Assembly: GCF_000153725.1 (NCBI RefSeq) | Contig: NZ_DS022279.1 | Span: forward strand, 69,501-133,500 | Origin: Salipiger bermudensis HTCC2601 | GTDB taxonomy: Bacteria; Pseudomonadota; Alphaproteobacteria; Rhodobacterales; Rhodobacteraceae | Direction: 5' to 3' | DNA length: 64,000 bases | In this document: one piece after another, positions 1 through 64,000 of the stretch | Layout: every line of letters begins with the position of its first letter | Numbering within the stretch: the stretch's first letter is position 1 | The notes under the pieces: model-generated | Seen by the model: only the letters and a program-made list of their open reading frames with translations | Told to the model about the DNA's origin: nothing | Database searches by the model: none | Made by a program: the position numbers and the translations under genes

Positions 1-1
1 C

Positions 2-928
2 CTGACCTCGGCCCCGGCCTTTGCCGACGAGGTGATCTTTGCCCACGGCGCGAACCCCGGCAACCCGCGCTATGCGGCCGCCGAGATGTTCGCCGACCTC
101 GTGCCCGCCTGCACCGGCGGTGAGACCACCGTCAACGTCGCGGCCTCGGCCACCATGGGCAACGATGTCGAGATGCTGACCTCGGTCGCCGGCGGCGTCA
201 TCCAGATGTCGGCCAACAGCCAGGGCCCGCTGGCGCAGATCGTGCCCGAGGCCGGGATGCTTGGCCTGCCGTTCCTGTTCGAGGACCTGCCGACGGTGTG
301 GAGCGTGCTCGACGGTGAAGTCGGCGACATGCTCGACGCGAAGGCCCAGAATGCCGGGCTGAAGATCCTCACCTTCTGGGACAACGGCATCCGCCACGTC
401 TCGCACACGTCGAAGAACGTGCCGACCCCGGCCGATCTCGAGGGCATGCAGATCCGCACCCCGTCGGACGAGACCACCATCGCGGCCTTCGAGGCGCTCG
501 GCGCGTCGCCGGCGCCGCTGGCCTGGTCCGAGCTGCCGACCGCGCTGCAATCGGGCGTGTTCGAGGGCCAGGAAAACCCGCTGACCAACATCTACTCGGC
601 CAAGCTGCACGAGATCACCCCCTACATCACCCTGACCGGGCACAAGTACGAATCCACCCCGGTGGTGGCCTCGATGGTGTGGTGGTCGGGCCTCGACGAG
701 GCGACGCAGGAGTGCATCGAGGGCGCCGCCGAGCAGGCGGGCTGGTATCAGCGTGGCCTGTCGCTGAGCCAGGGCAAGTCGCTGCGCGAGACCATGGAAG
801 CGGAGGGCGCGACCTTTGCCGAGGTCGAGGACCGTCAGGCCTTCATCGACGCCACGGCCGGTGTCTACGACCAGTACGAGGGCGACTACGGCGACCTGAT
901 CGGGGCGCTGCGCGAGGCCACCCAGTGA
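2..928 (+). CDS. TRAP transporter solute-binding protein (DctP family), 5' end outside window
   Basis: The true start lies upstream of the window. The frame is open from base 2, and the first visible residues (LTSAPAFA, then DEVIF) look like the end of a Sec signal peptide and its cleavage site. About 308 residues are present, so nearly all of the mature periplasmic protein is here. DctP-family marks are GLPFLFEDL in the first lobe, QIRTP carrying the arginine that usually binds the substrate carboxylate, and GQENP near the hinge. Its stop overlaps the next start (GTGA), so it is translationally coupled to the small permease. The ligand is probably an organic or sugar acid but cannot be named from sequence. 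Confidence 0.9.
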   Translation: MTSAPAFADEVIFAHGANPGNPRYAAAEMFADLVPACTGGETTVNVAASATMGNDVEMLTSVAGGVIQMSANSQGPLAQIVPEAGMLGLPFLFEDLPTVWSVLDGEVGDMLDAKAQNAGLKILTFWDNGIRHVSHTSKNVPTPADLEGMQIRTPSDETTIAAFEALGASPAPLAWSELPTALQSGVFEGQENPLTNIYSAKLHEITPYITLTGHKYESTPVVASMVWWSGLDEATQECIEGAAEQAGWYQRGLSLSQGKSLRETMEAEGATFAEVEDRQAFIDATAGVYDQYEGDYGDLIGALREATQ

Positions 929-1482
929 CCGGCGAAAGCCCTTCCAAGGGGAGCGGCCTCGGCCGCTCCCTCCTGCGCCCGCTCCGGATCGTGGAGCGGG
1001 TGATCGAGGGCTCGGGCGCGGCGATCATCTTCGTCACGCTGAGCTTAACCTTCTGCGCGCTGCTGGTGAACGTGGTGCTGCGCTACGCCTTCGGCAGCGG
1101 ACTGGCCTGGGCCTACGAGATCCACGCCATCCTGTTCCCCTGGCTGGTCGCCGGCGGCATCGCCGTGGCCTCGGTGCGCGGCTGGCACATCTCGGTCGAC
1201 GCGCTGATCGGCATCCTGCCCGAGACGCTGCAGCGCGGGGTGGCGATGCTGGTCTCGGTGGCGGTGCTGGTGATCGCGCTGACGGTGATCCGCACCAGCG
1301 GGCCGATCATCCGCGCCTCGCAGTTCCAGCGCCTCTCGGAGATCCCGGTGTCGCAATACTGGGGCTATATCAGCCTCTACTATGCCTTCGGCGCGATGGC
1401 GGCGCAGGCGGTGATCACCCTGCTGCGACAGATCTTCGCGCCGCACTACGATCGCGACCTCCCCCAGCAAAGCTTCAGCTGA
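925..1482 (+). CDS. TRAP transporter small permease (DctQ family)
   Basis: This 185-residue membrane protein has about four hydrophobic helices, the DctQ layout. The GTG at 925 is chosen because it overlaps the dctP stop and gives a normal length; the frame is open further upstream, but that part would run inside dctP. Family signatures are NVVLRYAFGSGLAWAYEI after the first helix and a RGWHISVD loop between helices two and three. DctQ forms the membrane complex with DctM at 1496 and receives substrate from the DctP just upstream. Nothing in it indicates the substrate. Confidence 0.9.
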   Translation: MTGESPSKGSGLGRSLLRPLRIVERVIEGSGAAIIFVTLSLTFCALLVNVVLRYAFGSGLAWAYEIHAILFPWLVAGGIAVASVRGWHISVDALIGILPETLQRGVAMLVSVAVLVIALTVIRTSGPIIRASQFQRLSEIPVSQYWGYISLYYAFGAMAAQAVITLLRQIFAPHYDRDLPQQSFS

Positions 1483-1495
1483 GAAAGGCCCCGAC

Positions 1496-2752
1496 ATGGT
1501 CAAGCTCCTGATTATCGTGTTCCCGGTGCTGCTGCTGGTCTCGGTGCCCGTGGCCCATGCCATGCTCGGCGCCACGGCCTTCGCGCTCTGGGTCGAGGGC
1601 AAGCCGATGGCGGTGATTGCGCAGCGGCTCTACTCGCCGACGCAGAGCTTCCCGATGCTGGCGATCCCGTTCTTCATCCTTGCCGGCAGCCTGATGATGT
1701 CGGGCCGCTTCGGCGAGCATCTCGTGACCATCGCGAAGCTGCTGGTGGGTCGCTTCAAGGGCGGTCTGGCGCAAGTCTCGATCATCGGCTCGGTGATGTT
1801 CGGCGGCGTCTCGGGCTCGGCGGTGGCGGATGCCTCGGCGCTCGGCAACGCGCTGATCCCGGTGCAGAAGAAAGAGGGCTATCCGGGCGGGTTTGCCGCC
1901 GCGGTCAACGCCTCGTCCTCGACCGTGTCGGTCCTGATCCCGCCGTCGATCCCGCTGATCCTGTACGGGCTGGTGTCCAACACCTCGATCATCGATCTGT
2001 TCGTTGCGGGCATCCTGCCGGGCGTGATGCTGGGCATCGGCATGTTCACCGCCGTGTGGTGGGTGGCGCGGCGGCTGGGCCTGCCGACCGCCGAGGTGCC
2101 GGGCGGCTTCCGCGCCTACAAGGGCGAGCTGCTGCACGCGATCCCGGCGCTCTTGATGCCGATCTTCGTCATCGGCACGCTGCGCTTCGGCATCGCGACG
2201 CCGACCGAGGTGTCGGTGATGGCGGTGGCCTACGCGCTCTTCGTGTCGGGCGTGATCTATCGCGACCTGACGCTCAAGGACATCTGGAAGGCGATGATCG
2301 ACACCGGCGTGATGACCGGCGCGGTGCTGATCATCATCATGGCCTCGTCGGCGATCCAGTGGATCCTAACCGCCGAGCGCACGCCGCAGACCCTTGCGAT
2401 CTGGGTCACCGAGACCCTGAGCGAGCCGTGGATGGTGATCCTTGCCCTGAACCTCGTGATGATCATCGTGGGCACCTTCCTCGACCTGCCGGCGGCGGTG
2501 CTTCTGCTCGGGCCGCTGTTCGTCACAATCGCCAACGCCATCGGGCTCGACCTTGTGCAGCTGGGGCTGATGATGGTGGTGAACCTCGCGGTGGGGCTCT
2601 ACACGCCGCCCGTGGGCACGACATTGTTCATCTCGGCCGCCATCGCCCAGACCGGGATCGGCTCGGTGGTGAAGTCGCTGCTGCCGTTCTACGCGGTGTC
2701 GATCGTGGTGCTGCTGCTGATCTCCTACGTGCCGGCCCTGACGATCTACTGA
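1496..2752 (+). CDS. TRAP transporter large permease (DctM family)
   Basis: This 418-residue protein is built of about a dozen hydrophobic helices. It is the ion-coupled transport subunit of the TRAP system and completes the dctPQM order. Typical DctM motifs include AIPFFILAGSLM (about residue 55), FGGVSGSAVADASALG (about 101) and LYTPPVGTTLF near the C-terminus. It starts 13 bases after dctQ behind a GAAAGG-type ribosome site. Two strong hairpins follow the stop and probably end the transcript. No catabolic genes are attached on this side, so the clue to the substrate must lie upstream of the window. Confidence 0.93.
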   Translation: MVKLLIIVFPVLLLVSVPVAHAMLGATAFALWVEGKPMAVIAQRLYSPTQSFPMLAIPFFILAGSLMMSGRFGEHLVTIAKLLVGRFKGGLAQVSIIGSVMFGGVSGSAVADASALGNALIPVQKKEGYPGGFAAAVNASSSTVSVLIPPSIPLILYGLVSNTSIIDLFVAGILPGVMLGIGMFTAVWWVARRLGLPTAEVPGGFRAYKGELLHAIPALLMPIFVIGTLRFGIATPTEVSVMAVAYALFVSGVIYRDLTLKDIWKAMIDTGVMTGAVLIIIMASSAIQWILTAERTPQTLAIWVTETLSEPWMVILALNLVMIIVGTFLDLPAAVLLLGPLFVTIANAIGLDLVQLGLMMVVNLAVGLYTPPVGTTLFISAAIAQTGIGSVVKSLLPFYAVSIVVLLLISYVPALTIY

Positions 2753-2759
2753 TCCTCCC

Positions 2760-2826
2760 GACGCCCGCGACCTCCTCCAGCGCGGGCGTCTCACGGCCCC
2801 GGCCCCTCCACTCGGGGCCGGGGCCG
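2760..2826. terminator. Two strong hairpins between convergent dctM and lysR
   Basis: The first stem pairs 2760-2769 with 2781-2790 (10 bp, 11-base loop). The second pairs 2794-2806 with 2814-2826 (13 bp, loop TCCACTC). They sit between two convergent stops, so they may terminate from both directions. Neither has a long T tract, which is common in GC-rich genomes. Confidence 0.7.
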
Positions 2827-2861
2827 CGATTATGTCCGGTCCGCGCTGAGCTGACATCGTC

Positions 2862-3851
2862 TCAGTCTGCGGCGAATTCCTCGCCCGGGAGCTGCCGGCC
2901 CTGCTGCTCGTCGATGCGCAGGCCGAACCCGGTGACGAGGTCGCGGGCGCGGGCGTCATGCGCGGCGCCAAGCTCGCGGATCCAGTCGGAGAAGATCCGC
3001 ACGATGCGGCGGTTGGTGTGGCGCGCCGGGCAGACCAGCCAGTAGGCCGGGAAGCGGATCGCCTCGAAGGCGGTCGAGAGCGGCACCAGCGCGCCGCTTT
3101 CCAGCTCGGGCAGGGCCAGTGTCGTACTCTCGAGCACCACGCCGGCGCCGTCGGTGGCCAATTGCAGCGCCATCGACGAGCGGTCGAGCCGCAGCGGGTA
3201 GACCATGCGCTCGCCCATCACCCCGTGCCGCGCCAGCCAGAAATCCCAGCGGTAATGCGTCTTGACCGAGTCGATGAGCTGGGCCTGCCGCAGCTGCCCG
3301 ATGGGATCGTCCGAGCGCGCCCGCAGCTGCTCGAGATAGGCCGGCGAGCACATCGGAAACACCACGTCGTGCATCACCGGCTCCTGGTGCAGCCCGGACC
3401 AGCCGCCCTCGCCGTAGCGCAGGTCGAGATCGACCACCTCGGTCTCGAAATCCGAGAAATCCGGCGCCGCGTCGATGCGCACCTGCCAGTTCGGCGTGAG
3501 ATCGAGGAATTCCTTCAGCCGCGGCGCCAGCCAGCGCACCGCGAAGGAGGGCGAGACGCGCAGGATGAAGTGCCGTGCCTCGCGCTGGCGCTGGATCGCC
3601 TGACGCACGTCGCGCATCATCCGGAACGCCTGGCTGGTGGTCTGGAACAGGCGCTCACCGTCCGAGGTCAGCGACAGGCGGCGCTTCTCGCGCCGGAACA
3701 GCAGAACGCCGAACTGCTGTTCGAACTGGCGGATCTGCTGGCTCACCGCCGAAGGGCTCACGCCAAGCTCCTCGGCGGCCTTCGAGATGCCGCCGAGCCG
3801 GGCCACCGCCTCGAAGTAGTTCATCGCGTTGAGGTTGATGTCCTTCATCAT
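2862..3851 (-). CDS. LysR-family transcriptional regulator (GcvA-like)
   Basis: This 329-residue DNA-binding regulator has an N-terminal winged helix-turn-helix (LNAMNYFEAVARLGG, then AAEELGVSPSAVSQQI, about residues 7-45) and a C-terminal periplasmic-binding-like effector domain. The pattern is close to GcvA-type members. ATGs at 3851 and 3848 are both possible starts; the choice changes one residue. It is convergent with the TRAP operon, and its upstream side faces the ribH riboswitch region. LysR proteins usually control a divergent neighbour, which here would be ribH, but that gene already has an FMN riboswitch. The target is therefore unclear. Confidence 0.9.
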   Translation of the reverse strand: MMKDINLNAMNYFEAVARLGGISKAAEELGVSPSAVSQQIRQFEQQFGVLLFRREKRRLSLTSDGERLFQTTSQAFRMMRDVRQAIQRQREARHFILRVSPSFAVRWLAPRLKEFLDLTPNWQVRIDAAPDFSDFETEVVDLDLRYGEGGWSGLHQEPVMHDVVFPMCSPAYLEQLRARSDDPIGQLRQAQLIDSVKTHYRWDFWLARHGVMGERMVYPLRLDRSSMALQLATDGAGVVLESTTLALPELESGALVPLSTAFEAIRFPAYWLVCPARHTNRRIVRIFSDWIRELGAAHDARARDLVTGFGLRIDEQQGRQLPGEEFAAD

Positions 3852-4004
3852 GGGCGCGGCTTTCCAAAACAGAGCTTGGCGCCGACTGTGCCCGGGACCG
3901 CCACGGGCGGCAACCGTCCGATAACGGGGGTACGGCTCTGGGAAGTTTCTTTGGCGGTCACAACTGCGCTCTTGCGTTGCGGAGCGACTCGCATATTGTG
4001 CGCC

Positions 4005-4132
4005 CGTTCTCAGGGCGGGGTGAAATTCCCCACCGGCGGTGACAGCCCGCGAGCGCCCTTCCCAAGGAAGGGGTCTAGCAGATCCGGTGGAATCCCGGGG
4101 CCGACGGTGAAAGTCCGGATGGAAGAGACGTA
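4005..4132 (+). promoter_or_regulatory. FMN riboswitch (RFN element)
   Basis: The conserved RFN blocks appear in order: TCTCAGGGCGGGGTGAAATT at 4008, CCCCACCGGCGGT at 4028, AGCCCGCGAGCG, a variable hairpin (CCCTTCCCAAGGAAGGGG), CAGATCCGGT, CCGGGGCCGACGGTGAAAGT and CCGGATGGAAGAGA. This FMN-binding aptamer shuts down riboflavin genes when FMN is abundant. The expression platform lies between 4133 and the ribH start; a small hairpin pairs 4140-4144 with 4151-4155. The remainder of the 3852-4205 gap holds the promoter side of the lysR gene and no other gene that I can see. Confidence 0.97.
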
Positions 4133-4205
4133 TCGTGCCGGGCGTTTGCGCGCCCTGTGCGTTCGAAAGCTCTGGGACCTTTTGTGATCAACGGAGGGTT
4201 CCGAA

Positions 4206-4682
4206 ATGACCGATCAGACACAGACCCGTATCGCCTTCATCCGCGCGCGCTGGCACGCCGACATCGTCGACCGCGCGCACGAGGGCTTCCTGGCCGAGGC
4301 CGCCGACATCCTGCCCGGCGCGGCGATTGATGCCTATGACGTGCCCGGCGCGTTCGAGATGCCGTTTCTGGCCAAGCGCCTGGCCGAGACCGGGCGCTAT
4401 GACGCCGTGGTCGCCGCGGCCTTCGTGGTGGATGGCGGCATCTACCGTCACGACTTCGTCGCCGACGCGGTGGTGAAGGGGCTGATGGACGCGCAGATGA
4501 CCACCGGCGTGCCGGTGTTCTCGGTCTCGCTCACGCCGCACCACTACCAGGAGACCGAGACCCACAACGCCTTCTTCGCCGAGCATTTCGTGAAGAAGGG
4601 CGCCGAGGCGGCCCACGCCGTGAAGGGCGTGCTGGACATCGTGGTGCCCGCGGGCGCCGAGCTGTCGGTCGTCAACGGCTGA
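4206..4682 (+). CDS. ribH: 6,7-dimethyl-8-ribityllumazine synthase, type II (RibH2-like)
   Basis: The 158-residue enzyme condenses 5-amino-6-ribitylamino-uracil with dihydroxybutanone phosphate, the penultimate step of riboflavin synthesis. Family motifs are FIRARWHADIVDRA at the N-terminus, the substrate-binding PGAFEMP (about residues 46-52) and VSLTPHHYQE (about 108-117). The ARWH and LTPHHYQ forms resemble the decameric RibH2 group known from Brucella and rhizobia rather than the icosahedral RibH1 type. It is a single-gene unit behind an FMN riboswitch, with no other rib gene nearby, so it is probably a second, flavin-responsive copy. The start is set by GGAGGG upstream. Confidence 0.93.
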   Translation: MTDQTQTRIAFIRARWHADIVDRAHEGFLAEAADILPGAAIDAYDVPGAFEMPFLAKRLAETGRYDAVVAAAFVVDGGIYRHDFVADAVVKGLMDAQMTTGVPVFSVSLTPHHYQETETHNAFFAEHFVKKGAEAAHAVKGVLDIVVPAGAELSVVNG

Positions 4683-4696
4683 CAGGGCTTTCGAGC

Positions 4697-4725
4697 GCGC
4701 GGGCCGGAGCGCCTCCGGCCCGCGC
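4697..4725. terminator. Bidirectional terminator between ribH and tkt
   Basis: A perfect 13-bp GC stem pairs 4697-4709 with 4713-4725 and closes a 3-base loop. It fills most of the 55-base gap between two convergent stops. Confidence 0.75.
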
Positions 4726-4737
4726 TGCAGTTGCCAT

Positions 4738-6744
4738 CTACCCGGCGAGATGCGCCTTGGCGCGGGCGACGATGGCGTCGCAGGTGATGCCGAACTCGGC
4801 ATAGAGCCGCTCTGCCGGGGCCGAGGCGCCAAAGCCCGGCATCCCCACCACATCTGCCTCGCGCGCCACGTAGCGGGTCCAGCCGAAGGGCAGGGCGGCT
4901 TCGACCGCGATGCGCGGCGCGAGGCCCAGCACCTCGTCGCGATAGGCCTCTGGCTGGGCGTCGAAGAGCTCCCAGCAGGGCATCGAGACCACGGCGACCG
5001 CGTGACCTTCCGCGTGCAGGGCTTCTGCCGCCTCGACGGCAAGCGCCACCTCGGTGCCGGTGGCCAGCAGCGTCACGTCGCGCCCCTCGCCGAACTGCCG
5101 GATCACGTAGCCACCGCGCGCGGTGAGGTTCTCGTCGCCCGCCTCGCGCAGTTGCGGCACGCCCTGCCGTGACAGCGCCAAGAGCGACGGCGTGGCGGGA
5201 GAGCGCAGCGCGATGTCCCACGCCTCCAGTGTCTCGACCGCGTCGGCGGGCCGGAAGACGTTGAGGTTGGGGATCGCGCGCAACGAGGCGAGATGCTCGA
5301 CCGGCTGGTGGGTCGGGCCGTCCTCGCCAAGGCCGATGCTGTCATGGGTCATCACGTAAGTGACGCCGAGCCCCATCAGCGCCGAGAGCCGGATGGCGTT
5401 GCGGGCATAGTCCGAGAACACCAGGAAGGTGCCGCCATAGGGCTTGAAGCCGCCATGCAGCGCCAGCCCGTTCATCGCCGCCGCCATGCCGAATTCGCGC
5501 ACGCCATAGCCGATGTAACGGCCCGAGCTTTCGGGGCTGAAGAGGCTGTCCACCGCCGGAACCCGGGTGAGATTCGAGCCGGTGAGATCGGCGCTTCCGC
5601 CGATCATCGCGGGCACTGCCTCGGTGAGGCTTTCGAGCGCCACCTGCGAGGCCTTGCGCGTGGCGATGGCCTGCGGTTCTGCAAAGAGCGCCGCGCGGGC
5701 CTGTGCGACCGCCGAGTCATACCCCTTGGGCAGGTCGCCCGCGATGCGCTGGCGGAAGGCCGGGGCCTGATCGGAGGCGGCGAGGGCGTCTTCCCAAGCG
5801 GCCCGGGCGTCCGAGCCGCGCGCCCCGATGGCGCGCCATTCCTTCGCCAGGTCGGCTGGGATCTCGAACGGCGCGGCGTCCCAGCCGAGCGCCTGCTTGG
5901 CCAGCGCGCCCTCGTCCGCCCCAAGCGGCGCACCGTGTGCCTTGGCGGTGCCGGCGCGGTTGGGGGCGCCAAAGCCGATCACCGTCTTCATGGCGATGAG
6001 GCTGGGACGGGTGGTTTCCGCCTTGGCCTGCCCCATGGCGGCATCGAGCGCGTCGGCATCGTGGCCGTCGCAGCGGATCACGTGCCAACCGCAGGCCTCG
6101 AGCCGCTTGGGCACGTCCTCTGAGAACGACACCGAGGTCGGCCCGTCGATGGTAATGTCGTTGTCATCGTAAAGCACGTTGAGCTTGCCGAGGCCGAGAT
6201 GGCCGGCCAGCGAGATCGCCTCTTGCCCGATGCCCTCCTGCAGGCAGCCATCGCCCAGCATCACCCAGGTGCGGTGATCGACGAGGCCGGGGAACTCGTC
6301 TGCCATGCGGCGTTCGGCCAGCGCCATGCCGACGGCGGTGGCGATGCCCTGTCCGAGCGGGCCGGTGGTGGTCTCGATCCCCTTGGCATGGCCCCATTCC
6401 GGGTGCCCGGCAGTGATCGCACCCCATTGCCGGAAGTTGCGGATCTGCTCGAGCGTCATGTCGGCGTAGCCGGTCAGGTGCAGCAGCCCGTAGAGCAGCA
6501 TCGAGGCGTGTCCGTTGGACAGGACAAAGCGGTCGCGGTCGGGCCAGTCGGGAGCGGAGGCGTCGAACTTCAGGTGGTTGCGGAACAGCACCGTGGCCGC
6601 GTCGGCCATGCCCATCGGCGCACCGGGGTGGCCGGAATTGGCGGCGTTGACGGCGTCGATGGCCAGCGCGCGCAGGCAGTTGGCGAGGGCGAAGTTGGCA
6701 GGGTCGATCGCCGCCTTGGCGGCCAGTTGGCTGTGATCGAGCAT
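4738..6744 (-). CDS. tkt: Transketolase
   Basis: This 668-residue TPP enzyme moves two-carbon units between ketose and aldose phosphates; erythrose 4-phosphate is a usual acceptor. Visible motifs are [11 protein letters not shown] near the N-terminus, the TPP/metal site LGDGCLQEG followed by [10 protein letters not shown], and [17 protein letters not shown] in the pyrimidine domain. The ATG at 6744 has GGAGG just upstream; the frame extends 20 codons further but without an RBS. It is divergent from eryH-eryI-fbp-fba and separated from them by 144 bases, which suggests co-regulation. In context it would use the erythrose 4-phosphate that EryI makes. It could also be a second copy beside a housekeeping transketolase elsewhere. 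Confidence 0.95.
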
Positions 6745-6888
6745 CGGGATTTTCCTCCGGGTCAGGGCGCTGTCATGCGCTATCAGTCGCGGAAGTGGTA
6801 ACATGAAGAATCACAAAATAACAAAAATAATGTTGATAAAGTGTCGATCGGTGTTATCTATCTTCCCGAAGACGGAGGAGACGACTCG
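6745..6888. promoter_or_regulatory. AT-rich divergent promoter region tkt / eryH with direct repeats
   Basis: The stretch from about 6800 to 6845 is sharply more AT-rich than its surroundings, as expected of promoters facing both ways. It holds two tandem copies of AAAATAA (6815-6821 and 6824-6830), nine bases apart. Repeated AT-rich units are common DeoR-family operators, and a DeoR gene lies at 22354. Assigning that regulator to this site is inference. Confidence 0.5.
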
Positions 6889-7674
6889 ATGCCAAGCGTT
6901 TGGATCGGCACCAGCTGGAAGATGAACAAGACCCTCGCCGAGGCTCGTACTTGGGCTGACGGGCTGGCTGCGGCCGAGCTCGATCCGCGCATCCAGAGCT
7001 TCGTGATCCCGCCCTTCACCGCCGTGCGCGAGGTCAAGGCGGCGCTGTCGGAGGCACCGGTCCTGGTCGGCGCACAGAACATGCACTGGGCCGACAAGGG
7101 TGCTTGGACCGGCGAGGTCTCGGCCCCGATGCTCACCGATTGCGGGCTCGAGATCGTCGAGCTCGGCCATTCCGAGCGCCGCGAGCATTTCGGCGAGACC
7201 GACGAGACCGTCGGCCTCAAGACCGAAGCGGCGGTGCGCCATGGCCTCGTGCCTCTGATCTGCATCGGCGAGACATTGGCCGACCGCGAAAGCGGTCGCG
7301 CGGCGGAGGTGCTGGCGGCACAGGTGCGCGGCGCGCTCTCCAAGCTTACGGACGATCAGAAGGCGGTGGAGATCTGGCTCGCCTACGAACCGGTCTGGGC
7401 CATCGGCGAGAACGGCATTCCGGCGACGGCAGACTATGCCGACGCCCGCCAGGCCGAGATTATCGCCGTCGCCGAGGAGATCCTCGGGCGCCGCATTCCC
7501 TGCCTCTACGGCGGCTCAGTCAATCCCGGCAACTGCGCCGAGCTGATCGCCTGCCCGCATATCGACGGGCTCTTCATCGGGCGCTCGGCCTGGGACGTGG
7601 CCGGCTATCTCGACATTCTCGCGCGCTGCGGCGCGGTACTGGATTCAAACGCCAAGACGGAGGAAATGACATGA
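6889..7674 (+). CDS. eryH: L-erythrulose 1-phosphate isomerase (TIM family, EryH/LerI type)
   Basis: This 261-residue triosephosphate-isomerase-fold protein keeps the TIM catalytic triad: K11 in [10 protein letters not shown]94 in ELGHSERRE and E167 in AYEPVWAIG. It also keeps the phosphate-binding YGGSVNPGN near residue 208. The ATG at 6889 follows GGAGGAG; an earlier in-frame start lacks an RBS. In erythritol and apiose pathways this subfamily interconverts L-erythrulose 1-phosphate and D-erythrulose 4-phosphate. The assignment rests on its overlap with an RpiB gene (the conserved eryH-eryI pair) and on the eryABCD genes 10 kb away. A housekeeping TpiA role is the alternative but less likely beside eryI. 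Confidence 0.85.
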
Positions 7675-8132
7675 AGATCGCAGTGGCCGGCGACAGCGCC
7701 GGAGAACCCCTCGCCATCGCGCTGGCCGAGTACCTGGCGCAGAACCCCGGCTACGAGGTCGCGGAGATCTCGCGCACCGAGGCCGGGCCAGACGATTTCT
7801 ACGCCAACCTCTCGGACCGGGTGGCGACGCAGGTGCTGGACGGCACCTATGACAAGGCGATCCTGTGCTGCGGCACCGGCATCGGTGTCTGCCTCGCCGC
7901 CAACAAGGTGCCCGGCATCCGCGCGGCGCAGACCCACGACACCTATTCCGCCGGGAAGGCCGCGACCTCGAACAACGCCCATATCATCACCATGGGCGCG
8001 CGGGTGGTGGGCGTCGAGCTCGCCAAGGACATCGCCGACGCCTTCCTGTCGTCCTCCTTCGATCCCGAAGGCAAGTCGGCCGGCAATGTCCGCGCCATCG
8101 ACGCGGTCGACGCCAAGTACCACACGGCATAA
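7671..8132 (+). CDS. eryI: D-erythrulose 4-phosphate isomerase (RpiB/LacAB family, EryI/DerI type)
   Basis: This 153-residue RpiB-fold isomerase starts at ATG 7671 inside the eryH stop (ATGA). It has the N-terminal [10 protein letters not shown] strand-loop, the catalytic-cysteine segment [16 protein letters not shown] (C66/C67) and [16 protein letters not shown]. Family members do ribose 5-phosphate isomerisation. The branch coupled to EryH converts D-erythrulose 4-phosphate to D-erythrose 4-phosphate, the entry point to the pentose phosphate pathway. Operon position supports that role. A GC hairpin follows the gene. Confidence 0.87.
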
Positions 8133-8146
8133 ACAGGGGGCATCCC

Positions 8147-8172
8147 GGCCCGGCGCGCCTTTGTGCCGGGCC
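8147..8172 (+). terminator. Intercistronic hairpin after eryI
   Basis: The stem pairs 8147-8154 with 8165-8172 (8 bp, 10-base loop) in the 65-base gap before fbp. It may be a partial terminator or a processing or stability element that lowers fbp-fba expression relative to eryHI. Confidence 0.45.
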
Positions 8173-8197
8173 TCCCCCGAGCCACGGAATTCCTGTC

Positions 8198-9166
8198 ATG
8201 CTGACCCTGCCCAACGACCGCCTGATCACGGCGGAGATCCTTCCCGCATGCCTGCCCGAAGATGGGGTGGGGCGCATCATCGGCGCTCTCGCCCATGCGC
8301 TGCCGGCCATCGGCGCGCGGCTGGCGGCGGGGAAACTGCCGGGCAACCCGGCGGAGCTCGTGGGCAACAACGAGAGCGGCGATGCGCAGAAGGCGCTCGA
8401 CGTCGGCGCCCATGACCACATCCTCGCCGAGCTGCATGGCTGCGGTGTGCGGCACATGCTCTCGGAAGAGGCCGAAGAGGTCGAGACGCTGGATCCGGAT
8501 GGCCTTTACGACATCGCCATCGACCCGATCGACGGCTCGGGCTCGATCGGCATCGGCGCTCCGCTGGGGATGCTCTTCGTGATCTATCCCACCGGGCCGC
8601 GCGATTTTGCCCGGCGCGGCTCCGAGGCCGTGGCGGCGGGTTATGCCTCGTTCGGGCACTCGCTGGATTTTGGCTACACCACCGGGCAGGGGGTGCAGAT
8701 CGCCACCTTCGACGGGCAGGATTTCCGCATGAGCGCCCGCGACGTGACGCTGAAGCCCACCGCCTCGACCATCGCCTACAACGCCTCGAACGAGCGCCAC
8801 TGGCCCGAGGGGCTGCAGGCCTGGGCGCGCGACCTGCGCGCCGGCAAGGACGGCCCGCGCGGGCGCGACTTCAACATGCGCTGGCTGGCGGCGGCGGTGG
8901 GCGAGCTGCACCGCATCCTGCTCAAGGGCGGCGCCTTCATCTACCCCGCCGACCGGCGCGAGGGCTACCGGCAGGGCCGGCTGCGGCTGGCCTACGAGGC
9001 GGTGCCCATCGCGCTGATGATCGAAGCCGCCGGCGGCCGCGCCACCGACGGCACCACCCGCATCCTCGACCTGATCCCCGAAACGCCGCACCAGAACGTG
9101 GCGCTGGCCTTCGGGGCGCCGGAAGAGATCGACACCATTGCCCGCTATATCCGGGAGGAGACCTGA
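8198..9166 (+). CDS. fbp: Fructose-1,6-bisphosphatase, class I (possibly also sedoheptulose-bisphosphatase)
   Basis: The 322-residue protein matches class I FBPase: [20 protein letters not shown] near residue 50, the metal-binding IDPIDGSGS (about 108-116), [11 protein letters not shown] (about 246) and the C-terminal [12 protein letters not shown]. The GSGSIG after DPIDG differs slightly from the usual GSSN form. It removes the C1 phosphate from fructose 1,6-bisphosphate; several bacterial homologues (CbbF) also take sedoheptulose 1,7-bisphosphate. Its partner aldolase starts four bases downstream, and tetrose-phosphate isomerases lie upstream, so SBPase activity would make sense here. That substrate is inferred, not visible. 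Confidence 0.88.
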
Positions 9167-9170
9167 CCCC

Positions 9171-10205
9171 ATGCCCCGCATCACGCTTCGCCAGCTGCTC
9201 GACCACGCCGCCGAGAACGGCTACGCCGTCCCGGCCTTCAACATCTCGAACATGGAGATGGGTCTGGCGATCATGACCGCCGCGCGCGAGACCGACGCGC
9301 CGGTGATCCTGGCGGCGTCGCGCGGGGCGCGGGCCTATGCCGGCGACGTGCTGCTGGCGCGGCTGATCGACGGGCTGGTCGAGACCTTCCCCGAGGTGCC
9401 GGTCTGCATGCATCTCGACCACGGCAACAACCTTGCGACCTGCGCCACCGCGATCCAGCACGGCTTTACCTCGGTGATGATGGACGGCTCGCTGCTGGCG
9501 GACGGCACCACCCCGGCGGAGTACGCCTATAACCGCGACATCACCGCCCGGGTCACCGAGATGGCCCATGCCTGCGGCGTCTCGGTCGAAGGCGAGCTTG
9601 GCGTTCTGGGCTCGCTCGAGACCGGCATGGGCGACCAGGAGGACGGTCACGGCGCTACCGAGAAGCTCTCGGAAGAGCAGCTGCTGACCGACCCGGAAGA
9701 GGCCGAGCGCTTCGTGCGCGAGACCGGCGTCGATGCGCTGGCGGTGGCGATGGGCACCAGCCACGGCGCCTACAAGTTCACCCGCCAGCCCGATGGCGAG
9801 ATCCTCGCGATGAGCGTCATCGAAGAGATCAACCGCCGCCTGCCGGACACGCATCTGGTGATGCACGGCTCGTCCTCGGTGCCCGAGGATCTGCGGCTGC
9901 TGATCAACAGCTATGGCGGCGACATGCGCCCGACCTGGGGCGTGCCGGTGGAGGAGATCCAGCGCGGCATCCGCTCGGGCGTGCGCAAGGTCAACATCGA
10001 CACCGACAACCGCATGGCGATGACGGCGGGGGTGCGCCGGGTGCTGTCCGACAACCCGGGCGAGTTCGACCCGCGCAAGTATCTCAAGGAAGGAAAGGCG
10101 CTGATGACCGCGCTCTGCAAGGCCCGCTTCGAGGCCTTCGGCACCGCCGGCCACGCGAGCCGCATCACGCCCGTCCCGCTGGAGGCGATGGCGCGGCGGT
10201 ACTGA
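9171..10205 (+). CDS. fba: Class II fructose-bisphosphate aldolase, Calvin-cycle subtype
   Basis: This 344-residue zinc aldolase begins at ATG 9171, behind GGGAGGAG and four bases after fbp. Zinc ligands and active-site motifs are visible: HLDHGNN (about residues 82-88), the VSVEGELG glutamate strand (about 138-145), GTSHGAYKF (about 202-210), VMHGSSS (about 231-237) and KVNIDTDNR (about 270-278). The longer insert and length match the CbbA-type subgroup, which condenses DHAP with glyceraldehyde 3-phosphate and often also with erythrose 4-phosphate. With EryI supplying erythrose 4-phosphate, it could make sedoheptulose 1,7-bisphosphate. Gluconeogenesis from other carbon sources is the alternative role. 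Confidence 0.92.
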
Positions 10206-10217
10206 GTGGCGGTTGCG

Positions 10218-10241
10218 GGCGGACGGCTAAGGCCGTCCGCC
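10218..10241 (+). terminator. Terminator hairpin after fba
   Basis: A perfect 10-bp stem (10218-10227 with 10232-10241, loop TAAG) lies 13 bases after the fba stop. In the rest of 10206-10507 I see no gene. GC content falls from about 10330 onward, which marks the edge of the atypical insert. Confidence 0.7.
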
Positions 10242-10507
10242 GCGGCTGGATGGAGCGGTGTTGTCGGAGCGGACGTGGCTGCAGGTTTATCCATGCCTCG
10301 GCTTACCGGCGCTTCCGGCCCAGACCTACCATTCACTGTCAGCTAATACGCTGCGGCGCGGCTAGACTTTGTCGCCGTTCGTGCACCGCGAAGCATTTTG
10401 GCGGTGCAAGCTTCGATCAGCGGACTTTTGCCCAGCCAAGCACCGCCTGAAATTATATAATCTCACACAAGAACCAAGCATTGGTTAAGGCTGAACCTCC
10501 CTGCGCT

Positions 10508-10846
10508 CTACTCAACTTCATTTTCATCTTCATCCGGCTTGGCATCCTCTACTTCTAAGCGCTCCACCGGCTTGTTATCGGCATGCGAGATTGTTTTTAT
10601 ATCCAACTTTGCCGCCAAAAGATCCACTTTGCTTTCTATCAGTTTCAGATCACGCTCATTTTGAGAACCGTCCGTGTTTGAAAAGCGATAGGCTTTGAGC
10701 ATCCCTTGCAACTCAGACACTTCTCGGCCCATATTTCGAACCCTATCATCGACATCATTTACACGAACATTGATTTTCTGCACATCCTCGAGGAGAGAAA
10801 AAACTCTTGCGTTCAACTCCAACAGAGATTTCAGCCACCCAACCAT
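10508..10846 (-). CDS. Hypothetical coiled-coil protein
   Basis: I do not recognise this 112-residue protein. It begins with a short amphipathic segment (MVGWLKSLLELNARVFSLLE) and continues as charged heptad-like sequence (about residues 20-55, then 65-90) that should form a coiled coil. It ends in a strongly acidic tail (DAKPDEDENEVE). There is no signal peptide or membrane helix. Its ATG overlaps the upstream stop (TGATG), so it is coupled to the gene at 10846. Base composition is visibly less GC-rich than the flanking catabolic genes, suggesting acquisition. The pair could be a small defence or membrane-associated module, but nothing shows this. Confidence 0.65.
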   Translation of the reverse strand: MVGWLKSLLELNARVFSLLEDVQKINVRVNDVDDRVRNMGREVSELQGMLKAYRFSNTDGSQNERDLKLIESKVDLLAAKLDIKTISHADNKPVERLEVEDAKPDEDENEVE

Positions 10847-11406
10847 CAGGTTAAAACCTCGTGCCGTCTTGGATCTTTGCTGATTTCTTCCAACGCAGCG
10901 TCAAATCCTGCGGCTGCGATTGTTGTTCGGCATTCGATTACCAAGGAAAGAAGGCTCTTTGCAAAGTCTTCAGTAGTCTCGCCCTCCTCTATTGTGGCCA
11001 TCAGGTCGGTCGACTGAGGAATAGACTGGAGCAGCCTGTCGCGAGAGTCACCATCATCAGATTCCAAATACCTCCCAATTAGGAAGGATGCTCTATGAGG
11101 TTCTAAAATATCCCCATTTGAGATTCTTCCAAATGTAAAGTCGTTGAAATCCTTGCCTTTAAGAATTCCCTCAAAATTCCTCGAAATCGCCTCAGAACTT
11201 ACCCCTCTGCTTGAAATAAAATCAAGCTCCGGTACCTGGATAAACCATTTCCAAGTATCATCCAATTGATCCAAATGCATTTCAACTAAAAGCAGAAGCA
11301 GGAGAGCTGGCGGCTGATCCGAGCTTTGCTCACTGTCCATTAGGCTATCCAAATGACTATACTCCTCTGCAGAGGCGACACTTACCGATAGGTAGCTCCA
11401 CCTCAT
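10846..11406 (-). CDS. Hypothetical protein of the low-GC insert
   Basis: This 186-residue protein has no family I recognise. It is soluble and acidic, with a leucine-rich helix near residue 35 and a C-terminal half rich in D and E (ESDDGDSRD, ATIEEGETTEDF). The ATG at 11406 has no clear ribosome site. A TTG at 11352 sits nine bases after AGGAG and an ATG lies at 11340, so the N-terminus is uncertain. It is coupled by TGATG overlap to the coiled-coil gene downstream. Codon use and GC content differ from the neighbouring sugar genes, consistent with horizontal transfer. Confidence 0.6.
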   Translation of the reverse strand: MRWSYLSVSVASAEEYSHLDSLMDSEQSSDQPPALLLLLLVEMHLDQLDDTWKWFIQVPELDFISSRGVSSEAISRNFEGILKGKDFNDFTFGRISNGDILEPHRASFLIGRYLESDDGDSRDRLLQSIPQSTDLMATIEEGETTEDFAKSLLSLVIECRTTIAAAGFDAALEEISKDPRRHEVLT

Positions 11407-11748
11407 TGACTGAAATCAGACTACCCAATATGCCAGCCCTTGGTCAACGATGCTGACTTTGAAGTTGCCCACTGCTAATAATGAACCATCATTCAGAAAG
11501 GGCATCAAACCGTCTTTCGCACAGTAGCATACACCACTGACACTTTGCTGCTTGAATGTCGGCTGTCGCCATCTGTGCACGCCAGCCTCGCACCTGCAGC
11601 GAATGCACACTGTCCGCCCTTCGAGCCAACGCCTCGCGGCATGCTGCGCATTGCATGAATGTCGCAGGAGAGCCGCAAGCGGACATCGTGATCTGGTCCT
11701 CCGCAGCTCCCCCAATCACCCTCGATCGCAGCCCGCCACCCTTTCCGC
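11407..11748. other. Gene-poor stretch between insert genes and yoeB
   Basis: No convincing gene is present. A 99-codon minus-strand open frame (11416-11715) is rich in Cys, Arg and Trp, lacks a ribosome site and resembles no family I know, so I treat it as non-coding or decayed. Any promoter for the 11406 gene should lie at its left edge. Confidence 0.4.
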
Positions 11749-12015
11749 TCAATAATGGAACCGGCACTGCGCGATTTCGAGCACCTGCGCCGCGCCCTCG
11801 CCGCGGACGCGGTAGACCAGGCGGTGCTCGCGGGTGATGCGGCGGGACCACCAGCCGCTCAGGTCACCCTTGAGCGGCTCGGGCTTGCCGGTGCCGTCAT
11901 ACGGATGACGGCGGCATTCCTCGATCAGCTTGTTGAGCCGTTTCAAACCCTGTCGGTCGGTGTCCTGCCAGTGGCGGTGCTCGGCCCAGGCCTTACTTGA
12001 GAACGTAATCTTCAT
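11749..12015 (-). CDS. yoeB: Toxin YoeB (RelE-superfamily mRNA endoribonuclease)
   Basis: The 88-residue protein is a full-length YoeB, a ribosome-dependent mRNA interferase. Residues expected for catalysis are present: E46 in GKPEPLKG, R65 in REHRLVY, and the C-terminal H87-Y88 (CRFHY). LSGWWSRRI and EHRLVYRV are typical family blocks. The ATG at 12015 lies inside the yefM gene (23-base overlap), the usual coupled antitoxin-toxin arrangement. An upstream extension of the frame is only the yefM shadow. Its presence in a less GC-rich insert suggests it stabilises that segment. Confidence 0.95.
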   Translation of the reverse strand: MKITFSSKAWAEHRHWQDTDRQGLKRLNKLIEECRRHPYDGTGKPEPLKGDLSGWWSRRITREHRLVYRVRGEGAAQVLEIAQCRFHY

Positions 12016-12262
12016 CGACGCGCTCGACCTCGAGACCCTCACCCGCATCGAACTCGGCAATGGAGGCGCGCAAGCGGGCGGCGTTGCGCGGCGAGGACAG
12101 CAGGTAGAGCGTGGTCTGGATCGCGTCCCACTCCTCCTGCGCAACCATCACCACGCCCTCGCGGCCGGTGCGGGTGATGACCAGCTCCTCGCGGTCCTCG
12201 ACCACCTTGTCGAGCGCCTTGGCGAGGCCGTTGCGGGCGTCTGTATAGGTCATGACGTTCAT
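11993..12262 (-). CDS. yefM: Antitoxin YefM (Phd/YefM family)
   Basis: This 89-residue antitoxin has the N-terminal DNA-binding fold (MNVMTYTDARNGLAKALDKV, then VITRTGREGVVMVAQEEWDAIQTTLYLL). The acidic C-terminal tail that wraps YoeB follows (about residues 60-89). The ATG at 12262 follows GGGAGGG; a second ATG three codons later is possible. YefM neutralises YoeB and normally represses its own promoter, so an operator is expected in 12263-12360, where the sequence includes an AT-rich stretch (AAATTGATATGATCAGAATC, from 12334). Confidence 0.95.
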   Translation of the reverse strand: MNVMTYTDARNGLAKALDKVVEDREELVITRTGREGVVMVAQEEWDAIQTTLYLLSSPRNAARLRASIAEFDAGEGLEVERVDEDYVLK

Positions 12263-12415
12263 GGCGATCCCTCCCGGAGCCGGTGCTGCGCCGCACGCCG
12301 CCGGCGGGCTGGCCGGGGCGGGGCGGTTAGGTCTAAATTGATATGATCAGAATCCTGTACATGTCAAGCGGCGGCCCGGGTCGCTGGCCCATGCACGGGC
12401 ACGGGAGTGGCATGA

Positions 12416-12442
12416 GAAAGGGGGCCGCGCGGGCCCCCTTTC
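12416..12442. terminator. Strong terminator at the end of the erythritol ABC operon
   Basis: A perfect 11-bp stem pairs 12416-12426 with 12432-12442 around the loop GCGCG. It lies 22 bases beyond the minus-strand stop of the binding-protein gene. A/T runs flank both sides, so it may work in both directions. Confidence 0.8.
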
Positions 12443-12464
12443 TTTGCTGCGTTCAGCGCCCGGA

Positions 12465-13415
12465 TCAGGAGGATTGATCGAGCGTGAAGGCGGCGGTGTA
12501 GTTCTCGACATTGCTCTCGTCGATCAGCATGCAGTCGAAGAGTTGCTTCTCCTCGGCGACCATGAGCTCGCCGTTGGTGATGAAGTGGTCGGCCTGGCGC
12601 ACCGCCTCCTCGGCGAAGATCGCCACCGGCTGCAGCACGGTGTAGGTCAGCTCGCCGGCCTTGACCGCGTCGACCGCATCGGGGGAGCCGTCGAAGCCGC
12701 CGACGACCATGCCCTCGAGCTGGCCGGCTTCCTTGAGCGCCGCGATGGCGCCAAGCGCCATCTCGTCATTGCCCGAGATCACGCCCTTGATGTCGGGGTT
12801 GGCCTGCAGCATGGACTGCATCTTCGAGTAGCCCTGCGTGCGGTCCCAGTTGGCCACTTCCTGCGCCTTCTTCTCGAGGTCGGGATACTGGGTCAGCACC
12901 GTCTCGAAGCCGTTGGAGCGGGTCTGGGCGTTGTTGTCCGAGGGGGCGCCGAAAAGCTCGACATAGGAGCCCTCGCCGCCGATCGCCTCGACCCAGGCCA
13001 TGGCGCCGAGCGCCGCACCCTGCGCGTTGTTCGAGACGAGCTGCGCCTTGGCGAGGCCGGACTGGTTGATCTCGGCGTTGACGATGAAGACCGGGATGCC
13101 GGCCTCGACCGCCTTCTTCACCGCGCCGACCGAGCCGTCGGCATTGGCCGGGTCGAGGATGATCGCCTTGGCCTGGTTGGTGATCGCGGTGTCGACGAGG
13201 TTGCTCTCGGTGTTGGTGTCGCCCTTGTGGGCGGCGACGTTTGCGTCATAGCCCAGCTCCTCGGCGGTGGCCTTGGCGACCTCGCCCTCGGTGAACCAGT
13301 AGGGGTTCGAGGGGTCGTTGACGATGATCGAGATCAGGCCGTCGGCCATGGCGGCCTGCGCCATGAGCGGCAGGGCGGCGACGGTGGCGAGGATGGTGCG
13401 GCGGGTGAGTTTCAT
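12465..13415 (-). CDS. eryG: Ribose-type ABC sugar-binding protein, probable erythritol binding protein
   Basis: This 316-residue periplasmic protein has an N-terminal signal peptide (LTRRTILATVAALPLMAQ, cleavage after AMA) with a twin arginine. Two type I periplasmic-binding lobes follow: SIIVNDPSNPYWFTEG opens the fold, and KGVISGNDEMALGAIAAL and GGFDGSPDAVDAV are classic RbsB-like blocks. It is the last gene of the minus-strand operon DUF2291-ATPase-permease-binding protein, which is divergent from eryABCD. Rhizobial erythritol loci have the same kind of transporter (EryEFG), so erythritol is the likely ligand. Another polyol is possible. Confidence 0.87.
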   Translation of the reverse strand: MKLTRRTILATVAALPLMAQAAMADGLISIIVNDPSNPYWFTEGEVAKATAEELGYDANVAAHKGDTNTESNLVDTAITNQAKAIILDPANADGSVGAVKKAVEAGIPVFIVNAEINQSGLAKAQLVSNNAQGAALGAMAWVEAIGGEGSYVELFGAPSDNNAQTRSNGFETVLTQYPDLEKKAQEVANWDRTQGYSKMQSMLQANPDIKGVISGNDEMALGAIAALKEAGQLEGMVVGGFDGSPDAVDAVKAGELTYTVLQPVAIFAEEAVRQADHFITNGELMVAEEKQLFDCMLIDESNVENYTAAFTLDQSS

Positions 13416-13475
13416 GGTTTGGGGTCCTCCCGTTGGGTTTTGGAACTGCCGGAGGGTCCGGCGGGGGTATTCGGG

Positions 13476-13497
13476 TGCGGGGTCTCCTCGCCCCGCA
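13476..13497 (-). other. Intercistronic hairpin between permease and binding-protein genes
   Basis: A 7-bp GC stem (13476-13482 with 13491-13497) lies in the 93-base gap ahead of the binding-protein gene. It may set mRNA stability so that the binding protein is made in excess. Confidence 0.4.
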
Positions 13498-13508
13498 TCC
13501 GCGAAGTC

Positions 13509-14543
13509 TCAGCGGCCGGTGCGGCCGTATTGCAGGCTGTTGAGCAGCACGGCGAGCACGATCACGGCGCCGGTAAAGACGGTCTGCCAGTAGGCCGACA
13601 CGCCGATGATCACGAGCCCGTCGCTCAGGAAGCCGATGACGAAGGCGCCGAGCATGGTGCCGCGCACGTTGCCGCGCCCGCCGGTCAGGGCGGCCCCGCC
13701 GATCACCACCGCCGCGATGGCGGTGAGCTCGTAGGTGGTGCCCGCGGTGGGGCCGGCAGAGGTCAGCTGCGAGCTCAGGACAAGGCCGGCGATGGCGGCG
13801 CAGATGCCGGAGAGCACATAGACCGAGACCTTGACCTTGCGGGTGGGCACGCCCGAGAGTTCGGCGGCGCGCTCGTTGCCGCCCGAGGCGTAGAGCCAGC
13901 GGCCAAAGGCGGTGCGGGCCAGCACGAGACCCACGGTCAGAGCCACCAGCGCCAGCACGATCACCCCGATGGGGACGCCGCCGATGCGGTTGAAGCCGAG
14001 CCAGTCGAAGCCGGTGTTGCCCAGGGCTGCGTCGCCGCCGAGGTTGTTGTAGGTCAGCCCGTTGGTCATCAGCAGCGCCACGCCGCGGGCGACGTAGAGC
14101 ATGCCGAGCGTGGCCACGAAGGCGGGCACGTTGAAGAACGCGATGAGCACGCCGTTGATCGCGCCGACGAAGGCGCCGAGGCAGATGGTCAGCAGCACCA
14201 CCGCCCAGACCGGCGGGTAGAGGATGACACCGGCGGCGGGGATCTCGACGCCCTGCATCAGGTAGCCCGCGACCACACCGGAAAGTCCCAGGGTGGAGCC
14301 CACCGAAAGGTCGATGCCGCCATTCAGGATGACCAGCAGCATGCCGATGGCCAGCAGGCCGAAGATCGCCACGTGGCTCGACATGATGAGGAAGTTGCCG
14401 ACGCTGAAATAGACCGGCGACAGGATCGAGAACACGATGATGATTGCCACGAGGGCAAAGAAGGCGCGGCCTTCGAGAAGAATCTTGCCAATGTTCATGC
14501 TGGTGCCACCTGTTGCCGGCTTGGAATTCGTGATGTCCGCCAT
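13509..14543 (-). CDS. eryF: Ribose-type ABC transporter permease, probable erythritol uptake
   Basis: The 344-residue RbsC-family inner-membrane protein has about ten hydrophobic helices. Family blocks are ILNGGIDLSVGSTLGLSG (about residue 77), VPAFVATLGMLYVARGVALL (about 143), YASGGNERAAELSGV (about 224) and ALTGGRGNVRGTMLGAF. The ATG at 14543 follows GGGAGG. The frame remains open far upstream only because the opposite strand of the ATPase gene is free of stops. It works with the ATPase at 14555 (11-base gap) and the binding protein at 12465. Confidence 0.9.
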   Translation of the reverse strand: MADITNSKPATGGTSMNIGKILLEGRAFFALVAIIIVFSILSPVYFSVGNFLIMSSHVAIFGLLAIGMLLVILNGGIDLSVGSTLGLSGVVAGYLMQGVEIPAAGVILYPPVWAVVLLTICLGAFVGAINGVLIAFFNVPAFVATLGMLYVARGVALLMTNGLTYNNLGGDAALGNTGFDWLGFNRIGGVPIGVIVLALVALTVGLVLARTAFGRWLYASGGNERAAELSGVPTRKVKVSVYVLSGICAAIAGLVLSSQLTSAGPTAGTTYELTAIAAVVIGGAALTGGRGNVRGTMLGAFVIGFLSDGLVIIGVSAYWQTVFTGAVIVLAVLLNSLQYGRTGR

Positions 14544-14554
14544 GATGGCCTCCC

Positions 14555-16096
14555 TTAATGGTGCACGGCTTCGCCAGAGGCGGCCATGATCTGTTCCTTG
14601 GTTGCGGTATGGTCGAACGTGGCGGCGATGCGGCCGCGGTGCATGACGATGATGCGGTGGGCGATGCTCAGGCACTCGCCGACCTCGGAGGTCGAGTAGA
14701 CCACCGCCAGCCCGCGCTCCTTCGCGGTCTGGGCGAGCAGCTTGAAAACCTCGGCCTTGGCGCCGATGTCGATGCCGCGCGACGGCTCGTCGAGCAGGAT
14801 GACCTCGGGCCGGGTGGCGAGCATCTTGCCGATCACAACCTTCTGCTGGTTGCCGCCCGAGAGCGAGCCGATCATCGCGCCGCCGCCATCGGTCTTGACG
14901 GTGACCTCGCGGATCGAGGTCTCGACGACCTTGCGTTCGGCCTTGCGCGAGGTAAATAGCCCGCGGGTAAAGGCGCCGATCGAGGCCAGTGACAGGTTCT
15001 GGCCGACGGTCATGGTCTGCACCAGCCCGTCGCGCTGCCGGTCCTCGGGGACCAGCACCAGCCCGGCCTCGATGCGCTGCGAGATCGACAGGCCCGAGAC
15101 GTCCTGCCCGTGCAGCTTCACGGCGCCGCCGCTGGCGGCGAGGCGCCCGGCCGCGCATTCCATCATCTCGGTGCGCCCGGCGCCCATCAGCCCGTAGATG
15201 CAGACGATCTCGCCGGCCTTCACCGACAGGCTCATGTGATCGACCACCAGCCCATGTCCCGAGGGATCGGGCACGCAAAGCTCTTCGATCGAGAGGGCAG
15301 GGGCGCCCATCTCGCTCTCGGGCGGGCTGCCGAGGTCGAAATTCTCGCCCACCATGTTGCGCACGATCCACTCGAGGTCGATCTCGGCGCGCGGCGCCCA
15401 GGCGGTCATCGCGCCGTCACGCAGCACCACCGCGTGGTCGGTCACCTCGAGCGCTTCCTCGAGATGATGCGAGATGTAGACGATGCTGACGCCCTTGGCG
15501 GTCAGGTCGTTAATCACCTTGAACAGCACCTCGACCTCGGAGGCCGACAGCGCCGAGGTGGGCTCGTCCATGATCAGGATGCGCGAGCGGGCCTGCAGGG
15601 CGCGGGCGATCTCGACGATCTGCTGCTGCCCGAGGCGCAGCTCCTCGACCGGGGTGAGCGGGTCGATCTCTTCCTCGAGCTCTTCCATCAGGGCGCGGGT
15701 GACGCGCTCTTCCTCGGCGAAATCGACGCCGCGGGCGGTGCGGATCTCACGCCCCATGAAGATGTTGTCGCGGACGTTGAGATTGGGCGCCAGCGCCAGC
15801 TCCTGGTGGATGATCGAGATGCCCTGCGCCAGCGCGTCGTTGGCGCCGTGAAAGGTGACCGGCTGGCCGTCGAGCAGGATCTGGCCCGAGGTCGGGGTCA
15901 CGATGCCGGACAGGATCTTCATCAGGGTCGACTTGCCGGCGCCGTTCTCGCCGAAAAGCGTGGTGACCTGCCCGCGGTGGATGTCGAAGTTGACGCCCTT
16001 GAGCGCCTTCACCGCGCCGTAATGCTTGGCGACGTGGCGGGCCGACATCACGACCTCGCCGGTGGCGCCGGGGCGGATGGTCTGGTGAACGGTCAT
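14555..16096 (-). CDS. eryE: Ribose-type ABC transporter ATPase (double nucleotide-binding domain), probable erythritol uptake
   Basis: This 513-residue protein carries two fused ABC domains like RbsA. The first has Walker A GENGAGKSTLM (about residue 53), a LRLGQQQIVEIARAL signature and Walker B ILIMDEPTSAL. The second has the usual degenerate P-loop GLMGAGRTEMM but a full LSGGNQQKVVIGKML and VILLDEPSRGIDIG. Its ATG overlaps the upstream DUF2291 stop (16093-16096). It energises sugar import through the permease at 13509. Confidence 0.92.
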   Translation of the reverse strand: MTVHQTIRPGATGEVVMSARHVAKHYGAVKALKGVNFDIHRGQVTTLFGENGAGKSTLMKILSGIVTPTSGQILLDGQPVTFHGANDALAQGISIIHQELALAPNLNVRDNIFMGREIRTARGVDFAEEERVTRALMEELEEEIDPLTPVEELRLGQQQIVEIARALQARSRILIMDEPTSALSASEVEVLFKVINDLTAKGVSIVYISHHLEEALEVTDHAVVLRDGAMTAWAPRAEIDLEWIVRNMVGENFDLGSPPESEMGAPALSIEELCVPDPSGHGLVVDHMSLSVKAGEIVCIYGLMGAGRTEMMECAAGRLAASGGAVKLHGQDVSGLSISQRIEAGLVLVPEDRQRDGLVQTMTVGQNLSLASIGAFTRGLFTSRKAERKVVETSIREVTVKTDGGGAMIGSLSGGNQQKVVIGKMLATRPEVILLDEPSRGIDIGAKAEVFKLLAQTAKERGLAVVYSTSEVGECLSIAHRIIVMHRGRIAATFDHTATKEQIMAASGEAVHH

Positions 16097-16734
16097 TGCA
16101 CCGACACCTCGACCGGGGTGATCAGCCACATCTTGGGATTGATCAGCTTGAAGGCGCCGGTGACGGTCATCTGCTTGCCGGTCAGGTCGGAGGTGTCGAG
16201 CCCCTCGAGCACCTCGGCCTTCATGGCGCGGTTGATGCCGGCGCCGGCGTCCTGATACTCGATCTGGTTCTTGAATTCGCCGAAGGCGATGTCGCCGGGC
16301 GCGTCGCGCAGGTCGGTGCCATTGATCGCGGGACCGGTCTGGACCCGGATGCGAACGTCCTCGACGCCCTCGACCGCGACATCGTAGATGCCGCCCTTGC
16401 CCTCGCCCACGGTGCCGCTGAGGCGCACAGGCAGCACCGGCATGGCTCCCCCGGTGCCGTATTGCGCGGCGGCGGCGGCCTTGTCCTCGGCCAGCGCGGC
16501 GGCCAGCGTCGCCGCATCGACGGCGCGGGTGGTGATGTCCTCGCGGATGCGGGGGAACTGTTCGGCGCCGTAGGCATCGGGCGAGAAGCCCGCGACGCGG
16601 GTGTCCTCGTCCGAGCCGATGGTGACGACGGTGGTGTCGAGCGCCATCGCGGCGACCACGCAGAGCGCCACGGCGCCGAGGATCAGGCCCCGCCGTCCGA
16701 TGCGCGGTTTGATGGATATCTCGCTGGCACTCAT
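16093..16734 (-). CDS. DUF2291-family membrane-anchored accessory protein of the erythritol ABC operon
   Basis: The 213-residue protein has one N-terminal membrane helix (about residues 14-32, LILGAVALCVVAAMALDTTV) and a periplasmic remainder. Blocks GPAINGTDLRDA and FGEFKNQIEYQDAGAGINRA recur in the protein at 55470 (GPVIRGTALRDA, FTDFRDQIEFA), so the two are paralogues. DUF2291 proteins have no established function but often sit beside ribose-type ABC transporters. Here it is first in the operon and overlaps the ATPase start by four bases. A role as a transporter accessory or periplasmic sugar-handling factor is inference. No lipobox is evident in this copy, unlike its paralogue. Confidence 0.8.
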   Translation of the reverse strand: MSASEISIKPRIGRRGLILGAVALCVVAAMALDTTVVTIGSDEDTRVAGFSPDAYGAEQFPRIREDITTRAVDAATLAAALAEDKAAAAAQYGTGGAMPVLPVRLSGTVGEGKGGIYDVAVEGVEDVRIRVQTGPAINGTDLRDAPGDIAFGEFKNQIEYQDAGAGINRAMKAEVLEGLDTSDLTGKQMTVTGAFKLINPKMWLITPVEVSVQ

Positions 16735-17225
16735 GCCTCTCGCTCCTCCCGTCGGGCCCCGAAGGCGGGGCCGGTTGATCATCGCAGGAGGGTGTCGGCC
16801 GCGTCCGGGCAGAGCCTCTGCGACGGCCTTTGCCGGGCAAAGGCCGGGCTGGCGTGCCCGGATGAGATCCGATGAGGCCAGACCGAGGTCCGGACCGTGA
16901 TCCTCCCGTTTCGCGGAAGCGCCCGGCGATCTGCCGATTCTCCCGCTCCGCCGCAGAACCCCATGATTTGCCGGCCTTTTCCTCCGAATTGCTGGCGGGG
17001 CTGTCTGCGTCGTTCTCTTCACCTTAGATGAAATAAATTACGATGGAAGTAAAAAATTACACTCGACATGATGCGCCGCGCCGGTATGGTTGAAGGTGTT
17101 TCCCGGGCAGTGCCCCGTGGAATCGGCCGTGTCGGCAGGAGGGGTCGGCGGCATCTGGAAAGGGAGGAGCGGCATGGCTCAGGCATATTGCCCGGCCCAG
17201 CCAGCGCATCGCGAGGCGGTGCAGC
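16735..17225. promoter_or_regulatory. Divergent control region between the erythritol ABC operon and eryABCD
   Basis: This 491-base gap separates two divergent operons. Most is GC-rich, but 17022-17062 is distinctly AT-rich and contains TTAC-N7-GTAA (17038-17052) and the overlapping palindrome GTAAAAAATTAC (17049-17060). Those are candidate operator and promoter elements, EryD being the obvious candidate regulator. A small leader frame with a strong ribosome site occupies 17174-17233. No other gene is seen. Confidence 0.55.
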
Positions 17226-17233
17226 ATGGCTGA
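17174..17233 (+). CDS. Possible 19-residue leader peptide overlapping eryA
   Basis: A short frame encodes MAQAYCPAQPAHREAVQHG. It starts behind AGGGAGGAGC (17161-17170), the only strong Shine-Dalgarno sequence ahead of eryA, and ends at a TGA eight bases inside eryA (17231-17233), in another frame. eryA's own ATG at 17226 has only a weak GCGAGG upstream. The arrangement suggests translational coupling, with ribosomes finishing the leader re-initiating at eryA. Whether the peptide is made is unproven. A mis-chosen eryA start is the alternative, but no better in-frame start exists upstream. Confidence 0.4.
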   Translation: MAQAYCPAQPAHREAVQHG

Positions 17234-18833
17234 ACGCGACATCATCATCGGCATCGACGCCGGAACCTCGGTCATCAAGGCGGTGGCCTTCACGCTCAAT
17301 GGGCGCCAGCTGGCGGCATCGGCGGTGCCCAACCGCTATCTCGCGACGCCGGACGGCGCCGCGACGCAGGACATGGACCGCACCTGGAGCGACTGCGCCG
17401 AGGCGCTGCGCGGGCTTGGCGACAAGCTCGAGCGGCTCGCGGCACGCACCGCGGCGCTGGCGGTGACGGGGCAGGGCGATGGCACATGGCTGGTCGGAGC
17501 CGGGGACCGCCCGGTGGGCGACGCCTGGCTCTGGCTTGACGCCCGCGCCGCCGCCACCACCCGTGAACTTGCCGCCCGCCCCGGCGACGCGGCGCGCTTT
17601 CACGCCACCGGCACCGCGCTCAACACCTGTCAGCAGGGGGCGCAGATGGCGCATATGCAGCGCCATTGCCCGGAGCGGCTCGACCGCGCCGAGGTGGCGC
17701 TGCACTGCAAGGACTGGCTTTATCTCAACCTCACCGGGGTGCGGGCAACCGACCCTTCGGAGGCGAGCTTTACCTTCGGGGATTTCCGCACACGGGCCTA
17801 TTCGGATCTGGTGATCGAGGCGCTGGGGCTGAGCCCGCGCCGCCAGCTGCTGCCCGAGATCGTGGATGGCAGCCAGACCACTCATCCGCTGAGCGCGCAG
17901 GCCGCCGCCGCCACCGGGCTGGCCGAGGGCACGCCGGTGAGCCTTGGCTATGTCGACATGGTGATGACGGCGCTCGGCGCGGGCGTCCATACCGGCACGC
18001 CCGGTGCCGCCTGCTCGACCATCGGCTCGACCGGGGTGCACATGCAGGCGATGCGCGACGACGCGGTGACGCTGAACGGCCGCTCGGGCTATGTCATCTG
18101 CCTGCCGGATGCGCGCATGGTCACGCAGGTGCAGACCAACATGGCCGCCACGCTCAACATCGACTGGGCGCTGCGCGTGGCCGCCGACCTGATGAGCGAG
18201 ACCGGCCACCCGCATGATTATGCCGATCTGGTGGCCCGCATCGACGGCTGGCTGGCCCGCTCGGAGCCGGGGCAGATCCTCTATCAGCCCTATGTCTCCG
18301 AGGCCGGCGAGCGCGGCCCGATGGTCAATGCCAATGCCCGCGCGGGCCTCGTGGGGCTGTCGGCGCATCATCGCTTTCCCGACGTGATCCGCGCGGTCTG
18401 CGAGGGGCTGGGGATGGCGGCGCGCGACTGCTACGGCGCCATGGGCCAGCTGCCGCAGGAGCTGCGGCTCACCGGCGGGGCGGCACGCTCGTCTGCGCTG
18501 CGTGCGATCCTCGCGGCCAGCACCGGCGCCCCGGTGCGGGTCTCGTCGCGCGAGGAGGCCGGCGCGGCCGGCTGCGCGATGATGGCCGCCGTGGCGATTG
18601 GCGCCTATCCCGACATGACACGCTGCATCGCCGAGTGGGTGACCCCGCTTCTCGGCGCGGCCGAGGCGCCGGACCCGGCGCTTCGCGACACTTATGCCTC
18701 GCTCTACCCGGTCTATGCCGCCGCGCGCGAGGCGCTCGAGCCGGTCTGGGACGGGCTGGCCGAGCACCGAGCGGCCGCGGCCGCCCCCACACAGACCAAG
18801 GACGCGCCCAAGTCGGCGCAGGGAGGAGCGTGA
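17226..18833 (+). CDS. eryA: Erythritol kinase (FGGY family)
   Basis: This 535-residue FGGY carbohydrate kinase opens with IIGIDAGTSVIKAVAF (phosphate-1 motif, residues 7-22). It has AVTGQGDGTWLV near residue 79 and the C-terminal RLTGGAARSSALRAILA and EEAGAAGCAMMAAVAIG adenosine-site blocks. EryA phosphorylates erythritol to D-erythritol 1-phosphate (named L-erythritol 4-phosphate in older work). The order kinase, FAD dehydrogenase, TIM-barrel epimerase, SorC-like regulator matches eryABCD of Brucella, which gives strong support. The start at 17226 fits the family N-terminus and may depend on the leader frame just upstream. The C-terminal tail is Ala/Lys-rich and probably disordered. Confidence 0.92.
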   Translation: MAERDIIIGIDAGTSVIKAVAFTLNGRQLAASAVPNRYLATPDGAATQDMDRTWSDCAEALRGLGDKLERLAARTAALAVTGQGDGTWLVGAGDRPVGDAWLWLDARAAATTRELAARPGDAARFHATGTALNTCQQGAQMAHMQRHCPERLDRAEVALHCKDWLYLNLTGVRATDPSEASFTFGDFRTRAYSDLVIEALGLSPRRQLLPEIVDGSQTTHPLSAQAAAATGLAEGTPVSLGYVDMVMTALGAGVHTGTPGAACSTIGSTGVHMQAMRDDAVTLNGRSGYVICLPDARMVTQVQTNMAATLNIDWALRVAADLMSETGHPHDYADLVARIDGWLARSEPGQILYQPYVSEAGERGPMVNANARAGLVGLSAHHRFPDVIRAVCEGLGMAARDCYGAMGQLPQELRLTGGAARSSALRAILAASTGAPVRVSSREEAGAAGCAMMAAVAIGAYPDMTRCIAEWVTPLLGAAEAPDPALRDTYASLYPVYAAAREALEPVWDGLAEHRAAAAAPTQTKDAPKSAQGGA

Positions 18834-18834
18834 G

Positions 18835-20343
18835 ATGACCCCTGAAGAGCTGGACATGTTCGTCATCGGCGGCGGCATCAACGGGGCGGGCTTTGCCCGC
18901 GACGCCGCCGGGCGCGGCCTCAGCGTGGCGCTGTGCGAAAAAGGAGACCTGGCCGAGGGCACCTCGTCGCGCTCGGGCAAGCTGGTGCATGGCGGGCTGC
19001 GCTACCTGGAATATTACGAGTTCCGGCTGGTGCGCGAGGCGCTGATCGAGCGCGAGGTGCTGATGAACGCGGCGCCGCACATCATCTGGCCGCTGCGCTT
19101 CGTGCTGCCGCATTCGCCGCAGGATCGCCCGGCCTGGCTGGTGCGGCTGGGGCTGTTCCTCTACGACCACCTCGGCGGCCGGCGCAAGCTGCCGGGCACC
19201 CGGACGCTCGACCTGCGTCGCGACCCGGAAGGCGCGCCGCTGCTCGATCAATATACCCGGGGCTTCGAATATTCCGACTGCTGGGTCGACGACGCCCGGC
19301 TGGTGACGCTCAACGCGCTCGACGCCGCCGAGCGCGGCGCGCTGGTCCTGACCCGCGCGCCCGCGGTCTCGGCCCGGCGCGAGGACGGGCGCTGGCGCAT
19401 CACCACGCAAAACAGCCTGACCGGAGAGACCCGCGAGTTCCTCGCCAAGTGTCTGGTCAACGCCGCCGGTCCCTGGGTGACCGACGTGCTGACCCGGGTG
19501 GCGGGGGCGAACTCGAGCCGCAACGTGCGGCTGGTCAAGGGCAGCCACATCATCGTGCCGAAATTCTGGGAGGGGCCGCACAGCTACCTCGTGCAGAACG
19601 ACGACAAGCGGGTGATCTTCATCAACGCCTACGAGGGCGACAAGGCGCTCATCGGCACCACCGATATTGCCTATGAGGGCCGCGCCGAGGATGTCGCCAT
19701 CGACGATGGCGAGATCGACTACCTGCTGGGCTGCGTGAACCGCTACTTCAAGGAAAAGCTGCGCCGCGAGGATATCCTCGAGACCTTCTCCGGCGTGCGG
19801 CCGCTCTTCGATGACGGGCAGGGCAACCCCTCGGCGGTGACGCGCGACTACGTGTTCGACCTCGACGAGACCGGCGGCGCGCCATTGCTCAACATCTTCG
19901 GCGGCAAGATCACCACCTTCCGCGAGCTGGCCGAGCGCGGCATGCGCGAGATCGCCCATGTCTTCCCCAAGATGGGCGGCGACTGGACCGAGGGCGCGAC
20001 GCTGCCCGGCGGCGACATGCCCGGCGCCGATTACGATGCCTTCCGCGAGACGCTGAAGGCCGAGGTGCCGTGGATGCCGCGCGCGCTGCGCGAGTATTAC
20101 GGTCGGCGCTACGGCACGCTGACCCGGCGCATCGTCGGCGGGGCCACCGGGCTCGAGGGTCTGGGGCGGCATTTCGGCGCCCATCTCTACGAGGCCGAGG
20201 TGAGCTGGCTGGTCGAGAACGAATGGGCGGTCACCGCCGAGGACATCCTTTGGCGCCGGACCAAGCACCGGCTCGACCTGAGCGAGGCCGAGATCGCCGC
20301 CTTTACCGAGTGGTTCGACCGTGCCCATGCGGAGGCCGCGTGA
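18835..20343 (+). CDS. eryB: D-erythritol 1-phosphate dehydrogenase (GlpD-like FAD enzyme)
   Basis: The 502-residue flavoprotein is related to glycerol-3-phosphate dehydrogenase. The FAD-binding FVIGGGINGAGFARDAAGRG is at residues 9-28, followed by GTSSRSGKLVHGGLRYLEYY. FGGKITTFRELAE lies near residue 361. EryB oxidises D-erythritol 1-phosphate to D-erythrulose 1-phosphate and passes electrons to the membrane quinone pool. The ATG at 18835 is one base past the eryA stop and follows GGGAGGAG (in the eryA tail). Its stop overlaps the eryC start. GlpD itself is excluded mainly by context, since no glp genes are present. Confidence 0.92.
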   Translation: MTPEELDMFVIGGGINGAGFARDAAGRGLSVALCEKGDLAEGTSSRSGKLVHGGLRYLEYYEFRLVREALIEREVLMNAAPHIIWPLRFVLPHSPQDRPAWLVRLGLFLYDHLGGRRKLPGTRTLDLRRDPEGAPLLDQYTRGFEYSDCWVDDARLVTLNALDAAERGALVLTRAPAVSARREDGRWRITTQNSLTGETREFLAKCLVNAAGPWVTDVLTRVAGANSSRNVRLVKGSHIIVPKFWEGPHSYLVQNDDKRVIFINAYEGDKALIGTTDIAYEGRAEDVAIDDGEIDYLLGCVNRYFKEKLRREDILETFSGVRPLFDDGQGNPSAVTRDYVFDLDETGGAPLLNIFGGKITTFRELAERGMREIAHVFPKMGGDWTEGATLPGGDMPGADYDAFRETLKAEVPWMPRALREYYGRRYGTLTRRIVGGATGLEGLGRHFGAHLYEAEVSWLVENEWAVTAEDILWRRTKHRLDLSEAEIAAFTEWFDRAHAEAA

Positions 20344-21275
20344 TGGCGCTGACGCTGTCTCTGAATACCAACCCGCTGGTGAACCGCTTCGCCGCGCCGG
20401 ACGATCTGATCGATTGCGTGGCGCGGGATCTGAGGATCCGCGACCTGCAGCTGACGCACGAGTTCATCAACCCGTCCTGGCCGGCGCCGGTGATCCGGCG
20501 GCTGACCCGGGAGATGGGCGCGGCGCTCGACCGCACCGGCGTGCGGGTGACCTCGGGGATGACCGGGCCCTACGGGCGGCTCAACCATTTCGGCCATCCC
20601 GATCGCGACGTGCGGCGCTACTATGTCGACTGGTTCAAGAGCTTCGCCGACATCATCGCCGATCTTGGCGGCCGCTCGGTGGGCACGCAGTTCGCCATTC
20701 TCACTTATCGGGAGCAGGACGACCCGGCGCGGCGCGCCGAGATGATCGACATCGCCATCGACTGCTGGGCCGAGGTGGCCGAGCACGGCCGCAAGGCGGG
20801 GCTCGACTACGTGTTCTGGGAGCCGATGAGCATTGCCCGCGAGTTCGGCGAGACGATCCCCGAGTGCCTTGCGCTGCAGGCGCGGCTGAGCGACGCCGGC
20901 ATGGCGATCCCGATGTGGATGATGGCCGATATCGACCACGGTGACGTCACCTCGGACGATCCTGCGGACTACGATCCCTATGCCTGGGCGCGCGCGGTGC
21001 CGAAAGTGTCGCCGATCATCCACATCAAGCAGAGCCTGATGGACAAGGGCGGCCATCGCCCCTTTACCGCCGCGTTCAACGCGAAGGGCAAGATCCAGCC
21101 CGAACCGTTGCTGAGCGCCTTTGCCGAGGGCGGGGCGCAGGACAACGAGATCTGTCTCGAACTGTCCTTCAAGGAGCGCGAGCCCAACGACCGCGAGGTG
21201 ATCCCGCAGATCGCCGAGAGCATCGCCTTCTGGGCACCGCATATCGACACCGGCGCCACCGACCTCAAACTCTGA
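20343..21275 (+). CDS. eryC: D-erythrulose 1-phosphate 3-epimerase (EryC, AP-endonuclease-2-like TIM barrel)
   Basis: This 310-residue protein of the sugar-phosphate isomerase/epimerase superfamily starts at ATG 20343, sharing TGATG with eryB. Metal-ligand-type blocks are FWEPMSIAREFGE (about residue 158), MADIDHGDVTS (about 196) and CLELSFKERE near the C-terminus. EryC epimerises D-erythrulose 1-phosphate to L-erythrulose 1-phosphate, the substrate of EryH. It was once annotated as a dehydrogenase in Brucella. Gene order and length match eryC. A 98-base gap separates it from eryD. Confidence 0.9.
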   Translation: MALTLSLNTNPLVNRFAAPDDLIDCVARDLRIRDLQLTHEFINPSWPAPVIRRLTREMGAALDRTGVRVTSGMTGPYGRLNHFGHPDRDVRRYYVDWFKSFADIIADLGGRSVGTQFAILTYREQDDPARRAEMIDIAIDCWAEVAEHGRKAGLDYVFWEPMSIAREFGETIPECLALQARLSDAGMAIPMWMMADIDHGDVTSDDPADYDPYAWARAVPKVSPIIHIKQSLMDKGGHRPFTAAFNAKGKIQPEPLLSAFAEGGAQDNEICLELSFKEREPNDREVIPQIAESIAFWAPHIDTGATDLKL

Positions 21276-21373
21276 CATGGTGGCGCAACCGGGGCTTTCC
21301 CCGGCCGCGCCCGAACCGTATCAAGGATCACCTCAACGGGGCGCTGTCCCCTCGACCGGCCCCGGAGAGCGGC

Positions 21374-22309
21374 ATGAACGACACCGACCAGACCCTCGCC
21401 ATCCGCGCCGCCTGGATGCACTACGTTGGCGGGCTGACGCAGGCGAAGGTCGCCAAGCGGCTCGGCCTGCCCTCGGTTAAGGCGCATCGGCTGATCGCCA
21501 AGGCGGTGGCCGAGGGCTTCGTCAAGGTCTCGATCGAGGGCGACATCGTCGAATGCGTCGAGCTCGAGGCGCAGCTGTTCGAGACCTACGGCCTGAAGCT
21601 CTGCGAGGTGGCTCCCGACATCGGCGAGGAGGGTCTGCCGCTGCGGGCGCTGGCGCTGGCGGGGGCGGCCTATCTCAAGCGCCAGTTCGAGGCCGGCGAA
21701 CATCCGGTGATCGGGCTCGGCCACGGGCGTACGCTGGCCGAGGTCACGCGGCAATTGCCGCGCATCGATGCGCGGGGGCTGAACTTCGTGTCGCTGCTTG
21801 GCGGGCTGACACGGAATTTCTCGGCCAACCCGCATGACGTGATGCACCGCCTTGCCGAGAAGACCGGCGCGCGGGCCTATGTCATGCCGGTGCCGTTCTT
21901 CGCCAACACCGTCGAGGATCGAGAGGTGCTGCTGTCGCAGCGCGGCGTCGACGAGGTGTTCCGCATGGCGCAGGCGGCGACGCTCAAGGTCGTCGGCATC
22001 GGCACCGCCACGGCAGATGCGCAGCTGGTTTCCTCGGGGATGATCGAACCGGCCGAGATCGAGGCCATCGCCGCCGCCGGCGCGCGGGGCGAGATGCTGG
22101 GGGATTTCTTCGATGCCGGGGGCCATGTGGTGGAAACCACGCTGTCGGCAAGAACCTTGGCGGTGGGCTACGATCCCGAGCGCGAAGAGGATATCGTGGC
22201 GATCGCGGGCGGGCCGGACAAGGTCGAGGCGATCCGGGCGGTGTTGCGGTCTGGCCGTGTCGCCGGGCTGATCACCGACGAGCGGACGGCGCGCGCGCTT
22301 CTGGACTGA
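21374..22309 (+). CDS. eryD: Erythritol operon regulator EryD (SorC/DeoR sugar-binding family)
   Basis: The 311-residue regulator has an N-terminal helix-turn-helix (GGLTQAKVAKRLGLPSVKAH, about residues 19-38). A SorC-type sugar-phosphate-sensing domain follows, seen in IGLGHGRTLAEV (about 115), VGIGTATADAQLVSSGMI (about 206) and IAGGPDKVEAIRAVLRSG. EryD represses the ery operon in Brucella, with erythritol or an early product as inducer. It is the last gene of eryABCD here. Likely targets are the divergent control region at 16735-17225 and possibly the tkt/eryH region. Confidence 0.9.
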   Translation: MNDTDQTLAIRAAWMHYVGGLTQAKVAKRLGLPSVKAHRLIAKAVAEGFVKVSIEGDIVECVELEAQLFETYGLKLCEVAPDIGEEGLPLRALALAGAAYLKRQFEAGEHPVIGLGHGRTLAEVTRQLPRIDARGLNFVSLLGGLTRNFSANPHDVMHRLAEKTGARAYVMPVPFFANTVEDREVLLSQRGVDEVFRMAQAATLKVVGIGTATADAQLVSSGMIEPAEIEAIAAAGARGEMLGDFFDAGGHVVETTLSARTLAVGYDPEREEDIVAIAGGPDKVEAIRAVLRSGRVAGLITDERTARALLD

Positions 22310-22353
22310 CGCGATCCACGCGTCGCGACGCTTGGACCGAAGGACCGCCGCGC

Positions 22354-23121
22354 ATGAAACGGGACGACCGCAGGCAGCAGATCCTCGACGCGCTGGTGCG
22401 CAACGGGGCGGTGCAGCTCGATGAGCTGGCCGAGCAGTTCGCCGTGTCGAAGATGACCATCCACCGCGATCTCGACGATCTCGAGGGCGAGGGGCTGCTG
22501 CGCAAGATCCGTGGTGGCGCCACCATCGAGCCGGGCTCGCAGTTCGAGAGCGATTTCCGCTTCCGCCATCTGCAGGGTCAGGAGCTCAAGAGCCGCATGG
22601 CGCGCGCCGCGCTCGACCGGGTCGAGCCGGGCATGACGGTGATGATCAACGACGGTTCCACCGCCACGGTGCTGGGCGAGATGCTGGTCGAGAAGCGCCC
22701 GCTCACGGTGATCACCAACAACGACGCGGTGATGGAGGCGCTGAAATCCGAGACCGGGATGACGGTGATCGCGCTCGGGGGGCGGTACTCGGCCAAGTAC
22801 AACGCATGGGTCGGACGGGTGACCGAGCGCGCGCTCGCCGAGCTGCGCGCCGATCTTGCCTTCATCTCGACGCCGGCGGCGGCGGAGGGCCGTGTCTATC
22901 ACATGGATGACGACATCACTGGCGTGAAACGCGGCATGATGGACGCGGCGGCGCAGTCGGTGCTTCTGGTCAATCACCTGCGCTTCGGCCAGACGGCGCT
23001 GCACGTGCTCGCGGAGTATGCCGAGTTCGCCGCCGTGGTGACAGATGCCGAGCCGTCCGAGGACGAGCGCGCCCGGATCGACACCGCCGGTGCCGCGCTT
23101 CTCGTCGCAGCCGAGCGCTGA
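22354..23121 (+). CDS. DeoR-family transcriptional regulator
   Basis: The 255-residue protein has a DeoR helix-turn-helix (RRQQILDALVRNGAVQLDEL, then FAVSKMTIHRDLDDLEGEGLLRKIRGGA, residues 5-52). The DeoR_C sugar-phosphate sensor follows, with INDGSTATVLGEML (about 93), NNDAVMEAL and ALGGRYSAKYNAWVG. It lies 44 bases after eryD in the same direction and may be co-transcribed. In rhizobial erythritol loci a DeoR regulator (EryR type) governs the tpi-rpi isomerase pair, so this gene is a candidate for control of eryHI at 6889. That link is inference across 14 kb. Confidence 0.9.
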   Translation: MKRDDRRQQILDALVRNGAVQLDELAEQFAVSKMTIHRDLDDLEGEGLLRKIRGGATIEPGSQFESDFRFRHLQGQELKSRMARAALDRVEPGMTVMINDGSTATVLGEMLVEKRPLTVITNNDAVMEALKSETGMTVIALGGRYSAKYNAWVGRVTERALAELRADLAFISTPAAAEGRVYHMDDDITGVKRGMMDAAAQSVLLVNHLRFGQTALHVLAEYAEFAAVVTDAEPSEDERARIDTAGAALLVAAER

Positions 23122-23155
23122 CCGGAGCCGGGCCTTCGGCGCTCCGAGGCGGGGC

Positions 23156-24616
23156 TCAGCTTGCGCGCGCGGCCTCGGCGGCGATGACCTCTGCCATCGG
23201 CTGCGACAGCATCCGCGCGAGGATCTCTGTCACCTCATCCCAGAAGGCATCGTCGCGGGCGACGGGCTTGGGCGGGAGCCCGGTTTCGCGCAGGCCCGCC
23301 ACGATGCCGGAGGCGTCCTGCCCCGCGGCGAGGGCCTGCAGGCGCGCGGCGTTGGGGTCGCGCAGCTCGTAGGGGGCGCAGTCATGCGTGCGCCCCGAGA
23401 CGTGGCGCAGCCAGGCGGCGGTGGCAAAGGCGAAGGCCCGCACGGACACGCCGCCCTGTCGCGCGTCGGGGATGGCGGAGAAGATGCGCTGCGGCATCTT
23501 CTCGGAGCCGTCCATGGCGATCTGGAAGGTCTCGTGCGCGATGGCGGGGTTCTCGAAACGGCGCAGCAGCGCCTCGGCATAGGCGGTCGTGTCGATGCCC
23601 GCGATCGGCGGCAGCGTCGCGGCGGCGGTGGTCAGGTGCCGGCGCACCAGCGCGGCAAGAGGCGCGTCGGCCATCACGTCGCGCACGTAGGTGGCGCCGG
23701 CGTGGAAGCCGGCATAGGCGAGCATCGAGTGGCTGCCGTTGAGCATCCGCAGCTTCATCGCCTCGAAGGCCGACACGTCGTCGGTGAAGATCACCCCGGC
23801 GGCCTCCCAGGCCGGGCGGCCGAGGGGGAAGTGATCCTCGACGACCCATTGGCAGAAGCGCTCGGTCTCGACCGCGGCCAGATCCTCGCACCCGGTGAGC
23901 GCGGCGGCCTCGGCGCGCGTCGCCTCGGTCGCGGCGGGGGTGATGCGGTCAACCATGGTCGAGGGAAAGGCGACCTCGGCGGCGATCCAGTCAGAGAGCG
24001 CAGGATCAAGGCGGCGGGCGAAGTCGACCACCGCGCCGCGCAGCAGTACGCCGTTGTCCGGCAGGTTGTCGCAGCAGAGCACGGTGAAGGGCGGCAGACC
24101 CGCCGCCCGCCGCCGGCGCAGCGCCTCTGTCAGCAGCCCGAGCACGCCCTGCGGCGCGTCCGGCGTGGCGAGATCGGCCGCCACTGCCGGGTGCTGCGGG
24201 TCGCAGCCCTGCGCGGCCCGGTCGAGCCCGTAGGCCTTTTCGGTGACCGTCAGCGAGACGATCCGCGTCGTCTCGGCGGCCATCGCGGCGAGCGCCGGCT
24301 CGGGGTCTCCGGCCGAGCAGACGGCGTCGGCGATGGAGGCGATCACACGCGCCTGCGTGCCCTCGGTGCCCTTCTCGATCAGGGTATAGAGCCCGGTCTG
24401 CGGGTGCAGCTCTTCGGAGGCCTTGGGCGAGCGCAGCGACACCCCGAGGATGCGCCAGTCGCCGCCCGTGGCCGCCAGCGCGAGGTCGGTCAGCGCCGCC
24501 TGATGCGCCTTGTGGAAGGCACCAAGCCCGAGATGCACGATGCCGACCCCGTGGTCAGCGGGAGCGTAGCCCGGGCGCAGCGCGGCGGGCACCTGATCGA
24601 GAGAGGTCAGCCGCAT
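23156..24616 (-). CDS. uxuB: Mannitol dehydrogenase-family oxidoreductase, probable fructuronate reductase
   Basis: This 486-residue long-chain NAD(P)-dependent enzyme has the Rossmann start GVGIVHLGLGAFHKAHQA (about residues 23-40). The family active-site region includes PSTMVDRITP (about 216-225) and KLRMLNGSHSMLAYAGF with the catalytic lysine and asparagine (about 280). Fructuronate reductase makes D-mannonate, the substrate of the UxuA encoded immediately upstream (one base between uxuA stop and this start). The start at 24616 matches the family N-terminus (MRLTSLDQ); 12 upstream codons are in frame but run into uxuA. Mannitol or arabinitol dehydrogenase is the alternative if uxuA is ignored. 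Confidence 0.87.
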   Translation of the reverse strand: MRLTSLDQVPAALRPGYAPADHGVGIVHLGLGAFHKAHQAALTDLALAATGGDWRILGVSLRSPKASEELHPQTGLYTLIEKGTEGTQARVIASIADAVCSAGDPEPALAAMAAETTRIVSLTVTEKAYGLDRAAQGCDPQHPAVAADLATPDAPQGVLGLLTEALRRRRAAGLPPFTVLCCDNLPDNGVLLRGAVVDFARRLDPALSDWIAAEVAFPSTMVDRITPAATEATRAEAAALTGCEDLAAVETERFCQWVVEDHFPLGRPAWEAAGVIFTDDVSAFEAMKLRMLNGSHSMLAYAGFHAGATYVRDVMADAPLAALVRRHLTTAAATLPPIAGIDTTAYAEALLRRFENPAIAHETFQIAMDGSEKMPQRIFSAIPDARQGGVSVRAFAFATAAWLRHVSGRTHDCAPYELRDPNAARLQALAAGQDASGIVAGLRETGLPPKPVARDDAFWDEVTEILARMLSQPMAEVIAAEAARAS

Positions 24617-24617
24617 G

Positions 24618-25832
24618 TCAGGCCTCCGCGCCGAGGGGATGCTGGAAGGCATGGTAAAGGCCGCGCAGCTCGGCCAGCCCCTTGAGGCGCCCGATCGCCG
24701 GATAGCCCGGCTGGGCCTCGCGGCCGATATCGTCGAGAATGTCCTGCCCGTGATCGGGGCGGAACGGGATCGACCAGTCGGCGCGTCCTTCGGCCTTGCG
24801 GCGGGCCTCTTCGGCGACGATGGCGCGCACCATGGCGACCATGTCGGTATGCCCGCTCAGGTGCTCGTCCTCGTAGAACGAGTTCATCATCGCATCGCCC
24901 TCGATGGCGACGTTGCGCAGGTGCAGGAAATGCACCCGGTCGGCCAGCGCCTTGAAGATCGCGACGGTGTCGTTGTCGGGCCGCGCGCCGAGCGAGCCTG
25001 TGCAGAGCGTGACGCCGTTGGCCGGCAGGTCGACCGCATCGAGGATCTTCTGGTACTGCGCCTCCGAGGACATGATCCGCGGCAGGCCCAGAAGCGGGAA
25101 GGGCGGGTCGTCGGGATGGCAGCAGAGCCGGACGCCAAGCTCCTCGGCCAGCGGGGCCACCTCGGCGAGGAAGTCGATCATGTGACCTTGCAGGCGCGCT
25201 TCCGAAACGCCGTCATACTCGGCGAGATGCGCGCGCACGTCCTCGAGGGTGAATGTCTCCGCCGCGCCGGGCAGTCCGAAGACCACGTTGCCGGCAAGCT
25301 GCTCGCGGCGTGCGTCGTCCATCGCGGCGAAGCGCTCGGCGGCGGCGGCGGTCACGTCGTCGGGGAACTGCTCGGCGGCGCCGGCGCGCTCGAGGATGTG
25401 GATGTCGAAGGCGGCAAAGTCGATCAGGTCGAAGCGCATGCAGCGGGCGCCGTTGGGCCGCTCCCACGCGAGGTCGGTGCGGGTCCAGTCGAGCACCGGC
25501 ATGAAGTTGTAGCAGATCACCTCGATCCCGGCCTCGGAGAGGTTGCGCATCGAGCGCTTCCAGCTCTCGATATGGGCCTTCCAGTCGCCCTTCTGCTTCT
25601 TGATGTCCTCGGAGACGGGCAGCGATTCGACCACGTCCCAGCGCAGGGGGGAGGGCCGGCCATCCTTGCGGGTGCCGATCTCGCGTTGCCGCTGCGCGAT
25701 CTCTTCGGCGGTCCATACCGCCCCGGTGGGGACGTGGTGCAGGGCGGAGACCACGCCCTCGACGCCTGCCTGCATCATGTCGTCGATGCTCACACGGTCC
25801 CGCGGACCGAACCAACGCCAAGTCTGACGCAT
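24618..25832 (-). CDS. uxuA: Mannonate dehydratase
   Basis: The 404-residue enzyme dehydrates D-mannonate to 2-keto-3-deoxygluconate in hexuronate breakdown. Diagnostic segments are MRQTWRWFGPRDRVSIDDM at the N-terminus, VCYNFMPVLDWTRTDLAW-like sequence near residue 107 (ICYNFMPVLDWTRTD), LCCHPDDPPFPLLGLPRI (about 235-252) and FRPDHGQDI near the C-terminus, which supply metal ligands. Length and motifs fit UxuA well. It is transcribed with uxuB and is divergent from a GntR regulator. The downstream KDG kinase and aldolase are not in the window. Confidence 0.95.
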   Translation of the reverse strand: MRQTWRWFGPRDRVSIDDMMQAGVEGVVSALHHVPTGAVWTAEEIAQRQREIGTRKDGRPSPLRWDVVESLPVSEDIKKQKGDWKAHIESWKRSMRNLSEAGIEVICYNFMPVLDWTRTDLAWERPNGARCMRFDLIDFAAFDIHILERAGAAEQFPDDVTAAAAERFAAMDDARREQLAGNVVFGLPGAAETFTLEDVRAHLAEYDGVSEARLQGHMIDFLAEVAPLAEELGVRLCCHPDDPPFPLLGLPRIMSSEAQYQKILDAVDLPANGVTLCTGSLGARPDNDTVAIFKALADRVHFLHLRNVAIEGDAMMNSFYEDEHLSGHTDMVAMVRAIVAEEARRKAEGRADWSIPFRPDHGQDILDDIGREAQPGYPAIGRLKGLAELRGLYHAFQHPLGAEA

Positions 25833-25958
25833 CGCTAATTCCTCCCTCGGAAGTCATGGCCGCAGCCGGCCCGTCCTGCTGTCAATGCATAGCAGATCAG
25901 AATTCTGTTGACTAGTATGGTAGTATCCACCACGCTGCCAAGCCAAGGGAGGAACGCA
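25833..25958. promoter_or_regulatory. Divergent promoter region uxuA / GntR gene
   Basis: The 126-base gap contains an AT-rich core with a perfect palindrome CAGAATTCTG (25898-25907), TTGACT (25908-25913) as a possible -35, and two TAGTAT repeats (25913-25918 and 25921-25926). It probably holds the promoters of both operons and a GntR operator. The exact site is not certain. Confidence 0.45.
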
Positions 25959-26657
25959 ATGGGCATCGAGTCGCTCGACATCGGACAACTGGACCTGTCG
26001 GCACCGGTCGGTGCGCAGCTCACCGCTGCGCTGCGCCAATGCATCATCCGCAACCAGCTCAAGCCCGGCGTGCGGCTCTCCGAGGCCGAGATCGGTGCCC
26101 GCTTCGGCATCTCCCGGCAGCCGGTGCGCGAAGCCTTCATCAAGCTCTCCGAAGAGGGTCTTCTCGAGATCCGGCCGCAACGCGGCTCTTTCGTGCGCAA
26201 GATTTCCCTCGAAGCGGTGATGGATGCGCGCTTTGTCCGCGAAGCGGTCGAGGCGGATATCGTCAAGGCCTGCGCCGCCGATCCGTCGTCCGGTCTGGTC
26301 GAGGAGTTGCGCGAGCAGATCCGCGCGCAGCAGCGCCTCGTCGATGATCGCCCGGCGGCCTTCGTGCCGCTCGACGACATGTTCCACCGCACGCTGGCGC
26401 AGGCCGCCGGCCGGCCCAATGCTTGGGCGGTGATCGAGGGCATGAAGACCCAGATGGACCGGGTGCGGCAGATGACGTCGATCAACTTCCCGCTGGCCCA
26501 TCTCATCACGCAGCACAATGCCGTGGTCGACGCCATCGAGGCGCGCGACCCGCAGGCTGCGGAACAGGCGATGCGCGGACACCTGCAGATGATCCTGCAG
26601 GACCTGCCCGCGATCCGTGAAGGCTTTCCCGACTATTTCGATCCGTCAGGAGCGTAG
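25959..26657 (+). CDS. GntR-family regulator (FadR/FCD subgroup) of the hexuronate cluster
   Basis: The 232-residue repressor has a winged helix-turn-helix (LSEAEIGARFGISRQPVREA, about residues 40-59, then RPQRGSFVRKIS) and a C-terminal FCD effector domain with metal-ligand-type D and H residues (DDMFHRTLAQAAGR, QHNAVVDAIEARD). The ATG at 25959 is selected because AAGGGAGGA precedes it; an upstream in-frame ATG lacks this. It is divergent from uxuAB and 37 bases ahead of a TRAP operon. It likely represses both, with a hexuronate or aldonate as inducer (UxuR/ExuR-like role). Confidence 0.88.
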   Translation: MGIESLDIGQLDLSAPVGAQLTAALRQCIIRNQLKPGVRLSEAEIGARFGISRQPVREAFIKLSEEGLLEIRPQRGSFVRKISLEAVMDARFVREAVEADIVKACAADPSSGLVEELREQIRAQQRLVDDRPAAFVPLDDMFHRTLAQAAGRPNAWAVIEGMKTQMDRVRQMTSINFPLAHLITQHNAVVDAIEARDPQAAEQAMRGHLQMILQDLPAIREGFPDYFDPSGA

Positions 26658-26694
26658 TCGCGGAATTTTCAAGGCGAATGAAAGGGAGGAAACC

Positions 26695-27672
26695 ATGTTC
26701 GTCACCAAGTCTCTCAAGACCCTCATGCTCACCGGCCTCGCGACCGTCGCGCTGACCGCGTCGGCGATGGCCCAGGACATGACGCTGAAGCTTGGCCATC
26801 CGGCCAACGAGGACAACATCTGGCACAAGGCCTCGATGAAGTTCGCCGAGGAGGTCGAAGCGCTGACCGAGGGCCGCATCGCGGTCGAGGTCTATCCCAA
26901 CGAAACGCTCGGCAAGGAGATGGATGTCATCAACGGCATGCAGCTTGGCACCGCCGACATGACCATCACCGGCGAATCTCTGCAGAACTACGCCCCGATG
27001 GCGGCGCTGCTGGCGATCCCCTACGGCTACGAGACGCTCGAGGACATGGACGCGGTGGCCGGCGGCGAGCTCGGCGAGAAGATCGAGCAGCAGATCATCG
27101 AGAAGGTCGGCATCCGCCCGATCGCTTATTTCGCCCGCGGCCCGCGCAACCTGACCACCAACCGGCCGATCACCTCGCCCGAGGAGCTGGACGGGCTGAA
27201 GATGCGCGTGCCCAACGTCCCTCTGTTCCTCAACGTCTGGAAGGCGCTTGGCGCGAACCCGACGCCGATGGCCTTCTCCGAGGTCTTCACCTCGCTGCAG
27301 AACGGCACCATCGATGCGCAGGAGAACCCGCTGGCGCTGATCAAGTCGGCCAATTTCAACGAGGTGCAGGACTACGTGAACCTGACCCAGCACGTGCGCT
27401 CGTGGATCTACCTGACGCTGTCTGACATGGCTTGGCAGCAGATGTCCGAAGAGGATCAGGCCGCCGTTATGGAAGCCGCCGCGCGGGCACAGGACTGGGA
27501 GCGCGAGCAGTTCCTCGCCGACGAGCAGGAGCTTCAGGCCGAGCTCGAGGAGCTGGGCATGGAGTTCGTCGAGGTCGACAGCGCGGCCTTCGCCGCCGCC
27601 GCCAAGGAAGCGGTGCTGAACTCGGTCTCCGAAGAGATCCGCCCCGACGTGGAGCAGCTCTTCGCCGAGTGA
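26695..27672 (+). CDS. TRAP transporter solute-binding protein (DctP family), probable hexuronate/aldonate uptake
   Basis: This 325-residue periplasmic protein has a signal peptide cleaved after LTASAMA. DctP motifs are LGHPANEDNIWHKASMKFAE in the mature N-terminus, MRVPNVPLF carrying the substrate arginine (about residue 172) and DAQENPLALI (about 211). The ATG at 26695 follows AAGGGAGG. Its closest relatives by pattern bind sugar acids, and the flanking uxuAB and idonate-type dehydrogenase point to glucuronate, galacturonate or a related acid. A 10-bp hairpin follows the gene, before the membrane subunits. Confidence 0.9.
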   Translation: MFVTKSLKTLMLTGLATVALTASAMAQDMTLKLGHPANEDNIWHKASMKFAEEVEALTEGRIAVEVYPNETLGKEMDVINGMQLGTADMTITGESLQNYAPMAALLAIPYGYETLEDMDAVAGGELGEKIEQQIIEKVGIRPIAYFARGPRNLTTNRPITSPEELDGLKMRVPNVPLFLNVWKALGANPTPMAFSEVFTSLQNGTIDAQENPLALIKSANFNEVQDYVNLTQHVRSWIYLTLSDMAWQQMSEEDQAAVMEAAARAQDWEREQFLADEQELQAELEELGMEFVEVDSAAFAAAAKEAVLNSVSEEIRPDVEQLFAE

Positions 27673-27700
27673 TCGGCCATAGATCCGACGCTGATCCTTC

Positions 27701-27731
27701 GGCGGGCCCGCACCCTTTTGCCGGGCCCGCC
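27701..27731 (+). other. Intercistronic hairpin between dctP and dctQ
   Basis: A perfect 10-bp stem (27701-27710 with 27722-27731, 11-base loop) sits in the 121-base gap. Such hairpins commonly protect the binding-protein mRNA or reduce read-through into permease genes. Confidence 0.55.
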
Positions 27732-27793
27732 ACCTCTCCGCCCCGGCGCGCTGCGCCCGGGCCCCGGATGTTCCCCTCTCGTCGAGGACGACC

Positions 27794-28294
27794 ATGGAAA
27801 AGTTCACCGCGGTCCTGACCGTCATCGCCCGCGCCGCGACCGGCGTCGCCTTCATGGTCATCATCGTGGCCGTGGTGGTGCAGTTGCTGGGCCGGTCCGG
27901 CATCATAAGCTCGGTCGTCTGGACCGAGGAGCTGACCCGTTTCGCGCTGCTCTACCTCGCCGCCTTCGGCGTCGGGCTGAGCTACCGTTTGGGCAACCTC
28001 GTCAATGTCGACATCGTCTGCGAGGCGCTGCCCGAGCGTGCCGCCTGGCTGCTGCGGCTTGTCTGCGCCGTCATCACCTGCGCCTTCGGGCTCGTGCTGG
28101 TCAACGCCACCTGGCTCTACGTCTCGGTCGGCGCGCGGCAGACCGCGCCGTCGCTCGGGGTGCGGATGGACTGGGTCCACGCCTCGGTGCTGGTGGCGCT
28201 GATGTCGCTGAGCCTGTTCGCCGCGCTGCGCATCATCGGGATGCTGAGCGGCACGACCGACGGCACCCCCGACCGTCTCGAAGAGGACGCCTGA
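27794..28294 (+). CDS. TRAP transporter small permease (DctQ family)
   Basis: The 166-residue protein has four hydrophobic helices with the DctQ signature WTEELTRFALLYLAAFGVGLSY between the second and third (about residues 43-64), followed by NLVNVDIV. It forms the TRAP membrane complex with the DctM starting two bases downstream and is fed by the DctP at 26695. The C-terminus is short and charged (TPDRLEEDA), as expected for the cytoplasmic side. Confidence 0.9.
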   Translation: MEKFTAVLTVIARAATGVAFMVIIVAVVVQLLGRSGIISSVVWTEELTRFALLYLAAFGVGLSYRLGNLVNVDIVCEALPERAAWLLRLVCAVITCAFGLVLVNATWLYVSVGARQTAPSLGVRMDWVHASVLVALMSLSLFAALRIIGMLSGTTDGTPDRLEEDA

Positions 28295-28295
28295 C

Positions 28296-29573
28296 ATGGA
28301 ACTCGCCATTCTCCTGACCTGCTTCCTCGGCGGGCTGGTCATCGGTCTGCCGGTCGCTGTGACGCTCGGCGTCTCGTCGCTGGCCTACCTGTCGTTCAAG
28401 GGGATGCCGCTCGTTGTGATCCCGCAGAAGATGTATGCCGGCATGGACACCTTCGTGCTGCTCTGCATCCCGGGCTTCATCCTTGCCGGCAACCTGATGA
28501 ACGCCGGCGGCATCACCGGGCGCATCGTCCGGCTGGCGCAGGCCATGGTGGGCTGGATGCGCGGCGGGCTCGGCCTGACCAACGTCGCCGCCTCGATGCT
28601 GTTCGGCGGCATCTCGGGCACCGCCGCCGCCGACGCCGCCTCGATCGGGGGCATGATGATCCCCGGCATGAAAAAGGCCGGCTACCCGGCGGATTTCTCC
28701 GCCGCGATCACCGCCGCCTCCTCGACCGTGGGGCCGATCATCCCGCCCTCGGTGCCGATGATCATCGTCGGCACGCTGTCGGGCATCTCGGTGGGCAAGA
28801 TGTTCATCGCGGGCGCCCTGCCGGGCATCCTGATGGGTGTCGCGATGATGATCACCGCCTGGATCATTGCCCGCCGCCGCAACTTCCCGCGCCAGCCGTG
28901 GCAGGGCTTTGCAGAGCTCGGCCGGGCTTTCCTCGGGGCGTTCTGGGCCGTCGCCATGACCGCCTTCATCGTCGGCGGCCTGCTGATCGGCTTCGCCACC
29001 CCGACCGAGACCGCCGTGGTCGCCTCGATCTACGCCTTCGTGGTCGGTGCCTTCGTCTATCGCGGGCTCAAGCTGCGCGACGTGCCGCGCATCATCGTCA
29101 ACAGCGCCGTCTCCGCCGCGGCAATCCTCGTGCTGGTGGGGCTGGCCAACGTGTTCGGTTGGATCCTCGTCTCCGAGCGCATCCCGCAGATGATCGCCAA
29201 CGCGGTGCTCAGCGTTACCGACAACCGGTTCCTCGTGATCCTGCTGATCAACCTCGTGCTGCTCTGCGTCGGCATGTTCATGGAGACCATCGCGGCGCTG
29301 ATCATCCTATTCGGGCCGCTGCTGGCGCTGGCCACCGGGGTCGGGGTCGACCCGCTGCATTTCGCGGTCTTCGCGGTGCTCAACCTGATGATCGGCCTGA
29401 CCACGCCGCCGGTCGGGGTCTGCCTGTTCATCTGCGCCGATATCGGTCGGGTGTCGCTGTGGCAGGTGACCCGCGCCATCGGGCCGTTCCTCGTGACCAA
29501 CATGATCGTGCTGATGCTGGTGTCTTACATCCCGTTCTTCAGCACGTGGCTTCCCTCGCTTCTCAGCAACTAG
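28296..29573 (+). CDS. TRAP transporter large permease (DctM family)
   Basis: This 425-residue polytopic protein has the DctM marks LCIPGFILAGNLMNAGG (about residue 65), LFGGISGTAAADAASIGGMM (about 107), FATPTETAVVASIYAFV (about 232) and LTTPPVGVCLFICADIGRV (about 368). It is the ion-coupled transport subunit of the probable hexuronate TRAP system. It lies one base after dctQ and ten bases ahead of the dehydrogenase gene, so all four genes should form one transcript with dctP. Confidence 0.93.
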   Translation: MELAILLTCFLGGLVIGLPVAVTLGVSSLAYLSFKGMPLVVIPQKMYAGMDTFVLLCIPGFILAGNLMNAGGITGRIVRLAQAMVGWMRGGLGLTNVAASMLFGGISGTAAADAASIGGMMIPGMKKAGYPADFSAAITAASSTVGPIIPPSVPMIIVGTLSGISVGKMFIAGALPGILMGVAMMITAWIIARRRNFPRQPWQGFAELGRAFLGAFWAVAMTAFIVGGLLIGFATPTETAVVASIYAFVVGAFVYRGLKLRDVPRIIVNSAVSAAAILVLVGLANVFGWILVSERIPQMIANAVLSVTDNRFLVILLINLVLLCVGMFMETIAALIILFGPLLALATGVGVDPLHFAVFAVLNLMIGLTTPPVGVCLFICADIGRVSLWQVTRAIGPFLVTNMIVLMLVSYIPFFSTWLPSLLSN

Positions 29574-29583
29574 GACTGTTCCC

Positions 29584-30633
29584 ATGACGATCCGCATCGC
29601 CCGCCTGCATGGCCGCAAGGACCTGCGCGTCGAAACCCTCGAGGACCCGGAGGCCGGCCCCGGCGAGGTCGTCGTGGCGATCGGGGCGGGCGGCATCTGC
29701 GGCTCCGACATCCATTACTACACCGATGGCGGCATCGGCACGATCCGGGTGCGCGAGCCGATCATCATCGGCCACGAGGCCGCCGGCACGGTGGTCGAGC
29801 TGGGCGCGGGTGTCGAGGGGCTTTCGGTGGGTGACCGGGTGGCGGTGAACCCGTCGCATCCCTGCGGCGCCTGCCGGTTCTGCCGTGAGGGCGCGCACCA
29901 GCATTGCATGAACATGCGCTTCAAGGGCTCGGCGATGTTCCTGCCGCACGAGCAGGGGTTCTTCCGCGACCGGGTCGCCATCGGGGCCGCGCAATGCCAC
30001 CCGATCGCCGAGGGCGTGCCGATGGCCGAGGCGGCGCTGGCCGAGCCGCTGGCGGTCTGCCGTCGCGCCGTGACCCGGGCGATCGAGATCTCGGGGCCGC
30101 TCGAGGGCAAGCGCGTGCTGGTGACGGGAGCGGGCCCGATCGGGGCGCTCTGCGTGGCGCTGGCGAAGCATTTCGGCGCTGCCGAGATCGTCGTGACCGA
30201 TCTGCAGGACGCCACGCTCGAGGTGGCGCAGGCAGTCGGTGCGACCCGCACCATCAACGTGGCCAGAGACGGGGCGGCGCTCTCGGAGTACGAGATCGAC
30301 AAGGGGCAGTTCGACCTGTGCTTCGAGTGCTCGGCCGCGGAACCGGCGATCCGCTCGGCCATCGCCTGCACCCGACCGCTCGGGACCATCGTGCAGGTGG
30401 GCGTGATGGGAGACACGCCGGTGCCGTTCAACATGCTGGTGGCCAAGGAACTGAACCTCGTGGGCACCCACCGCTTCGATGCCGAGTTCGGGCAGGCGGT
30501 GGAGCTGATCAACAGCCGCGCGCTGACCCTCGCGCCCATCGTCACTCACAGCCTGCCGGTCGACGAGGTGCAGGCGGCCATGGACCTTGCCCTCGACCGG
30601 GGCAAGGCGGTGAAGGTGCAGGTGGTTTTCTGA
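29584..30633 (+). CDS. Zinc-dependent L-idonate 5-dehydrogenase-like alcohol dehydrogenase
   Basis: The 349-residue medium-chain dehydrogenase has the catalytic zinc ligands in GGICGSDIHYY (about residue 38) and GHEAAG (about 63). The structural-zinc cysteines are in HPCGACRFCREGAHQHC (about 97-113) and the NAD Rossmann motif is GAGPIGALCVALAK (about 182). The SDIHYYTDGGIG segment is typical of L-idonate 5-dehydrogenases, which oxidise L-idonate to 5-ketogluconate. It ends the TRAP operon, so it probably acts on the imported sugar acid. Sorbitol- or xylitol-type dehydrogenase activity cannot be excluded. Confidence 0.82.
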   Translation: MTIRIARLHGRKDLRVETLEDPEAGPGEVVVAIGAGGICGSDIHYYTDGGIGTIRVREPIIIGHEAAGTVVELGAGVEGLSVGDRVAVNPSHPCGACRFCREGAHQHCMNMRFKGSAMFLPHEQGFFRDRVAIGAAQCHPIAEGVPMAEAALAEPLAVCRRAVTRAIEISGPLEGKRVLVTGAGPIGALCVALAKHFGAAEIVVTDLQDATLEVAQAVGATRTINVARDGAALSEYEIDKGQFDLCFECSAAEPAIRSAIACTRPLGTIVQVGVMGDTPVPFNMLVAKELNLVGTHRFDAEFGQAVELINSRALTLAPIVTHSLPVDEVQAAMDLALDRGKAVKVQVVF

Positions 30634-30935
30634 GATCGCGCCATGGGCGCCCGGACAAGGGCGGTCCACAGCTTGGGGTCGCCGCAGGTGGCAGGCGCGG
30701 TCTTCGTGTCACTCGTTCGCGTGTGCCCTGAGCGGCGGGCGTACACGCGAGACGCGCGTTCCGATCTCGTCGGCGCCTGATATCTGCTTGTAACTCCGGG
30801 CACTTCGGGCCATTCAGGGCTCTGGTCCGCGGTGCAGCTAGCGCATGCGGGACCACATCTCCCAGCCACCGAGACGGTCCGTGCAAGCGATCGAGCTAGG
30901 CAGCGATCAACACAAAACGGACTTCGGAGACGGGA
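30634..30935. other. Intergenic region ahead of the TonB-dependent receptor
   Basis: This 302-base gap has no gene that I can support. I looked for a Fur box and a cobalamin riboswitch, both common before TonB receptors, and see neither. The receptor's ribosome site (GGAGACGGGA) lies at its right edge. Confidence 0.5.
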
Positions 30936-32972
30936 ATGCCCCCTCACGTTCTTCTCACCCGCCGCGCGCTCGCGGGCGGGACCGCGCTGACGTTGCTGTC
31001 GGCGCAACTGGCCCATGCCCAGGACGAGGTCTACGACCTCGGCACCATCACCATCACCGCCGGCGGCTTCGAGCAGCTGGTCGAGAACGCCCCCGGCAGC
31101 GTCACCGTGATCGACCGCCAGGATCTCGAGGGTCGTCAGATCCGCAACCTCGAAGATGCGCTTGTCGGCGTGCAGGGCGTGGTCACCACCGGCGTTGCAA
31201 AGGAGAAGGACATCTCGATCCGCGGCCTGCCGGGCGAATACACCCTGATCCTCGTGGACGGTGTACGCCAAGGCACGCGCGAGAGCCGCCCCAACGGCAG
31301 CGCCGGCTACGAGCAGAGCTTCATTCCGCCGGTCTCGGCCATCGAGCGCATCGAGGTCGTGCGCGGCCCGATGTCCTCGCTCTACGGGTCCGACGCGATG
31401 GGCGGCGTGGTGAACATCATCACCCGACCGGTGGCCGACGAATGGACCGGCGAGGTCTCGACCGCGGTCACGATCCCGCAGGACGATGATGACGGCGCCT
31501 CGAAGGAGCTGTCCTTCTACCTGAGCGGTCCGGTGGTCTCGGACAAGCTCGGCCTGCAGGTCTGGGGTCGCGGTTACGGCGCCGACGAGAGCGGCATCGT
31601 CGACGGTGCCGATGGCGCCCGCGACCGCTACCTCAACGGCCGGCTGAGCTGGGCCATCGCCCCCGGCCACACGCTGTTTCTCGAGGGCGGAAAGACCGAG
31701 CTCGACCGCACCCGCACCGATGGCGAGTCGGTTGAGGAAGGCAGCGGCGACTCGCGCCAGCGCAACACCCGCGACCACCTCAATCTGCGCTATTCGGGCG
31801 ACTGGAGCGGCACCCAGGCCGATCTCGCGCTGAGCCGCGAATGGGGCGAACGCAACACCTGGTCCGAGGATGACGACGGCTCGATGAGCAAGTCCGACCG
31901 CACCCCCGAGATCCGCAACACCACCTTCGACGCCAAGTTCACCACGCCGCTTCAGGCCGCGGGCGAGCATACGCTGGTCTATGGCGGCCAGTGGACCGAG
32001 AACGCGCTGACCGACCAGAACCCGGGCCGCGCCGATCCCGGCGACGAGACCTTCTCGGTCGAGCAATGGGCGGTGTTCGCCGAGGACGAGTGGTGGATCA
32101 CGCCGAGCTTCGCCCTGACCGGCGGGCTGCGCTATACCGAGCACGAAAGCTATGGCGGCGAATGGACGCCGCGCCTCTATGCGGTCTGGAACGCCACCGA
32201 CGCGCTGACCATCAAGGGGGGTGTCTCGACCGGGTTCAAGGCCCCCGGCGTGCGCCAGACCGTCGATGGCTATTACTATACCACCCAGCGCGGCGCCGGG
32301 GTGATCGTCTCGAACCCGGACCTGCAGCCGGAAAAGAGCACCAGCTACGAGCTGGGCGCGATCTACACCGCCGCCACCTGGGATGTCGGTGCGACCCTGT
32401 TCCGCACCGAGTTCGAGGACAAGATCGCCAGCTTCAACAGCGGCGAGACGGTCGAGGTCGACGGAACCACCTACAACCGCTGGGAATACACCAATATCGG
32501 CGAGGCACGGATCCAGGGGCTCGAGCTGAGCGGAAGCTGGGCACCGCGGGACGACCTGTCGCTGCGGGCGACCTACACCTGGACCGACTCCGAGCAGCTC
32601 TCGGGCGAGTACGAGGGGCTGCCGCTGATGCGCACCCCGGAGCACACCGCCTCGCTGCGCGCCGACTGGCAGACCCCGGTGAGCGGCCTCGATCTCTGGG
32701 GCGCGGCGAACTACCACGGGCGCGAGATCAACGCGGGCGCCCGCATCGGCAGCAACGGCACGCCCTACGAATATGACGACGACGGTGACGCCATCGCCTA
32801 CGAATACGACCCCTATACCACGGTCGATATCGGCGGCAGCTACGTGTTCAACGACGCGATCAGCCTGGACGCGGCGATCTACAACGTCACCGATGTGCGC
32901 CTGACCTCGTCGGACAACAACGCCGTCTCCGAAGGGCGCCGGTTCTGGATCGGCGCAACCGCGCGCTTCTGA
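30936..32972 (+). CDS. TonB-dependent outer-membrane receptor (catecholate/CirA-FepA-like)
   Basis: The 678-residue protein has a signal peptide cleaved after LAHA. A plug domain follows (SVTVIDRQDLEGRQIRNLED, then ISIRGLPGEYTLILVDGVRQ, ERIEVVRGPMSSLYGSDAMG and GVVNIITR, about residues 55-165), then a beta-barrel ending in an aromatic residue (IGATARF), the outer-membrane assembly signal. The sequence YDLGTITIT just after cleavage is a plausible TonB box region. The family imports iron-siderophore complexes or similar ligands using TonB energy. The pattern is closest to the CirA/FepA group; the ligand is not determinable. It is monocistronic, with a terminator hairpin at its end. Confidence 0.9.
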   Translation: MPPHVLLTRRALAGGTALTLLSAQLAHAQDEVYDLGTITITAGGFEQLVENAPGSVTVIDRQDLEGRQIRNLEDALVGVQGVVTTGVAKEKDISIRGLPGEYTLILVDGVRQGTRESRPNGSAGYEQSFIPPVSAIERIEVVRGPMSSLYGSDAMGGVVNIITRPVADEWTGEVSTAVTIPQDDDDGASKELSFYLSGPVVSDKLGLQVWGRGYGADESGIVDGADGARDRYLNGRLSWAIAPGHTLFLEGGKTELDRTRTDGESVEEGSGDSRQRNTRDHLNLRYSGDWSGTQADLALSREWGERNTWSEDDDGSMSKSDRTPEIRNTTFDAKFTTPLQAAGEHTLVYGGQWTENALTDQNPGRADPGDETFSVEQWAVFAEDEWWITPSFALTGGLRYTEHESYGGEWTPRLYAVWNATDALTIKGGVSTGFKAPGVRQTVDGYYYTTQRGAGVIVSNPDLQPEKSTSYELGAIYTAATWDVGATLFRTEFEDKIASFNSGETVEVDGTTYNRWEYTNIGEARIQGLELSGSWAPRDDLSLRATYTWTDSEQLSGEYEGLPLMRTPEHTASLRADWQTPVSGLDLWGAANYHGREINAGARIGSNGTPYEYDDDGDAIAYEYDPYTTVDIGGSYVFNDAISLDAAIYNVTDVRLTSSDNNAVSEGRRFWIGATARF

Positions 32973-32979
32973 TGCCATC

Positions 32980-33006
32980 GCCCTGTCCGCGCCACGCGGG
33001 CAGGGC
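32980..33006 (+). terminator. Rho-independent terminator after the TonB receptor
   Basis: An 11-bp stem with one T-G pair (32980-32990 with 32996-33006) is followed by CTTTCAT. It begins eight bases after the stop. Beyond it, 33007-33270 shows no gene. Confidence 0.75.
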
Positions 33007-33270
33007 CTTTCATCGTGTGCATCGCGGCAGCTCCCGCCATCGGCAGCGTGCCGCGCGTTTGGGCAGATGCGCCCGCCGGAGACGCGGGAAAGCGCCGATC
33101 GGAGCGGCACGCGGACCCTTGCGAGGGCGATGCGTGGTCAACGCCCTGCCCGGCGCTATTTATGTTTCTCGTTCATAAGCTTATTCGGCAACGCGGGGGC
33201 GACAGCCCGTGCCCGCTGCCGTAGCCTGCCGCAATCGTTCGCGCAGGTCACATCGCAGGAGTACCGGATC

Positions 33271-34434
33271 ATGTTTGCCGCCGTCATGGGGATCATCGGC
33301 GCCTATGTCGCCTTGCGCGTCGTGGGTCCGCTGAGCCTGCCGGTCTGGAGCCGCATCCTGCTCGGGATCGCGGTGCTCCTGCTGGCCGAGAACCACCTGC
33401 TGACCAAGCTTGCCTACGGCAACATGTTCTCGCTCGAACTGCCGCGCGCCGTGGTCATCGCGGTCAATCTCGGCTTCGGCGCGGTGCTGCTGACCGCCGC
33501 CTTCCACGTGGTGCTCGATCTCTTCGTGCTGCTGCGCTCGGCGCTGTTGTGGCAGTGGCGCCCGCTGCCCGCTTCCTGGAGTGGCGGCGCGGTGGTGCTG
33601 GCGCTGGCGCTGGCGGCGCTCGGGGTGGCGAACGCGGTGCGGCAACCGGCGCAGAAAGAGCTGGCCTTCGAGATCGATGACCTGCCGGCGCCGTTCCACG
33701 GCTACTCCGTCGTTCACCTGACCGACCTGCATCTCAGCCGGCTGTTCCACCGGCCTTTCGCCGAGGAACTGGTGGACCGGGTCAACGCGCTGGAGGCGGA
33801 CGTGATCCTGATCAGCGGCGACCTGATCGACGGCTATCTCGACGTGCGGCGCGCGGACGTGGCGCCGCTCGAAGGGCTGACGGCGCGGGACGGCGTCTTC
33901 GTGAGCCCGGGCAACCACGAGTACTACTTCGGCTTCGAGAGCTGGTGGGAGACCTACCAGAGCCTCGGCATGCGGCCGCTTGCCAATGCTCACACCACCA
34001 TCGAGCGCGACGGCGAGGCCCTCGTGGTGGCGGGCGTCACCGACCTGCGCGCTGCCGCCTTCGGCCTGCCGGCACCGGATATCGACCGGGCCCTCGACGG
34101 CGCGCCCGACGAGGCGCCGGTGCTGCTGCTCAACCACCAGCCGCGACAGGCCCGGGCGATGGCCGCGCGCGGCGTCGACGTGCATCTTGCCGGGCACACC
34201 CATGGCGGGATGGTGATCGGGCTCGCCGCGCTGGTGGCGCGCTTCAACGAGGGCTTCGTCTCGGGGCACTACGAGGTCGGCGACATGCAGCTCTATGTCA
34301 GCAACGGCACAGCGCTGTGGCCGGGCTTTGCGCTGCGTCTCGGCGTACCGTCCGAGCTGACGCGGATCACCTTGCAGCCGCGCGGCGGCGCGGGGCCGGA
34401 GAGCGCGTCGACGGCGGCCGAGGTTGGAAGCTGA
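33271..34434 (+). CDS. Membrane-anchored metallophosphoesterase (YkuE/YaeI-like)
   Basis: The 387-residue protein starts with about four hydrophobic helices (residues 1-125) and continues with a calcineurin-type phosphoesterase domain. Metal-ligand motifs are LTDLHLS (about 151), ISGDLIDG (about 184), SPGNHEYYFG (about 213), LNHQP (about 287) and LAGHTHGGM (about 307). This is the layout of YkuE/YaeI-like proteins that cleave phosphodiester or pyrophosphate bonds in lipids at the membrane surface. The ATG at 33271 follows CAGGAG; the frame is open further upstream without an RBS. It stands alone, with no link to neighbours. Confidence 0.87.
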   Translation: MFAAVMGIIGAYVALRVVGPLSLPVWSRILLGIAVLLLAENHLLTKLAYGNMFSLELPRAVVIAVNLGFGAVLLTAAFHVVLDLFVLLRSALLWQWRPLPASWSGGAVVLALALAALGVANAVRQPAQKELAFEIDDLPAPFHGYSVVHLTDLHLSRLFHRPFAEELVDRVNALEADVILISGDLIDGYLDVRRADVAPLEGLTARDGVFVSPGNHEYYFGFESWWETYQSLGMRPLANAHTTIERDGEALVVAGVTDLRAAAFGLPAPDIDRALDGAPDEAPVLLLNHQPRQARAMAARGVDVHLAGHTHGGMVIGLAALVARFNEGFVSGHYEVGDMQLYVSNGTALWPGFALRLGVPSELTRITLQPRGGAGPESASTAAEVGS

Positions 34435-34582
34435 GCAGGCGCACGCCCTGCCAACCCGTTACAGCCGCTGCACACGACGGAGCGACTTACCGATCTCCGC
34501 GCGGATGCCGGGGGCGGTCGGGCGGTCGGCGGCACAGTGCCCTTGTAAGCCGGTCTGCACGGAGGCCGTTTTCGACGTCCTG

Positions 34583-35728
34583 TCAGGCGGCGGCGCGGGA
34601 CAGGACCAGCCGCGCCGCCGCCATCGCACGTGGCACCAGCGTGTCGAGCTCGAGGAACTCGCGCTCGGAATGCACGCCGCCGCCCACCGGGCCACAGGCG
34701 CAGAGCGTCGGGATCCCCATGCTGCTGGTCAGGCCGGCGTCTGAGCAGGAGGGGGTGAACTCGGCCTTCAGGGCAAGGCCGACCTGCACCGCGGCGGCGA
34801 CGTAGTCGGCGGTAAGCGCGGCGTTGCCCGTCATCGGGAGAAACTTGCCAAGACACTCCATCCGGCCATCGACATCGGGGGTGAACGGGGTCTCGGCGAT
34901 GCGCCGGATCTCGACCTCCGCCGCCTCGCCACTCTCGACGGTTGCGAAGCGGACGTCGATGCGGGCTTCGGCCTCGGGGGCCACCATGTTGACCGCCTGA
35001 CCGCCCGAGACGATGCCGACACTGACCGAGACGCCGGTCTCGGGATTGGTGAGCGCGGTCCAGGCGAGGATCTTCTGCGCCAGCTCCACGATGGCGCTGC
35101 GTCCGTCTGCCGGATTCAGCCCGGCATGGGCGGCGCGCCCGCTGATCGTCACGCGGTAGAACGCACCGCCACGGCGTCCGTCGACCACGTTTCCGCTGAC
35201 CCGGCCCGGCTCGGAATTGAGCACGAAGGCGGAACGCGCGGCGACCTCGCGGATCACCGGCGCAGAGCCGTTGGATCCGATCTCCTCATCGACGGTGAAA
35301 AGCGCCTGGAGCGGCACCGCCAACCCCGAGCGTGCAAGCTCGCGTAGCACGAAGGCGTTCATCACCAGCCCCGCTTTCATGTCGGCGACCCCCGGCCCGT
35401 GGGCGCGGTCGGCCTCGATCCGGAACGGCCGGGCTGTTGCCTCTCCGCGGGCAAAGACCGTGTCCATGTGTCCCATGAGCAGGCCCGGCGCGGCGGGGCT
35501 TTGCGGCAGGTACTCGGCCAGCAGCGCGTCCGCATGGCCGGGGACGGGCATCCGGCTGAGCCGGATCCCGGGCTCTCCATCGAGGAAGGAGGCGATCCGG
35601 TCGCGGACGGCATCGACGCCGGCAGGGTCGCGCGACGGGCTGTCGATGTTCACCAGATCGGACAGCAGGGCGATCATCTCGTCCCTTGCGGAGGCGAGGC
35701 TTTCCGGGAAGCCGGGCGTTTCGGTCAT
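34583..35728 (-). CDS. M20-family metallopeptidase (carboxypeptidase G2/ArgE-like)
   Basis: The 381-residue zinc amidohydrolase has the M20 blocks GHMDTVF (about residues 85-91), GPGVADMKAGLVM (about 111-123), TVDEEIGSNGS (about 143-153, with the catalytic EE) and a dimerisation domain from about 180. ACGPVGGGVHSEREF near the C-terminus supplies the last zinc ligand. The GPGVADMK form is typical of carboxypeptidase G2-like proteins that release glutamate or other C-terminal residues from N-acyl amino acids. It is the last gene of the long minus-strand operon, 15 bases after the IclR gene. The substrate is unknown. Confidence 0.9.
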   Translation of the reverse strand: MTETPGFPESLASARDEMIALLSDLVNIDSPSRDPAGVDAVRDRIASFLDGEPGIRLSRMPVPGHADALLAEYLPQSPAAPGLLMGHMDTVFARGEATARPFRIEADRAHGPGVADMKAGLVMNAFVLRELARSGLAVPLQALFTVDEEIGSNGSAPVIREVAARSAFVLNSEPGRVSGNVVDGRRGGAFYRVTISGRAAHAGLNPADGRSAIVELAQKILAWTALTNPETGVSVSVGIVSGGQAVNMVAPEAEARIDVRFATVESGEAAEVEIRRIAETPFTPDVDGRMECLGKFLPMTGNAALTADYVAAAVQVGLALKAEFTPSCSDAGLTSSMGIPTLCACGPVGGGVHSEREFLELDTLVPRAMAAARLVLSRAAA

Positions 35729-35743
35729 GCTTGGGTCTTTCTG

Positions 35744-36550
35744 TCAGGCGGTCTGGAGAAGGGCGGAGATGCGCAGACCGGTCTCGTGAACCGCCGCGTT
35801 GATGCGGGTCTGGTTCTCGAAATAGCTCGGGGTCACGCAGCCGACGTTGAGCGCCGCGACGATGGTGCCGTCGCGATCGAGGATGGGAGCCGCGACCGAG
35901 GCCGCACCGATCACGTGTTCCTCGATGTTGATGGCGTGGCGCTGGCGGCGGATTTCGGCAATCAGGTTGCGCAGCGTGTCGGGGTCGTTGACCGTGTAGC
36001 GGGTGAATTTCGGCAGCTTGGGGGTCGCGGCGAAATAGCTCTCCGCGAAGCCCGTTCGGCCGAAGGCGAGGAAGCAACGTCCCATGGCCGAGCAGAACAC
36101 CGGGAAGCGGGTGCCGAGGGGGATCTCGTAGCGGATATCGGCGGTGCTCTGCACCGTGTCGATCACCTTCACCTCCGGCTTTGCGGTCAGCACGCCGAGC
36201 ACGGCGGTCTGCGCGATCCGGTGCGACAGCGCCTTCAGCTCGGGCAGCGCGATCTGGCGCAGGAGGCCGGTGCGCCCGCCGACCCAGCCGCTCTGGTCGA
36301 GCAGGGCCGAGCGCATGCTCCAGCTGTTGTCCTGGGATTTCTCGACATAGCCGCGCTGCGCCAGCGTTTGCAGCAGCATGAGGCAGCTGCTCTTGGGGAT
36401 GTCCAGCTCGGACGCGATTTCGGTCAGCCGCCAGCCACGGACCTCCGTGCCCAGCAGTTCGAGCAGGTCGAGGATGCGCTGCGCCGACTTGACGCTGCCA
36501 CTGGCCGGAGGGAGAGGTTCGTCGCTCTTCATGGTATCCACTCTGCCCAT
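35744..36550 (-). CDS. IclR-family transcriptional regulator
   Basis: The 268-residue protein has an N-terminal winged helix-turn-helix (SVKSAQRILDLLELLG, then EIASELDIPKSSCLMLLQTL) and an IclR effector domain (VFCSAMGRCFLAFG, VGCVTPSYF near the C-terminus). Starts at 36550 and 36532 are both plausible; neither has a strong ribosome site, suggesting coupling to the gene upstream (six-base gap). It is embedded in the operon it probably controls rather than divergent from it, so regulation would act at the operon promoter near 44 kb. Confidence 0.9.
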   Translation of the reverse strand: MGRVDTMKSDEPLPPASGSVKSAQRILDLLELLGTEVRGWRLTEIASELDIPKSSCLMLLQTLAQRGYVEKSQDNSWSMRSALLDQSGWVGGRTGLLRQIALPELKALSHRIAQTAVLGVLTAKPEVKVIDTVQSTADIRYEIPLGTRFPVFCSAMGRCFLAFGRTGFAESYFAATPKLPKFTRYTVNDPDTLRNLIAEIRRQRHAINIEEHVIGAASVAAPILDRDGTIVAALNVGCVTPSYFENQTRINAAVHETGLRISALLQTA

Positions 36551-36556
36551 CCGGCG

Positions 36557-37570
36557 TCAGGCCGCAAGCTCGAGCAGGTTGCAATCCGAGATCGGCCGGG
36601 CGCCGGTCTCGATCTCGCGGATCAGCGCGACAAGGCGGTCGACGCGCGGCGTGGGGATACCGTGACGCCGGCCGATTTCCGAGATCTGGCCGACCTGGAA
36701 CGCCACCTCGGTCGGGCGCTTGCGGATCGCGAGGTCACGCCAGATGCCGGAATGGGTCTTGGCCGAGGCGCGGTTGAAGCGCACCATGCGCTCGATCGAG
36801 AGGTCGCGCCGGGCCGGGTCGCCTCCGGCAGCGAAGGCCATCGGATCGAACCCGTCGAAACCGATGGGCGCGACGCCCTCGGCGGCGGCGACGGCGGTGG
36901 CCTCGCCGAGGATCTCGTCCCAGAGCAAGCGGAGCTCGGGCCGCGCGATGCAGTCGCCGATGCCCTTGTCGCCAAGCGCCTGCGCGTAGAGCAACGTGAG
37001 ATAGGCGAGCTTGCCCCAGAGATGGGCATAGATCCGGTCGGTCTGGATCGCCTCGGGCTCGAAGATCCGCATGGCACGGTGGAGCGTCTCGAGCCGCCCG
37101 GTCATCCGTCCGTCGGTTTCGCCCACCACCACCGCGCCGCGGTTCCCGTAAAGGATTTCTCCGGGCGCGATCCAGTCGGCTCCGAAGTTGATGAAGGCGC
37201 CCATGACGCGGCTGGCGCCTACGCTCTCGGCGATGCGCGGCTCGCAGAGCCCGTTCTGGAAGGAGGCCACATAGCCGTCCTCGGTCAGGTGCGGACGCAG
37301 TGCCGCCATGGCGGCGTCGGTCTGCGGGGTCTTGACGCAGAGCAGGATGCGCGACCAGCGCCCCTCGAGCTGCGCCGGCGTGAAGGCGGGCGCCTTCACG
37401 GTAAAGCTGTCGACCGGGCCGGTGATGGCGAGACCGCGATTGCGGATCGCCTCGACATGGGGCTCGACGGTGTCGACGAAGGTCACCGGATAGCCGGCGC
37501 GGGCGAGATAGGCGCCGATGGTGCCACCGATGGCGCCGGCACCCCAGATCAGCACGGGGTCATGCGACAT
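36557..37570 (-). CDS. 2-dehydropantoate 2-reductase-family oxidoreductase (ApbA/PanE-like)
   Basis: The 337-residue enzyme has an N-terminal NADP Rossmann motif (LIWGAGAIGGTIGAYLARAG, residues 8-27) and a PanE C-terminal helical domain (AHLWGKLAYLTLL with the conserved lysine, about residue 187). It would reduce a 2-keto acid or related substrate. As it overlaps the M28 peptidase gene by 11 bases within a catabolic operon, a pantoate role is unlikely. It may reduce or oxidise a breakdown product of the transported substrate. The actual substrate is unknown. Confidence 0.85.
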   Translation of the reverse strand: MSHDPVLIWGAGAIGGTIGAYLARAGYPVTFVDTVEPHVEAIRNRGLAITGPVDSFTVKAPAFTPAQLEGRWSRILLCVKTPQTDAAMAALRPHLTEDGYVASFQNGLCEPRIAESVGASRVMGAFINFGADWIAPGEILYGNRGAVVVGETDGRMTGRLETLHRAMRIFEPEAIQTDRIYAHLWGKLAYLTLLYAQALGDKGIGDCIARPELRLLWDEILGEATAVAAAEGVAPIGFDGFDPMAFAAGGDPARRDLSIERMVRFNRASAKTHSGIWRDLAIRKRPTEVAFQVGQISEIGRRHGIPTPRVDRLVALIREIETGARPISDCNLLELAA

Positions 37571-39281
37571 GCGAGACCTCCCGGTGCGATGCCAGCCCTT
37601 CGAGCAGGCTCGCGGCGCGTTCGAGGGTTTCGGCCAGCCGGTTGGCGCTGCGACGCGCGGCGACGAGGTGGTGCCGGTGCTCCTCGCCCGCCTCGGCGGC
37701 GGCGACCGCCGCGCGCAGGGGCGCGAGGATCGGATAGGCCTGCGCGATCAGCGCGGGATCGGGGCGAAAGCGGTCGCCCGTGGTGTAGTCGATCGGCACC
37801 AAGAGGTGCGAGAGGTCACGCAGTGCAAGGTCCGGCACCGGACCGGCCGCCGCGGCGATCCGGTCGAGCAGGGCGAGGCTGCGCTCGAGCCGCAGCTCGG
37901 CAAGGACCGGTGCATCGCTGAGCGGGGCGAGGGCGCCGCGCATGGCGCTGGCCCAGTTGGCATGGTCGGTCGGGAGGGTTTCGGCGGTCAGCAGGCTGCG
38001 GATCGTCTCGACATAGATCCGGGTGTCGCGGCGCAGGATCTCGGCATCGATCTTGTCGAGCGTGTCGCCGGGGGTGTGCCACCACCAGCCGAAGCCCGCG
38101 CCCTTGCGGGCCGGGCCGGCGTTGCCCATGAAGCCCGACGCGACGTTGGCGGTGCCCTCGGCTATGGGCTGTTCGCCCACGGTCAGGAACATCGACGGCA
38201 CGCCGATGCCCCAGAACGACTGGTCGCCCGCGCGGCTCAGGCGCTGGCCGGTCAGGCTCTGCCCGGTGAGCCGGGAGACGATCTCGTTGCCGAAGCCATG
38301 CAGTTCGGCGCAGACCGGCATGTCGGCGAGGCTCGTGTTGCCACGCCCGCCGGTGGAGTCGACGTTGACGTGAACGAGGCAGCGCTCGGACAGCTCGGCC
38401 CAGGCCGCATCGGCATACCAGCTCGAGCCGGAATAGCGTCCGTGCGAGTGGCCGGACCAGAAGCAGAGCCGCAGGCCGCGCCGCATCTCGCCGCGACGGC
38501 TGGCGATGAGCCGCGCGGTCTCGAGCATCGTGGCGTTGGCGCCACCATTGTCCATCACGCCCTCGTACCAGGTGTCGTGGTGGCCCGAGAACAGGATGAA
38601 GGGCGCGTCCGGGCGGCCCTCGGGCATCAGGTCCGCCTGCAGGATCGGGGTCTTGCGCCAGCCGGTATCGACCTCGGCGGTGATCCGCAGCCGCGTCTGT
38701 CCGCCAGAGAGCGATGCCTTGAGGCGCGCGCCGTCGGCATCGTTCACGGTGACCACGGCGGTGGCGGGCAGGGTGGCCATGTCGGCGGCATCGGGGTTGC
38801 CCCAGATGTTGGAGATGCACATCTCGTGCCGATGCTCGTGCGGCATCACGTGCACCTGCCCCACGGCCCCGGCGAGGTTGGCGCGGCGGGTGGCGTCGGA
38901 GGCGGCGAGCCCGTCGATCACCGCGATGCGGCCACGCAGGTCGACGGCGGCGAAATTCTCGGGGGTCGGGGCGCCGACGATCACCGCCTCGGCCACGAGC
39001 CCGTCCGGCCCGGTGGCGCGGGCGAAGCTGTGGGTGATGCACTCGAACCGCTCGGAGCCGTCCTCGAGCGCGAGGGCGGCGGCACCGGGGAGGCTGATAT
39101 AGGCGTCGTGCTCGATCAAAGCGGTTTCGAAACCGGCGGCGGCCATCTCGGCTTCGAGATGCGCGAAACTCTCGCGCTCCTGCGACGAGCCCGAGAGTTT
39201 GACGTAGCGAGCGAAGACCTCGAGGTCGCGCCACATGCGGGCGTCATCGACCTGTTCGTCGAGGGGGGCGGGGTGGGTCAT
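37560..39281 (-). CDS. M28-family zinc peptidase
   Basis: The 573-residue protein contains an N-terminal PA-like insert (about residues 90-180) and an M28 catalytic domain. Zinc-ligand segments are FSGHHDTWYEGVMDNGGANA (about 237-256, the H-D and D ligands) and WWHTPGDTLDKID near residue 428. No signal peptide is visible, so it acts in the cytoplasm on an imported substrate, unlike most secreted M28 aminopeptidases. It is in one operon with an ABC transporter and an M20 peptidase. Together they suggest uptake and hydrolysis of an amide- or peptide-linked compound. Confidence 0.88.
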   Translation of the reverse strand: MTHPAPLDEQVDDARMWRDLEVFARYVKLSGSSQERESFAHLEAEMAAAGFETALIEHDAYISLPGAAALALEDGSERFECITHSFARATGPDGLVAEAVIVGAPTPENFAAVDLRGRIAVIDGLAASDATRRANLAGAVGQVHVMPHEHRHEMCISNIWGNPDAADMATLPATAVVTVNDADGARLKASLSGGQTRLRITAEVDTGWRKTPILQADLMPEGRPDAPFILFSGHHDTWYEGVMDNGGANATMLETARLIASRRGEMRRGLRLCFWSGHSHGRYSGSSWYADAAWAELSERCLVHVNVDSTGGRGNTSLADMPVCAELHGFGNEIVSRLTGQSLTGQRLSRAGDQSFWGIGVPSMFLTVGEQPIAEGTANVASGFMGNAGPARKGAGFGWWWHTPGDTLDKIDAEILRRDTRIYVETIRSLLTAETLPTDHANWASAMRGALAPLSDAPVLAELRLERSLALLDRIAAAAGPVPDLALRDLSHLLVPIDYTTGDRFRPDPALIAQAYPILAPLRAAVAAAEAGEEHRHHLVAARRSANRLAETLERAASLLEGLASHREVSHVA

Positions 39282-39300
39282 CTGGTCTCCAGTTCTGTCT

Positions 39301-39322
39301 CCGCCCCGGCAGGCCGGGGCGG
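39301..39322 (-). other. Intercistronic hairpin between SDR and M28 genes
   Basis: A perfect 9-bp GC stem (39301-39309 with 39314-39322, loop CAGG) fills most of the 46-base gap. It probably modulates message levels inside the operon. Confidence 0.45.
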
Positions 39323-39327
39323 GTGGC

Positions 39328-40143
39328 TCAGCTCACGGGGGTGCCGGCGCGGGTCAGCGCCCGGCCCGCGAGGAAGCCGCCGTCGATGGCAATGCACTCG
39401 CCGTTCACGTAATCGGCGTCGGGCCCGAGCAGGAAGCTCACCACGCCCGAGATGTCCGGGGCCCGGCCGGTTCGGCCGCGCGGGATCATCGAGAGATAGG
39501 CGGCCCGGTATTCATCGCTGATCTGGTCGTCGCGCACCTCGATGAGGCCGGGCGCCACGGCGTTGACCCGCAGTCCCAGCGGCGCGAGTTCCTGCGCGCA
39601 GGACTTGGTGAACATCACGATCCCGGCTTTCGAGGCGCTGTAATGCGAGACGCCGACGCGCGCGGAATAGGCCGCGGCGGAGGCGAAGTTGACGATGGCG
39701 CCGCCCGCAAGGTCCGCGTCGCGCCGCATCCGCCCGAAGGCCTGCGTGCACAGAAAGGTGCCGCGCAGGTTGATGCCGATGACGGCGTCCCAGTCGGAAA
39801 CATCCATGTCGAGCAGCGCGTGGTCGGGATAGACCCCGGCATTGTTCACCAGTGCCTCGGGCGGCCCGAGCGTTTCGGCCACGCGCGCGAAGGCGGGCGC
39901 GACGGCCTCGGCCTCCAGCACGTCCAGGCTCAGTCCGATGGCGCTCTCTCCGCTCGGGTCGAGCGCCTTTGCCTCCGCGGACGCGGTGTCGCCGTCGCGG
40001 TCGAGAAGGGCGACCGCCCAGCCTTCGGCGTGCAGCCGTTTCGAGATGTCGAGACCAAGGCTGCGGGCCGCCCCGGTGACGATCGCCACCGGGCGGGTGC
40101 CGCGGGGGGGAGTGCCCCCCGCAACGGTTGCGTCCGTGGCCAT
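39328..40143 (-). CDS. Short-chain dehydrogenase/reductase
   Basis: The 271-residue SDR has the cofactor motif VTGAARSLGLDISKRL (about residues 21-36), LVNNAGVY (about 97) and the catalytic pair in SHYSASKAG (Y and K five apart, about 166-174). The C-terminal NGECIAIDGGF is typical of the family. Its ATG overlaps the stop of the binding-protein gene (TGATG), so it is translated with the transporter operon. It should oxidise or reduce a hydroxyl or carbonyl of the imported compound. The preceding N-terminal tail (about 18 residues) is Pro/Thr-rich and variable. Confidence 0.9.
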   Translation of the reverse strand: MATDATVAGGTPPRGTRPVAIVTGAARSLGLDISKRLHAEGWAVALLDRDGDTASAEAKALDPSGESAIGLSLDVLEAEAVAPAFARVAETLGPPEALVNNAGVYPDHALLDMDVSDWDAVIGINLRGTFLCTQAFGRMRRDADLAGGAIVNFASAAAYSARVGVSHYSASKAGIVMFTKSCAQELAPLGLRVNAVAPGLIEVRDDQISDEYRAAYLSMIPRGRTGRAPDISGVVSFLLGPDADYVNGECIAIDGGFLAGRALTRAGTPVS

Positions 40144-41183
40144 CACTGGGTTGCCACTTCGCGGTTCCAGCGCTCGGTCCATTCGGGGCGCACCGTGGTC
40201 ACGTAGTCCCAATCGACGGCCTTGAGTCCGTCGAGCACGCCCTCGCCAACCGGCAGCTTGGCGGCGACCGCCTCGGGCAGCTCGACCTTGCTGTTCACCG
40301 GCGCAAGATAGGTGTTCTCGGCATTGGCGGCCTGCGCCTCGACGCTGAGCGCATAGTCGATGTAGCGCTGCGCGGCCTCGAGGTGCTTGGTCCCCTTGGC
40401 GATGCCGATGGTGCTGTCGATGATGTAGGCCCCTTCCTCGGGGATGGTCCAGCCGAGGTTCGCGCCGGCATCGATCGCGCCCTGCGCGCGGTCCGAGGTC
40501 CAGCTGGTGATCGCCGCATCGCCCTGGGCGAAGAGCTGCGCCATCTGCGCGTGCTGGGTGTAGAAGGTCAGGATGTTCGGCGTCAGCGACTGCAGCTTCT
40601 CGAAGCCGGGGTCGACATTCTCGACGTTTCCGCCGGCAAGATCGTTGGCGGTCAGCAGGAAGAAGTTGCCATGCGAGGTCGAGATGTCCGGCACCACCGT
40701 CAGGCCGGCGTAGTCCGGGTTCCACATCTCTTCCCACGAGGCCGGGGTCTCGTCGATGTAGTCCTTGTTCCAGGTCAGCGCCTGCGAGACGTACATGAAC
40801 TTGGTATAGACGTCGTCCTCGCTGCGGAAGCGCGGGTAGAGATCGTTGAGGTTCGGAATGCTCTCGGCATCGAGCGGCTCGAACAGCCCCTCGGCCTTGG
40901 CCTGAGCGGCGCCGACCTCGTCCATCATCACCACGTCAATCGTGGCGTCGTCCCTCTGGGCCCGCATCATCGCGACGGTCTGCATGGTCAGGCCGGTGGC
41001 GATCTGCACGTCGATGTCGGGGTTGGCGGCCTCGAAGGGCTCGATCACGCTCTTGGTCCAGCCGTCGCCGAAGGAGCCGCCATAGACGATGACGGTCAGG
41101 ACTTCCTTGTCCTGGGCGTGGAGCGGCAGCGCGGTGAGGCCGGTGAGGAGGGTGGTGGCGGCAAGCCGTTTGAAATTGGTCAT
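40143..41183 (-). CDS. ABC transporter substrate-binding protein (PotD/PotF-like)
   Basis: The 346-residue periplasmic protein has a signal peptide cleaved after LPLHA, before QDKEVLTVIVYGGSFGD. The type II fold resembles spermidine/putrescine, iron and opine-type binding proteins; typical blocks are TWNKDYIDETPASWEEMWNP (about residues 134-153) and EGAYIIDSTIGIAKGTKH. The ATG at 41183 follows AGGAAAAGAG. It feeds the two permeases and the ATPase encoded upstream in the operon. The catabolic neighbours (peptidases, SDR, reductase) suggest an amide-containing organic compound rather than a polyamine, but this is inference. Confidence 0.88.
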   Translation of the reverse strand: MTNFKRLAATTLLTGLTALPLHAQDKEVLTVIVYGGSFGDGWTKSVIEPFEAANPDIDVQIATGLTMQTVAMMRAQRDDATIDVVMMDEVGAAQAKAEGLFEPLDAESIPNLNDLYPRFRSEDDVYTKFMYVSQALTWNKDYIDETPASWEEMWNPDYAGLTVVPDISTSHGNFFLLTANDLAGGNVENVDPGFEKLQSLTPNILTFYTQHAQMAQLFAQGDAAITSWTSDRAQGAIDAGANLGWTIPEEGAYIIDSTIGIAKGTKHLEAAQRYIDYALSVEAQAANAENTYLAPVNSKVELPEAVAAKLPVGEGVLDGLKAVDWDYVTTVRPEWTERWNREVATQ

Positions 41184-41218
41184 GTTCTCTTTTCCTGTTG
41201 GGTATCCGTGACCCGCCG

Positions 41219-42276
<1,058 letters not shown>

Positions 42277-42277
<1 letters not shown>

Positions 42278-43050
42278 CAGGCGGAGGGTCCCTTTTTGGC
42301 GCCGGTGAGGCGCGCGTAAAGTGGCAGCCCGAGCGCCATCCAGATCAGGATGATGATCGAGGCCACGGCCGAGATCGTCGGCTCGGACTGGTATTCGAGG
42401 AAGGTGTAGATGCGGATCGGCAGGGTCTGCATTTCCGGCCCCGCGAGGAAGAGCGTCACCACGAGCTCGTCGAAGGACAGGATGAAGGCAAAGATCACCC
42501 CCGCGATCACGCCGGGCAGGATCTGCGGCAGGGTGATCTGGACGAAGGCCCGCACCGGGCCCGCGCCGAGATTGCGCGCGGCCTCTTCCATGGAGATGTC
42601 GAAATCCGACAGGCTGGCCATGGCGAGCCGCACCACGAAGGGCGTGGTGAGAAGCACATGCGCCGCGACCAGGCCCGCGAAGGTGCCCTGCAGCCCGATC
42701 CGGTTGTAGAAGATCAGCAGCGCGAGGCCCAGCACCACCGTCGGCAGCAGGATCGGCGAGAGGATCACCGTGGTCAGGCTCTGCTGCGTGCGGCCGCGCA
42801 ACCGGGTGAGACCGACGGCGGCCAGCGTGCCCAGCAGCCCGGCGATGGAGGCGCTGGCAAGGCCGAGCGCGAGACTGCGCAGCATGGCGTCGGTGAAGGC
42901 GGGCTCGTTGAGCACCTTGGCGTACCATTTCAGCGTCGCCCCCTCGGGCGGGAAGGTCGGGAAGTTCGAGGTGGTGATCGAGGAGCCGATCACCGCCACG
43001 AGCGGCGCCATCAGGAAGAGGATGATGAGGGTGTTGACCAGTTTCAGCAT
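42277..43050 (-). CDS. ABC transporter permease (PotC-like)
   Basis: The 257-residue membrane protein has about six helices and the cytoplasmic EAA loop SMEEAARNLGAGPVRAFVQI (about residues 153-172), which docks on the ATPase. Its start at 43050 overlaps the stop of the partner permease and its end overlaps the ATPase start. It belongs with the PotB-like gene at 43050 as the second half of a heterodimeric channel. Confidence 0.92.
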
Positions 43051-43967
43051 CAGCTTGCCCTCTGCGCGGCGCGCGATGTGAGCTTGAGAAAGAGCATCAT
43101 GATCGCCACCAGCAGCACCATCAGCCCGATCGACATGGCGGCACCGAAGGGCCAGTTCAGCAGAGAGACGCCCTGCTGGTAGATCACCATGGCGATCACC
43201 GGGTTGCGCGGGCCGCCGATCAGGGCGGGGGTCACGAAGGACGAGATGGCGAGCGCGAAGACCAGGATCGAGCCGGCCACGATGCCCGGCATGCACAGCG
43301 GCAGGGTGATGCGGAAGAAGATCCGCGTGGCGCCTGCGCCGAGGTTGCGGGCGGCCTCGTAGACCTGCGGGTTGATGTTGAGCAGCGCCGCATCGAGCGC
43401 CAGGACCATGAAGGGCAGATGCACATGGGTCATGACGATGTCGACGCCGGTCATCTGGTACATCATGCGGATCGGCAGCCGGATGATCTCGAGCTCGCGC
43501 AGGGTGCTGTTGATGACGCCGTTGTTCGACAGCAGCATCATCCAGCCGAAGGTGCGCACCACCACGCTCGTCAGCAGCGGCGCGAGCACGGCAAAATATA
43601 GCAGGGCGCGCCAGATGCCGGTGGTCCGCGACAGTCCGATGGCCAGCGGCAGGCCGAGCACTAGCGTCGCCAGAACGACCGTCACCGCCATGACGACCGA
43701 GCGCCAGACGATCTGCAGGAAGTAGGGATCGAGAAGGAAGTCCGCGTAGTTCTGGAGCGTACGCTGGTCGGTCACGCCGGCGCCGCCGGCCTCGTAGACC
43801 CTCAGGCTCACGTCGATCAGGACGAGCATGGCGCCCAGCAGGAACAGCCCCATGAAGACGAGGTTCGGAACCGTGAACCAGATCGGGCCGGGCGGTGCCT
43901 TGGGCGCTGCCCGGTCGCGCGCTGTGGCGCCTTCGGCGAGCTGCGTTTGATGAATCGATGAGTGCAT
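43050..43967 (-). CDS. ABC transporter permease (PotB-like), first gene of the operon
   Basis: The 305-residue inner-membrane protein has about six helices after a polar N-terminal tail (residues 1-30). Its EAA loop is QVYEAARNLGAGATRIFFRI (about 194-213). It is the first gene of a minus-strand run of nine genes reaching 34583, nearly all coupled by overlaps or short gaps. The AT-rich stretch at 43990-44160 should hold its promoter, including an inverted repeat at 44129. Confidence 0.92.
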   Translation of the reverse strand: MHSSIHQTQLAEGATARDRAAPKAPPGPIWFTVPNLVFMGLFLLGAMLVLIDVSLRVYEAGGAGVTDQRTLQNYADFLLDPYFLQIVWRSVVMAVTVVLATLVLGLPLAIGLSRTTGIWRALLYFAVLAPLLTSVVVRTFGWMMLLSNNGVINSTLRELEIIRLPIRMMYQMTGVDIVMTHVHLPFMVLALDAALLNINPQVYEAARNLGAGATRIFFRITLPLCMPGIVAGSILVFALAISSFVTPALIGGPRNPVIAMVIYQQGVSLLNWPFGAAMSIGLMVLLVAIMMLFLKLTSRAAQRAS

Positions 43968-44724
43968 GACGGCCTTTCCTGTCGATAGGTGCTTTTCACC
44001 GAGCGGTTGGCGCGACAGGAAGGATGTTTATGTATGTGAACGTAAGATTCGGAATAATCGAGAAATATCGCAATTGGATGGCTAATAATCCATCATAAGT
44101 CAGACAAAATGCAATGAGGTGAGCTTCATGTTCATCAATGTGAACACTTGATCACGTGGTCGGGCGATTGGTTGAGACAGGATCTTGTCCGATGTTCAGC
44201 GCCCCCACACCCGCCCTTGGAACGGTCGGGCGGCTGAGGGAGGCGCCACCATGACAACCGCACGGGCCCCGGTCGGCGCGCGAAAAGGAGGGGCGGGGCA
44301 GGCGTGGCGACTGGGCCAAAGGCGGCCCGGGCGCCACAATGACATCGGGCCGGAATGTCAGAGCTTTCGTCTTGGGAACGGGGCCGGCACAGATGTTGCG
44401 CTGCCTCCGGTCGAGGCTCTCTACCGACCGCAGGAAGCGCGGGGCGGGCGGACCGGGGCCCTGTGCGTGGCGCGCCTCGCACAGAGGCCGGTGATCGCGC
44501 TCACGCTGGGGGCGTCGATACGCGCCTGGGTCCCGCCGCCTTGCCTCGGGCTTTCGCCGTGGATTGAGGTTGAGCGGCGCGAGGCGCGCGGGGCACGGAT
44601 CCCCCGCCACAGCTTCGACTGTCACATCCGGACGGCGGGCTGGCCCTCGGAGTGGCAGGCGGATCCCGGCCTCTTCCTGCCGGGGTCGGCCCGTGGCCGG
44701 TCCCGGGTCACAACGTCCCGGTCG
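43968..44724. other. 757-base region without a recognised gene
   Basis: From 43968 to about 44165 the sequence is AT-rich and looks like the promoter and operator region of the minus-strand ABC operon. From about 44170 to 44724 it returns to high GC. Open frames exist on both strands (for example 44185-44868 plus and 44152-44625 minus), but they are Arg/Pro/Gly-rich, lack ribosome sites and match nothing I know. I read this part as non-coding, possibly a decayed gene. Confidence 0.45.
44129..44146. promoter_or_regulatory. Inverted repeat TGTTCA-N6-TGAACA, candidate operator
   Basis: Perfect 6-bp arms (44129-44134 and 44141-44146) lie in the AT-rich region about 160 bases upstream of the first operon gene. 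It is a plausible site for the operon's own IclR regulator, though no experiment or comparison supports that here. Confidence 0.4.
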
Positions 44725-45567
44725 TCACGCCGCGATGATCAGCAGCTCCGCGGTGATGCAGGTCCGGTTTGCGCCGGGGCGCAGGGTGCCGCTCTTGGGC
44801 ACGCCATCAAAGCCGACCGAACTGGCCTCGAGCCGCACCGCGCCGCGCTCGAAGCGCCCTTCATGTAGCAGAACCTCGGTTGCGTAGCTCTCCTGCATCG
44901 CGTCCTCGAACCGTGTGTCGATCAGGCTGCCGATGCCCTCGACGCGGGCCTGCGTCAGCTCTGACGCGGCCCGTGCCAGCAGCGCGTGCGGGTCTTCGTT
45001 CGGTCCCAGCTTGCAGAGCAGCGCCGGCTGCCCCTCCCCGACATGCGCCTCGGCCACCGGGGTGAACAGGTCGAACCCGGTCTCGGCGTCGGGCCGGACC
45101 TCGAACCCGGCCCCGCTCAGGCCCCAACCCTCGGCCACGGTGTCCTCGGCCAGAACCGACTCGGGCATCAGCAGATGGCCCATGCGCGGCGCGGCGACAC
45201 CGTCCCCGGAGGCCCCGGACCACAGCCCGTGACAATGCAGGAATGGCGCGCCCTCGCGCCGGCCCAGATGCAGCCCGGCATCGTGAAGCCTCGCGGGCAC
45301 CAGGCGATAGGTCTCGCTATACCAGGCCGCCCGCCCGTCACCCGGCGCACGATCCGGGATGACATAGGCGAGCCGTGTGAAGCTGGCATCGCGCAGGCGC
45401 AGATAGCCGCAGCCGTACCCCTCGGCCGCAAACGCCTCGGTGATCGCCTGATCGAGCGGACGTCCCGCCGCGAGGCGCAGCGTGAGGGGCTTGGCCCGGC
45501 AGGGCAGGGCGGTGAACCGATCCGGCGCCCGCGGCCCGGGATGCTGAAGCGGTGCGGGCAGGCTCAT
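44725..45567 (-). CDS. Protein with two DUF296/PPC-like domains
   Basis: The 280-residue protein looks like two PPC (DUF296) domains in tandem. The first (about residues 22-160) has LRLAAGRPLDQAITEAFAAE, then PFLHCHGLW with the family histidines and PRMGHLL. The second (about 170-275) has ALLCKLGPNEDPHALLARAA and is more divergent. PPC domains occur in plant AT-hook proteins and as free bacterial proteins of unknown function, often metal-binding trimers. It is encoded at the end of the thiolase/acyl-CoA ligase operon, with its start overlapping the ligase stop by four bases. The tight coupling suggests a role in that pathway. The domain call is from pattern memory and moderately sure. Confidence 0.6.
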   Translation of the reverse strand: MSLPAPLQHPGPRAPDRFTALPCRAKPLTLRLAAGRPLDQAITEAFAAEGYGCGYLRLRDASFTRLAYVIPDRAPGDGRAAWYSETYRLVPARLHDAGLHLGRREGAPFLHCHGLWSGASGDGVAAPRMGHLLMPESVLAEDTVAEGWGLSGAGFEVRPDAETGFDLFTPVAEAHVGEGQPALLCKLGPNEDPHALLARAASELTQARVEGIGSLIDTRFEDAMQESYATEVLLHEGRFERGAVRLEASSVGFDGVPKSGTLRPGANRTCITAELLIIAA

Positions 45568-47177
45568 CCGGCGGGCGCCGTCTCGGGCAGGTCGCCGCGC
45601 GCTGTCAGTTCTTCGCGGATCAGCTTCTTGGTGATCTTTCCGTAGGCGCTCTTGGGCATCTCGTCCCAGAACACCACGTGGCGCGGCATCTTGTAGCGCG
45701 CGATCTTCGGGCCGAGCCAGCCCAGCAGCTCCTCCGCCGCCACGCCGTCCTCCCGCGGCACGCAGACCGCCACGCCGATCTCGCCCCAGACCGGGTCGGG
45801 CACGCCCAGCACCGCGACCTCGGAGATGTCGGGGTGTTGCAGGATCTTCTCCTCGATCTCGCGCGGATAGATGTTCGAGCCGCCCGAGATGTACATGTCC
45901 GAGGCGCGCCCGGTCAGGTAGAAGAACCCGTCCGCGTCCATGTGACCAAGATCGCCGGTCAGGAACCAGCCGTTGCGAAAGCTCTTGGCGTTGGCCTCGG
46001 GGTTGTCGAAATAGCCCGCGAACACCGCCGGCCCGATCACCGCGATCTCGCCGGTTTCGCCCGGCGCGACCTCCGTGCCCTCGGCATCCTGGATCTGCAC
46101 CTGCATGCCCGTGCGGGCGAACCCGCAGGAGCCGATGCGCATCGCGCCATCGTCGGTGGAATGCAACGCCGGCGGCAGCACGGTGATGTTGCCGGTGACC
46201 TCGCCAAGGCCGAAATACTGCACCAGCTTCGGGCCCAGCACCTCGAGCGCGCGCACCTGATCGGCGCGGTACATCGGCGCGCCGGCGTAAATCATGTAGC
46301 GCAGGCTGGAATGGTCATGCTCGTGCACCGAGGGGTGCTCGACGAGCAGCTTGACGATGGTCGGAACGGTGAAGAGGTTGCTCACCTTCCAGCGCGCCAC
46401 CAGCCCCCAGATCTCGTCCGGATCGAACTTGGCGCCGGCGGGCAGGATCGTCTTCACCCCGTGCGCCACCTGCGCAAGCTGGTGGATGCCCGCGCCATGA
46501 GACAGCGGCGCGACCACGACCGAGGCATCCTCGGGCCCGGTGCCGGGCATCAGGTCGCACAGATGATTGGTCACGACGAAGGCCATCTGCCCGTGCGTCA
46601 GCACCGCCGCCTTGGGCCGCCCGGTGGTGCCGGAGGTGAAGAAGAACCAGCAGGGATCGTCGCGCTGCACCTCGGCCACGGCCGGGCGCTCGCCCAGATG
46701 CGCGGCAACCAGATCCTCGTAGCTGTCGCCCAGCTCCTCGCCGATGCCGATCACGAAGGACAGCCCGTCGCAGGCGGCGGCGTGGTCCGGGAATTCGGCG
46801 CCGCAAAGCAGGCCCTTGGCCTGCGCGCTCGCGGCCTGATAGGCCAGATCGTCCGGCGACTGACGGAAATTCGCCGGCACCCAGATCGCCCCCAAACGCC
46901 AGCAGGCGAACATCGCCTCGAACATCTGGTTGTTGTTGGCCGACTGCACCAGCAGCCGGTCGCCCTTGCCCAGGCCATAGCGCTGCGACAGGGCGGCGGC
47001 GAAGGCGGCAGAGCGCGCCTCCATCTCGGCCCAGCTCCAGCTCTTCTCGCCCCAGACGAAGCCGATCTCGTCCGGGTGGCGGCGGGCGCTTTCGGTGAGG
47101 AAATGCGACAGGTTCATCACCCGGGTCGAGACCGGCACCAGCCCGGCCGAGAGGTCGATTGCGCCGGGCTGGCTCAT
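45564..47177 (-). CDS. Acyl-CoA synthetase (AMP-forming)
   Basis: The 537-residue ligase of the ANL superfamily has the P-loop FFTSGTTGRPKAAVLTHG (about residues 173-190), the adenine motif YFGLGEVTG (about 288) and the hinge region GWFLTGDLGHMD, followed by GRASDMYISGGSNIYPREIE. The acyl-adenylating lysine is in SAYGKITKKL. It activates a carboxylic acid to its CoA thioester. It overlaps the thiolase gene on one side and the DUF296-like gene on the other by four bases each. The acid is probably the one brought in by the TRAP system at 49366; its identity is not visible. Confidence 0.92.
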   Translation of the reverse strand: MSQPGAIDLSAGLVPVSTRVMNLSHFLTESARRHPDEIGFVWGEKSWSWAEMEARSAAFAAALSQRYGLGKGDRLLVQSANNNQMFEAMFACWRLGAIWVPANFRQSPDDLAYQAASAQAKGLLCGAEFPDHAAACDGLSFVIGIGEELGDSYEDLVAAHLGERPAVAEVQRDDPCWFFFTSGTTGRPKAAVLTHGQMAFVVTNHLCDLMPGTGPEDASVVVAPLSHGAGIHQLAQVAHGVKTILPAGAKFDPDEIWGLVARWKVSNLFTVPTIVKLLVEHPSVHEHDHSSLRYMIYAGAPMYRADQVRALEVLGPKLVQYFGLGEVTGNITVLPPALHSTDDGAMRIGSCGFARTGMQVQIQDAEGTEVAPGETGEIAVIGPAVFAGYFDNPEANAKSFRNGWFLTGDLGHMDADGFFYLTGRASDMYISGGSNIYPREIEEKILQHPDISEVAVLGVPDPVWGEIGVAVCVPREDGVAAEELLGWLGPKIARYKMPRHVVFWDEMPKSAYGKITKKLIREELTARGDLPETAPAG

Positions 47178-48343
47178 TTCACCCGCTCCAGGATCGAGAC
47201 GTAGTTGGTGACCGCGGCGCCGCCCATGTTGAACACGCCGGCGATCTCCGCGCCGGGGATCTGCATGTCGCCGGCATCCCCGGTCAGCTGCATCGCCGCC
47301 ATCACGTGCAGCGACACGCCGGTGGCGCCGATCGGGTGGCCCTTGGATTTCAGACCGCCAGAGGCATTGACCGGCAGCTTGCCGTCCTTGGCGGTGATGC
47401 CGTCGCGGATGACGCGCCCGCCCTCGCCGCGCTCGGCCAGGCCCATGGCCTCGTATTCCAGCATCTCGGCGATGGTGAAGCAGTCATGGGTCTCGACCAG
47501 CGACAGGTCATCGAGCCCGAGCCCCGAGCGCTCGAACGCCTGCGCCCACGCGCGGCGGGCGCCGGCGAATTCCAGCACGTCGCGACGCGACAGCGCCATG
47601 ATCTCGTTGACATGGCTGCGGGCGCGGAAGGCGATGGCGCGGGTCATCTCGGCCGCGGTCTCGGCATCGGCCAGCACGAGGACCGCCGCACCGTCCGACA
47701 CCAGCGAACAGTCGGTGCGCCGCAGCGGGCCGGCGACGATCGGGTTCTTCTCCGAGACGGTGTTGCAGAAGGCGGTGCCGAAATCCTTGCGCATATGCGC
47801 CAGTGGGTTGGCCATGCCGTTGCTGTGGTTCTTGGCGGCGATCATCGCCAGCTCTTCGCTCTTGTCGCCGTAGCGCTGGAAGTAGCTGCCGGCGATCTTG
47901 CCGAAGAGCCCGGCAAAGCCGCCGCTGATGTCGGCCTCTTCCTTGCAGTAGCTGGCTCCGAGCAGGATGTCGCCCACCTCGGCGGTGGGCGTCGCGCTCA
48001 TCTTCTCGGCGCCGACGACAAGCGCGATGCGGCCCCGCCCGGCAGCGATGAAGTCCATCGCGCCATGTAGCGCCGCCGAGCCGGTGGCGCAGGCGTTCTC
48101 GTAGCGCGTGGCGGGCGTGTGGGCGAAACGCTCGTCGCCCATCGCCACCAGCGCGCCCTGAAAGTCCTGCTGCGAAAAGCCGTTGTTGAACACGCCGGTG
48201 AAGATGCCGTCGACATCCTCGGGGGTGATGCCGGCATGCTCTAGCGCCTCGGCCACCGCGGCGGCCATCAGGCTCTCGGTGTCGGGGTGCTCGGATTTGC
48301 CAAAGGGTGTGTGGCCCCAGCCGACGATCTGCGGATCTTGCAT
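47174..48343 (-). CDS. Thiolase, SCP-x/acetyl-CoA acetyltransferase-like
   Basis: The 389-residue thiolase-fold enzyme has the nucleophile cysteine C85 in YENACATGSAALHGAM, SLVETHDCFTIAEMLEYEAMG (about residues 285-305) and GGLKSKGHPIGATG near the C-terminus. The ETHDCF form and the pattern belong to the SCP-x-like thiolases that cleave branched, steroid-side-chain or aryl-keto-acyl-CoAs rather than simple acetoacetyl-CoA. Such enzymes often need a DUF35 partner; none is in the cluster, but a DUF296-like protein is. The ATG at 48343 follows GAGGAGG. Confidence 0.9.
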   Translation of the reverse strand: MQDPQIVGWGHTPFGKSEHPDTESLMAAAVAEALEHAGITPEDVDGIFTGVFNNGFSQQDFQGALVAMGDERFAHTPATRYENACATGSAALHGAMDFIAAGRGRIALVVGAEKMSATPTAEVGDILLGASYCKEEADISGGFAGLFGKIAGSYFQRYGDKSEELAMIAAKNHSNGMANPLAHMRKDFGTAFCNTVSEKNPIVAGPLRRTDCSLVSDGAAVLVLADAETAAEMTRAIAFRARSHVNEIMALSRRDVLEFAGARRAWAQAFERSGLGLDDLSLVETHDCFTIAEMLEYEAMGLAERGEGGRVIRDGITAKDGKLPVNASGGLKSKGHPIGATGVSLHVMAAMQLTGDAGDMQIPGAEIAGVFNMGGAAVTNYVSILERVK

Positions 48344-48353
48344 TCTGTCCTCC

Positions 48354-49157
48354 TCAGGTGCGGGATGGCGCGGCATGGAGCCGGGCCAGAGTTGTTTCGA
48401 TGGTGCGGGCGCCGTCCTGCAATTGCGCCACCAGCGCGTCGCGGCGGGGCGGTTGCATCCGGCTCTCGATCGCCGCCAGAGACAGCGCTCCGGCAAGGCT
48501 GCCGTCGGGGCGCCGCAGCGCCACCCCGAGGCCCCAGGAATCCGGCACCACGAGGCCGGGGTTGAGCGCGAAGCCGCTGTCGCGGGTCTGCGCCACGCGG
48601 GCGCGGATCTCGTCTGCGGGCAGCAGCGGGTAATCGGCGGCAAGGCGCGCGGCGTTGAGCTCGAGCATGGCTTCGGCCTCGTCCTCGGGCAGTGCCGCGA
48701 GCATGGCAAGCGAGCCCGCGCCCACACCCAAAGGGTGCATCCCCCCGGCAAGCAGCGCGTAGCTGCGAATCGGATAGGTGCCGTCTTCGCGGTGCAGGCA
48801 CAGCGCCGAGGCGCCACGCGGCACCGATAGGAAGGCCGCGTCGCCGGTCTCCTGCGCCAGCCGCTTCAGGGTCTCGAGCGACAGTTCCAGCAGCCCATGA
48901 CGGCGGGCCGCGAAGGTGCCGAGGATATAGGCCTCTTCTCCAAGGTAGTAGCGCCGGCTCTCGGGATTCTGCTCGACCATGCCGTTGCGCATCAGGGCCA
49001 GCAGTAGGCGGCGCAGCGTCGACTTGTTGAGGCCGCTCTGCGCGACCAGCTCGGCAAGGCTGGCGCCGTCTTCGGTCTGCCGTCCGACCATGCCCAGAAG
49101 CGCCAGCGCGCGGTCGACGCTCTGGCTTCCCGCCGGGCTGGAGGTGTCGCCCTCCAT
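48354..49157 (-). CDS. IclR-family transcriptional regulator
   Basis: The regulator has a helix-turn-helix (SVDRALALLGMVG, then LAELVAQSGLNKSTLRRLLL) and an effector domain (SLAMLAALPEDEA, RPDGSLAGALSLAAIESRM). I start it at ATG 49157 (267 residues). An ATG at 49229 would add 24 codons that run across an apparent operator. It lies ten bases upstream of the thiolase gene, so it may head that operon, and it is divergent from the TRAP operon. Two TCCA-N5-TGGA repeats in the intergenic region are likely binding sites. Confidence 0.88.
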   Translation of the reverse strand: MEGDTSSPAGSQSVDRALALLGMVGRQTEDGASLAELVAQSGLNKSTLRRLLLALMRNGMVEQNPESRRYYLGEEAYILGTFAARRHGLLELSLETLKRLAQETGDAAFLSVPRGASALCLHREDGTYPIRSYALLAGGMHPLGVGAGSLAMLAALPEDEAEAMLELNAARLAADYPLLPADEIRARVAQTRDSGFALNPGLVVPDSWGLGVALRRPDGSLAGALSLAAIESRMQPPRRDALVAQLQDGARTIETTLARLHAAPSRT

Positions 49158-49167
49158 GGACTTGTGT

Positions 49168-49180
49168 TCCACATTATGGA
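49168..49180. promoter_or_regulatory. TCCA-N5-TGGA inverted repeat, candidate IclR operator 1
   Basis: TCCACATTATGGA lies 10 bases upstream of the IclR start chosen here. At that position a bound regulator would block its own transcription. A second copy occurs 118 bases away. Confidence 0.5.
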
Positions 49181-49285
49181 CCAATTTAAGCGACCCTTCC
49201 GGTGGCAGCTTTCGAAAGTTTCCCAACATCTATTTGTTTCATTCCCAATATTGCAAGTTCTTGTTGCCCGTGGCAATGAAGGCAT

Positions 49286-49298
49286 TCCACTATGTGGA
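49286..49298. promoter_or_regulatory. TCCA-N5-TGGA inverted repeat, candidate IclR operator 2
   Basis: TCCACTATGTGGA (arms TCCAC/GTGGA) lies 67 bases upstream of the TRAP binding-protein start. It shares its spacing and arms with the site at 49168. Confidence 0.5.
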
Positions 49299-49365
49299 CG
49301 CCGCGGGGGCAGGGAGGCCTGCGCGGCAGGGCCGGACGGGCCCGGACTTTGGGAGGACAGATTTG

Positions 49366-50367
49366 ATGTTCGCGAAATTTGGCAAAACTGCCCTGGCCAC
49401 CATGCTGGCGGGCGCGATGACGGTTGGCGCAGCCTCGGCCGAGACCCTGCGGCTGTCGCACAACACCGGCGACACCACGACCTGGCAGAAGGGCGCCGAC
49501 AAGTTCGCCGAGCTGGTCTCCGAGGCCACCGGTGGCGACGTCTCGGTGCGGGTGTTCCCCAACGCGCAGCTCGCTGGCGGCGACCAGATGCGCCAGGCCG
49601 AGATGGTCGGTCGCGGCGCGCTCGATCTGGTGGTGACCTCGGCGATCAACGTGACGCCGCTGGTCCCCGAGATGGCCGCCTTCTCGCTGCCCTATCTTTA
49701 TTCCGATTACGACGAGGTCGACGCCACCACGCAGGGCGCGCCGGGCGAGCAGCTCGCGGCGATCCTCGCCGACAAGGGCATCATCGTCCTGGCCTGGGGC
49801 GAGAACGGCTTCCGCGAGGTGACCAACAACACCCGCCCGGTGAAGACCCCGGCGGACATGCAGGGCCTCAACATGCGGGTGGCCGGCCCGATGTATATCG
49901 ACGTCATGAACGCGCTCGGCGCCAACCCCCAGCAGATGCAGTGGGGCGAGACGATGACCGCGCTGCAGCAGGGCGTGGTCGACGGCCAGGAGAACCCGAT
50001 CGGTGCGGTGATCATCCCGCAGCAGGTCTACGAGGTGCAGAAATACCTCACCACTTGGCACTATTCCTATGACCCGATCTTCATCGGCATCAGCCAGAAG
50101 AAATGGGATGGCTACGACGCCGAGATGCAGACCACGCTGCGCGAGGCCGCGCAGGAGGCGATGAGCTACCAGCGCGAGATCAGCCGCGAAGCCACCGCGA
50201 CCGGGATCGAGTTCCTGCGCGAGAAGGGCATGGAGGTCTATGAACCCTCCGCCGAAGAGCTTGCCGCCTTCAAGGAGGCCACCCAGCCGGCCTTCGACGA
50301 GTGGGCGGCCAAGGTCGGCCCCGAGCTGGTGCAGAGCTTTCAGGACGCCATCGACGGCGCGAACTGA
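49366..50367 (+). CDS. TRAP transporter solute-binding protein (DctP family)
   Basis: The 333-residue periplasmic protein has a signal peptide cleaved after AGAMTVGAASA. DctP blocks are LRLSHNTGDTTTWQKGADKF, NMRVAGPMYIDVMNALGANP (about residues 164-183, with the substrate arginine) and VVDGQENPIGAVI (about 203). The ATG at 49366 follows GGGAGGACA. The divergent operon activates a carboxylic acid with CoA and cleaves it with a thiolase, so the ligand is likely that acid. A hairpin separates the gene from dctQ. Confidence 0.92.
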   Translation: MFAKFGKTALATMLAGAMTVGAASAETLRLSHNTGDTTTWQKGADKFAELVSEATGGDVSVRVFPNAQLAGGDQMRQAEMVGRGALDLVVTSAINVTPLVPEMAAFSLPYLYSDYDEVDATTQGAPGEQLAAILADKGIIVLAWGENGFREVTNNTRPVKTPADMQGLNMRVAGPMYIDVMNALGANPQQMQWGETMTALQQGVVDGQENPIGAVIIPQQVYEVQKYLTTWHYSYDPIFIGISQKKWDGYDAEMQTTLREAAQEAMSYQREISREATATGIEFLREKGMEVYEPSAEELAAFKEATQPAFDEWAAKVGPELVQSFQDAIDGAN

Positions 50368-50382
50368 TCCGCTTCCAAGACC

Positions 50383-50406
50383 GGCGTGTCCCCGCGGGGA
50401 CACGCC
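50383..50406 (+). other. Intercistronic hairpin between dctP and dctQ
   Basis: A perfect 10-bp stem (50383-50392 with 50397-50406, loop CGCG) lies 15 bases after the dctP stop. It parallels the hairpin after the TRAP binding-protein gene at 27701. Confidence 0.6.
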
Positions 50407-50437
50407 CTTCGCGTCTGTCTGAGTATCGGGAGGCCTG

Positions 50438-50926
50438 ATGTCCTTCATCCTGCGCGAGGCCGAGAAGATCATCTGCGCGGTGCTCTTCCTGGCCATGACC
50501 TTCCTCGGGTTCGCCAATGTCGTGGTGCGCTATGGCACGCATTATTCGCTGGCCGCGACCGAGGAACTGCTGACCAACGGCTTTCTGCTGCTGACCATCT
50601 TCGGCGCCGCCATCGCGGCCCGGCGGGGCGAGCATCTTGCCGTCGGGCTGGTGCATGACCTTCTGCCGCGCCCGGCGCGGCGCGTGGTCTTCGTGCTGTC
50701 GGTGGCGGCCTCGGTGCTGCTGCTGGCGCTCTCGGCGTGGTTTTCGTGGCAGGCGATGACGAACATGATCGGCAACGGGATGCGGTCCTACGGCCTGCAG
50801 ATCCCGGCCTGGTACTATCAGGCGGCCGTCCCCTTCGGCTTTGCGCTGGTGCTGGTGCGCTACCTGCAGCACGCCGTCTTGGTCTGGCGCACCGGCGAGG
50901 ATGACGAGGTGATCCCCGATGTATGA
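50438..50926 (+). CDS. TRAP transporter small permease (DctQ family)
   Basis: The 162-residue protein has four hydrophobic helices. The DctQ signature is ATEELLTNGFLLLTIFGAAIAARRGEHLAV-like (ATEELLTNGF at about residue 45, ARRGEHLAVGLV at about 65). It overlaps dctM by eight bases, so the two subunits are made together. It is part of the IclR-associated TRAP system. Confidence 0.9.
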   Translation: MSFILREAEKIICAVLFLAMTFLGFANVVVRYGTHYSLAATEELLTNGFLLLTIFGAAIAARRGEHLAVGLVHDLLPRPARRVVFVLSVAASVLLLALSAWFSWQAMTNMIGNGMRSYGLQIPAWYYQAAVPFGFALVLVRYLQHAVLVWRTGEDDEVIPDV

Positions 50927-52247
50927 TCTTGTCCCCGGGCTGCCGGCTGGCACCGAGATGGTCATCCTGTTCTTCCTCCTGCTGGCGCTGCGCGTGCCGG
51001 TGGCCTTCTCGCTCGGCCTCTCGGCGCTTTACGCGATGTGGCAGATCGGCTTCGGGCTGGAGCTCGCAGGCGACCTGATCGCCACCGGCATCACCAAGTT
51101 CTCGCTGCTCGCCATCCCGTTCTTCATCCTCGCGGGCACGCTGATGGGCTCGCTCGGCATCGCCGAGCGGATGATCCGTTTCTTCCGGGTGCTGATCGGC
51201 GCGACCCCCGGCGGCATGGGCGTCGTCGGCACCGTGGTGTGCCTGTTCTGGGGCGCGGTCAGCGGCTCGGGGCCGGCCTCGGTCGCGGCCATCGGGCCGA
51301 TGATCATCAAGGGCATGGTCGAGGACGGCTACCCCAAGCCCTATGCCGCCGGGCTCGTCTGCACCGGTGCCGCGCTGAGCATCGTGATCCCGCCCTCGAT
51401 CGGGCTGGTGATCTACGGCGTCATCGCCGAGACGTCGATCTCGAAACTGTTCCTCGCCGCCATCCTGCCGGGTCTGTTCATGGGGCTGATCATGCTGCTG
51501 ACGCTACCCCTTGCCAAACCAGGAGGTGGCCGATCCGCGACGCTCGAGGCGCTGAGCCCTGCGCCCCATGCCGGCCGGCCCTACCTCGTGCAGCTGTGGC
51601 TGTCCTTCAAGGACAGCTTCTGGGGCCTGATGACCCCGGTCGTGATCCTCGGGGGCATCTATTCGGGCATCTTCACCCCGACCGAGGCGGCGCTGGTCGC
51701 GACGGTCTATGCGCTGCTGGTCGGCGGGCTGATCTACCGCACGCTGACGTTCCGCGGCCTTTACGACTCGCTCTCGAACGCCGCGGCCTCCTCGGCCACG
51801 GTGATGCTGGTGGTCGCCTACGCCAGCCTGTTCGGCTGGGTGGTCACCGTCGAGGATCTCGTCGGCAGCTATTCCGGCGCGCTGCTCGGCCTGAGCGGCA
51901 ACGAGATGACGATCCTTCTGGTCATCATGCTGATCCTGCTCGTCGCGGGGATGTTCATGGACGCGGTGACGGTGATGTTCATCTGCCTGCCGATCTTTCT
52001 GCCGGTGGTGCGCGAGCTTGGCTGGGATCCGGTCTGGTTCGGCGTGCTGGTCATGGTCAACCTCGCCATCGGGCTGATCACGCCGCCGGTCGGCATCAAC
52101 CTCTACGTCGCCGCCAACGTCACCCGCCTGCCGATCGAGCGCGTGGCCAGAGGGGCGACGCCGTTCCTGCTGGTCTGCCTCGTCGGGCTCGTGGTGATCG
52201 CTTTCGTGCCGCAGCTGTCGCTTGCACTGCTCGGCCCCGCCAACTGA
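50919..52247 (+). CDS. TRAP transporter large permease (DctM family)
   Basis: The 442-residue polytopic protein has DctM signatures AIPFFILAGTLMGSLGIAER (about residue 65), WGAVSGSGPASVAAIGPMI (about 110), FTPTEAALVATVYALLVGG (about 250) and LITPPVGINLYVAANV (about 386). It starts inside the end of dctQ and ends 12 bases before an SDR gene. The TRAP and SDR genes therefore form one transcript. Confidence 0.93.
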   Translation: MYDLVPGLPAGTEMVILFFLLLALRVPVAFSLGLSALYAMWQIGFGLELAGDLIATGITKFSLLAIPFFILAGTLMGSLGIAERMIRFFRVLIGATPGGMGVVGTVVCLFWGAVSGSGPASVAAIGPMIIKGMVEDGYPKPYAAGLVCTGAALSIVIPPSIGLVIYGVIAETSISKLFLAAILPGLFMGLIMLLTLPLAKPGGGRSATLEALSPAPHAGRPYLVQLWLSFKDSFWGLMTPVVILGGIYSGIFTPTEAALVATVYALLVGGLIYRTLTFRGLYDSLSNAAASSATVMLVVAYASLFGWVVTVEDLVGSYSGALLGLSGNEMTILLVIMLILLVAGMFMDAVTVMFICLPIFLPVVRELGWDPVWFGVLVMVNLAIGLITPPVGINLYVAANVTRLPIERVARGATPFLLVCLVGLVVIAFVPQLSLALLGPAN

Positions 52248-52259
52248 GGAGACCTTTCC

Positions 52260-53024
52260 ATGTCGCAAACACCCGAGCAGAAGACCGCCATCGTTACCGG
52301 GGCCGCCCGTGGCATCGGCCTCGCCACCACCAAGCAGTTCCTCGCCGAGGGGCGCCGGGTGGCGATGATCGACCGCGACGCCGAGGCGCTGATGGCCGAG
52401 GCGGGCGCGCTCGAGAACGTGTTGCCGGTGGTCTGCGATGTCTCGCAGCCCGAGCAGGTCGACGCGATGATCGCAGAGGTGGCCGGCGCCTTCGGTCGCA
52501 TCGACGCGCTGGTCAACAATGCCGGCGTGGCGGATTTCGGCCCCATCGAGGAGACCTCGTTCGAGCGCTGGCGCACCGTCATGGCGACCAATCTCGACGG
52601 CGTGTTCCTGTGCTCGCAGGCGGCGATCCCGGAGCTGCGCAAGACCTCCGGCGCCATCGTCAACATCGCCTCGATCTCGGGGCTGCGCGCCTCGACGCTG
52701 CGGGTGGCCTACGGCACCTCGAAGGCGGGGGTGATCCAGCTGACCCAGCAGCAGGCGGCAGAGCTCGGCGAGTACGGCATCCGGGCCAACTGCGTGGCCC
52801 CCGGACCGGTGCGCACCAAGCTCGCCATGGCGGTGCACAGCCAAGAGATCATCGACGCCTATCACGATGCGATTCCGCTCAACCGGTATGGTTCGGAGGA
52901 CGAGATCGCCTCGGTCATCGTCTTCCTGTGCTCGGACAAGGCCAGCTACGTGACCGGTCAGACCATCGCCTCGGATGGTGGCTTCCAGTCCACCGGTGTC
53001 GGCCTGCCGGCCCTCCGGACCTGA
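52260..53024 (+). CDS. Short-chain dehydrogenase/reductase (FabG-like)
   Basis: The 254-residue SDR has TGAARGIGLATTKQF (about residues 13-27), LVNNAGVADFG (about 84-94), the catalytic serine in NIASISGL and the YGTSKAG Tyr/Lys pair (about 151-157), and ends with TGQTIASDGGF. It closes the TRAP operon. Together with the divergent CoA ligase and thiolase it could do the hydroxyacyl or hydroxyacid oxidation step of the pathway. The gene at its right edge is convergent and belongs to another locus. Confidence 0.9.
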   Translation: MSQTPEQKTAIVTGAARGIGLATTKQFLAEGRRVAMIDRDAEALMAEAGALENVLPVVCDVSQPEQVDAMIAEVAGAFGRIDALVNNAGVADFGPIEETSFERWRTVMATNLDGVFLCSQAAIPELRKTSGAIVNIASISGLRASTLRVAYGTSKAGVIQLTQQQAAELGEYGIRANCVAPGPVRTKLAMAVHSQEIIDAYHDAIPLNRYGSEDEIASVIVFLCSDKASYVTGQTIASDGGFQSTGVGLPALRT

Positions 53025-53054
53025 GCCGCAGGTCGCGTCACCGGGCGCCGTGGC

Positions 53055-54320
53055 CTAGGCGCGAGCAGCGCCCTGTTCGCCCCACTTGTCGAGCGAGGCG
53101 CGCAGCTCGGGATGATCGCCGGCCATCTCGTCGAGCGACCGTCCCGCCACCGCCGCGTCCCATGCCTGCCGGATCGCGCGGACTCCGGCCGATGTGCCCA
53201 TCGGGTGGCCGTGGATGCCGCCGCCGCCGAGATACATGAGGTCGAGGGTGCGGCCCGTGCGTTCGTAGGTCTCGACGGCCTGGCCGCCCCATTGGCCCGA
53301 GCAGACCACTGGCAGCGGGCGGTCGTCCTCCGAGAAGATCGGCGTCATGACGTCGTGGAAGGATTTGACGAAGCTCTCGTCGGGCTCCCAGTATTTCGCG
53401 GCGATGCCGTTGATCTGGAACTGGTCGACGCCGAGCAGCCGCCAGATCTTCTGGTACGCTCGGAACTCCAGCCCGAGGGCGGGGTGCCGGGTCAGGATGT
53501 CCCAGCCGTTGCGGTGCGCATGCAGGCACAGCTGAGAACGCTTGCGCAGAAAGCTCATGCCGCCGTGGCCGATGGAGTTGATGTTCACCACCGCCGCGTT
53601 GCCGCCCCGCGCCGCGACGTAATCGTGATTGCGCATCATCCGGTCCGGGTCGGCCGAGGAGATCCCGAACGCATACATGACCCGTTTTCCGGTCTTCTGT
53701 TCGTGCGCGTCGATCACCGGCATGATGGCATCGACCCGCGCCTTCAGCGGCGCGTAGCCCGGGTCCATCATCTTCTCGTCGTCCTTGATGAAATCGACGC
53801 CCGCGGCGCAAAGCTCGGCGACCACGGCGGCCGTCTCATCCGGCGTGAGCCCCAGTGATGGCTTGATGATCGAGGCGATCATCGGTCCCTCGGAAACACC
53901 CATGAGCCGCCGCGACCCGCGGATGCCGAATTGCGGGCCGGGATGGCAGGCCCAGCTTGGGGGCAGGTCGATGTCCATCACGCGCACCCCGGTGAGCCCG
54001 CTGACGGCGAAGACACCGCCGATCGCGACGGTCATGAGGGCGGCGATATCGGTGCCGATGGCCTCGATCGGGAATGCGATGACCACGTCGGCGCGGTTGT
54101 AGGGGCCGGGGACCTCGGTTGGAAATCCCGGGAGCATGGCCTGCTCCAGCGCGGTGATCCGTTCGACCCGCGCTGCGCATCGCTTGCGCACGGCATCGGT
54201 CTCGCCCGGAAGCGCGGTGAAGGTCCCGGTCGACTGGTCCGACGCGATCTTTTCCGCCATCGCCTCGACGCTGCCCGGGCACTCGATACGGTAGGTGACG
54301 CGGATCATTTCATCAGACAT
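53055..54320 (-). CDS. oiaX: RuBisCO-like protein, probable 3-oxo-isoapionate 4-phosphate decarboxylase
   Basis: The 421-residue RuBisCO large-chain homologue has IIKPSLG with K153 (equivalent to K175), FIKDDE with K179, D181 and E182 (equivalent to the carbamylated K201, D203 and E204), and HAHR (H267/H269). The phosphate-binding GGGGIHGHP is at about 365-373. Loop 6 reads SGQWGG instead of carrying the essential lysine 334, so it is not a CO2-fixing RuBisCO. In apionate pathways such RLPs act on 3-oxo-isoapionate 4-phosphate, either decarboxylating it to L-erythrulose 1-phosphate (OiaX) or splitting it to glycolate and 3-phosphoglycerate (OiaT). OiaX is favoured by eryHI elsewhere in the window. 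It is divergent from the sugar ABC operon. Confidence 0.8.
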   Translation of the reverse strand: MSDEMIRVTYRIECPGSVEAMAEKIASDQSTGTFTALPGETDAVRKRCAARVERITALEQAMLPGFPTEVPGPYNRADVVIAFPIEAIGTDIAALMTVAIGGVFAVSGLTGVRVMDIDLPPSWACHPGPQFGIRGSRRLMGVSEGPMIASIIKPSLGLTPDETAAVVAELCAAGVDFIKDDEKMMDPGYAPLKARVDAIMPVIDAHEQKTGKRVMYAFGISSADPDRMMRNHDYVAARGGNAAVVNINSIGHGGMSFLRKRSQLCLHAHRNGWDILTRHPALGLEFRAYQKIWRLLGVDQFQINGIAAKYWEPDESFVKSFHDVMTPIFSEDDRPLPVVCSGQWGGQAVETYERTGRTLDLMYLGGGGIHGHPMGTSAGVRAIRQAWDAAVAGRSLDEMAGDHPELRASLDKWGEQGAARA

Positions 54321-54351
54321 GGGCTCTCCTCAATTTTCTCAAACAGTAGTA

Positions 54352-54370
54352 CTCATCATACCTGTTGACA
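54352..54370. promoter_or_regulatory. Candidate GntR operator (CTCATCATACCTG) with TTGACA
   Basis: CTCATCATACCTG (54352-54364) runs directly into TTGACA (54365-54370) between the divergent RLP and binding-protein genes. The same arrangement, CTGATCATACCAG then TTGAACAA, occurs at 63757 between oiaK and apnO. The repeat in two control regions of one pathway suggests a shared operator, probably for the GntR protein at 61594. Confidence 0.5.
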
Positions 54371-54438
54371 ATCACAATATCATAACACAGGCTGACCCTC
54401 GATCAGGGAGGAACAGGCTCCGGTCGGGGCCGGTCTGA

Positions 54439-55404
<966 letters not shown>

Positions 55405-55416
55405 GCCAAGACGCGA

Positions 55417-55439
55417 CGGCCCGGCCTCGCGCCGGGCCG
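55417..55439 (+). other. Intercistronic hairpin after the binding-protein gene
   Basis: A perfect 9-bp stem (55417-55425 with 55431-55439, loop CTCGC) begins 12 bases after the stop. It likely stabilises the binding-protein message or limits read-through into the membrane components. Confidence 0.55.
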
Positions 55440-55469
55440 CCCCACTTCCAGACAAACGCCGGATATCCC

Positions 55470-56120
55470 ATGCGCCAAGCGATACTCTCGGGGGCGCTCG
55501 CCTGTCTCATGCTGCCTGCCGCGGCCTGCAAGATCGTGCCGAACCCCGATCCCGACGCCCAGTCCGAAGCCTCGGCCGCCCAGACCGACGAAGCCCGCAT
55601 GGCGGTCTATGTCGAGGACCGGTGGCAGGGCGAGGTTCTGCCCGTCATTTCCGAGAACACCGTCTCCTACGACGACCTGCGGGCAAGGCTCGACGATGGG
55701 CTCGATGCCGCCGGCGCGGCGCACGGGCTGCGGCCCGAGGGCGAGGCCAACCCGTGGAATTTCGTCGTGACCGGCAGCGGCACCGTGACCGAGGCAAAGC
55801 TCGACAGCCGCGCCGCAAAGATGCAGGTCGACATGGATGGCGACGGCAGCGCCGACGTGACGCTGCAGCTGGGCCCGGTGATCCGGGGCACCGCGCTGCG
55901 CGATGCCATGCCGTTCATCGTCTTCACCGATTTCCGCGACCAGATCGAATTCGCCAAGCTTGCCCGGGCGATGAACGACCGCGCCAGCGCCGGGCTCGAG
56001 AAGCCCGAGGGTGACGTGGTGGGCAAAGAGGTCAGCTTCACCGGCGTCTTCACCCTGCGCGCGGCGGGCGACACCCCCGAGATCGTGCCGACCGAGCTGT
56101 CGATGGGCGGTGCGCCATGA
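55470..56120 (+). CDS. DUF2291-family lipoprotein of the apiose ABC operon
   Basis: The 216-residue protein starts with a lipoprotein signal: a hydrophobic stretch, then LPAAAC with C20 as the likely lipidated residue. The periplasmic body shares GPVIRGTALRDA and FTDFRDQIEFAKLARAMNDR with the paralogue at 16093, and GKEVSFTGVFTL with its GKQMTVTGAFKL. It overlaps the ATPase start by four bases, as the other copy does. The constant placement suggests an accessory function in ribose-type transport. The biochemical role is unknown. Confidence 0.82.
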   Translation: MRQAILSGALACLMLPAAACKIVPNPDPDAQSEASAAQTDEARMAVYVEDRWQGEVLPVISENTVSYDDLRARLDDGLDAAGAAHGLRPEGEANPWNFVVTGSGTVTEAKLDSRAAKMQVDMDGDGSADVTLQLGPVIRGTALRDAMPFIVFTDFRDQIEFAKLARAMNDRASAGLEKPEGDVVGKEVSFTGVFTLRAAGDTPEIVPTELSMGGAP

Positions 56121-57664
56121 GCGGCCTGGCGCATCCCATAGGCCTCAGCATCCGCGAGGGCACCAAGGTCTATCCCGGCACCGTGGCGCTGAAGGCGGTG
56201 GATTTCGACCTGCGCATGGGCGCAGTGAACGTGCTGGTGGGCGAGAACGGGGCCGGCAAGTCGACGATGATGAAGGTCATCGCCGGGGTCGAGCAGCTCA
56301 GCTCGGGGCGGGTCGAGATGGACGGCCGCGAGGTGCGTTTCCACTCGACCGACGAGGCCGAGCGCCACGGCATCGGCATTGTCTTCCAGGAGCTGAACCT
56401 CTTTCCCAATCTCACCGTCGCCGAGAACATCTTCATGGCGCACGAGAAGACCCGCCTTGGCGTCGATATCGATGCCGAGGCGCAGCGCGCCGAGACCCGT
56501 GCGCTGATGCGGCGGCTCGAGCACGACATCGACCCCGACACGCTGGTGGGCGACCTCAAGGTCGGGCAGCAACAGATCGTCGAGATCGCCAAGAGCCTGT
56601 CGCGCGACGCCCGCATCCTGATCCTCGACGAGCCGACCTCGGCGCTGTCGAATGCGGAGGTCGAGATCCTGTTCCGCGTCATCGAGGAGCTCAAGGCAGA
56701 GGGCGTGGGCATCGTCTACATCTCGCATCGCCTCGAAGAGCTGATCCGTGTGGGCGACTACATCACCGTGCTGCGCGACGGTGTGATCACCGGGGCGCAG
56801 TCGATGGAGGGCGTCGACATCGCGTGGATCGTGCGCAACATGATCGGCGAGAGCTCCAAGGACTTTGCCAAGGAGATCGAGCACCCCTTCGGCGAAGAGG
56901 CTCTGCGGGTCGAGAACATGCGGCTGGCCGACAGCGGCGGCGGCTTTGCGGTCGACGGCGTGTCGCTGTCGCTGCGGCAGGGCGAGATCCTCGGCATCTA
57001 CGGGCTGATGGGCGCGGGCCGCACCGAGCTGCTTGAGGCGATCATCGGTCGGTACCACCACGTCACCGGCGATGTCTGGGTGCATGGCGAGAAGATGGGC
57101 AAGCCCCGCGTCGCCGACCGCATCGCGAAGGGGCTCGCGCTGATCCCCGAAGACCGCAAGCATGACGGGCTGGTTCAGATCCTGTCGATCCGCGAGAACA
57201 TGACGCTGTCGTCGGTCGAGGCCTTTACGCAGGGCTTTCACATGGACCTGCGCGGCGAGCGCTCGCGCGTGGCCGAGTTCGTCAAGCGCATGGTGATCAA
57301 GATCGCCTCGCCCGAGAACCCGGTCTCGGCGCTGTCGGGCGGCAACCAGCAGAAGGTGGTGATCTCGAAGGCGCTGATGACCGGGCCGCGGGTGCTGCTC
57401 ATGGACGAGCCCTCGCGCGGGATCGACATCGGCGCGAAGGCCGAGGTGTTCCGGGTCATGCGCCAGCTCGCCGCCGAGGGCCTCGGCATCGTCTTCGTGA
57501 CCTCGGATCTCGAGGAGGTGCTGAGCCTCTCGGACCGCATCATCGTCATGTCGAACGGCCGGATCACCGGAGAATTCAGCAAGGAGGAGGTCACCGAGAC
57601 GAAGCTCGTGACCGCGTCCGCCGTGGGCCATGCGCCCGACCGCGCGGAAAGGGAGACCGCATAA
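56117..57664 (+). CDS. Ribose-type ABC transporter ATPase (double nucleotide-binding domain)
   Basis: The 515-residue RbsA-type protein has Walker A GENGAGKSTMMK (about residue 40), LKVGQQQIVEIAKSL, ILILDEPTSAL, a second-domain degenerate P-loop GLMGAGRTELLE, then LSGGNQQKVVISKALM and VLLMDEPSRGIDIG. Start and stop both overlap neighbours (ATGA with DUF2291, TAATG with the permease). It energises uptake of the sugar bound by the protein at 54457. It is paralogous to the ATPase at 14555 in the erythritol operon. Confidence 0.93.
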   Translation: MSGLAHPIGLSIREGTKVYPGTVALKAVDFDLRMGAVNVLVGENGAGKSTMMKVIAGVEQLSSGRVEMDGREVRFHSTDEAERHGIGIVFQELNLFPNLTVAENIFMAHEKTRLGVDIDAEAQRAETRALMRRLEHDIDPDTLVGDLKVGQQQIVEIAKSLSRDARILILDEPTSALSNAEVEILFRVIEELKAEGVGIVYISHRLEELIRVGDYITVLRDGVITGAQSMEGVDIAWIVRNMIGESSKDFAKEIEHPFGEEALRVENMRLADSGGGFAVDGVSLSLRQGEILGIYGLMGAGRTELLEAIIGRYHHVTGDVWVHGEKMGKPRVADRIAKGLALIPEDRKHDGLVQILSIRENMTLSSVEAFTQGFHMDLRGERSRVAEFVKRMVIKIASPENPVSALSGGNQQKVVISKALMTGPRVLLMDEPSRGIDIGAKAEVFRVMRQLAAEGLGIVFVTSDLEEVLSLSDRIIVMSNGRITGEFSKEEVTETKLVTASAVGHAPDRAERETA

Positions 57665-58731
57665 TGACCGACACCACCGCATCCGCCGCCGCACCGCAGG
57701 CGGGGCCAAACAACACGCTTCTGCTGCTGCTGAAGGCCCGGACCTTCATCGCGCTGATCCTCGTCTTCGTCTTCTTCTCGATCTTCGCGCCGAACTTCCT
57801 GTCGACGGCGAACATGGTGATCATGTCGAAGCACGTAGCGCTGAACGCGTTTCTTGCCATCGGCATGACCTTCGTGATCGTGTCGGGGGGCATCGACCTG
57901 TCGGTGGGCTCCATCGTCGGTCTGTGCGGGATGGTCGCGGGCTACCTGCTGCTCAACGGCATCGACATCGGGCTGGGCTGGTCGGTGCAGTTCAACACGC
58001 TCGAGATCTGCCTGATCGTGGCGCTGGTGGGCATCGCGATCGGCGCGATGAACGCCTTTCTTGTCACCAAGCTGAACGTGGCCCCCTTCATCGCGACGCT
58101 GGGCACGCTCTACATCGCGCGCGGCGCGGCGATGCTGTCGAGCGAGGGCGAGACCTTTCCCAACCTCACGGGCAACACCGAGTACGGCTCGCACACCTAT
58201 CGGATGATCGGCTCGGGCGACTTCCTCGGCATCCCGATCTCGATCTGGATGCTGATCGCCGTGGGCCTGCTGGCCGCCTACATCGCCAAGCGTACGCCGC
58301 TCGGGCGCTTCATCTACGCCGTCGGCGGCAACGAGCGCGCGGCCGGCCTCTCGGGCGTGAAGGTGACCCGGGTCAAGTACTTCGTCTACATGTTCTCGGG
58401 GTTCTGCGCGGCGCTGGTGGGCATCATCATCTCGTCGCAGCTGGTGGCCGCCCACCCGGCGACCGGCGACACCTTCGAGCTCAACGCCATCGCCGCGGCG
58501 GTGCTCGGCGGCACCTCGATGTCGGGCGGGCGCGGCAAGATCGGCGGCACCATCGTCGGTGCCTTCGTGATCGGCGTGCTGTCGGACGGGCTGGTGATGA
58601 TGGGGGTCTCGGCCTTCTGGCAGACCGTCATCAAGGGTATCGTCATCATCGCCGCCGTGGTCATCGACCAGGCGCAGCAGAAGGTCCAGGCCAAGGTCGC
58701 GCTGCAGGCGCAGGCCGCGGTCGGCAAATGA
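57664..58731 (+). CDS. Ribose-type ABC transporter permease
   Basis: The 355-residue RbsC-like membrane protein has about ten helices. Blocks are IVSGGIDLSVGSIVGLCG (about residue 76), VAPFIATLGTLYIARGAAML (about 141), YAVGGNERAAGLSGV (about 220) and SMSGGRGKIGGTIVGAFVIG. It is coupled by TAATG to the ATPase and lies ten bases before the dehydrogenase gene. It is the membrane channel of the probable apiose importer. Confidence 0.92.
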   Translation: MTDTTASAAAPQAGPNNTLLLLLKARTFIALILVFVFFSIFAPNFLSTANMVIMSKHVALNAFLAIGMTFVIVSGGIDLSVGSIVGLCGMVAGYLLLNGIDIGLGWSVQFNTLEICLIVALVGIAIGAMNAFLVTKLNVAPFIATLGTLYIARGAAMLSSEGETFPNLTGNTEYGSHTYRMIGSGDFLGIPISIWMLIAVGLLAAYIAKRTPLGRFIYAVGGNERAAGLSGVKVTRVKYFVYMFSGFCAALVGIIISSQLVAAHPATGDTFELNAIAAAVLGGTSMSGGRGKIGGTIVGAFVIGVLSDGLVMMGVSAFWQTVIKGIVIIAAVVIDQAQQKVQAKVALQAQAAVGK

Positions 58732-58741
58732 GGGAGGCCAC

Positions 58742-59782
58742 ATGAGCCGCATCAGGGGCGCACTCATCGGTTGCGGGTTCTTCGCCCGCAACCAGCTTCA
58801 CGCCTGGGAGGGGATCGAGGGGGTCGAGATCGTGGCGATCTGCGACCGCGACGAGACCCGCCTTTCCGAAACCGGCGAGGCCTTCGGCATCGCCCGCCGC
58901 TACACCGATGCGGAACGGATGTTCGAGGAAGGCGGCTTCGATTTCGTCGATATCGCCACGACCGTGGCCGCGCACCGGCCGCTGGTCGAGATGGCGGCGC
59001 GGGCCGGGGACGGCGCCGGTGTGCACGTCATCTGCCAGAAGCCCTTTGCCGAGAACATGGAGGACGCGCGGGCAATGGTCGCGGCGATCGACGCCACCGG
59101 CAAGACCCTCATGGTGCACGAGAACTTCCGCTGGCAGTCGGCGGTGCGTGCCGCCATCGAGACGCTGCGCGGCGGGGCCATCGGCACGCCGTTCTTCGGT
59201 CGCGTGAGCTTCCGCTCGGGCTATGACGTGTTCTCGGGCCAGCCCTATCTTGCCGAGGGCGCGCGGTTCATAATCGAGGATCTGGGCATCCATATCCTCG
59301 ACATCTCGCGGGCGCTCTTTGGCGACGTGGCGCGGATCAGCGCGACCACGACGCGGATCAACCCCGAGATCCGGGGCGAGGACGTGGCCACCATGCTGCT
59401 GGCCCACGAGAGCGGCGTCACCAGCGTGGTCGACTGTTCCTATGCCACGCGACGCACCCCCGAGACCTTCCCCGAGACATTGCTCGAGATCGACGGCACC
59501 GGCGGCACGCTGCGGCTCGACGCGGGCTACCGGCTGACGATCCAGGCGCGCGGCGGCGAAGAGGTCCGCGACGTGGCGCCGCCGGTGCTGCCCTGGGCCG
59601 AGCGGCCCTGGCACAACATCCAGGAGAGCGTGGCGCTGATCCAGCAGCATTTCATCGCGTGCCTGTGCGACGGCCGCGCGCCGGAGACCTCGGGCGCGGA
59701 CAATCTCCGGACCCTCGCGCTGGTCGAGGCCGCGTATCTCTCGGCTGCCGAGGGCCGCACGGTGGCGCTGGCCGAGCTATGA
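58742..59782 (+). CDS. apsD: Gfo/Idh/MocA-family dehydrogenase, probable D-apiose dehydrogenase
   Basis: The 346-residue NAD(P)-dependent enzyme has an N-terminal Rossmann fold (ALIGCGFFARNQLHAW, about residues 7-22), ICDRDETRL and the family motif CQKPFAENMEDAR (about 98-110) with the catalytic lysine. A C-terminal alpha/beta substrate domain follows (GIHILDISRALFGD). D-apiose dehydrogenase (ApsD) of this family oxidises D-apiose to D-apionolactone. The next gene, overlapping by four bases, looks like the matching lactonase, which supports the call. Other sugar 1-dehydrogenase specificities are possible. Confidence 0.8.
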   Translation: MSRIRGALIGCGFFARNQLHAWEGIEGVEIVAICDRDETRLSETGEAFGIARRYTDAERMFEEGGFDFVDIATTVAAHRPLVEMAARAGDGAGVHVICQKPFAENMEDARAMVAAIDATGKTLMVHENFRWQSAVRAAIETLRGGAIGTPFFGRVSFRSGYDVFSGQPYLAEGARFIIEDLGIHILDISRALFGDVARISATTTRINPEIRGEDVATMLLAHESGVTSVVDCSYATRRTPETFPETLLEIDGTGGTLRLDAGYRLTIQARGGEEVRDVAPPVLPWAERPWHNIQESVALIQQHFIACLCDGRAPETSGADNLRTLALVEAAYLSAAEGRTVALAEL

Positions 59783-61563
59783 CCGATCCCGTCGCGCTTT
59801 ACGGCACTGCGGTGCCACCGGCCCCTGCCACCGAGCTCTGCCACGGCGAGGTGACGCTGACCCTGCAGGAGGGGGCGCTGCGCCACATCCGCGTGGGCGG
59901 CACCGAGATCATCCGGTCGGTGGCCTTTCTCGCCCGGGACCGCGACTGGGGCACCATCGCGCCCGAGATCGGCGCGCTCGAACGGCACGAGGAGGACGGC
60001 ACGCTGCGGCTCGTCCTGCCCCTGCGGTTCGACACCGGCAGCGCACGGCTCGACGTGTCGCTTCAGGTGCAGATCGCGGATGGGCGGCTTTGCGTTGCGG
60101 CCGAGGGGCGGACGCATGGCGATTTCGAAACCAACCGCGCGGGGTTCACCGTGCTGCACCCGATCGAGGGCGTGGCCGGCTGCCCGGTCCGCGTCACCCA
60201 TGGCGACGGTCGGATCGAGGACAGCCGCTTTCCCGAGCTCATCGCGCCGTGGCAGCCCTTCATGGACATCGCAGCGCTCGAACATGAGGCGAACGGGATG
60301 CGGGTGCGCTGCGCCTTTGCCGGCGACACCTTCGAGATGGAGGACCAGCGCCAGTGGGGCGATGCATCCTACAAGACCTACAACCGGCCGCTCGCGCTGC
60401 CCTGGCCCTACATTCTCGGCGATGGCGCGGCGCTGGTGCAATCCTGCGAGATCACCTGGAAGCCCGCCCCGATCAGCGCGCCGGCGCGTCCCGCAAGCGC
60501 GGCTCAGACTGCCCTCGTGCCGCAGACCGCGCTCGTGCTGACCGCCGAGGATGCGCGTCGGCTGGCGCGGCAGCCGGAAGATCTCGACGTGGTCGGCCCG
60601 CAGCGGCTGCTGTGTCATGTCGACGCAGCGGCGGGGCCCGCGGCACCGCAGATCGCCGCCTTTGCCGAGGCGCAGGCCGCGTTGCCCGGCATCCTCTTCG
60701 ACCTCGAGCTCATCTGTCGCTTCGACGGCAGTCAGTCCCCCGGCGAGGAGCTTGCCGCCCACGCCGCCGCCGTGCGCGACAGCGCGCTGGCGCCGGCGTC
60801 GGTGTTCGTGTGCCCCTCTGTCGACCGCCAGTCGACGCCGCCCGGCTCGGACTGGCCGGACTGCCCGCCGCTCGAGGAGATCCACGCCGCCGCGGCCCGT
60901 GCCTTTCCAGACCTGCCGAGGGGCGGCGGAATGGCGAGCCTGTTTACCGAGTTGAACCGCAAGCGGCCGCCGCTCGGCCATCTGGATTTCGTGAGCCACG
61001 CCTTGTGCTCGATCGTCCATGCCGCCGATGACGGCCATGTCATGGAAACCCTTGAAACCATTCCGCATATCGCGCGCTCGATGCGCGAGATCATCGGCGG
61101 ATGCGGCTACCGGATCGGTCCTGCGACCATCGCCATGCGGCAGAACCCCTACGGCTCGCGGACCATCCCCAACCCCGAGGGCGGGCGGGTCTGCATGACG
61201 GATGACGACCCACGCCATCGCGGGGCCTTTGGCGCGGCCTATGCGCTGGGGCTGGTGGCGGCGCTCGCGCCCTTCGACATCGCTGTCTGGACGCCCGCCG
61301 CGCTTTATGGGCCGCGCGGGCTCTTTGGCGACAACGGCCCGCTGCCGCTGGCCGACGCGCTGCGCGCGGTCTCGGATCTGGCCGGCAAGCCGGTCCGTGA
61401 GGCGGGCATCGCCGACGGCATCGCCACGCTGGCGACCGACGACGCGCGGCTTTCGGCCAACCTCACGCCTGCCATCAACAACGGTCTGCCGCGCTATGGC
61501 TGGCATCTCTCGCGCGGAGCCGAGATTGAGACTCGCGCCCAGAGAGGCTACTTATCAGGTTAA
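59779..61563 (+). CDS. apnL: Probable D-apionolactonase (ApnL family)
   Basis: The 594-residue protein has no signal peptide or membrane helix and no common hydrolase motif that I can point to. Its size, its N-terminal beta-rich segment (about 20-225; LPLRFDTGSARLDVSL, YKTYNRPLALPWPYIL), and a central part resembling a TIM barrel (FDLELICRFDGS, SHALCSIVHAADDGHVMETL) fit the ApnL family as I know it. ApnL opens D-apionolactone to D-apionate. It overlaps apsD by four bases (59779-59782) and shares the locus with oiaK, oiaX and apnO. The call leans on context as much as on sequence. Confidence 0.75.
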   Translation: MTDPVALYGTAVPPAPATELCHGEVTLTLQEGALRHIRVGGTEIIRSVAFLARDRDWGTIAPEIGALERHEEDGTLRLVLPLRFDTGSARLDVSLQVQIADGRLCVAAEGRTHGDFETNRAGFTVLHPIEGVAGCPVRVTHGDGRIEDSRFPELIAPWQPFMDIAALEHEANGMRVRCAFAGDTFEMEDQRQWGDASYKTYNRPLALPWPYILGDGAALVQSCEITWKPAPISAPARPASAAQTALVPQTALVLTAEDARRLARQPEDLDVVGPQRLLCHVDAAAGPAAPQIAAFAEAQAALPGILFDLELICRFDGSQSPGEELAAHAAAVRDSALAPASVFVCPSVDRQSTPPGSDWPDCPPLEEIHAAAARAFPDLPRGGGMASLFTELNRKRPPLGHLDFVSHALCSIVHAADDGHVMETLETIPHIARSMREIIGGCGYRIGPATIAMRQNPYGSRTIPNPEGGRVCMTDDDPRHRGAFGAAYALGLVAALAPFDIAVWTPAALYGPRGLFGDNGPLPLADALRAVSDLAGKPVREAGIADGIATLATDDARLSANLTPAINNGLPRYGWHLSRGAEIETRAQRGYLSG

Positions 61564-61572
61564 CAGACCAGT
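61550..61572. promoter_or_regulatory. Imperfect inverted repeat ahead of the GntR gene
   Basis: An imperfect dyad centred on GTTAAC (61559-61564), flanked by ACTTATC and GACCAGT, covers the end of apnL and the 30-base gap before the GntR start. It may be an autoregulatory site. It resembles the ACCAG half of the site at 63757 only partly. Confidence 0.3.
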
Positions 61573-61593
61573 AGACGCCGGAGGGCTCACGTC

Positions 61594-62316
61594 ATGGAAA
61601 GCGGAACGCACGCCAAGGGCGACAAGATCGTCCGCCGCAAACTCTCGGAGCAGGTGCTTGAACGGCTGCACGAGATGATCCGCACGCATGAACTCAAACC
61701 CGGCGAATTCATGCCCTCGGAACGGGCGCTGATGGAGCGCTTCGGGGTCGGGCGGCCCGCCGTGCGCGAGGCGCTGCAATCGTTACACAATAGCGGCCTG
61801 ATCACCATCAACCACGGCGAACGCTCCCGCGTGAACGAGCTGAACGCCGCCAGCGTGCTGTCAAAGTCCGACGAGCTGGCGCGGCTGGTGCTGGATTCCG
61901 CGCCCGCCAACCTCGATCACCTGAAACACGCGCGGCAGATGTTCGAGCTGGGCATGGTCCGCGTCGCCGCCGAGAACGCCACGCCCGAGGACATCGCCGA
62001 GCTGCGCGGCCTGATCGAGACGCAGCGCGGCGAACTTGGCGATGCGACGGCCTTCATCTCGACCGACATGGCGTTTCACCGCAAGCTCGCGTCTCTGGCG
62101 AACAACCCGATCATCCTGTCGGTCTCTGACGCGATGCTGGGCTGGCTCTTCGAGTACCACGTGAGCCTTCTGCACCGCTCGGGCAGCGAGGACGTGACGC
62201 TGGCCGAACACGCCAAGATCGTCGATCACATCGAGGATCACGACGTCGAGGGTGCCGTGGAGGAGATGCGCCGCCACCTCGAGCGCTCGCGCATCGTCTT
62301 CGAGCCGCGCGAGTAG
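61594..62316 (+). CDS. GntR-family regulator (FadR/FCD subgroup) of the apiose locus
   Basis: The 240-residue protein has a winged helix-turn-helix (PSERALMERFGVGRPAVREALQSL, about residues 42-65, shown as two parts here: PSERALMERFGVG and RPAVREALQSL). An FCD effector domain with metal-ligand-type residues follows (STDMAFHRKLASLANNP, EHAKIVDHIEDHD). It lies 30 bases after apnL in the same direction and is followed by the convergent oiaK. It is the only regulator in the locus, so it likely controls the ABC operon, oiaX, oiaK and apnO, with a pathway acid as inducer. Confidence 0.88.
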   Translation: MESGTHAKGDKIVRRKLSEQVLERLHEMIRTHELKPGEFMPSERALMERFGVGRPAVREALQSLHNSGLITINHGERSRVNELNAASVLSKSDELARLVLDSAPANLDHLKHARQMFELGMVRVAAENATPEDIAELRGLIETQRGELGDATAFISTDMAFHRKLASLANNPIILSVSDAMLGWLFEYHVSLLHRSGSEDVTLAEHAKIVDHIEDHDVEGAVEEMRRHLERSRIVFEPRE

Positions 62317-62339
62317 CCTCCGCCGCGCCGCCGGTCCGC

Positions 62340-63692
62340 TCATCGCGGGCCGCCGCCGTCGCGGATCCAGCCGAAGAAGTCCTCGCTGCCCATCTGTCCG
62401 CCCTTGAGCGCGATCTGCAGCCCGTCATGCGCGCCACCGCCGTGACCGGTACAGAGCGCCGCGCCGGGAATGGTCGGTGCCAGCGCCTCGAGCGCCTCGA
62501 GTCCGAGCGCGCGCATCCCGTGGCCCGAGGTGTCGCCGCCCGAGATCACCGCCCGGCGCAGACCGCTCTGGCGCAACACCCGGTCCAGCACGCGTCCCAG
62601 CGCCTGGCCGATGCGGGCGTTGGCGGTTTCCATGTCAGTCGCGCTGCCCGAGAGCGCCGTGCGGAATGCCGCGACGCGTGGATCGTCCGGCCCGCCGGCA
62701 GAGGTGACGAGCGGGCTCGCGCCGCGCTCTGCCGCGCTCAGCGCGGCTCTGGCGCAGCGGTCGATTTCCGCCTCCAGCGCCTCGGGTGATCCCAGCACCG
62801 CGCCCGTGTCAAAGGCGATAAGCTCGAAGCCATGCGCCGCGGACCAGTCGAGCTGCTGCGCCGTGCTGGGCGAGACCGAGCCAGAGACCGCGGCGATCCG
62901 GTCGACCCCGCCGGCGCTTTCGGGGGCGGGAGGGGGCGGCAGCGTGCCGGTCTCCTGCCAGTGTCGCACCAGCGCGTATTCGAGCCCCTGCGAGCCCACA
63001 GCCACGCGCAGCCGCTCCCGGTTTTCCCAGACCAGCCGGCCCACCGCTGCCTCGCTTCTGGGCTCCATGCTGTCGAACGACAGGATGCGCGCGCCCGCGG
63101 CCAGAGCCGCGTCGAGCGCGGCCTGCGGATCGTCGGACCAGAGCGCTTCGAGGTCGACCAGCCGGGAGGGCAGGTCGGTCTGCTCGGCAAGGTGGCGCAG
63201 CAGGTCGGCTTCGGTCATCGGTGTCACCGGGTGGCGCGACATGACCGGGTGGCGGTCCAGCCGGAAGACGCCGTCGAAGGTGCCGGCAAAGAGATGCCCA
63301 AACGACTGGTAGCGGCGCATCTGCGGCGCGGCGGTCACAAGCGGCACGGCGTCGGACGGCCGCTGCGCAAGGCAGAGCGCGAGGGCGGTGCCGATGTTGC
63401 CGGAGTTGGGCGAGGAATCGAAGGTCGAGCAGACCTTGTAGTGCAGGATTTCGGCCCCCGTCGCATCAAGCCAGGCGAGCGGCGCGGGCAGATGCGCGCG
63501 CATCCAGTCCGGCCCGTGGGTGCGGGCGGTGGTGGCGATGCCCACCGCTTGGGCCGTGGCGAAGCGTGCGGTCAGCGCCTCTGAGGGGATGTCGGAGAAC
63601 AGCACCGTCTTCAGACCTGCGAACGCCAGAACCTCCATCACGGCGGCGGAACCGGTGAAATCATCCCCAAGCCAGGCCAGTTTCGGCGTCAT
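62340..63692 (-). CDS. oiaK: DUF1537 four-carbon acid sugar kinase, probable 3-oxo-isoapionate kinase
   Basis: The 450-residue protein has the DUF1537 N-terminal motif GDDFTGSAAVMEVLAFAG (residues 9-26) and the C-terminal nucleotide-binding block ISGGDTSGHGMRAL (about 383-396), followed by GHGGGAHDGLQIALKGGQMG. Kinases of this family phosphorylate aldonic-type acids. OiaK phosphorylates 3-oxo-isoapionate at C4, making the substrate for the RLP at 53055. It is divergent from an apnO-like gene, consistent with that step. Other DUF1537 members act on threonate, erythronate or tartronate-type acids, which remain alternatives. Confidence 0.83.
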   Translation of the reverse strand: MTPKLAWLGDDFTGSAAVMEVLAFAGLKTVLFSDIPSEALTARFATAQAVGIATTARTHGPDWMRAHLPAPLAWLDATGAEILHYKVCSTFDSSPNSGNIGTALALCLAQRPSDAVPLVTAAPQMRRYQSFGHLFAGTFDGVFRLDRHPVMSRHPVTPMTEADLLRHLAEQTDLPSRLVDLEALWSDDPQAALDAALAAGARILSFDSMEPRSEAAVGRLVWENRERLRVAVGSQGLEYALVRHWQETGTLPPPPAPESAGGVDRIAAVSGSVSPSTAQQLDWSAAHGFELIAFDTGAVLGSPEALEAEIDRCARAALSAAERGASPLVTSAGGPDDPRVAAFRTALSGSATDMETANARIGQALGRVLDRVLRQSGLRRAVISGGDTSGHGMRALGLEALEALAPTIPGAALCTGHGGGAHDGLQIALKGGQMGSEDFFGWIRDGGGPR

Positions 63693-63756
63693 CGTGTGCT
63701 CCTCCCCCTGCTGCCACCGCGGACAATCGCAGTTGACATTACTTGTTGCATATTAT

Positions 63757-63777
63757 CTGATCATACCAGTTGAACAA
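63757..63777. promoter_or_regulatory. Candidate GntR operator between oiaK and apnO
   Basis: CTGATCATACCAG (63757-63769; arms CTGAT/ACCAG) followed by TTGAACAA lies in the 111-base divergent gap. TTGACA at 63733-63738 is a possible -35 for apnO, which would put the operator over the -10. The near-identical element at 54352 supports it as a regulator site. Confidence 0.5.
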
Positions 63778-63803
63778 CCCCTGAACCCGGAGGAGAACCT
63801 GCA

Positions 63804-64000
63804 ATGACCAAAGTCGCGCTTTTCGGAGCCGGCGGCAAAATGGGAGTCCGTCTGTCGCTGAACCTTGCGAAGACGGATTTCGACGTCGCCCACATCGAGA
63901 TCAGCGACCCCGGCAAGGACCGGCTTCGCGCCGAGGTCGGCGTGGAGGCCGTCGATGCAGAGACCGGGCTGGAGGGGGCCGAGGTCGTTATCCTCGCGGT
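63804..64000 (+). CDS. apnO: Probable D-apionate oxidoisomerase, 3' end outside window
   Basis: Only the first 65 codons are present. They encode an N-terminal NAD-binding fold: VALFGAGGKMGVRLSLNL (residues 4-21) and a strand-helix ending in VVILAV. A start behind GGAGGAGA is clear. The GAGGKMG form and the position divergent from oiaK fit ApnO, which converts D-apionate to 3-oxo-isoapionate. A generic 6-phosphogluconate-dehydrogenase-like or semialdehyde-type dehydrogenase cannot be excluded from this fragment. Confidence 0.7.
   Translation, partial: MTKVALFGAGGKMGVRLSLNLAKTDFDVAHIEISDPGKDRLRAEVGVEAVDAETGLEGAEVVILA

Follow-up and report, generated by a model that had tools for sequence, protein, structure and literature searches.

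Gene content of the locus

The analyzed window (the whole stretch of 64,000 nucleotides) carries a tetrulose phosphate isomerase pair, an erythritol locus and a D-apiose cluster. The isomerase genes belong to a larger block, eryH-eryI-fbp-fba with a divergent tkt. The single eryH-eryI pair that an earlier note on this DNA had placed at 6.9-8.1 kb is indeed the only one, since the window contains one TIM and one RpiB gene.

4738..6804, minus strand: tkt, transketolase, divergent from eryH (TIGR00232, 817.5 bits, cut-off 682)
6889..7674, plus strand: eryH / lerI, TIM family, putative L-erythrulose 1-phosphate isomerase (TIM models)
7671..8132, plus strand: eryI / derI, RpiB family, D-erythrulose 4-phosphate isomerase (NF051858, 248.8 bits, above the curated cut-off of 240)
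8189..9166, plus strand: fbp, class 1 fructose-bisphosphatase-like, 3' of eryI (PF00316 and PF18913 above cut-off)
9171..10205, plus strand: fba, class II fructose-bisphosphate aldolase (TIGR01521, 574 bits, cut-off 496)

The reading frames of eryH and eryI overlap by 4 bases, and a start of eryH at 6889 is more likely than one at 6841. EryI scores as DerI by the curated model. EryH was assigned to the LerI/EryH/TpiB type as a TIM-family protein that adjoins DerI and is distinct from the housekeeping TIM (N-terminal motif GTSWKMNK versus AGNWKMNG in the chromosomal TIM); among its NCBIfam matches there is no LerI-specific model, and it is named there merely triose-phosphate isomerase. The fbp product scores 342.4 bits against NF006780, under the cut-off of 358. 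Transketolase is the likely exit route of erythrose 4-phosphate.

The eryABCD genes, noted earlier at 17-22 kb, span 17226-22309 in the same order as in Thalassospira marina (locus L013), with 81-91% identity.

12465..13415, minus strand: sugar-binding protein of a putative erythritol ABC transporter (84% to the equally placed T. marina protein)
17226..18833, plus strand: eryA, FGGY kinase (81% identity in T. marina; FGGY-kinase models below cut-offs)
18835..20343, plus strand: eryB, GlpD-type dehydrogenase (NF009906, 832 bits; 88% in T. marina)
20343..21275, plus strand: eryC, tetrulose 4-phosphate racemase/epimerase (PF01261; 90% in T. marina)
21374..22309, plus strand: eryD regulator (91% in T. 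marina; SorC/DeoR-type models below cut-off)
22354..23121, plus strand: DeoR-family regulator, EryR-like (PF00455, PF08220)

Rhizobium sp. BG4 and one genome of the order sample (G261) have a 62% relative of the DeoR-family regulator adjoining the isomerase pair.

The apiose genes, assigned previously to 53-64 kb, extend from 53055 to the window edge, and their order matches that of annotated OiaX clusters.

53055..54320, minus strand: oiaX, RuBisCO-like 3-oxo-isoapionate 4-phosphate decarboxylase (NF042437, 772.1 bits, curated cut-off 700)
54457..55404, plus strand: apiose-type ABC substrate-binding protein (PF13407)
55404..56120, plus strand: DUF2291 lipoprotein (PF10054)
56117..57664, plus strand: sugar ABC transporter ATPase (97% to the annotated Salipiger profundus gene, locus L009)
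57664..58731, plus strand: sugar ABC transporter permease (98% to S. profundus, L009)
58742..59782, plus strand: Gfo/Idh/MocA oxidoreductase, candidate D-apiose dehydrogenase (PF01408; no specific NCBIfam model passed)
59779..61563, plus strand: apnL, D-apionate lactonase-like (NF049900, 624.8 bits, cut-off 750)
61594..62316, plus strand: GntR/FadR regulator, NanR model (NF003011, 290.3, cut-off 260)
62340..63692, minus strand: oiaK, 3-oxo-isoapionate kinase-like (NF042436, 452.7, cut-off 700; PF07005, PF17042)
63804..64000, plus strand: apnO-like PGDH_C oxidoisomerase gene, cut by the window edge (PF16896, 232 bits for the whole gene; no specific NCBIfam model passed)

The apnO-like gene ends 631 bases beyond the window edge (locus L002, 1804-2631). 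OiaK and ApnL, whose best models these are, fall short of the NCBIfam cut-offs. The genome has three RuBisCO-family genes, including oiaX.

Type of the RuBisCO-like protein

The possibility, raised earlier, that the RuBisCO-like protein makes glycolate plus 3-phosphoglycerate bears directly on the need for isomerases, since apiose would require none with these products. Such a transcarboxylase/hydrolase reaction is described for a Xanthobacter autotrophicus protein (PMC6302742). By model score, the window protein scores as OiaX, a decarboxylase, rather than as another kind, and the OiaX scores in 390 genomes of the order leave a gap (727 to 461) that separates two kinds of RuBisCO-like proteins, of which the other does not track DerI. 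We consider a transcarboxylase/hydrolase at this locus extremely unlikely.

Search for a second isomerase pair

Profile searches of the whole assembly (5.48 Mb, 6 contigs, 99.7% complete) located PF02502 (RpiB) at one place, eryI, and PF00121 (TIM) at two, eryH and the chromosomal TIM gene. Further lerI or derI copies, for which the earlier note had left room, were not found in the genome: there is no second RpiB, and the other TIM is canonical. The apiose locus itself (53-64 kb) is devoid of a second TIM/RpiB pair, as had been stated. No TIM or RpiB gene occurs in the 18 kb that follow (locus L002), so that a dedicated pair of the Rhizobium etli type is absent from both regions; with the rest of the assembly also lacking one, a pair just past 64 kb is excluded.

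Candidate operators

Three candidate operators were identified in the window.

6817..6834, plus strand: candidate DeoR/EryR operator, sequence AATAACAAAAATAATGTT, in the tkt/eryH intergenic region (sole window match at 3 or fewer mismatches)
54352..54366, minus strand: candidate apiose operator, sequence AACAGGTATGATGAG, in the oiaX/binding-protein gene intergenic region
63757..63771, minus strand: candidate apiose operator, sequence AACTGGTATGATCAG, in the oiaK/apnO intergenic region

The pattern used for the first site, modelled on that site and related ones, had 0 matches in 100 shuffles. Similar sites precede eryH or deoR in 5 other loci; at 3 mismatches, the DeoR-type word is absent before several deoR-TIM genes (e.g., in L058, L079, and L033). 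The loci used to derive the operator words also served for counting them, and the shuffled controls for these counts across loci preserve base composition only. A common NanR-type operator before eryH was considered and rejected, because the region around 6804-6889 has no match with up to 2 mismatches allowed. As the eryH promoter has no apiose operator, its induction by apiose must arise another way. The conserved sites suggest three switches, including a separate one for the eryH-eryI block.

Co-occurrence of DerI and OiaX in the order

The order sample consisted of 390 genomes, 17 with OiaX and 373 without. The limit of the DerI class was set at a score gap (223 bits in this sample and 220 in the set of named genomes described below) instead of the curated 240. 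A DerI-class gene (at least 223 bits) is present in all 17 OiaX genomes versus 25/373 genomes without OiaX (Fisher p 1e-18), and counting by genus gives 10/10 versus 15/129 (p 6e-9). At the curated cut-off, the numbers are 11/17 and 19/373 (p 7e-10). TIM genes number exactly two in each of the 17 OiaX genomes, and one of the two closely adjoins the DerI gene. In a class-level sample (385 genomes, few per family), only the genome under study passed the OiaX cut-off, and DerI-class genes occurred in two genomes. Of the 42 DerI genomes of the order, 25 lack OiaX, as would be predicted if the pair is used more often for erythritol.

Co-occurrence of this kind could also reflect lifestyle only, with large plasmid-rich sugar generalists collecting both loci by chance or joint transfer; both loci are accessory and frequently plasmid-borne. 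A natural control is provided by genomes that have an ApnO-linked cluster with the other RuBisCO-like protein and no OiaX. DerI occurs in 2/24 of them, versus all 17 OiaX genomes (p 1e-9), and is no commoner there than in other genomes; both DerI-bearing exceptions have EryC. When all genomes with other RuBisCO-like proteins are pooled, DerI is found in 6/42 (p 0.29). DerI presence thus tracks OiaX-type clusters and not the ApnO-linked clusters with the other RuBisCO-like protein, a comparison that supports sharing of the pair, and the co-occurrence fits predicted decarboxylation by OiaX to L-erythrulose 1-phosphate. Four OiaX genomes of the order have no EryC and nevertheless keep the pair; in two of these it lies inside the apiose cluster and is preceded by a candidate apiose operator.

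Location of the pair in OiaX genomes

The location of the pair was compared in 80 named genomes, all chosen by closeness to the window OiaX, a choice that leaves room for the lifestyle explanation; three of them also belong to the order sample (L045, L046, and L064 correspond to G142, G113, and G242 by coordinates). A DerI-class gene was found in 78/80. Of the two genomes without a match, L098 has the start of a TIM gene cut by the contig end directly after oiaK, and the best DerI score in L099 is only 144.5 bits. EryC, in contrast, is absent in 20/80. With this difference and the control above, lifestyle alone appears a very improbable cause of the association.

In 38/80 named genomes, as in the window genome, the only DerI copy lies at the erythritol locus, with none observed in the vicinity of oiaX; in 5 of these 38, loci shorter than 21 kb could let a pair near oiaX escape notice. 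In another 11/80 genomes, the single copy is near both the erythritol locus and oiaX. Two or three DerI-class genes occur in 9/80, hence separate pairs also exist. Apiose-side pairs were observed in 13/20 EryC-less genomes (all 13 within 10 kb of oiaX) versus 4/60 EryC-bearing ones. A tree of 39 DerI sequences has no apiose-only clade, and the location label switches at least 8 times; the tree-based test of EryC absence against possession of an own pair gave a median p of 0.25 and is underpowered, with 4 independent pairs.

These data also bear on the possibility that eryHI serve erythritol alone, the apiose-derived L-erythrulose 1-phosphate being consumed instead by a phosphatase, an aldolase, or the chromosomal TIM together with RpiA. 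The position of the pair in an erythritol block and its promoter devoid of an apiose operator would agree with such a role, whereas the presence of DerI in every OiaX genome of the order, including the four EryC-less genomes, the pairs inside apiose clusters in two of those and in R. etli CFN42, the proximity of the pair to oiaX in most EryC-less named genomes, and the canonical TIM lacking the eryH signature all argue against it. We regard an erythritol-only role as quite unlikely.

A probable shared lower branch

The erythritol and apiose routes of the window very probably meet in one metabolite and use a common eryH-eryI lower branch. This is what the earlier note had proposed, and both the genome-wide absence of a second pair and the DerI/OiaX comparison support it. 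Erythritol would be converted to L-erythrulose 1-phosphate by EryA, EryB, and EryC, and D-apiose would reach the same compound via the Gfo/Idh dehydrogenase, ApnL, ApnO, OiaK, and OiaX. The eryH-eryI products would then form D-erythrulose 4-phosphate and D-erythrose 4-phosphate in turn, the latter probably being fed into central metabolism by the adjoining tkt, fbp, and fba. On this model, eryHI would be at work in cells growing on apiose, and control of the block would lie with a DeoR/EryR-type regulator distinct from the erythritol and apiose regulators. We infer the substrates of each enzyme, and the catalytic assignments come from family models and the literature.

The new part is the shared module, as the pathways and enzymes are already known; a literature search of partial coverage found no paper linking the apiose and erythritol routes. 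The OiaX-type D-apiose route was reportedly described by Carter et al. in 2018. The window has in common with it OiaX, the OiaK-, ApnO-, and ApnL-like genes, a Gfo/Idh dehydrogenase, an ABC transporter, and a NanR-like regulator. Strain LCG007, annotated with an OiaX-type apiose gene set, grows on D-apiose (PMC11747546). The enzymes of the eryABCD-eryR-tpiB-rpiB loci of Rhizobium leguminosarum, Sinorhizobium meliloti, and Brucella are the same as in the window, where, however, the pair heads the tkt / eryH-eryI-fbp-fba block apart from eryABCD, and the contig also has an apiose locus 45 kb off. In Brucella, fbp and fba adjoin deoR-tpiA2-rpiB and all are erythritol-induced (PMC3522698 and PMC3599248).

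Plasmid pRL12 of Rhizobium johnstonii 3841 (pRL12 only being considered) likewise has an apiose cluster without the pair (419-431 kb) and an eryABCD-deoR-tpi-rpiB locus (213-220 kb), but its deoR-tpi-rpiB genes lie directly 3' of eryD, and the two loci are ~200 kb apart. A single pair lying between or close to erythritol and apiose genes is likewise seen at loci of Rhizobium sp. BG4 (pRPC1) and of Mesorhizobium, where the two clusters adjoin instead of being 45 kb apart. In R. etli CFN42 (p42f), the LerI/DerI pair is inside the apiose cluster, unlike in the window. Sharing therefore seems common, also in many related genomes, but not universal, as other lineages, such as R. etli, keep a separate pair.

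A broader proposal, to which we assign even chances, is that eryR-tpiB-rpiB (with tkt, fbp, and fba where present) is a general tetrulose phosphate hub with its own switch and not an erythritol module, and that it decides which RuBisCO-like apiose route a genome can keep. The DeoR-type regulator would respond to an intermediate that every route shares, and any pathway making L-erythrulose 1-phosphate could thus plug in without isomerases of its own; erythritol, OiaX-type apiose, and DhaK-type tetrulose kinase pathways would be able to do so. The OiaX route would need the hub and the other RuBisCO-like route would not.

Pathway maps and annotation pipelines seek complete clusters, and an apiose cluster without isomerases therefore appears incomplete. 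Our comparison indicates that the missing steps usually come from the erythritol locus, and it allows growth to be predicted for many genomes, in that OiaX together with an eryHI pair anywhere would mean apiose use. Sharing also offers a possible reason for erythritol-type isomerase modules without erythritol genes and for the extra module of this type in Sinorhizobium fredii (noted in PMC3599248), and it hints at an explanation for the persistence of two RuBisCO-like routes for one sugar.

Genomic context of the isomerase pair

The eryABCD genes and the single eryH-eryI pair of the earlier note were borne out, and the relevant parts of the window are arranged as follows:

4.2-10.2 kb: lumazine synthase gene, tkt (-), then eryH, eryI, a class 1 fructose-bisphosphatase-like gene and a class II aldolase gene (+)
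4206-4682: type-2 lumazine synthase gene (NF009084, 227 bits, cut-off 160)
6889-7674 (+): eryH (lerI), TIM family
7671-8132 (+): eryI (derI), RpiB family, overlapping eryH by 4 bases
17.2-23.1 kb: eryA, eryB, eryC and eryD, then a DeoR gene
23156-30633: block with a TRAP transporter and genes of the polyol/sugar-acid type, located after the erythritol locus and before the apiose locus (ORF translations)
53.1 kb to beyond the window edge: oiaX (53055-54320, -), ABC transporter, Gfo/Idh dehydrogenase, apnL, NanR-type regulator, oiaK and an apnO-like gene

The erythritol block of Thalassospira marina has an identical gene order, and the apiose region matches a Salipiger profundus plasmid with 92% identity over 99% of 11 kb. 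In several genera, type-2 lumazine synthase genes are likewise found close to the pair (loci L032, L052, L070, L073, L076, and L077); the substrate of lumazine synthase is likewise a four-carbon sugar phosphate.

The genome (5.48 Mb, 6 contigs, the window being bases 69501-133500 of a 192.5 kb contig) holds no second pair: whole-genome profile searches found one RpiB gene, eryI (PF02502), and two TIM genes, eryH and another on the chromosome (PF00121), whose products start with GTSWKMNK and AGNWKMNG, respectively. No TIM or RpiB gene was found in the 18 kb beyond 64 kb, which rules out a dedicated pair just past the edge. The GTSWKMNK start is present in nearly all pair-linked TIMs listed, the variants being of the Rhizobium etli type (GTSFKMNK or close) or, in locus L099, GTGWKMNK.

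Proposed biochemical convergence of the two routes

OiaX-type RuBisCO-like proteins yield L-erythrulose 1-phosphate, the predicted product of the one in the apiose cluster. By our own reasoning, this compound is D-3-tetrulose 4-phosphate numbered from the opposite end. A recent paper on Brucella describes EryC as a tetrulose 4-phosphate racemase, EryH as the D-3-tetrulose 4-phosphate isomerase, and EryI as the step giving erythrose 4-phosphate, which exits via Tkt, Tal, and Fba (PMC11508834). In a review, RuBisCO-like proteins are described as either decarboxylating 3-oxo-isoapionate 4-phosphate or transcarboxylating and hydrolysing it (PMC6302742). Dihydroxyacetone-kinase genes adjoin apiose clusters or the pair in four loci (L011:24035-25239, L114:2656-4308, L009:20162-21934, L024:11082-12875), one candidate apiose-type operator adjoining dhaL in L114; such kinases could feed free L-erythrulose into the same pathway by phosphorylation.

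Co-occurrence of OiaX and DerI

The window's RuBisCO-like protein scores 772 bits against NF042437 (OiaX, cut-off 700). In the 390-genome sample of Rhodobacterales, 17 genomes pass this cut-off, the lowest at 727 bits and the next best protein at 461, so that two kinds of RuBisCO-like protein are well separated. Model NF051858 similarly splits the RpiB genes into a DerI class (at least 223 bits; 42 genomes) and the rest (next 168, others listed at most 128). DerI-class genes occur in all 17 OiaX genomes versus 25 of the 373 others (Fisher p 1e-18); raising the threshold to the curated 240 gives 11/17 and 19/373 (p 7e-10), and counting by genus gives 10/10 and 15/129 (p 6e-9). Each OiaX genome has exactly two TIM genes, one of them close beside DerI. 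In only two genomes (G142 and G286) are the pair and oiaX no more than 10 kb apart; the distance is 45 kb in HTCC2601 and more than 0.8 Mb in G042 and G261, and in the remaining 12 the pair is on a different contig. EryC is encoded in 13 of the 17, once with an internal stop (G260), and the four genomes without it still have the pair. In one genome without EryC (G132, locus L025), an isolated TIM-RpiB pair adjoins uvrB and an epimerase gene; in G261 (L028), deoR-TIM-RpiB is about 1.4 Mb from eryC.

A natural control is provided by the second, lower-scoring kind of RuBisCO-like protein (370-461 bits), found in 42 of the 390 genomes; the loci of all of them were examined (47 stretches plus that of HTCC2601). 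In 24 genomes lacking OiaX, this protein occurs together with an ApnO-like gene (>45% identity), usually with an OiaK-like gene and in many cases with genes for a dehydrogenase and a lactonase, the dehydrogenases of G319 and G316 being 73% identical to the window's. DerI is present in two of these 24 versus 17/17 OiaX genomes (p 1e-9), and thus the isomerases track the OiaX kind, not the presumed upper apiose route alone. Both exceptions (G063 and G210) belong to one genus and bear EryC. Among all 42 second-kind genomes, DerI occurs in six (p 0.29). We infer that the second kind is a transcarboxylase/hydrolase, which would fit the low DerI count.

The HTCC2601 chromosome encodes, besides a RuBisCO, a further RuBisCO-like protein:

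C6:2680155-2681396 (L008:1489-2754, L014): second RuBisCO-like protein, OiaX model 385 bits

Beside its gene are a weakly OiaK-like kinase, a TRAP-type binding-protein gene, and a LacI-type regulator, and no ApnO gene was found nearby. PMC10176493 cites a RuBisCO-like oxygenase in a hamamelose route, which may be a lead for this protein. Three Rhizobium loci (L108, L109, and L112) combine an OiaX-like gene with TIM-RpiB, DeoR, and other transport genes, have no relatives of apnO, apnL or the dehydrogenase, and perhaps act on a different sugar acid.

Location of the pair in 80 named genomes

A scan with the OiaX alignment gave 552 confirmed loci, the best 80 of which were taken. A DerI-class gene (here at least 220 bits) is present in 78 of these 80 genomes (48/50 and 30/30), and 71 pass the curated cut-off. 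Of the two exceptions, L098 is cut off within the TIM gene that immediately follows oiaK; in L099, a TIM gene stands near the cluster and the RpiB scores 144.5 bits. EryC occurs in 60 genomes. In 38 of these (33 with a full-length locus), the sole DerI gene is no more than 20 kb from eryC, with none seen within 10 kb of oiaX; in 11 further genomes, the sole DerI gene is close to both, at most 10 kb from oiaX and 20 kb from eryC. Similarly, Rhizobium sp. BG4, from a plasmid search, has adjacent erythritol and apiose clusters with one pair. Two or three DerI genes occur in 9 of the 80.

An oiaX-side pair that is not simply that of the erythritol locus occurs in 13 of 20 genomes without EryC versus 4 of 60 with it (p 4e-7); mapped on the OiaX tree, this contrast rests on a small number of independent changes (4 pairs on supported branches, median p 0.25). 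In the DerI tree (39 sequences, support low in much of the tree), erythritol- and apiose-locus copies are mixed, with at least eight location changes.

Candidate regulatory motifs

The word AAC(A/T)GGTATGATNAG recurs in apiose loci: allowing up to 2 mismatches, the 2.0 Mb of locus sequence examined contain 168 sites, versus 12 in a single base-shuffled copy. A site is present in the 320 bases upstream of oiaX in 68/90 cases, of apnO in 61/69, and of pair-linked TIM genes in 4/35, the last four belonging to pairs located inside or next to apiose clusters (L026 and L045 from one organism, L027, and L099). The window has perfect copies at 54352 and 63757 and none upstream of eryH. A different word, AATAACAAAAATAATGTT, precedes eryH; this is its sole match in the window, and it is absent from 100 shuffles. 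Similar words were found upstream of deoR-TIM-RpiB or eryH in BG4, G261, G159, and T. marina and, in L073, between deoR and fba; several other such genes lack one upstream. A third word, AAAAATTACACTCG, is common to the eryA promoters of three genomes. Three switches are proposed, in which EryD would act on the erythritol genes, the NanR-like protein on the apiose genes, and the DeoR protein on the shared block; we infer the assignment of each candidate word to its protein.

Relation to known pathways

No paper joining the apiose and erythritol routes was found in the literature covered, which does not include the main apiose paper; LerI and DerI may well be named there as part of the OiaX route. 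Erythritol loci that include eryR-tpiB-rpiB have been described before, and passages of PMC3599248 treat this module as a unit, note the absence of erythritol loci in R. etli, and mention a second eryR-tpiB-rpiB in Sinorhizobium fredii, giving it no role. Growth on D-apiose is described for a Rhodobacteraceae strain whose gene annotations include the OiaX route (PMC11747546). The chemistry is not new; what is new is the shared block, its own proposed switch, and the tight tie to one kind of RuBisCO-like protein. The best reading, and very probably the correct one, is that eryHI are shared between erythritol and apiose. The shared pair represents a solid and testable network, without being a surprise in kind.
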